Source: a virus
Reading direction: 5' to 3' (one strand)
IMG/VR virus record: IMGVR_UViG_3300028115_000137
Coordinates: 1-21,978 of that record
DNA length: 21,978 nucleotides
Position 1 is the stretch's first letter, and each line of letters begins with the position of its first letter. The notes under the pieces are model-generated. The model was not told the DNA's origin, did no database searches, and saw only the letters and a program-made list of their open reading frames with translations. Below are positions 1 through 21,978 of the stretch, in pieces. The translations under genes were made by a program, and so were the position numbers.

Positions 1-2172
1 AACAAACTTGATTAACTTATCTGCTTCTGCATCTGTAGCATTAACACTTACTCTGTCTGGCTGATTTTCTTCGCCTTGAGTAATAGACATTGTATAACCT
101 TCATCAAGTTTTTCTTTTGATTCTTCTGTGCTTTCGACTAAGTGTGAGTTTAATTCTTTTTCTAAAGACTCAAAAGTCCACTCATCTTCTTCTAATGTAG
201 CGGCTTCTGATGTTTTTGTAAATGTTTTGTCGCCTACTGTAAACTTTTCACCTTTTTCTTTTCCTGCCATTGCGCCTGTAAATGCGTTACCTTCTTCCAT
301 TTCATCTTCGTCAATGCCTTTACGTGCTACAGTTTGTGCGTCCCAGTCATATTTGTCATATGCACCGTCATCATCAGCACCAACGTCTCCGTCTGGTGAA
401 GATTCTGCTTCGCCCATTGCACCGTAAGATGCCATAGTATCTACAACTTCATCTGCTGGTTCTTCAAAGATGCCGTCGCCTGTTAATTTATCACCTGCGA
501 TTCCACCTAGTGCCGCGCCTGCTGCCTTACCTATAGTTGCTCCAGGAACGCCACCGATTGAACCACCGATTGCTGTGCCTGCCATGCCACCTAATTTAGA
601 TCCTGCAATAGCACCGCCTACTCCACCGAGTACGCCTTCTTCCATACCTGCGATTGGTTCGTTTTTGATTCCCATGCCACATGCTTCGTCAAGACCTTTT
701 TTGTAGCCTTCGTGGTATGCTCTTGCACCTTCAGAACCTGCATCATGTGGACATGCATAAGATCCTTTACATAAACCATGAGCATGACCCATGTGCTTTG
801 CGGCCTTCAGAATGTGATCTGCGCCTTCTTTTAAGTTTGTTTTAGTATTTTTAATCATAATATTAAGTTCTTGTTGGTTGCACTTAGGGTGCAGTTGTTG
901 TATTTCTTTAGTAGACAGCCCTTCGTTACACATAGATTTCACTTTTGAAATACTAGGTAATTTACTCGACTTGCTTACTTTACCTTTTGCTTTTTCTTTT
1001 ACAAGTTGCGGTGTATCAGCATCGTTGGCTGCCAATGCGGCGTTTGCCGCGGCGTTGCCTTTTTCATCGTTAGATGAATTATGTGAACCGTCATCCGGTG
1101 GATTTTGAGCACCTTCAAATGTTAAAGGAGATGCTTGTCCTGGACCTTGTGGGGGCATTTCGCCCTCTTTCATCTTGCCTAATGTTTTAGCAAGATTTGC
1201 TTGTTTTTCTGTTTTTGCAGGGAAATCATCTTTGTTTGCTAATACGTGATTAGCAAATGCTTTAGTTGTCATTCCATGTCTTTTTGCTTTTGCTGAGAAT
1301 GCACCTGGGTCTTTGATAGCACCCGAGATCCAATCTTTTGCTTCTCTAACAGTATCTTCGTCTTTGTCCATTACTTTATCTAAAACTTTCTTTCCGCCGT
1401 ATAGTAATGCTACTGCGGCTAGTAAAGGAAGACCATATGTTGATGCTGTTCTTTTAACTGTATCAAATGCGGCATCACCGATTGCGCCTCTAATCATACC
1501 ACCTGCGCCGTCACCTAAGTCTGCAATTTTTTGAGAGGCTTGGTCAAACGTGTGTTTACCTGAATCGATCATATCATTCATTTTTTCAAATGTTGTGTTG
1601 GTTAAGTTATACATTCCGACAGCGCCGTCTTTGACGTTGCCTGCAAGTTCTCTACCTTGCTCTGTGCCGGCTACCCCTGTACCTACAGCAGTTTTGATTG
1701 GGTTCTTTTTAGCATAGTTACCTGCGCCTCTGGCGACTCCACTAATCATTTGAGCGCCACGTTTTGCTAACCAAGGACCTGCCACTCTAGCACCAGTCAT
1801 AAGTGCTGGCCCTAATGCCGCTAAAGGAGCAAGTTCGTCAAGTTGTTCTGCTTCTTGCATTTCTTGACCGATTTGTAATTCGCCTTTGTCGATTGCTTGT
1901 GACATTTGATTAGCAACTGCTGGATTAGAAACAGTTCCGATTACTTCACCGTCTTTATGAATTGTTTGTGCACCAGGCTTTGCTGGTTCTAGTGAAAGTT
2001 CTTCAAACATATTTTTTAATGAAGGTACTTGAACTCCTTCAACAACTTCTACAACTTCACCAGACTCTGTTGATTCAGTCAACATGTTTGCTGGTCTTTT
2101 AGGAGTAGTTTCGACAATAGATTCTTCTTTTGATGCTTTGTCGAATTTGTTTAAGATGTCTTTAAAATCCAT
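1..2172 (-). CDS. Large glycine-zipper virion-type protein, 3' end cut by window edge
   Basis: An uninterrupted reading frame of 724 codons runs from an ATG at 2172 to the left edge with no stop, so the C-terminus lies outside. A Shine-Dalgarno AAGGAAG overlaps the stop of the upstream 208-aa gene. Visible parts: an acidic N-terminus beginning MDFKDILNKFDK; a hydrophobic stretch at residues about 247-260; low-complexity Gln/Asn/Asp-rich linkers; a His/Cys-rich segment near residues 450-500 (HGLCKGSYACPH, then AYHEGYKKGLDEACG); a long glycine zipper at about 513-561 with GxxxG/AxxxG periodicity; then an acidic tail. Neighbours are packaging and structural genes, so a virion or ejection-related role is plausible. 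Long proteins of similar style occur in marine T4-like phages, from memory, without known function. The reading frame is certain; the function is not. Confidence 0.85.
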   Translation of the reverse strand, partial: MDFKDILNKFDKASKEESIVETTPKRPANMLTESTESGEVVEVVEGVQVPSLKNMFEELSLEPAKPGAQTIHKDGEVIGTVSNPAVANQMSQAIDKGELQIGQEMQEAEQLDELAPLAALGPALMTGARVAGPWLAKRGAQMISGVARGAGNYAKKNPIKTAVGTGVAGTEQGRELAGNVKDGAVGMYNLTNTTFEKMNDMIDSGKHTFDQASQKIADLGDGAGGMIRGAIGDAAFDTVKRTASTYGLPLLAAVALLYGGKKVLDKVMDKDEDTVREAKDWISGAIKDPGAFSAKAKRHGMTTKAFANHVLANKDDFPAKTEKQANLAKTLGKMKEGEMPPQGPGQASPLTFEGAQNPPDDGSHNSSNDEKGNAAANAALAANDADTPQLVKEKAKGKVSKSSKLPSISKVKSMCNEGLSTKEIQQLHPKCNQQELNIMIKNTKTNLKEGADHILKAAKHMGHAHGLCKGSYACPHDAGSEGARAYHEGYKKGLDEACGMGIKNEPIAGMEEGVLGGVGGAIAGSKLGGMAGTAIGGSIGGVPGATIGKAAGAALGGIAGDKLTGDGIFEEPADEVVDTMASYGAMGEAESSPDGDVGADDDGAYDKYDWDAQTVARKGIDEDEMEEGNAFTGAMAGKEKGEKFTVGDKTFTKTSEAATLEEDEWTFESLEKELNSHLVESTEESKEKLDEGYTMSITQGEENQPDRVSVNATDAEADKLIKFV

Positions 2173-2182
2173 AATGTCTTCC

Positions 2183-2809
2183 TTAGTACCCTGCTGATGT
2201 TTCAGGCTTGGGTCCTCTTTTAACGTCAGTCATCGGACTCTTTTGACCTTTAATTGAATCATCTGACCATGGCTTCCAAGGATCAAAAGCATCTTTAGTG
2301 TTCTTTTGATCAGCAGGCAAACCTACTTTACCTACGTTTTTATGTTCTGCATGTTTATGAATGCTGTCTAAGTACTTATCACCATATTCTTCACTGGCTT
2401 CTTTTCCATTGTCATTCATTTCTTCATTTTGTAAGAGAGGTGTGTCTTTCATTTCATTTTCGTAGCCGACAAGTTCTTTATCGATGCTATCATCAAATGC
2501 TGTATTGACCATTCTTACGTAATTAATATTGTGACCTAACAATTGTGCTAATTGTTGTACCATTGGTTCTGTTACGGGATATGCAAACTCACACTTAAAG
2601 ATGTGTACTGGTTCGTTTGATAAATTAGGAAAACCATATGGTGATTTCATAATAGGAGTTGAAGTTGGCCCTTTAATTGATTTAGGCTCAAACTTATTTA
2701 AGTTATGTTTAAATAACTCTAAGAAATTTTTACTACAGTCACCAGCAAGTTTGATTGTGCAATCATAAGTGTGGACTGACTCTGCAATGTAATGTTTTAA
2801 ACTTTTCAT
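2183..2809 (-). CDS. Conserved marine T4-like phage protein, 208 aa, unknown function
   Basis: The N-terminal two thirds look like a compact domain: MKSLKHYIAESVHTYDCTIK, a central KSPYGFPNLSNEPVHIFKCEF motif region (about residues 55-75), and PVTEPMVQQLAQLLG. The last 80 residues are polar, charged and probably disordered. I recall similar proteins beside packaging and structural genes of cyanophages and pelagiphages, usually listed as structural or hypothetical. No enzyme motif is visible. The start ATG at 2809 lies 22 nt below a GATAAATA late box that overlaps the stop of the gp16-like gene. The ribosome site is weak (GGGAAC). It is followed after 10 nt by the long left-edge gene, probably on the same late transcript. 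Confidence 0.8.
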   Translation of the reverse strand: MKSLKHYIAESVHTYDCTIKLAGDCSKNFLELFKHNLNKFEPKSIKGPTSTPIMKSPYGFPNLSNEPVHIFKCEFAYPVTEPMVQQLAQLLGHNINYVRMVNTAFDDSIDKELVGYENEMKDTPLLQNEEMNDNGKEASEEYGDKYLDSIHKHAEHKNVGKVGLPADQKNTKDAFDPWKPWSDDSIKGQKSPMTDVKRGPKPETSAGY

Positions 2810-2831
2810 ATTGTATAGTTCCCGTATAATA

Positions 2832-2839
2832 TATTTATC
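2832..2839 (-). promoter_or_regulatory. T4-type late promoter box GATAAATA
   Basis: The minus strand reads GATAAATA, one mismatch from the T4 late consensus TATAAATA. It overlaps the TGA stop of the gp16-like gene and ends 22 nt before the ATG of the 208-aa gene, leaving a normal short leader. Confidence 0.7.
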
Positions 2840-3323
2840 ATTCCTCTGTGTTTTTTGACGTTAATACTCGTAGTAATTCATTGCGGTCTAAATTTTGAGC
2901 ACCGTCCCCTAAAGGTATATTATCTATTTTTTCTTCCATTTTTGCTTGACGTTGATCTAATGTTGCTTTCTTTAATTGTAGATCAATCATCTTTAACTTC
3001 TTGTTTAACTTAGCAGTTTTAGCGGTTATAGCATGATTTAACATATTACTAGCAACACTAAAAATGTCTCCGCTAAAACGTGAATCAACTTGCATTCCTA
3101 AGTCCATTAAGTCTTGGAAACTAGTTTCTGCTTTCTTACTCAGTTCATCCATTTCTCTGTCTGATGCTTCTAGTCCTCTTACTGTAGGTAAAGCAGTTTC
3201 AATCTTTTCTAAATTAGTCAATGCTTCTTTAGTAACTTCTTCTGCTACCCCTGGAATAGGTTCATTCAGTTCATTTTCTTCACTGGATGCAATATCAAAT
3301 AATTCTTCAAGTTTCTTTGTCAT
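2838..3323 (-). CDS. gp16: Terminase small subunit-like protein (T4 gp16 type)
   Basis: In T4, gp16 (164 aa) forms an oligomeric ring that recognises DNA and stimulates the gp17 packaging ATPase. This 161-aa protein has the same size and plan: an acidic flexible N-terminus, a central pair of long helices (about residues 55-120, including DLMDLGMQVDSRFSGDIF and AITAKTAKLNKKLKMIDLQL) suited to coiled-coil oligomerisation, and a short polar tail ending near DRNELLRVL. I recall marine-phage small terminases with this helix pattern. The gene follows gp4 with 12 nt between stop and ATG. No Shine-Dalgarno is present near the ATG; instead an ACTAAATA late box ends 5 nt before it. The large subunit gp17 is not in the window. 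It could be another helical structural protein. Confidence 0.6.
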   Translation of the reverse strand: MTKKLEELFDIASSEENELNEPIPGVAEEVTKEALTNLEKIETALPTVRGLEASDREMDELSKKAETSFQDLMDLGMQVDSRFSGDIFSVASNMLNHAITAKTAKLNKKLKMIDLQLKKATLDQRQAKMEEKIDNIPLGDGAQNLDRNELLRVLTSKNTEE

Positions 3324-3328
3324 ATATC

Positions 3329-3336
3329 TATTTAGT
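3329..3336 (-). promoter_or_regulatory. Late promoter box ACTAAATA, 5 nt before gp16-like ATG
   Basis: The minus strand reads ACTAAATA, then five bases (GATAT), then the ATG at 3323. The first A of the box is the last base of the gp4 stop codon. The spacing puts the expected late start site at or next to the A of ATG, so the mRNA would have almost no leader. Confidence 0.6.
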
Positions 3337-3782
3337 TACTTTCCACGCCCATTGTAGAAAAGGTCATCTTCTGTAACTACTCTAAATTTAATACCCTGTG
3401 CTTTGCAGAATGCTTGTGCTGATTTCCATTTGGCATGATTGATAGCAATTGTTGCTCGTTGCTTTGCATTTTTAACTTTTTCTGTTATAATACTTTCTGC
3501 TTTGGGTTTTATTTCTATTAACTCTGCGTTTGTTCTTCCATATTTGTCTTGGTAAACAATAAAAAAGTCTGGAACATAATTAGTTCTTCTACCTTTAAAA
3601 GGATGTAAATAAGGAATAACAATTGACTCACTCGCCCACTTGATTACTTTGTCATTAGTATCACAAAAAATCATAAATGTAAGTTCCCAACCTGATCTGT
3701 ATTTAGGTTTACCTTTCCCTACATATTTGTGTGGATTTTTTACAGTATAGATACCTTGTGCGTATTTTTTTCTGCGAGGCAC
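3336..3782 (-). CDS. gp4: Head completion protein, T4 gp4 type (TnsA-like nuclease fold)
   Basis: T4 gp4 is needed to finish the DNA-filled head before tail joining. This 148-aa protein has the family's typical layout: a basic N-terminus, RSGWELTF at residues 29-36, VPDFFIVY at 70-77 and ELIEIKPK at 87-94. E33, D72 and E90-x-K92 line up as a PD-(D/E)xK active site of the TnsA type, so nuclease chemistry may be retained. The start is GTG at 3782 (no ATG fits), preceded by a strong AGGGG that overlaps the TAG stop of the 125-aa gene, implying translational coupling. It shares a late transcript with the 393-aa and 125-aa genes. Confidence 0.85.
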   Translation of the reverse strand: MPRRKKYAQGIYTVKNPHKYVGKGKPKYRSGWELTFMIFCDTNDKVIKWASESIVIPYLHPFKGRRTNYVPDFFIVYQDKYGRTNAELIEIKPKAESIITEKVKNAKQRATIAINHAKWKSAQAFCKAQGIKFRVVTEDDLFYNGRGK

Positions 3783-3791
3783 TTGTTACCC

Positions 3792-4169
3792 CTACGGCAA
3801 TACGTTGCGTTGTACTGCTTGATTAGGAGTAGGCACTTTTGATACTCCATACAATGCTGTTTTTGACTTTAATAAATTGAGATAAAAAGCCATTTCTGTG
3901 TTTACTTGAACTTTTGTTTGTACATTAGCCTTAAAGTAATCCATAAAGATTTGAATGTTTGTGCCTGTTTCTTGTGCTATTCTAAATAATGTAGTTGCAA
4001 ATTGTGATGCTGTTTGTTTAGTTCTTTCAGATTCGGGATTACCTTTTAAAACACCTAAGAAATATGAATATACTGAATCCCAATCAGCGGCATTAACTTT
4101 TAATGGCACACTGTAATATGTGTCAAAAATTTCTAATGTGTTTTCTCTATATGTTATTTCTATTGGCAT
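3792..4169 (-). CDS. Conserved 125-aa protein of marine T4-like phages, unknown function
   Basis: A small, mostly helical protein: the N-terminal strand region MPIEITYRENTLEIFDTYY, then ATTLFRIAQETGTNIQIFMD and MAFYLNLLKSKTALYG (about residues 94-109), ending in a short polar tail. I recall close relatives of the same size in cyanophages next to structural genes, without assigned function; an assembly chaperone or a minor baseplate protein are possible roles by position. Its ATG shares a base with the stop of the 393-aa gene (TAATG), and a strong GGGAGGGG lies in the upstream gene's end, so the two are translationally coupled. Confidence 0.8.
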   Translation of the reverse strand: MPIEITYRENTLEIFDTYYSVPLKVNAADWDSVYSYFLGVLKGNPESERTKQTASQFATTLFRIAQETGTNIQIFMDYFKANVQTKVQVNTEMAFYLNLLKSKTALYGVSKVPTPNQAVQRNVLP

Positions 4170-5350
4170 TATGCCCCTCCCGTGCCGCCGCTATTTTGTG
4201 AGCCTGCCGCCGGTGGACTTTCTTGTGTATTATTATTATTAGCACCTGTAACTGTGCCTTGGTTAGCAATGTTTACAATACTCGGTGTTGCTCCGTTTGT
4301 TGGAGTATCGGTATCTCCACCTATACCTAAAGCATTAAAAACTGCATCTCTAATTCCGTTTTGTATTTGATCTTTTGCAGTTTCAATTAAACCTGATCCT
4401 TGAGTTATATATGTTTCTTTTAAGAATCGTATATAATCTTCTGCTGAAGCATCGTCTCCTAAGAATGCAGGTGGAAAATCACCTATTAAATTATTACCGC
4501 CCTGTTCCAGTGGACTTTCAGTTGAATCATAACTATCCGGTCCACCGAATCCTGCTACTAAATCTCCATTAAGTTCACGTCGGGGTAGTCCTGTACCGTC
4601 TTCTATATCTTCTCCTATCTTACCTGAATTATATATTACTGTTTCATAGTCGATAGTCATTCTATTTTGCATTGTTCCGCCACCGTCTGAATAATCATAA
4701 GTGTCGTGGTCAAATTGTGTAATTATAGGATTAATTAAAGTATAGGCTATAAAGTTTCCTGCCCACATACCATATACAGTAATGTTATTAAAGAAAGGAA
4801 CTTTTTCTCCGCCGTCTGCTCTATTTCCACCTTCGCCTCGGGCATCTCCTCTATAACCATATTCAGTATCACCTGATATTGATGGATCATATATGTTACG
4901 TCTATTATAATCTTTTATAGCAGGCGCTGTACTGAAAGGTGTAACAATAGGATTCCATGCATCTGCATAGTTATATCTATAATATGCGTCCCACATTGCA
5001 GTAACTTGCGATGCATTATCATCATGGAATGTTACTTCTATCGGTTGATATTTAATTTTTGATTGAATCAAACGTTTTCTATTGTATTGATTCATTTCTG
5101 TTACATCCATATTAAATGTGGGGAGTTTAATTGATTTAACAAGTAATCCGTAGTTTTGTCCTGTTGGGGGTTGATATGCTGTAGGATTAATTTCAAACCA
5201 AGTATGGAAAGTAAATTTAACCTTACCTGCATTGGCCATGCCTCCGGGCAAAAAGTTTTTAGCGGCATGTGTCCAGTCACGTACATATACTCTACCTGCA
5301 AATGCGTTAAGTATATCGTCCGGTAACGTTGTAAAAGGCCATTGCGACAT
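4169..5350 (-). CDS. Tail-tube-like protein, candidate tube initiator (T4 gp54/gp48 type)
   Basis: This 393-aa protein has an N-terminal half resembling the tail tube. Residues 44-111 (KVKFTFHTWFEI, then LLVKSIKLPTFNMDVTEMNQYN, then IEVTFHDD) follow the same order as gp19 in this window (YRFRVNFINF, then VVDCARPQVQFDEITMNVYN, then LAINVRDD). T4 gp54 and gp48, which start and cap the tube on the baseplate, also have the tube fold, so a tube-initiator or tube-end role is inferred. The C-terminal 100 residues are Gly/Asn/Ser/Pro-rich low complexity. It has AGGAG 8 nt before the ATG and a GATAAATA box 20 nt upstream, just after the gp19 terminator. The exact T4 counterpart is uncertain. Confidence 0.6.
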   Translation of the reverse strand: MSQWPFTTLPDDILNAFAGRVYVRDWTHAAKNFLPGGMANAGKVKFTFHTWFEINPTAYQPPTGQNYGLLVKSIKLPTFNMDVTEMNQYNRKRLIQSKIKYQPIEVTFHDDNASQVTAMWDAYYRYNYADAWNPIVTPFSTAPAIKDYNRRNIYDPSISGDTEYGYRGDARGEGGNRADGGEKVPFFNNITVYGMWAGNFIAYTLINPIITQFDHDTYDYSDGGGTMQNRMTIDYETVIYNSGKIGEDIEDGTGLPRRELNGDLVAGFGGPDSYDSTESPLEQGGNNLIGDFPPAFLGDDASAEDYIRFLKETYITQGSGLIETAKDQIQNGIRDAVFNALGIGGDTDTPTNGATPSIVNIANQGTVTGANNNNTQESPPAAGSQNSGGTGGA

Positions 5351-5370
5351 ATATTATTCTCCTATAAGAG

Positions 5371-5378
5371 TATTTATC
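5371..5378 (-). promoter_or_regulatory. T4-type late promoter box GATAAATA
   Basis: GATAAATA on the minus strand, 20 nt before the ATG of the 393-aa tail-tube-like gene and just below the terminator of gp19. It should drive the 393-aa, 125-aa and gp4 genes as a separate late unit. Confidence 0.7.
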
Positions 5379-5396
5379 TAAACAATAAACCCATAA

Positions 5397-5420
5397 AAAA
5401 ACCGGTCGAAACCGGTTTTT
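5397..5420 (-). terminator. Intrinsic terminator after the tail tube gene
   Basis: A perfect inverted repeat AAAAACCGGT / ACCGGTTTTT with a 4-nt loop (TTCG on the minus strand). The second arm on the minus strand runs into a T tract. It lies between the gp19 stop and the late promoter of the next gene, so it ends the gp19 transcript. Confidence 0.85.
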
Positions 5421-5442
5421 CTATTTAAAATAATTCTAATAC

Positions 5443-6090
5443 TTACGTAGCAGTACCAATCTGACTTGGGAATGTCTGTAGACCAGACTGTCCAACACCA
5501 GCACCCGGTACGCCGTTTAGATCGCCGCCAGCATTTGTCTGGACTGCGTTATCGTAACGTAGAGTCATAGCAATAGTCACTGCATCAGATGTACCATAGT
5601 TTAGAGTCTGATAGTTTGCTTGTTGTAAGAAACAACCTGCTAATGACCAGTTTTCTAATACTGTTGGTGTATTGATACCGTTACCACCGTCTAAGATTTG
5701 AATTTCAGTTTCAAATTTATAATCTCCACCTGCTGCCGCTGAAGACTGCTCATAGAAATCTAATTGACGTTGTAACTGAGCACCAACTGCTTTTGATACA
5801 TTACCAGAAGCATCGTCTCTGACGTTGATAGCAAGTGTTTGCCATGTGTGTTTACCAGCAAGATAGACACGTGAGTTATACACGTTCATAGTGATTTCGT
5901 CAAACTGAACTTGTGGTCTCGCACAGTCTACTACTTGTCTAGTAAGAATAAGTGAAGAATCATCGTCAAAACCAAAATTAATAAAGTTCACACGGAATCT
6001 ATATTGAAGTTTTGGCATCAACAAGTTTTGGTTAGCGCCTCCCTCAGGTTGTACCGAAAGTTTTGCTAATGTATCTGAGGCTGTTGCCAT
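5443..6090 (-). CDS. gp19: Tail tube protein (T4 gp19 type)
   Basis: The tail tube is the inner channel through which DNA passes; gp19 hexamers stack inside the gp18 sheath. This 215-aa protein sits directly after gp18, the usual order. Typical features: a flexible N-terminus, then MPKLQYRFRVNFINFGF, VVDCARPQVQFDEITMNVYN, and a beta-rich C-terminal half with VLENWSLAGCFLQQANYQTL. It is somewhat longer than T4 gp19 (163 aa), mainly at the polar C-terminus. Start support: CAGGAG 7 nt before the ATG. It has its own late box (6124-6131) and its own terminator (5397-5420), so it is probably expressed as a strong single-gene unit, fitting its high copy number in virions. Confidence 0.87.
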   Translation of the reverse strand: MATASDTLAKLSVQPEGGANQNLLMPKLQYRFRVNFINFGFDDDSSLILTRQVVDCARPQVQFDEITMNVYNSRVYLAGKHTWQTLAINVRDDASGNVSKAVGAQLQRQLDFYEQSSAAAGGDYKFETEIQILDGGNGINTPTVLENWSLAGCFLQQANYQTLNYGTSDAVTIAMTLRYDNAVQTNAGGDLNGVPGAGVGQSGLQTFPSQIGTAT

Positions 6091-6123
6091 TGTTAATCTC
6101 CTGTTTTAATATATCTTAATATA

Positions 6124-6131
6124 TATTTATC
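6124..6131 (-). promoter_or_regulatory. T4-type late promoter box GATAAATA for tail tube
   Basis: The minus strand reads GATAAATA followed by an A/T-rich stretch, 33 nt before the gp19 ATG. It sits just below the hairpin that follows gp18. Confidence 0.7.
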
Positions 6132-6140
6132 TTTTTAATT

Positions 6141-6162
6141 CAGAGAGGCCGAAGCCTCTCTG
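6141..6162 (-). terminator. GC-rich hairpin between sheath and tube genes
   Basis: A perfect 9-bp stem CAGAGAGGC / GCCTCTCTG with the loop TTCG (minus strand), closed by a C-G pair: the extra-stable cUUCGg tetraloop. On the minus strand it is followed by AATTAAAAAG rather than a T run, so it is either a weak terminator or a 3'-end stabiliser of the gp18 mRNA. On the plus strand a T run does follow, but no plus gene ends here. Confidence 0.65.
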
Positions 6163-6175
6163 TATATCTTTTTTA

Positions 6176-9100
6176 TTAAGATCCTGATAACTCACCAGTG
6201 TTGAATATTCTGACCGGAACGTAGATAAACTCAGCGGCTTTCACGGGCTCTACTGCTATGTCAATCCAAAGTTCATTTCGATCAATTCTTGCTGGAGTGT
6301 TGTTAGAATCATCACAAACTACTGAGTAGTCATATAATCCTCGTTTTGAAACTAGATCCTGGAACAATGATTCTACTACTGCTTTAATAGATTTTCTTGT
6401 TTGAGGGTCATTAGGTTCAAAGACAAATGGTCTCGCGGCTAATATTAATTGTCTACGTATGTAAGCAACTAATCTTGCTACGTTTACTCTGTCTAATGCA
6501 GATGATGAATCAAATGAAGTTTTGTTACCATAGTTCAATAATCCATTACCTGTAAAGAATACCATTGGGTTAATAAAGTTAGTGTATAACACATCTCTAA
6601 TTCCAATACGTGTTCTGATTGAGTTAAACTCGCCTTCGTCATCGATGTATCCGATGCTTGTAGCATTATCGATTATACCACGTCTAGTACCTGCTGGTGC
6701 TAACCAAGGATAAGCAATATTGTCATTACGCAACATAGTTCTGACCATCATGTGTGATGAAGGAACAGCAACTAAGTTACCTGATAGATCACTAGTGATA
6801 CCTGATGGGTAGAATAGACCCATATAAGTATTTCTACTTACAAGTCCATCTTCACCTGTAGTTGTTGCACCTGCGGCGTTAGTTGCCCAAGCCTGAATTT
6901 CAGTTGCATCATCTTTCAGTCTCATTGGTGTATCACCAACAATGTAAGAAGTCTCACCTCTATCAGAGTTCAATGCGATCATGTTAGGTTGTAGTTCAGG
7001 ATAACCCGGTGTTGCTTGTAAGTTGAAGTAGTTATCTTCGTCTCTAATTGCAACGTTAGAGTCAATTGCTGAACGTAATGCTTGTGTTACCATTGCTCTT
7101 TGTGCCTTACGACCTGCATTCATTGCACCGTTAGATGCATCACCTGAAGCAGATACCCATGCATCTTTCTGTGTTGGTAAAGTGTCATTCGGGAATCTGT
7201 CGTTGTTAAAGTAGTTTACACGATATTGCTTCACGTTGTATGAAGAACGTCTTGTGTTCCAAAGCAACATACCTTGTGGGTAATTTGATGATAACGGAGC
7301 ATCAACATCTAAGTAATCACTTCCTAGCAATGATTTGATGGTCGGCATCGGATCATTTGCTGGGTTAGTTGTTCCGTTAGTTGCCCAACGTGCATCTTTA
7401 AACAAGATACCTTGTGGTGTAGTTTGATCTGAGTTGTCAATTAAGACCCACTTATCAGTAGCACTACCGCCACCTGTTGCTTGTACTGACTGCCATCTGT
7501 AAAGTAACGGATAGTTTTCTAAGTCAGAAGTATCTAACCAAAGATCACCGTATACTAATGGTGTGCCGTCACTTTGAGTAGTAGGCTCACTAGCAGTTAC
7601 GATAGGTCCATTAGGATCAGTTGCATTTACGACTGATGGGCTAGGTAAACCATTACCATCATAACCTTGTTGGCTATAACCCTTCCAATTACCGTCATAG
7701 TTGATCATAATATCTACTTGATCAGTTGTTGAATAGTACCAGTTAGTAAAGTTGCTAGGTATTGCAGTCGGAGCACCTTCGTTTGCTGTTAATGAATCAG
7801 CACCTGAAGTTGTTAATGAGAACTCTCTCCAGTTAGACAACTGAGTTGTGAACGCATCTGCGCCTGTACCTGTACTTAAAGTATAAGATGTAACAACGCC
7901 TGCTGTAACACTTGTAACTTTTACTTGTAAGTCATTTGCTGGTGAAGCACCGCCCAAGTCTGCACCTGAGAAAGTAACTACGTCACCTACAGCATGACCT
8001 GTACCGCCGTTTACTACTGCATCCGGATCAAAGTCATAATAACCATAGTCATTAGTTACTGCGATTGATAATGCAGTACCTGACCCTGATGTAGAACTCT
8101 GAGTAGGAGTAAATGAGATATCATCTCTGAATGGTCCTGTCTTACAACCTGCTGTTGCAGTTGTAAAGCCGGCTTCTGAGAATAAACCAGAAGATACACC
8201 TGTTACGTTGTCATAATCATCTAAGATAATAACACCACCTGAAGTGTGTTGAATTTGAATTGAACCATCATCGTTTACACTTGCTGAAGTGTAAGGAATG
8301 TTCGCCGCTGACCATGCAGTTACAAAGTCAGATGCATCAGTTGCATCACCCAAGTTAAATGTATAAGGGGTACTTAATGTTTGTGAACCTGGAGTTGAAA
8401 TCTGAACTCTTGCTACATATGGTCCTGAAGTAAAGTCTGGTGCAGTGTTTGTACCATTAATTACTGTTGCACCTGTTGCTACTCTATAGAAGTAGTATAC
8501 TGGAGCCGCTGTGTACTCACCGTTAAATCCATATTGTGCATAAACACTTCCTGCTGGAATTGCTTGTCCACCTGTTGAGTCTGCTGAATAGATTTGTGCC
8601 CAATCAGAGTCTGCAAAAGTAGGTGTTTTAGCAGTATATGAAGATGATGTAGAATCATATTCAGAAATTACTGGTTGTAATCCTGTTCCGTCAACCTTAA
8701 TCCATACAGAGCCAGTCGGAGCAGGCTGAGCCTGTCCTGATTGCCATAATGGCTGTTGAGCAGATGTACCATAAAATGCTCTTGGTTGGAAGCCAGTTAC
8801 GTTAGTACCTGTAAATCCTAAGTCTGTAAAGATAGTACCTGTTGCGTTAGCAAATCTAATGTAGAATGGTACGTTTGAACTACCTTGATCTCCACCTGTC
8901 TGTGAAGAATAAACTTCAAGTTTGTTATCAACTACTGCCGCTGAAACATATTCCCAACCTAATGAGTTAATGTCTGCCGCTAACTGAGAAATAGTGTTGT
9001 TAGGAGCCGCTGATACAGTAAGTTGTGCTAAGTTTGTACCGTTAACGATCAAGTCGATTGTATCGCCTTGTGTTAATGTAGGATTAGAAGTAGGACAAGT

Positions 9101-9784
9101 GATTGAAGGCCATGCCTTGAACCAGTCTACTGAATCTAAACCAACCCATGTATTCTGACGATTCTTGTACCAATATGTAGGTGCATTGTCATTGTTAGGG
9201 TTTCTATAATTAGGTATAGCAACTACTGCATAGTCACCGATATTTCCTACTGATTGTAGAGGTGTACCTATTGACACTAAAGTAGAGTCAGAGATAACGA
9301 TTGGTGCTTTTGCTGTAAATGCTCCTGTTGTTGAATTAAACTCATTGATTCCCCATGTAGAAGAAGTTGTGTTTAACCAAAACGAACCGTTTTGTGGTGC
9401 CCCTGTTGGACGACCTGTTGATCCTACTAAACTTGCTAGATCAACGTCTGCTCTTAATACAAATACTTGATTTGAAATACCAAGTGCTGAGTAAGCCGCT
9501 AATAGTCCATATTCATTTAACTCATAGCCTTGCAACGGAGTACCGTTTGATGCTGTGTAAAAGAATGGGTTACCATATAAAGTAACTAGATCACGTTGAG
9601 AAGTTACTCTGTATAATTTACCTGCGTTTGCGGCTGTTGTGGCTGCCGCAGTTGCTGTTGATGTTGGATCCGCTTTATCTTGTGCTGTTGCTAACAAGAA
9701 GAAGGGAATCGATGCTGTTGCGCCTGGCAAGTATTGACTTTCATCAATGATGCTTACTTCTACGCCTGGTGATGTTAGTGCCAT
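6176..9784 (-). CDS. gp18: Contractile tail sheath protein, giant form (T4 gp18 type)
   Basis: Sheath subunits surround the tube and contract to drive it through the cell envelope. The N-terminus (MALTSPGVEVSIIDESQYLP) and the C-terminal quarter are typical: a region near residues 980-1050 with NTYMGLFYPSG and WLAPAGTRRGII, then VNVARLVAYIRRQLILAARP near 1095-1115, ending in beta strands with the final FIYVPVRIFNTGEL. At 1202 aa it is about 1.8 times T4 gp18 (659 aa). The extra length lies in the middle (about residues 120-850), made of Ser/Thr/Gly-rich modules, some repeated: GSFWLNT...EFNSTTGAFTAKAP near 129 and GSVWIK...EYDSTSSSYTAKTP near 353. AAAGGAAT precedes the ATG, with a late box 58 nt upstream. 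Confidence 0.95.
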   Translation of the reverse strand: MALTSPGVEVSIIDESQYLPGATASIPFFLLATAQDKADPTSTATAAATTAANAGKLYRVTSQRDLVTLYGNPFFYTASNGTPLQGYELNEYGLLAAYSALGISNQVFVLRADVDLASLVGSTGRPTGAPQNGSFWLNTTSSTWGINEFNSTTGAFTAKAPIVISDSTLVSIGTPLQSVGNIGDYAVVAIPNYRNPNNDNAPTYWYKNRQNTWVGLDSVDWFKAWPSITCPTSNPTLTQGDTIDLIVNGTNLAQLTVSAAPNNTISQLAADINSLGWEYVSAAVVDNKLEVYSSQTGGDQGSSNVPFYIRFANATGTIFTDLGFTGTNVTGFQPRAFYGTSAQQPLWQSGQAQPAPTGSVWIKVDGTGLQPVISEYDSTSSSYTAKTPTFADSDWAQIYSADSTGGQAIPAGSVYAQYGFNGEYTAAPVYYFYRVATGATVINGTNTAPDFTSGPYVARVQISTPGSQTLSTPYTFNLGDATDASDFVTAWSAANIPYTSASVNDDGSIQIQHTSGGVIILDDYDNVTGVSSGLFSEAGFTTATAGCKTGPFRDDISFTPTQSSTSGSGTALSIAVTNDYGYYDFDPDAVVNGGTGHAVGDVVTFSGADLGGASPANDLQVKVTSVTAGVVTSYTLSTGTGADAFTTQLSNWREFSLTTSGADSLTANEGAPTAIPSNFTNWYYSTTDQVDIMINYDGNWKGYSQQGYDGNGLPSPSVVNATDPNGPIVTASEPTTQSDGTPLVYGDLWLDTSDLENYPLLYRWQSVQATGGGSATDKWVLIDNSDQTTPQGILFKDARWATNGTTNPANDPMPTIKSLLGSDYLDVDAPLSSNYPQGMLLWNTRRSSYNVKQYRVNYFNNDRFPNDTLPTQKDAWVSASGDASNGAMNAGRKAQRAMVTQALRSAIDSNVAIRDEDNYFNLQATPGYPELQPNMIALNSDRGETSYIVGDTPMRLKDDATEIQAWATNAAGATTTGEDGLVSRNTYMGLFYPSGITSDLSGNLVAVPSSHMMVRTMLRNDNIAYPWLAPAGTRRGIIDNATSIGYIDDEGEFNSIRTRIGIRDVLYTNFINPMVFFTGNGLLNYGNKTSFDSSSALDRVNVARLVAYIRRQLILAARPFVFEPNDPQTRKSIKAVVESLFQDLVSKRGLYDYSVVCDDSNNTPARIDRNELWIDIAVEPVKAAEFIYVPVRIFNTGELSGS

Positions 9785-9842
9785 AATAATATTCCTTTTG
9801 TATGATTTTGAGGGTTACACCCTGATTGTTTTTTCATACTAT

Positions 9843-9850
9843 TATTTATC
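9843..9850 (-). promoter_or_regulatory. T4-type late promoter box GATAAATA for tail sheath
   Basis: GATAAATA on the minus strand, 58 nt above the gp18 ATG. The predicted leader is about 50 nt and includes a short inverted repeat AGGGT-TAC-ACCCT at 9811-9823 (minus AGGGTGTAACCCT) and the AAAGGAAT ribosome site. Confidence 0.7.
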
Positions 9851-9880
9851 TTGTTGCACAAAAATTTATGGTTTAACATA

Positions 9881-9890
9881 CCTTCGAAGG
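9881..9890. repeat. Perfect 10-bp palindrome between divergent late promoters
   Basis: CCTTCGAAGG reads the same on both strands. It lies in the 125-bp divergent region between the gp18 and HNH-like genes, 6 nt above the plus-strand TATAAATA box. A dimeric protein-binding site is possible; chance is not excluded. Confidence 0.4.
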
Positions 9891-9896
9891 CATTTT

Positions 9897-9904
9897 TATA
9901 AATA
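9897..9904 (+). promoter_or_regulatory. Late promoter box TATAAATA, 5 nt before HNH-like ATG
   Basis: An exact match to the T4 late consensus TATAAATA, then CAGTT, then the ATG at 9910. No ribosome-binding site can fit between the expected start site and the ATG, which predicts a leaderless transcript. Confidence 0.7.
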
Positions 9905-9909
9905 CAGTT

Positions 9910-10260
9910 ATGAGTTTACCTAGACCAATATGTAAGATTTGCAACAGAAAAGTTTGTGCCGTAAACTATATTAAGAACGGCAAACGACATTATAGAAGTA
10001 TGTGCAATCAATGCGGTAAAGTAAACAAAACAAGAAAGCCCATATATCTTTGGCAAAGAGCAGGATATGAAAAACAAGATAATTGTTTTTTATGTGGATT
10101 TAAAAGTTTATATTCTACACAAATGGTAGTGTATCATATAGACGGAAGACCTCAAAATACAGATTTTACAAATTTAAGAACGATATGTTTAAATTGTATT
10201 GAAGTTGTAAAAAGAAAACATGTAATGTGGCACAGGGGAGATTTAACTGTTGACTATTAA
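9910..10260 (+). CDS. Zinc-knuckle HNH-like endonuclease family protein
   Basis: A 116-aa basic protein with paired cysteines at C8/C11, C32/C35, C59/C62 and C93/C96, suggesting two zinc sites. The second pair frames an HNH-like core: YHIDG (H76, D78), N83 and N88, then LRTICLNC. In typical HNH nucleases the last CxxC is followed by His; here it is CLNCIEVV, so the catalytic set may be incomplete and the protein may only bind nucleic acid. I recall similar proteins in many cyanophages. It stands alone on the plus strand, opposite to its neighbours, and its 3' end overlaps the end of the dNMP kinase by 18 bp. Its promoter is a perfect late box abutting the ATG. Nuclease activity is not certain. 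Confidence 0.75.
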   Translation: MSLPRPICKICNRKVCAVNYIKNGKRHYRSMCNQCGKVNKTRKPIYLWQRAGYEKQDNCFLCGFKSLYSTQMVVYHIDGRPQNTDFTNLRTICLNCIEVVKRKHVMWHRGDLTVDY

Positions 10261-10863
10261 CTCCATATGTTTGTGCAATTCATCGATTGTACCATTATTG
10301 TCAACTTGATAATCATAATCTAATCCGACACTACTATACTCACTAGCATGAACTCCTAAATCAACTAACCTTGCTAGTGCTTGAGGGTTTTCGTAATAAT
10401 TATAATCGACTGCATCATTTAACCATGTAGGTTGTTCGCCTCGATTGACTCTGACTGTAGTTCCACCTGCATTTTTAATTGCTTGTACCTCATTTTTAAA
10501 TCTACAATCAGTAATAACTACGTTATCTTCTATTTTACGTAATTGATTTTCGATAGACGATACCCAAATATCATTATGAAATGATCGTCTACCTACTTCA
10601 GTTCCCCAATACTGTAATACCCAACGAGGAGTTAAATGAGGCATGTCTAATCGGTTTGCCCACCACTCGTCAACTTCTTCTCGCCACTCTCTACTAGATT
10701 GAGTTGTACCTTCTAGCATTTCTCTGTCCCAGCCAAAGATAGCAGATACGCAATCTTTTAGAGGACCTGCATAACTGAGTTTTCTAAAACCATGAAATCT
10801 GATAAGATAGTCAGCCGCAGTGTCTTTGCCACTGCCGATAAGTCCTGTAATACCTATAATCAT
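10243..10863 (-). CDS. gp1: Deoxynucleoside monophosphate kinase (T4 gp1 type)
   Basis: T4 gp1 phosphorylates dGMP, dTMP and hydroxymethyl-dCMP to diphosphates for phage DNA synthesis. This 206-aa protein opens with the P-loop GLIGSGKDT (residues 7-15) in the GKD form typical of this family, followed by YAGPLKDCVSAIFGWDREML (about 36-55), a Trp/Arg-rich substrate region (REWREEVDEWW), RWVLQYWGTEVGRR (about 80-93) and VVITDCRFKNEVQAI (about 115-129). Length and motif order fit the family. It is likely an early or middle gene, consistent with the perfect sigma-70 promoter ahead of it, although it sits among late structural genes. AGGA lies 9 nt before the ATG. Its 3' end overlaps the convergent HNH-like gene. 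Confidence 0.9.
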   Translation of the reverse strand: MIIGITGLIGSGKDTAADYLIRFHGFRKLSYAGPLKDCVSAIFGWDREMLEGTTQSSREWREEVDEWWANRLDMPHLTPRWVLQYWGTEVGRRSFHNDIWVSSIENQLRKIEDNVVITDCRFKNEVQAIKNAGGTTVRVNRGEQPTWLNDAVDYNYYENPQALARLVDLGVHASEYSSVGLDYDYQVDNNGTIDELHKHMELIVNS

Positions 10864-10892
10864 ATTGGATAGTCCTGTAGTAAAGTAATAAT

Positions 10893-10921
10893 ATTATACA
10901 GGATTTATAAAAGAGTGTCAA
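10893..10921 (-). promoter_or_regulatory. Perfect sigma-70 consensus promoter for dNMP kinase
   Basis: On the minus strand, TTGACA (10921-10916), a 17-bp spacer, then TATAAT (10898-10893). Both hexamers match the bacterial consensus exactly with the optimal spacing. The predicted start is near 10886, giving a leader of about 25 nt before the kinase ATG at 10863. Confidence 0.85.
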
Positions 10922-10926
10922 GTATT

Positions 10927-12246
10927 TTATTGAACAATTTTCCCAGAATATTTGTCAATCGTGTTTGTGTATATGTTGTGGTCATAGGGTGTTATAAACA
11001 TTCGTAAGATTTTCTGTTTGGGGACATGTTTTAATGGAGGACAAAATCGGTATAATAATTGCCATTCTTGGTCTAACACATATTTCCAATGTTTGTAATT
11101 ATATTCGATATCTTCCATTATACCGTACTTATAGCCTTCCATATATTCTAAAAAAGAAATTATTCTTTTATGTGCAATGTCAATATATGTTTTTGTTTCT
11201 AATGAAGGCTCTCCATAACCACGGTCTACTATTAGATCAGGTTCAGATGTATATTTTCTAAATGTTTTAAACCCTAACCCTTCTAATGTTTTTTCTTGTA
11301 AATCATTTTTACTAATTCCTATAAAAGGTTTCTTAGTTACAATAGGTTTCCAAGTTTTTTCTGTAGTAGCATAAATGTTATGTTCCCAAAAAGGACGAAC
11401 TTCCATTTCTTCATTTACTTCTTCAGTATAATATTGCCAGTGAGGAGGATTAGGATTATCAAACCATGTCTCAGGCATAACAATTAATGATGCATCATTC
11501 CATTCATCGGGAAAAAGATAGTTAGCAAGGTCAAAACTATTTACTAAACCTTTTTCTGTCACTTCAGTGAATCTATCTCCGGGCAATGTTTTTTTAAGTT
11601 GATTATAAATTTTTACTAAGTCGTCTAATGTTAAATTTTCATCGATAGCATCTAATATTGGTTGATAATCTTGTGTATCGAAATCTTTAAAAGGGTTTTC
11701 ATAATTGTTTAGTGTATTTGTTAAAGAATAATCTAAATGTTCAAGTGTATTTTCTTTTAAAAATTTATACAACAAAGGTAGTTTGTGGGGTCTACCTGAA
11801 ATGTCTCCAATTAACCAAAGTGCTTTACGATCTTTATTCTGAAAAGTATCTAACCAACTATTGTTATTATCTAATCCATAACTTCTTTCTTCTGTTCCTT
11901 CGGACCTTAGTAAAAAATATCGAGTGTTGTGTCCAAAGACCATATAGTGATCAGGCAATTCATTTATGTTAACTCTAGTTCCTTCATGTAGTAAATACAC
12001 ATGTGTTAACTTGGGGAACATTTGACTTGTGTGTAAATATTCTAAAGTCTGCTTTGTCCATTTTGTATAATCCCAGCCACATTGTGGCTCATACAACATA
12101 AAACCAATAATTAAATGTTCGATTTGTTGAGTGTCATATGGTTCAGCAGAATCGATGTGTCCATTGAATGGTATATTGCGATCATGTCCGCATTCTACAT
12201 TAAGACACCAAATTGATTCTGTAAGTTGACAACTATGAATCGTCAT
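10927..12246 (-). CDS. Glycosyltransferase-like protein of marine phages, function unproven
   Basis: A 439-aa soluble protein without signal peptide. Two motifs stand out: KALWLIGDISGRPHKLPLLY near residues 141-160, resembling an N-x-R-P-R-x-H-R segment common in these proteins, and TTEKTWKPIVTKKPFIGIS at 294-312 followed by LEGLGFKTF (321-329). The second resembles the TEK-[IT]-W donor-sugar region of GT10/exostosin-like GT-B enzymes. I recall this motif pair in many uncharacterised marine phage proteins. If it is an enzyme, it may modify sugars on phage or host surfaces; this is inference. It starts 9 nt after gp13 with no clear Shine-Dalgarno and no promoter of its own, so it probably rides on the gp13 transcript. 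Confidence 0.8.
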   Translation of the reverse strand: MTIHSCQLTESIWCLNVECGHDRNIPFNGHIDSAEPYDTQQIEHLIIGFMLYEPQCGWDYTKWTKQTLEYLHTSQMFPKLTHVYLLHEGTRVNINELPDHYMVFGHNTRYFLLRSEGTEERSYGLDNNNSWLDTFQNKDRKALWLIGDISGRPHKLPLLYKFLKENTLEHLDYSLTNTLNNYENPFKDFDTQDYQPILDAIDENLTLDDLVKIYNQLKKTLPGDRFTEVTEKGLVNSFDLANYLFPDEWNDASLIVMPETWFDNPNPPHWQYYTEEVNEEMEVRPFWEHNIYATTEKTWKPIVTKKPFIGISKNDLQEKTLEGLGFKTFRKYTSEPDLIVDRGYGEPSLETKTYIDIAHKRIISFLEYMEGYKYGIMEDIEYNYKHWKYVLDQEWQLLYRFCPPLKHVPKQKILRMFITPYDHNIYTNTIDKYSGKIVQ

Positions 12247-12255
12247 GCAATGTGA

Positions 12256-13041
12256 TTAGCCCTGTATCCAAGTAAGAGGTTGTGAGTAATCTACGTAATC
12301 ACGCAAGTCTTTAAGACATTTTTCTTGCCCTGCTAATCCTTCAGCCTTCATTGCCGCTCCATTAAGAGCAGTGCCACCTGCAGGGCCTGCAATAGTTGAG
12401 AATTTTTCACGTGCTTGGCCAATAGAAATAGTTACAGTTGCTAATGTAAAATCTTCAATCCAAGGTGCAATGCCCGGATCTTGCAATAAAGATGTTTCTG
12501 GGCGTTGGATGTCAGCCCAAATAAGAACTTGTTCACCTGATCCTTTGAAGTCTCTAACAAATCTAATTGTTTTAGTTACTGGATCAAAAGTATAGATAAC
12601 AAATCCACCAAACATTCTAGCGGCAAGTTCTACATACCCTGCATAGAAGTCATATGTTGCTAATCCACCTGCATAATTATAGTTTAACAAGTAAGTGTTT
12701 AGAATAGCAGATGAGAATGGATCGAATGATGATGCGGCTGGACCAGTTTCAAGACCGATTGTACGTCTGAAACATTGCCTTACATTAATAAATTCAGTAG
12801 GAAGTGTGTATGTATCAATATCTTTTTCTATTGTCAATAAAGTATAAGATTCTTGTACTGAATTCTCTGCACGTTGTCTATATGTTTTAATGCAATAGTT
12901 ATATGCGGCTTCATAATGTTCTGGATCTAATTCTAAGTCTACAATACCGTCGCCCAACCTATAACGGATGTTGTCGAACATATTTTCTTTTAACTGCTCG
13001 AGGTTTTCTCCGTTTGGTACTGCTAGTTGTTCTGATGACAT
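12256..13041 (-). CDS. gp13: Neck protein (T4 gp13 type)
   Basis: In T4, gp13 and gp14 form the neck that closes the filled head and receives the tail. This 261-aa protein matches the marine-phage form of gp13 as I recall it: an N-terminal helix region with YRLGDGIVDLELDPEHYEAA (about residues 27-46), YRQRAENSVQESY (54-66), YTLPTEFINVRQCFRR (77-92), a beta-rich middle, and a C-terminal helical part including PWIEDFTLATVTISIGQARE and a closing YVDYSQPLTWIQG. It is a little shorter than T4 gp13 (309 aa). TAGGAAT precedes the ATG, and a late box lies 22 nt upstream, inside the gap after the SGNH-like gene. Confidence 0.72.
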   Translation of the reverse strand: MSSEQLAVPNGENLEQLKENMFDNIRYRLGDGIVDLELDPEHYEAAYNYCIKTYRQRAENSVQESYTLLTIEKDIDTYTLPTEFINVRQCFRRTIGLETGPAASSFDPFSSAILNTYLLNYNYAGGLATYDFYAGYVELAARMFGGFVIYTFDPVTKTIRFVRDFKGSGEQVLIWADIQRPETSLLQDPGIAPWIEDFTLATVTISIGQAREKFSTIAGPAGGTALNGAAMKAEGLAGQEKCLKDLRDYVDYSQPLTWIQG

Positions 13042-13063
13042 ATTGATAAATTCCTATTTCTAG

Positions 13064-13071
13064 TATTTATC
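13064..13071 (-). promoter_or_regulatory. T4-type late promoter box GATAAATA for gp13
   Basis: GATAAATA on the minus strand in the 33-bp gap between the SGNH-like gene and gp13, ending 22 nt above the gp13 ATG. It would let neck and glycosyltransferase-like genes be expressed late, separately from the genes above. Confidence 0.7.
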
Positions 13072-13074
13072 AGT

Positions 13075-13833
13075 CTAAATGTTTTTCTGTTTTATATAAT
13101 TAAACAAATCAGTGGCTCTGGATAGATGTGCGTCTGCTCCATGATGGCCATATTTGGCATTTGGGTTAATCATTCCTGCTTCTTTATATTTTTCATAGAA
13201 ACCATACTTATTGTCTCTATACATGTAATAACGTTTGGCATCAATTTTTGACAAATAAGGTCTTAACCATTTCATATTTCTATTGTTAAAAGCAATACCA
13301 GAATTTGTCATTAGATATCTGATATTTTCTGCTTTGAAAAAATATTGCAATGATAAAGCATCCTTGGCAGTCAGACATTCAGTATAAATTTCTGAATATA
13401 CCAAAAATCTTTGTGCTGTTAAAAACTGTTCTTTTTCTTGCGGAGCAACATGATGTGGATCTGTCATTGCATTTACTTGAACTGAACTTAAAAATGATGG
13501 GTCTGCCCAATCAGCACAAGTATCTTGGTCAATACCTACATCGTGTGGAACAGGTGCTTCTATTCTACAACTCTCTGCCCAATTGACTAAAACAAAAAGG
13601 TTGTTTGCTTTATTTGACACTAAATCTTGGTTAAGTGTAAACCAATTTAGTACACTACGATGTATAGCACCATTAGAAGAACCGTTCCTTGCAATATTGA
13701 TGGGAACATGATCCATCATTTTTGCTAATTGGTTACCAAAACTTGCTTGACGATTTTCTGGGCTTGATAAGTTCCCATCTATTTCCGAACCAGCGGCATG
13801 ACTACACCCCGCAATCAACATATAATTTGCCAT
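13075..13833 (-). CDS. SGNH/GDSL-type hydrolase-like protein
   Basis: A 252-aa protein with the order of SGNH-hydrolase blocks: block I as AGCSHAAGS (residues 8-16, nucleophile Ser11), a Gly at 33, block III as NGSSN (50-54), and block V near the end as GADAH (232-236) with Asp234 and His236 as the other catalytic residues. SGNH enzymes cleave esters, often acetyl groups on sugars. The form with GCSH and a short D-x-H is common in marine phage proteins of unknown substrate. Possible targets are host capsule or LPS acetyl groups; no export signal is visible. It follows the 380-aa gene by 4 nt and uses AAAGG in that gene's end as ribosome site, so both share a transcript. Confidence 0.68.
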   Translation of the reverse strand: MANYMLIAGCSHAAGSEIDGNLSSPENRQASFGNQLAKMMDHVPINIARNGSSNGAIHRSVLNWFTLNQDLVSNKANNLFVLVNWAESCRIEAPVPHDVGIDQDTCADWADPSFLSSVQVNAMTDPHHVAPQEKEQFLTAQRFLVYSEIYTECLTAKDALSLQYFFKAENIRYLMTNSGIAFNNRNMKWLRPYLSKIDAKRYYMYRDNKYGFYEKYKEAGMINPNAKYGHHGADAHLSRATDLFNYIKQKNI

Positions 13834-13837
13834 ATAA

Positions 13838-14980
13838 TTAAAACGCCTTTAAAATAATCATTGAATCGTTAAAACGACCCTTCGGTTGAACACCGACTGC
13901 TTTAATATCATCAAAGAATTTACGTGCCGCGGGCTTACTGCCCATAATTTCTTTTAATTGTTCTTTGGGTTTACGTAATGTCTTAATTGCACTCTTAGAC
14001 TTGTCAAATCCATACAAAGTGTTTCCTTTAACAAACATTTCTCCACCAAGATCGTCTGCGATATAGTGATGAAGTTTTCTTTTAGCAGTATCATAGCACC
14101 ATGCTTCTTTAGACAGATGCAACTCTGTGGGTCTAATGCTTTCTAATTTTAAGTTAGTTGTTTCGCATTCAAACCTTTTCTGATATTTTAAACTTCTAGT
14201 TGCTTTTTCAGGAGTGATAGGTTTAGTTTTACGTTTAGCCCTATTTTTAATTTTAAGGGCTTGATATGAATTTAATACTCCAATCATTGCATCATAGGCG
14301 CTGATAATACTTTTAATTTTTCTTTTATTAAAATGACTATATGCTTCAATTAATTGTTCATCTTTCCCTTCAATAACTTCTTTAAATTCTTTTTGTTCAA
14401 ATGTATAACTTTCGACTAGTTGAGGGATATGATTTGGTAAAGGATTGTATGTGTTTAATATTCTTAGAATAGCAGTATTAAATTTAGCATCAACTTTTAT
14501 TTCATCTTCAAACAGTTGATCCATAATGCCATCGATCTCTCCACCTGCTTCCATTAACTTGCCAAGCATGATTTCTTGTATAGAAGGACGATTGGGTTTG
14601 TCTTTTGCTTTTTCTTCTTTTACTTGAGCAATCTTTTTACCTTTCTCTAACCATTCTTCTTTGAGTTTGGCAATATGATTTATATGCCCTTCTGGCATGT
14701 AACCAACTCTATTTAAAAAATAGACTGATGTACCTGTAGAATTAAAGTTCCAGTCTGGGTTCCTAAGAATAATTTCGATTTCTTCTTCGGTGTAGCCAGA
14801 TTCTTTTTTAAGCCAAGTCTTAAATTCAGTTAGTCTTTTCTTATCACTGATTTCTGTACGAATAAAGTACTGGCAGTCTTGGTATGCTTTTGCCTGGCCT
14901 TCGGGGTCTTCGATGTTTTTGTGTTTTTCCCAGTCTGGCTCAGGGGTCAGATAAACTGTTTTTTGCTTACGTCTAGCCAT
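13838..14980 (-). CDS. Conserved basic 380-aa protein of marine T4-like phages
   Basis: A Lys-rich, mostly helical protein. It starts MARRKQKTVYLTPEPDWEKH, has a middle region with GKDEQLIEAYSHFNKRKIKS (about residues 206-225), and a C-terminal half rich in basic residues with KYQKRFECETTNLKLESI, a YGFDKSKSAIKTLRKPKEQL stretch and the ending FNDSMIILKAF. From memory, full-length relatives with the same GKDEQLxEAYSHF motif and the same C-terminal pattern occur in cyanophages, without assigned function. Binding to nucleic acid or a minor virion role are possible from the charge. AAGGGAC precedes the ATG. A sigma-70-like promoter and a divergent late promoter for the plus-strand genes lie in the 120-bp gap above it. 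Confidence 0.82.
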   Translation of the reverse strand: MARRKQKTVYLTPEPDWEKHKNIEDPEGQAKAYQDCQYFIRTEISDKKRLTEFKTWLKKESGYTEEEIEIILRNPDWNFNSTGTSVYFLNRVGYMPEGHINHIAKLKEEWLEKGKKIAQVKEEKAKDKPNRPSIQEIMLGKLMEAGGEIDGIMDQLFEDEIKVDAKFNTAILRILNTYNPLPNHIPQLVESYTFEQKEFKEVIEGKDEQLIEAYSHFNKRKIKSIISAYDAMIGVLNSYQALKIKNRAKRKTKPITPEKATRSLKYQKRFECETTNLKLESIRPTELHLSKEAWCYDTAKRKLHHYIADDLGGEMFVKGNTLYGFDKSKSAIKTLRKPKEQLKEIMGSKPAARKFFDDIKAVGVQPKGRFNDSMIILKAF

Positions 14981-15021
14981 TTTGTCCCTTAATGAAATGA
15001 ATGTTCATACTTAGTGTTCGC

Positions 15022-15050
15022 ATTGTACATCAAATAATTTTTTAATTCAA
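15022..15050 (-). promoter_or_regulatory. Sigma-70-like promoter for the 380-aa gene
   Basis: On the minus strand TTGAAT (15050-15045), 17-bp spacer, TACAAT (15027-15022): four and five matches of six to consensus with ideal spacing. The predicted start is near 15015, giving a leader of about 35 nt. The A/T richness makes a chance match possible. Confidence 0.5.
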
Positions 15051-15087
15051 CCTCTATTTACCCAAATTCTGCGTCTCATTGTGTTGA

Positions 15088-15095
15088 GATAAATA
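15088..15095 (+). promoter_or_regulatory. Late promoter box GATAAATA, 5 nt before gp14-like ATG
   Basis: GATAAATA, then TATAT, then the ATG at 15101. No Shine-Dalgarno lies within 10 nt of the ATG. Same geometry as the HNH-like, Nudix and gp16-like genes. Confidence 0.65.
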
Positions 15096-15100
15096 TATAT

Positions 15101-16858
15101 ATGCCAAGATTAAGTTTATACCGGGAACAGAAACAAAACGATTACCGTTTTTTAGACAGAAGTATTTCTGAGCAGTTGACTGTTGGCGGTACTGATCTCT
15201 ATGTCCATAAGTATGCAGGCCCGATGGATCAAGGACCTTCTGCTGATTTTACACAACCTCAATATAGTTCTTTAGACCCAACAAATATACAAGATTTGTT
15301 GTTTTTAGAGAACAGAGACAGAAAATATGAAAAGGATATTTATCGATTACGGGGCCATTATAACGTACAAAACTTAGACTTTGATCTTAGTCAGTTTGGT
15401 TTATTTTTAAGTAATGATACTATTTTTATTAATGTTCATTACAATGACATGATCGATATCATAGGCAGAAAGTTAATGGTAGGTGATGTTATCGAATTAC
15501 CTCACTTACTAGATTACAATCCATTAAACGATGATGCTACAGAATTTCCAGTAGCACTAAAAAGATTTTATCAAGTTACAGATGCTAACTATGGCAGTGA
15601 AGGTTTTTCACAAACATGGTACCCTCATCTATGGCGTATCAAATGTGAAAAATTAGTAGATAGCCAAGAGTTTCAGGATATCTTGCGTCAACCAACTGAC
15701 AAAGACAATTACTTAGGTGATTGGGATAAAAACAAAACATACCCTGCAGGGTATACAATGACATTTGGTGACAAAAATTATATTGCATTACAAGAAGTAC
15801 CTGCAGGAACAAAACCCGGTGATACTGATCCGGATCCGTACTGGGAACTGGATACAGGTAAAACACTTAAAGATGTTCTAGGTCGATATAATGAAAATAT
15901 TAGAATCAATGATGCTAATTTAAAAGAAGCCGCACGTATTGTACCGAAGGCCGGGTATGATACATCTAATTTATATGTCGTACCTGGCTATGGTATCTTT
16001 GAAGCAAACGGTGTACCATCTGACAAAGAAAATCAACCCGCACCTCCTGTCGATGTACGTTCATGGATGCCCGGTAATAGCCCATTAACTGCTACTGGTG
16101 AAGTCATTACTATGAAAAGTGACAAATACAAATATGAATCTACTGGTATAAGAATACCAAAAGAAGTCATTGACGTAATGCAAGCCAAACATGGTGAACA
16201 AGATATAGACTTAGAAGCAATGATAGCAAAGTTTGTACAAGCAAACTTATCCATTGCAGTTGAAGCACCAGAAATGTCATCAACTGGCTCAGGTCAGATG
16301 GAAGGCACAAAATTATTAACAGTTAATATAAGTGGTCCTGTAACAGGTCCATATGGTACTGCTGATAACACTTACGCAACAGCAGATCAGGATCCTACTC
16401 AACCAGGCTTTACAGGTACAGAACCATATGGTCCAAATACAATGGACTATCGTGCTGATTGTGATCCTCGTTTTCAATACATAGCAAGATATACTCCTCG
16501 TGACTTTGGTTATACATCAGGTTACTTAACAGGAGAAGGTGCTCCCCCTAATGGACTCCCAGCAGGTGCAGGTATTTCGTTCCCGCAAAGTCCACAAGTT
16601 GGAGATTATTTCTTACGTATAGATTATACACCTAATGTGTTATATCGTTGGAACGGTACTTTATGGTTAAGAGTCAGTGAAGATGTAAGAACGTCTACAG
16701 GCTTTACTAGTGATGACACATCACAATTATCTGGATTCATTAATAATGATGATACGATATATAGTAACAACGATGAAGCAAACGTACCATCTGCTCAAGG
16801 ACTAAGTGGTATCTTAGATTTGGAACCAGATGACAATCCACCAAGTGACGGAACATAA
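15101..16858 (+). CDS. Virion structural protein, gp14-like neck region plus carbohydrate-binding-like module
   Basis: The N-terminal 200 residues are the conserved part: MPRLSLYREQ, DLLFLENRDRKYEKDIYR, FDLSQFGLFLSNDT, GRKLMVGDVIELPHL (about 128-142) and SQTWYPHLWRIKCEKL (about 170-185). Their order resembles T4 gp14 (FGMQVQDEVTL, EGDLIYFPM, then a strand pair), so a neck role is inferred, but at 585 aa it is over twice gp14 (256 aa). Residues about 205-250 (GDWDKNKTYPAGYTMTFGDK, then YIALQEV, ending YWELD) look like a CBM5/12 chitin-binding-type module inserted in it. Near 500-528 is a GDYFLRIDY...LYRWNGTLW module. The next gene starts on its stop codon (TAATG). A separate true gp14 could lie elsewhere. 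Confidence 0.75.
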   Translation: MPRLSLYREQKQNDYRFLDRSISEQLTVGGTDLYVHKYAGPMDQGPSADFTQPQYSSLDPTNIQDLLFLENRDRKYEKDIYRLRGHYNVQNLDFDLSQFGLFLSNDTIFINVHYNDMIDIIGRKLMVGDVIELPHLLDYNPLNDDATEFPVALKRFYQVTDANYGSEGFSQTWYPHLWRIKCEKLVDSQEFQDILRQPTDKDNYLGDWDKNKTYPAGYTMTFGDKNYIALQEVPAGTKPGDTDPDPYWELDTGKTLKDVLGRYNENIRINDANLKEAARIVPKAGYDTSNLYVVPGYGIFEANGVPSDKENQPAPPVDVRSWMPGNSPLTATGEVITMKSDKYKYESTGIRIPKEVIDVMQAKHGEQDIDLEAMIAKFVQANLSIAVEAPEMSSTGSGQMEGTKLLTVNISGPVTGPYGTADNTYATADQDPTQPGFTGTEPYGPNTMDYRADCDPRFQYIARYTPRDFGYTSGYLTGEGAPPNGLPAGAGISFPQSPQVGDYFLRIDYTPNVLYRWNGTLWLRVSEDVRTSTGFTSDDTSQLSGFINNDDTIYSNNDEANVPSAQGLSGILDLEPDDNPPSDGT

Positions 16859-18453
16859 TGGCACAATATTTTTACGACAATCAAATAAGAAGATTTTTAC
16901 TACAGTTTGCTAAAATTTTTAGCAACTGGTATGTGACTTCAGGTACTGATCCTAACGGCAATCCTATACTCGTTAGAGTACCTATCCAATATGGAGATGC
17001 AAGTAGACAAGCATCAACAATTATTGCAAACAACTCTGCAAGTAATTTACCTTCTGCACCTTTGATAACTTATTTTATTAATGGATTAGAGTATGATCAA
17101 AGACGTACACAAGAGCCTTACTTTGTAGAGAAACAAAATGTACGTCAAAGAGATTATGATCCTACTACAGCCGCTTACGGAGAGACACAGGGTCAAGCAT
17201 TTACTGTTGAAAAGTTAATGCCAGTTCCATACACACTTAGATTACAAGTAGACTTTTGGACGACTAACTATCAACAAAAATTAGAATTGATTGAACAATT
17301 AGGAACATTATTCAATCCGTCATTAGAAATTCAAAATACTGATAACTTTATTGACTGGACATCTTTAACAGTTGTATATCAGGATGGACTTACATTCTCA
17401 TCTCGTACTATACCACAAGGTACAGGTAATCCTATTGATGTTATGTCATGGAAATTCTACTTACCCATGTGGTTAACGACATCTGCCAAACTTAAAAAGT
17501 ATGGTGTTATTAACAAGATTATCACTTCTATCTTTGAAGGTAAAACACAAGAAGATATGAAAGATGATGACCTGTTATTAGGTACAAGACAAAAGATATC
17601 TCCATATGGTTATCAAGTATTATTCATAGGTAATTCATTACAGTTATTACCGCAAGATCAACCAGATCAACCTTCTAACTTCTCATTAGATAAGCCAGTT
17701 AATCCAGACACTGACTTGTATTGGTCATCTATCTTAAACATGTATGGTGCATACCGAGGAGGTATTTCACAAGTTGCATTACAAAATCCATATATGGATA
17801 CAGAGATTATGGGTACAATTGTTATTGATCCTCTTGATGATCGTTATCTAATTTATAATGTCGATGAAGATACATTACCACAGAATACATTAGACCCTGT
17901 AACATCAGTTATTAATCCTCAAGTATCAGGACCAAACAACGGACTCCCCGGGCCTATTCCTAATGTGAGATATTTGTTAACACAAGACATAGGTTATCAA
18001 ACTTCATCATGGGGAACAATTATAGGTAGTCAGACAGGTACATCAACGTTACCTGAATCTCAAGTTGCAACAACAATGACCCCTGGTACACTGTATCAAA
18101 TTGCTACTATAGGTACAACTGATTTTAGATACTATGGTGCTCCGAATAATAATATAGGCACCCAGTTCACAATGAATAATGTACAACCAGAAGGCACAGG
18201 TACTGTATACACTGTAGTAGAAGCAAAAGCAAATGACATTATACAATTTAACGCAGACATTATGACTTGGTTTGTTGCGTTTGATTCTGTCATCAATGAA
18301 GATGAACTTGAATATGTAACTAACTTAACTACAGAAATTCAATATCGTTGGGCGGCTACACCTTCTGATTCAACTCAGCCCGGTTTGCCTGCACAATGGA
18401 TGAAGTCTTACGAAGGTTATTACAACGAAGGCGATTACAGTATAGTTATTTAA
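16858..18453 (+). CDS. gp15: Tail terminator / sheath stabiliser (T4 gp15 type), long form
   Basis: T4 gp15 forms a hexamer capping the finished tail and binds the neck. The N-terminus here matches its pattern: AQYFYDNQIRRFLLQFAKIF (T4: YFYNSSFRRYATLMGDLF), VRVPIQYGDASRQ (T4: RVPITYAS), then a region around residues 115-165 with KLMPVPYTLRLQVDFWTTNY and LIEQLGTLFNPSLEIQ, equivalent to T4 ELSIFTRYEDDMFQIVEQIL-PYFQP. At 531 aa it is about twice T4 gp15 (272 aa); the extra C-terminal 280 residues are beta-rich and include a segment near 390-460 (YQIATIGTTDFRYYG). Its ATG overlaps the stop of the gp14-like gene, implying coupled translation and matched amounts. Confidence 0.78.
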   Translation: MAQYFYDNQIRRFLLQFAKIFSNWYVTSGTDPNGNPILVRVPIQYGDASRQASTIIANNSASNLPSAPLITYFINGLEYDQRRTQEPYFVEKQNVRQRDYDPTTAAYGETQGQAFTVEKLMPVPYTLRLQVDFWTTNYQQKLELIEQLGTLFNPSLEIQNTDNFIDWTSLTVVYQDGLTFSSRTIPQGTGNPIDVMSWKFYLPMWLTTSAKLKKYGVINKIITSIFEGKTQEDMKDDDLLLGTRQKISPYGYQVLFIGNSLQLLPQDQPDQPSNFSLDKPVNPDTDLYWSSILNMYGAYRGGISQVALQNPYMDTEIMGTIVIDPLDDRYLIYNVDEDTLPQNTLDPVTSVINPQVSGPNNGLPGPIPNVRYLLTQDIGYQTSSWGTIIGSQTGTSTLPESQVATTMTPGTLYQIATIGTTDFRYYGAPNNNIGTQFTMNNVQPEGTGTVYTVVEAKANDIIQFNADIMTWFVAFDSVINEDELEYVTNLTTEIQYRWAATPSDSTQPGLPAQWMKSYEGYYNEGDYSIVI

Positions 18454-18470
18454 GAGGTACCTTGTCACCT

Positions 18471-18478
18471 ACTAAATA
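18471..18478 (+). promoter_or_regulatory. Late promoter box ACTAAATA, 5 nt before Nudix ATG
   Basis: ACTAAATA, then ATTGT, then the ATG at 18484, in the 30-bp gap after gp15. No ribosome site is close to the ATG. Identical box and spacing to the one before the gp16-like gene on the other strand. Confidence 0.6.
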
Positions 18479-18483
18479 ATTGT

Positions 18484-18900
18484 ATGGCGATTATTATAAA
18501 TCAATCTGCTGGTATTTTCTTTTATTGTAAATCTACCAAACGATCTCTATATCTTTTAAGAAATGAATCTAAAAACCCTACATGGTCTATACCAGGGGGC
18601 AAGATTGAAAAGAATGAAACTTTATTAGCAGGATTAAAAAGAGAATGTTTAGAAGAAATCTCACATTGGGACGATGATTTTAAATTAGTTCCTATCCAAA
18701 AATTCGTCAATAATACATTTGCATATCACACCTTTTTTTGTGAGATTGAAAAAGAATTTTCCCCAATTCTTAATGACGAACATTGTGGGTATGCTTGGGT
18801 AGGTGGTGACAAATACCCAAAACCTCTACACCCCGGATTATTCTCTACAATCAATATCGATAACGTAGTAGACAAGTTATCTAGTCTAAAGAACTTATAG
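18484..18900 (+). CDS. Nudix hydrolase
   Basis: Nudix enzymes cleave nucleoside diphosphates linked to another group, such as dNTPs, ADP-ribose or capped RNA. The signature G-x5-E-x7-R-E-x-x-E-E is complete: G39, E45, R53-E54 and E57-E58, with Ser60 in place of the usual Gly. It is preceded by the usual strand and loop WSIPGGKIE (residues 34-42). At 138 aa it is a minimal single-domain form without a substrate-defining extension, so the substrate cannot be read from the sequence. Phage Nudix proteins may clean the nucleotide pool or alter host RNA. It is last in the plus-strand group, with its own late box directly before the ATG. The convergent holin-like gene ends 169 bp away. Confidence 0.92.
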   Translation: MAIIINQSAGIFFYCKSTKRSLYLLRNESKNPTWSIPGGKIEKNETLLAGLKRECLEEISHWDDDFKLVPIQKFVNNTFAYHTFFCEIEKEFSPILNDEHCGYAWVGGDKYPKPLHPGLFSTINIDNVVDKLSSLKNL

Positions 18901-18976
18901 AAAGCCCTCAGAGACGTTCTAAGACGCCACAAAACATATAGTAGTGTCTTTAGATGTCTTCAAATAACGTTGCTCA

Positions 18977-19017
18977 CAGGCTACGTTATGCGGTTTTATG
19001 TAGCCTGAAGGCTACAT
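18977..19017. other. Three-armed hairpin region in the convergent gap
   Basis: Arm A CAGGCTAC (18977-18984) can pair with arm B GTAGCCTG (19000-19007). Arm B, as ATGTAGCC (18998-19005), can pair instead with arm C GGCTACAT (19010-19017) across the 4-nt loop TGAA. The two pairings exclude each other. Neither has a T run beside it. It lies 80-115 bp after the Nudix stop, possibly a 3'-end structure. Confidence 0.55.
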
Positions 19018-19024
19018 ACCCAAA

Positions 19025-19051
19025 AAGAAAGGGCGACTAGCACCCTTTCTT
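19025..19051 (-). terminator. Intrinsic terminator after holin-like gene
   Basis: Stem AAGAAAGGG (19025-19033) and CCCTTTCTT (19043-19051) with a 9-nt loop. On the minus strand the second arm continues as CTTTTTG, a short U tract. It lies 18 bp below the stop of the holin-like gene, so it ends the minus-strand group before it meets the plus-strand Nudix gene. Confidence 0.75.
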
Positions 19052-19068
19052 ACCTAAATAACTAAAAT

Positions 19069-19398
19069 TTAGTGCGACATCCAAAACTCAATGACTGAAT
19101 AGCCTAGAGTTCCTGCCACCATACCTGCTCCGATAAGCATCCATCTCCAACGTTCTAACGCAGTAATTTTTTGCGCCATATTGTCGTGTGACTCTTGGTT
19201 TGACTTTTGGAAGTCAGTTAAGAGTTTGTGAGTTGATGCCGTGCCTTCTTTAATTAATGTTTCACATTCTTTAATATCATGTTTAACATCATTTAATGCA
19301 GTATCAAACTTTTCATCCAAGTTTTTAAATTCGACTTTGAGAACCGCAATATCAGTGTCGTACTGTTGTAATTGCTTTTGTGCGTTACTCTGTGCCAT
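19069..19398 (-). CDS. Coiled-coil protein with C-terminal membrane helix (XhlA/holin-like)
   Basis: A 109-aa protein. Residues about 5-80 form heptad-like, charged helix (LKVEFKNLDEKFDTALNDVK and so on) and should make a coiled coil. Residues 81-87 LERWRWM lead into one hydrophobic helix (about 86-106, MLIGAGMVAGTLGYSVIEFW), ending SH. The E-R-x-R-W-x-L junction plus coiled coil resembles the XhlA-type family linked to lysis, but no endolysin or second holin is seen nearby, so lysis is only a suggestion; a membrane anchor for another function is the alternative. GAGGGG lies 7 nt before the ATG. It starts 16 nt after the 150-aa gene and is last in its transcript, just before the terminator. 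Confidence 0.75.
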   Translation of the reverse strand: MAQSNAQKQLQQYDTDIAVLKVEFKNLDEKFDTALNDVKHDIKECETLIKEGTASTHKLLTDFQKSNQESHDNMAQKITALERWRWMLIGAGMVAGTLGYSVIEFWMSH

Positions 19399-19414
19399 TT
19401 ATAAACCCCTCAGA

Positions 19415-19867
19415 TTATAAAGATTCAACTGTTACAATCGGGTAAGGTTGACCACCGTATGTATCTGCAGGATATGCTGTATTGAAAGATATGATGTAAG
19501 GGTTGCCAGAAAAGTCTAATGCACGTCCTGATCCTTTAATTCTTTCTAATCTTACAGTACTTAGATCGTCTAAAGTTACAGTAACAGTCATAGTGTTGTC
19601 TGCTAATGCACCATCAGCCGAATCCGCTAAAGTACAAATACCTTGGTTTCCGGAACCATCATCAACAAGATACTTTCTAGCACCTTTTTGTCTGATAATA
19701 AAGCCGTCGCCTTCTATGTTAGAGCCTACTTTGCATCTACATACAGTTTGAGGCCCTGTCTGAGTTGTGTTACCAGCAACAATACGGTAAGTGTTTGATA
19801 AACCTGCCGGGTTGTTATAAGTGGTATCAACATCAGAATTTTTCGATGTTTTCATTGGTCGTCCCAT
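19415..19867 (-). CDS. Conserved MGRP-type 150-aa phage protein, unknown function
   Basis: The start is placed at ATG 19867 because a strong AAAGGAG lies 8 nt above it; the reading frame remains open for 20 more codons to 19927, but that part is unlike protein (MRCPPRRPRTS) and lies inside the leader. The protein begins MGRPMKTSKNSD, has CRCKVGSNIEGDGFIIRQKG (about residues 43-62), KYLVDD, GICTLADSADG, and a beta-rich end. Small proteins with the pattern VGSxxExGFIxRQKGxxxFLV are, from memory, common in marine phages near fibre or head genes; a decoration or fibre-associated role is possible but not shown. A TATAAATA box 105 nt above the ATG gives an unusually long leader. Confidence 0.82.
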   Translation of the reverse strand: MGRPMKTSKNSDVDTTYNNPAGLSNTYRIVAGNTTQTGPQTVCRCKVGSNIEGDGFIIRQKGARKYLVDDGSGNQGICTLADSADGALADNTMTVTVTLDDLSTVRLERIKGSGRALDFSGNPYIISFNTAYPADTYGGQPYPIVTVESL

Positions 19868-19971
19868 TTTTTGATCTCCTTTAATATTAGTGAGTGACGT
19901 TCTAGGTCTACGCGGCGGGCACCGCATAAGTCTCGTTTGATGTTATCTTACAAAACAAGAACATTCATATG

Positions 19972-19979
19972 TATTTATA
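19972..19979 (-). promoter_or_regulatory. Perfect late promoter box TATAAATA
   Basis: The minus strand reads TATAAATA exactly, in the 134-bp region between the tail fibre and the 150-aa gene. The expected start near 19966 leaves a leader of about 100 nt. The box sits directly below an A/T inverted repeat GTTTTT-GCGT-AAAAAC (19980-19995). Confidence 0.75.
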
Positions 19980-20001
19980 GTTTTTGCGTAAAAACGTTGG
20001 A

Positions 20002-21978
20002 TTAGAGACGGCCGACTGCTATCTCAATAACAGATACTTCATTAGTTTCTTTGTCTTCGATAGCCTTACCTATAGTCATTCCAGGATGCATTATAGTAAC
20101 AACATGATACCAAGCAGTTGCACCGCCTTCTCCATTTGCCACCATTATGTCACCTTTTTCACATGTACCTGTAACCTTACATGGTACTCGACCTTGTAGT
20201 GCAATAGCAACTTTGTCTCCAGGACATTCTGCATTCATAATATATGCAGGATTAGTTGATACGACACCTGCTACTCGTTTGCTACCTACTTCATTAGAAA
20301 TGTGTACTTCTTTAGTGCCACCAAACGATACAACAGTACCTGCTTCGTATACTTCTTCACCTTCGTAGTATTCTGCTAAGTCAGCATAAGTTGCTTGTAA
20401 ACGTGAACCGCCACTTAATAACCAATTACCTTTGATATAAGCGGTTGTATTTTCATCAGATGTTGCCGGGTCATTTCCAGCATGTAATTCTCCAGTGAAT
20501 ACTTCATTGAATATACCGCCTGCACCTACTATGTTACCTGTTGCAGAAATATGTACTTCTTCTGTGCCACCTTTTTGAAATGCAGACCAAACATTACCGG
20601 GAGTAGTATTTGATGTTGCTTGATTATTTAATTGGAAAGCATCATATACATTAGCGGGTCCTGCTGAGCCTTGTAGTCCTAGACTTGTTAACTCTGTAAG
20701 AGTTGGAGTGCCTACAGCAGGGGAATAACTATTGTTCCAAGTTGCTGTAAATTTACCACCAGTTGCTTTAAATTCTGTATCTCCTACTATACCACCAGAC
20801 GTTCCTCCGACTAACGTAATACTTGAGCCTGGTGATGCGCCGCCCGTAACATTGAGGTCAACAGTTGCAGTACCCGGTGTATCAAGACCTACAAGATTAC
20901 CTGTAAATTGAGTAAGATTATCGACACCAAGATTAATATCATTTTCAACAATAATAGTGCCATCGACTCTTAAGTTTGCAACTACAGTTGCGTTGCCATT
21001 AATAGTTGCGGCTTGAGTAACAATATTTGCAGTAGTAATGTTTCCAGCATTTAAGTTACCAGTGATATCTGTTCCACCGTCAATATTTGCATAGGTAGCC
21101 GAAATACTTTCTGCTGACATGTCTTGTTCAAAATGACCATAATTACCAACAATATTACCTGTTGCTACGATATGAGTAGGTGTTGATGATGGGTGACTAG
21201 CAGTCCATGTGGGTCCCGGAGTAAGTAAATTACTACTTGACTGATTTAATTTAAGGTATGCGTTTTCTGTAGTGCCATCTAAATCATAACTTTGTAGACC
21301 ATCCATTTTTAAACGCATCTTACCAGGCATACCCGGTACAATACCATCAGTATCTATCAGTGCATCAAAGTATTCTGTTTCTACCGTTGCACTTACTGGT
21401 CCTAAACCACTGTTAATACCTACGAATGAATGTTTGTTGTTAACAAAATCGTGGTGTACGTAACCGTTTGCACCACCTTGCTCACCTGTTACAAACAAAT
21501 TACTAGTTGCGGCTTGGATATTACCAGTCAATCTAATATTAGATGATGTTGTCTCTCCAGTAAATGATATGCCAGAAGCATTAGATGTAATTTGCTGATC
21601 ACCAACATAAATTGTAGTTCCAGACAAATATAAATCATTAAATCTATTTGTGTTATTACCTAAGTCGTATGTAACATTAGCATCAGGAGTAATGTTGCCT
21701 GATACTTCTAAACCATTAAGTGTGCCAACACTAGTAATGTTTGGTTGTGATGCTGTTGCTAGAGGGCCTTCTAATACAGTTGCAGTTAATGTACCTGTAG
21801 ACTTATCAAATGTGAGACCATTGTTGCCTGCTAATGATCCAGCATCGTTAAATTGAACTTGTGTGTCAACACCTGCTGGGGTAGTTGCTGGCGCAACCAT
21901 TACACTGTTAATGTTAGTGCCACCACCTGTAATTGCCGCATAACCTGACAAAGCAGTGTCCCATGTCATTGTAAGGTT
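20002..21978 (-). CDS. Tail fibre-like protein, 5' end cut by window edge
   Basis: The frame is open to the right edge (659 codons visible). An internal ATG at 21969 has no Shine-Dalgarno, so the true start is probably outside. The protein is Gly/Thr/Asn-rich with fibre-type repeats: YDLGNNTNRFNDLYLSGTTI (about residues 101-120 from that ATG) is a segment seen in many marine phage fibres, and ATGNIVG occurs twice in similar surroundings. The last 127 residues form a distinct domain beginning ADLAEYYEGEEVYEAGTVV, with KRVAGVVSTNPAYIMN and a final GRL; this resembles the C-terminal domain shared by marine fibre proteins and, more loosely, the G2-type autoproteolytic fibre domain. Likely role: receptor contact or structural support in the tail or baseplate. 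Confidence 0.82.
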   Translation of the reverse strand, partial: NLTMTWDTALSGYAAITGGGTNINSVMVAPATTPAGVDTQVQFNDAGSLAGNNGLTFDKSTGTLTATVLEGPLATASQPNITSVGTLNGLEVSGNITPDANVTYDLGNNTNRFNDLYLSGTTIYVGDQQITSNASGISFTGETTSSNIRLTGNIQAATSNLFVTGEQGGANGYVHHDFVNNKHSFVGINSGLGPVSATVETEYFDALIDTDGIVPGMPGKMRLKMDGLQSYDLDGTTENAYLKLNQSSSNLLTPGPTWTASHPSSTPTHIVATGNIVGNYGHFEQDMSAESISATYANIDGGTDITGNLNAGNITTANIVTQAATINGNATVVANLRVDGTIIVENDINLGVDNLTQFTGNLVGLDTPGTATVDLNVTGGASPGSSITLVGGTSGGIVGDTEFKATGGKFTATWNNSYSPAVGTPTLTELTSLGLQGSAGPANVYDAFQLNNQATSNTTPGNVWSAFQKGGTEEVHISATGNIVGAGGIFNEVFTGELHAGNDPATSDENTTAYIKGNWLLSGGSRLQATYADLAEYYEGEEVYEAGTVVSFGGTKEVHISNEVGSKRVAGVVSTNPAYIMNAECPGDKVAIALQGRVPCKVTGTCEKGDIMVANGEGGATAWYHVVTIMHPGMTIGKAIEDKETNEVSVIEIAVGRL

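Follow-up and report, generated by a model that had tools for sequence, protein, structure and literature searches.

A lineage of very large phages probably makes leaderless late mRNAs from gp55-type promoters, an explanation that as a whole is likely and is inferred from sequence alone, with no RNA data. The boxes are proposed to be T4-type late promoters, which would be read by a gp55-like sigma factor on the host RNA polymerase; a spacing of 5 (or 4) nt would put the A of the ATG at the transcription start, which, counting from the box, leaves a leader of 0 or −1 nt, and these mRNAs would be translated through recognition of the 5′-terminal AUG, not through Shine-Dalgarno (SD) pairing. The lineage would make two transcript sets, one leaderless and one leadered with an SD (sheath, tube, connector), and some of its members show a corresponding split among sigma-70-type promoters. 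That many genes have a promoter so placed suggests that these viruses possess an additional mode of translation initiation. The sequence evidence for leaderless transcription is strong; the exact transcription start, recognition of the box by gp55 and the leaderless translation all remain inferences, no transcript ends having been mapped.

The window analyzed is positions 1–21,978 of IMG/VR record IMGVR_UViG_3300028115_000137, one strand of 21,978 nucleotides. The preliminary description had claimed four box-N5-ATG sites on both strands; all four are present and a fifth, in the leader of the tail sheath gene, was added (Table 1). The raw box counts are not above those of shuffles of the window (9 vs. 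10.5 and 5 vs. 6.2), and plain box counting in the window was rejected as evidence, being at chance level and uninformative. At four sites in the window TAAATA precedes the ATG of an ORF ≥60 aa by exactly 5 nt, and the 14 other orderings of its letters give no site at the same place; the non-randomness resides in the position of the boxes and not in their number. Among the gene names given earlier, Nudix is firm, while the other three are less supported by profile matches: for the gp16-like protein the matches are a PHROG without known function and a DUF below threshold, the sole match of the HNH-like protein is a sub-threshold Pfam model (E = 0.0087), and the gp14-like protein matches the PHROG "virion structural protein", with a gp15-like neighbour (PF16724).

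Table 1. Boxes, genes and the leader ORF of the window.
Feature	Position	Strand	Remark
Late box ACTAAATA	3329..3336	−	5 nt before ATG of gene 2838-3323; CTAAATA 3335-3329, ATG 3323
"gp16-like" gene, predicted leaderless, 161 aa	2838..3323	−	PHROG of unknown function
Late box TATAAATA	9897..9904	+	5 nt before ATG of gene 9910-10260; ATAAATA 9898-9904, ATG 9910
Small HNH-like protein gene, predicted leaderless, 116 aa	9910..10260	+	sub-threshold match; sits between minus-strand genes
Late box GATAAATA	15088..15095	+	5 nt before ATG of gene 15101-16858; ATAAATA 15089-15095, ATG 15101
Virion structural protein ("gp14-like") gene, predicted leaderless, 585 aa	15101..16858	+	PHROG match
Late box ACTAAATA	18471..18478	+	5 nt before ATG of gene 18484-18900; CTAAATA 18472-18478, ATG 18484
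Nudix hydrolase gene, predicted leaderless, 138 aa	18484..18900	+	PF00293
Late box ATAAATA of tail sheath gene	9843..9849	−	ATG 5 nt downstream; fifth box-N5-ATG at 9849-9835
20-codon ORF in sheath leader	9775..9837	−	starts at predicted +1 of sheath mRNA; stop overlaps sheath start
Leadered-class late box	2832..2838	−	22 nt before ATG 2809
Leadered-class late box	5371..5377	−	20 nt before ATG 5350
Leadered-class late box	6124..6130	−	33 nt before tail tube gene 5443-6090
Leadered-class late box	13064..13070	−	22 nt before Ad2-like connector gene 12256-13041

The distances (d) from box to ATG form two peaks across the lineage. In 12 related contigs, TAAATA stands at d = 4 at 53 sites and at d = 5 at 90 sites (permuted means of 7.8 and 9.1), so that 143 sites lie at 4–5 nt vs. 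about 17 expected, while distances of 6–15 nt are at background and a broad peak begins at 17. An open scan of all hexamers at distances of 0–30 ranked TAAATA at d = 5 first, above the Shine-Dalgarno hexamers. The site counts are not independent across contigs, since these have common ancestry; the 4–5 nt spacing was seen in 21 recurring ORF families of the 12-contig analysis, and of 14 permuted hexamers, 11 had at most one recurring family and the other three had 4–5. Two permuted hexamers, AAATAT and ATAAAT, amount to the box read in a shifted register, and a further one, ATAATA, overlaps TAAATAATA, into which the box commonly continues. Two classes of late genes had been claimed, together with the expectation that this phage and its relatives would show a narrow peak at 5 nt, separate from one at 20–40 nt; the check was positive and the two classes held against permuted controls. 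The leaderless late-promoter reading is supported in modified form, as the 4-nt spacing is also in use, chiefly in contigs further removed from the window, and the mode extends beyond late promoters.

Conservation of the spacing is also shown, and it is retained in relatives even where the upstream DNA has diverged. The box lies at 4 or 5 nt in 37/39 distinct upstreams of gp16-like relatives and at 5 nt in 15/17 of the HNH relatives; one of the two HNH exceptions aligns only from residue 19 and the other is cut by a contig end. All 28 distinct upstreams of gp14-like relatives have d = 5 (26) or d = 4 (2), and a separate count including gp14-like relatives contained one with d = 20 and one with d = 1. 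Nudix relatives have d = 5 or 4 in 22 of 41 distinct upstreams, and 12 more have, at 5 nt, a box that differs by one letter, with five distant ones lacking any box. A 5-nt spacing not conserved in relatives, which would have refuted the proposal, was looked for and not met.

The bases around the start also set the short-spaced genes apart. A pyrimidine precedes the ATG in 61/66 genes at d = 5, with 114/181 for genes with a box 16–45 nt away, 506/1126 for ORFs without a box and 37/64 for those with an AT-only hexamer at the place of the short-spaced box; this preference, plainly present at d = 5, is weak at d = 4 (24/40). SD-like stretches occur in 2/66 genes at d = 5 vs. 127/181 leadered ones, and in 435/1126 boxless ORFs, with only ATG starts counted in the start-codon and SD comparison. 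The absence of an SD near the four ATGs, claimed earlier, adds no evidence of its own, since an SD would have to sit where the box is. Logos of the short-spaced and the leadered sets, which extend no more than 8 bases 5′ of the TAAATA hexamer, both have a TATAAATA-like box, as expected of a T4-type late promoter, and these promoter-like sequences are a direct observation. At the predicted +1 offset of leadered boxes, A is found in 61% of cases in T4 (n = 28) and 74% in PA5oct (n = 31); the lineage's own leadered boxes have A 52%, T 30% and G 22% at the three offsets, without an ATG consensus. In DNA so AT-rich, a share of only 52% for A at the +1 offset counts against the leaderless explanation.

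The other late genes of the window have box-to-ATG distances of 20, 22, 22, 33 and 58 nt. The claim that they carry 20–60 nt leaders held in part, as 20–58 nt is the box-to-ATG distance, which exceeds the expected leader by about 5 nt. Relatives of the gene starting at ATG 2809 combine d of 19–22 with an SD-like stretch in 9/9 distinct cases; SD-like stretches also occur in 9/9 distinct relatives of the tail tube gene, in 8/8 of the Ad2-like connector gene and in about two thirds of the 6 distinct relatives of the ATG 5350 gene. The 20-codon ORF opened by the fifth site in the sheath leader is kept in relatives. Its coding is possible and unproven, and selection on its amino acids is unsupported, as the observed differences among relatives are mostly not synonymous.

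A similar split was observed for sigma-70-type promoters. Perfect TTGACA-N16..18-TATAAT promoters lie 5–7 nt from the ATG in 11 cases, 8–22 nt in one and 23–36 nt in 52, and TATAAT has its own peak 6 nt before the ATG, where 7/31 cases have a perfect −35. The short-spaced perfect promoters occur in 4/12 contigs, none of them the window's nearest, and several on contig G024 resemble copies of one another. The portal gene is an exception to the two-peaked rule of leader length: in the wider lineage its box distances range from 4 to 26 nt, the commonest being 7 (39 distinct upstreams), and an SD-like stretch is found in about 1% of 68. SD-free initiation on short leaders must therefore also occur.

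A gp55-like late sigma had been suggested to drive these genes, and this held in part: gp55 is present in the lineage, while its use of the box is inferred. It was found neither on the window record nor in the 16 contigs searched first with PHROG families and home-made HMMs. The PA5oct order (gp55, gp46, portal, gp23) and a contig, G017, with a portal near its end and no gp46 led us to suspect gp55 beyond that contig, and a portal-based scan later recovered it in 14/80 portal loci (best HMM E 8.7e-87), which are 14 of the 26 loci holding the full 10 kb upstream of the portal; the other 12 gave no match, and there gp55 may lie farther off. One positive locus, L507, sits on the 364-kb G024, itself short-peaked (12 sites at d4, 14 at d5). 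All six jumbo relatives searched contain gp55, and the clamp loader gp44 is in 6/6 lineage contigs; the HTVC008M sliding clamp, used as a query, matched nothing in the lineage, nor in PA5oct. Phage-encoded bS21 was rejected as the cause of the leaderless mode, being in 8/17 records, including the leadered PA5oct, Phosso and Atu_ph07. IF3 occurs in 2/17 records (Atu_ph07 and Phosso), a lead at most. No relatives were confirmed in the genome contigs searched as a hint of the host.

Three other explanations were weighed, and each is considered very unlikely. If the box were a promoter for downstream genes only, the four genes would be translated from longer, read-through transcripts, and the gp16-like and Nudix genes do closely follow a same-strand neighbour. 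However, the genes just before the HNH and gp14-like ones lie on the opposite strand, the position of the box leaves no SD on such transcripts, and read-through explains neither the 4–5 nt spacing in the 21 families nor the pyrimidine at −1. Alternatively, TAAATA at −11 to −6 might be a non-SD ribosome-binding element, as it fills the usual SD position and only 435/1126 boxless ORFs have an SD-like stretch. Against this, the box also lies 16–45 nt upstream of late genes, 127/181 of which have such a stretch, and 19–28 nt upstream of the PA5oct and Atu_ph07 orthologues, while TATAAT has its own 6-nt peak with a perfect −35 in 7/31.

It might also be that the promoter merely prefers TATG at its start, so that the ATG need not be a start codon; the sheath leader has an ATG at that place without a long ORF, and 54/212 box-N4/5-ATG sites open ORFs <40 codons. 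However, 158/212 open ORFs ≥40 codons, and the leadered boxes lack an ATG consensus at the three offsets (A 52%, T 30%, G 22%).

Beyond the leaderless late mRNAs, the data might reflect a genome-wide leaderless programme, in which the position of sigma-70-type and gp55-type promoters would pick between 5′-AUG recognition and SD pairing, with a gene-specific and conserved choice that places bulk tail proteins on SD leaders and leaves many presumably lower-copy proteins leaderless, an arrangement that a SAR11 phage would have reached as well. We lean only slightly towards this bolder reading, which is held less firmly given that the perfect sigma-70 promoters of the short class come from 4/12 contigs. 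If true, phages would have a large leaderless gene set readable from sequence alone, in a group well represented in IMG/VR (at least 598 portal-protein-related stretches, some of which may belong to other lineages). The arrangement offers a direct test of ribosome choice between leaderless and leadered mRNAs during infection, helps to annotate start sites in jumbo phages, and prompts the untested idea that phage promoters are shaped by hosts with a capacity for leaderless translation.

In comparison with known phages, the lineage resembles T4, whose late promoters belong to the gp55/gp33/gp45 system, in its TAAATA box, with preferred G-A or A-C before it, and in having a gp55 homologue. The first base of the 8-bp T4 box is at −13 and the box ends at −6 (PMC2988020), so an ATG 5 nt further on falls at +1, as the preliminary description had stated. 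However, T4, Syn9 and the first 220 kb of KVP40 are without a 4–5 nt class, their boxes being mostly 16–40 nt from the ATG; no short peak was found in T4, KVP40, Syn9, PA5oct or Atu_ph07, and the 5-nt class was rejected as a general T4-like trait. When sheath and gp14-like proteins are compared, PA5oct, Phosso and Atu_ph07 are among the closest cultured phages, and their gp14-like orthologues are leadered in arrangement, with an SD and the box 19, 27 (counted on L421) and 28 nt upstream, respectively. The pelagiphage HTVC008M shares the short peak, with 13 ORFs at d = 4–5 (permuted mean 2.3) and 12/14 TAAATAN5ATG matches coinciding with annotated CDS starts. Unlike the window lineage, it belongs to Kyanoviridae, infects SAR11 and has no clear leadered peak; the database listings examined do not term it leaderless. 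Leaderless phage mRNAs include that of lambda cI. The existence of leaderless mRNAs in phages is in itself no novelty, because the AR9 paper already notes, as an aside, that phage transcripts often lack leaders (PMC5312081). Bacterial leaderless mRNAs, such as those of Lactococcus, are alike in the expected 5′-terminal AUG, the lack of an SD and the two-peaked leaders, of which Lactococcus has none of 4–14 nt (PMC10986495). In contrast to the bacterial cases, the lineage has a whole set of structural and accessory phage genes of this kind, and it is a phage late box that would set the mode.

The 21,978-base IMG/VR record carries genes for tail sheath, tail tube, head-closure, Ad2-like and gp15-like proteins, with the jumbo phages Phosso, Atu_ph07, PA5oct and their relatives, and GAP32, as the best cultured matches of its sheath and gp14-like protein. 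The preliminary description had claimed four genes with a T4-type late promoter box (TAAATA core) exactly 5 nt before the ATG, and all four were confirmed in the sequence, as shown in the table. TAAATA was found at this position before ORFs of ≥60 aa four times in the window, and none of 14 permuted hexamers occurred there. By simple counts the number of boxes in the window is unremarkable; the non-random feature is the box-to-start-codon distance, not box number. A fifth such site lies inside the sheath leader, which also holds a conserved GGGTGTAACCC inverted repeat, and the region could encode a leaderless leader peptide or act as an RNA element. The palindrome and T-run before the HNH-like gene resemble, judging by sequence only, a possible terminator or operator between divergent promoters.

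Coordinates of the box-N5-ATG genes and neighboring features in the window
Feature	Position	Strand	Remark
gp16-like gene	2838-3323	-	box-N5-ATG
Sheath leader	9775-9849	-	box-N5-ATG starts 20-codon ORF running into sheath start
Palindrome CCTTCGAAGG, then T-run	about 9875-9897		immediately upstream of HNH late box; kept in relatives with small changes
HNH-like gene	9910-10260	+	box-N5-ATG
TTTACCCAA(A)TT stretch	about 15045-15065		upstream of gp14-like box; shared by many relatives
gp14-like gene	15101-16858	+	box-N5-ATG
Nudix gene	18484-18900	+	box-N5-ATG
ORF	19415-19978 (box included)	-	ORF start at 19927 probably too early; ATG near 19868 has good Shine-Dalgarno and would give ~100-nt leader after box 19978-19972

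The TAAATA-to-ATG sites pooled over 12 related contigs numbered 53 at a distance (d) of 4 nt and 90 at 5 nt, with 2-13 sites each at 6 to 15 nt, 13-29 each at 17 to 26 nt, and permuted means of 6-11 at all distances. The distance histogram proposed as a check in the preliminary description therefore held, with a 4-5 nt peak separate from a broader peak from 17 nt on, also in related contigs. When every hexamer was scanned without preselection at 0-30 nt from the ATG, with repeated contexts removed, TAAATA at d = 5 ranked first (87 vs. 11.5), and TAAATA at d = 4 was also recovered (53 vs. 12.7). Short spacing was detected in 72 ORF families, 21 of them in ≥2 contigs, while permuted hexamers (n = 14) gave 0 or 1 recurring family for 11 and 4-5 for three, which overlap the box.

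The spacing proved to be conserved among relatives for the gp14-like, gp16-like and HNH genes and partly for Nudix; the loss of spacing in relatives that the preliminary description named as a refutation was not seen. The gp14-like start was present in 65 of 80 loci, giving 28 distinct upstreams with a spacing of 5 nt in 26 and 4 nt in two; these are 93-100% conserved at -13 to -6, with T at -1 in 96%, and only 29% to 86% conserved at -40 to -14, except for T at -16 (100%). Spacings of 5 or 4 nt were observed in 37/39 distinct gp16-like upstreams (80 loci; the remaining two lack an ATG where the start was estimated), and of 5 nt in 15/17 for HNH (43 loci; one of the others aligned only from residue 19 and one was cut by the contig end). 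Nudix kept 5 or 4 nt in 22/41 distinct upstreams (80 loci), and the other 19, read by eye, comprised 11 TAAATC-N5-ATG, one TAAATG-N5-ATG, one TAAATC at 6 nt, five boxless and one truncated, all with ≤74% identity except the truncated one.

A T4 review numbers the first box base -13 (PMC2988020); an 8-bp box starting there ends at -6, and +1 therefore falls after five more bases. At this offset of leadered boxes, those farther from the ATG, A occurs in 61% of cases in T4, 74% in PA5oct, 50% in Syn9 and KVP40, 55% in HTVC008M and 52% in the window's lineage. Bacterial polymerase prefers to start at a purine (+1) preceded by a pyrimidine (-1). A pyrimidine precedes the ATG in 61/66 of the lineage's d = 5 class, compared with 114/181 genes with a box at 16-45 nt, 506/1126 boxless genes and 37/64 AT-only controls, and in just 24/40 of the d = 4 class. 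Shine-Dalgarno (SD)-like stretches were found in 2/66 at d = 5, 127/181 with a box at 16-45 nt and 435/1126 boxless. Separate lines of sequence evidence give strong support to transcription starting at the ATG and make such a start likely, though inferred from sequence alone; ribosome initiation on these 5′ ends is inferred by analogy with known leaderless-mRNA biology, without direct data here.

Among distinct relatives, a box-to-ATG distance of 18-58 nt is kept in the sheath, tube, Ad2-like and 2183-2809 genes, and every one has an SD-like stretch (8, 9, 8 and 9 relatives, respectively), as do about two thirds of six for the second tube-like gene. The stretch was found in 0/8 gp16-like and 0/8 Nudix relatives (three of the latter without nearby TAAATA), 1/11 HNH and 1/7 gp14-like, the seven gp14-like relatives having d = 5 in five, d = 20 in one and d = 1 in one. 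An SD-like stretch precedes the major capsid gene in 46/46, and 44/46 are TAAATA-free within 60 nt. The portal gene (loci L321 and L432-L511) is the exception, having such a stretch in about 1% of 68 and a box distance of 4 to 26 nt, most commonly 7. A predicted leaderless gene in several lineage contigs (e.g., L349:12312, minus strand) encodes a 105-109 aa protein, which we take, by eye only, to be like A-type iron-sulfur carriers.

No short class was observed in T4 (3 sites at d = 4 and 5 vs. a permuted mean of 2.6) or Syn9 (0 vs. 1.3), and the counts were 0 vs. 0.9 in the first 220 kb of KVP40, 3 vs. 4.4 in PA5oct and 2 vs. 2.6 in the first 260 kb of Atu_ph07. HTVC008M gave 13 vs. 2.3, and 12 of its 14 TAAATAN5ATG matches are annotated CDS starts, including head-closure, DNA end protector and baseplate genes. 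A separate distance count agrees for all of these phages but Atu_ph07. The gp14-like orthologues of PA5oct and Atu_ph07 both begin at the equivalent Met. In PA5oct this start is preceded by GATAAATA at 19 nt, with an intervening AGGAG, and in Atu_ph07 by a box at 28 nt, with an intervening GAGG; the orthologue of Phosso (L421) is arranged similarly, and the SCTP-2 gene directly follows another gene. None of the N-terminally aligned PA5oct/Atu_ph07 orthologues compared has a box at 4-5 nt, and many queries had no aligned N-terminus. Leader loss in the window's lineage is the simplest reading of this comparison. The leadered phages Phosso and Atu_ph07 encode an IF3 homologue, and none was found in the 12 lineage contigs, which are possibly incomplete.

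A homologue of gp55, the T4-type late sigma, is not on the window record and was not found in the 16 contigs searched first; it was detected in 6/6 jumbo relatives and 14/80 portal loci, one of them on the lineage contig G024, which also holds short-spaced gp14-like, gp16-like and HNH-like genes. The all-hexamer scan further revealed a TATAAT peak 6 nt before the ATG (31 vs. 7.3). A perfect TTGACA lies at 17-18 nt in seven of these 31 and a version with one mismatch in another two, a match level reached by 7% of 1749 other TATAAT sites. Distances to the ATG for 82 distinct perfect promoters were 5-7 nt in 11, 8-22 nt in one and 23-36 nt in 52; the 11 come from lineage contigs G014, G017, G018 and G024, and none from the window's nearest contigs. 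Outgroups searched with ≤1 mismatch and the ATG at 5-7 nt gave 0 in Atu_ph07, T4 and KVP40 and one each in PA5oct, Syn9 and HTVC008M. Given these short-spaced TTGACA/TATAAT promoters, the mode is not confined to late genes, at least in some members of the lineage.

No paper joining leaderless mRNA with T4-type late promoters was found in the open-access literature searched, subscription papers and preprints being outside its scope. A methylophage study used TATAAAT as its late promoter query (PMC9004378), and the leaders reported for AR9 are 26-491 nt long, its authors remarking that phage transcripts are often leaderless (PMC5312081). Leader lengths in Lactococcus are two-peaked, with 4-14 nt absent (PMC10986495), a likeness to the two-peaked box-to-ATG distances in the window's lineage.
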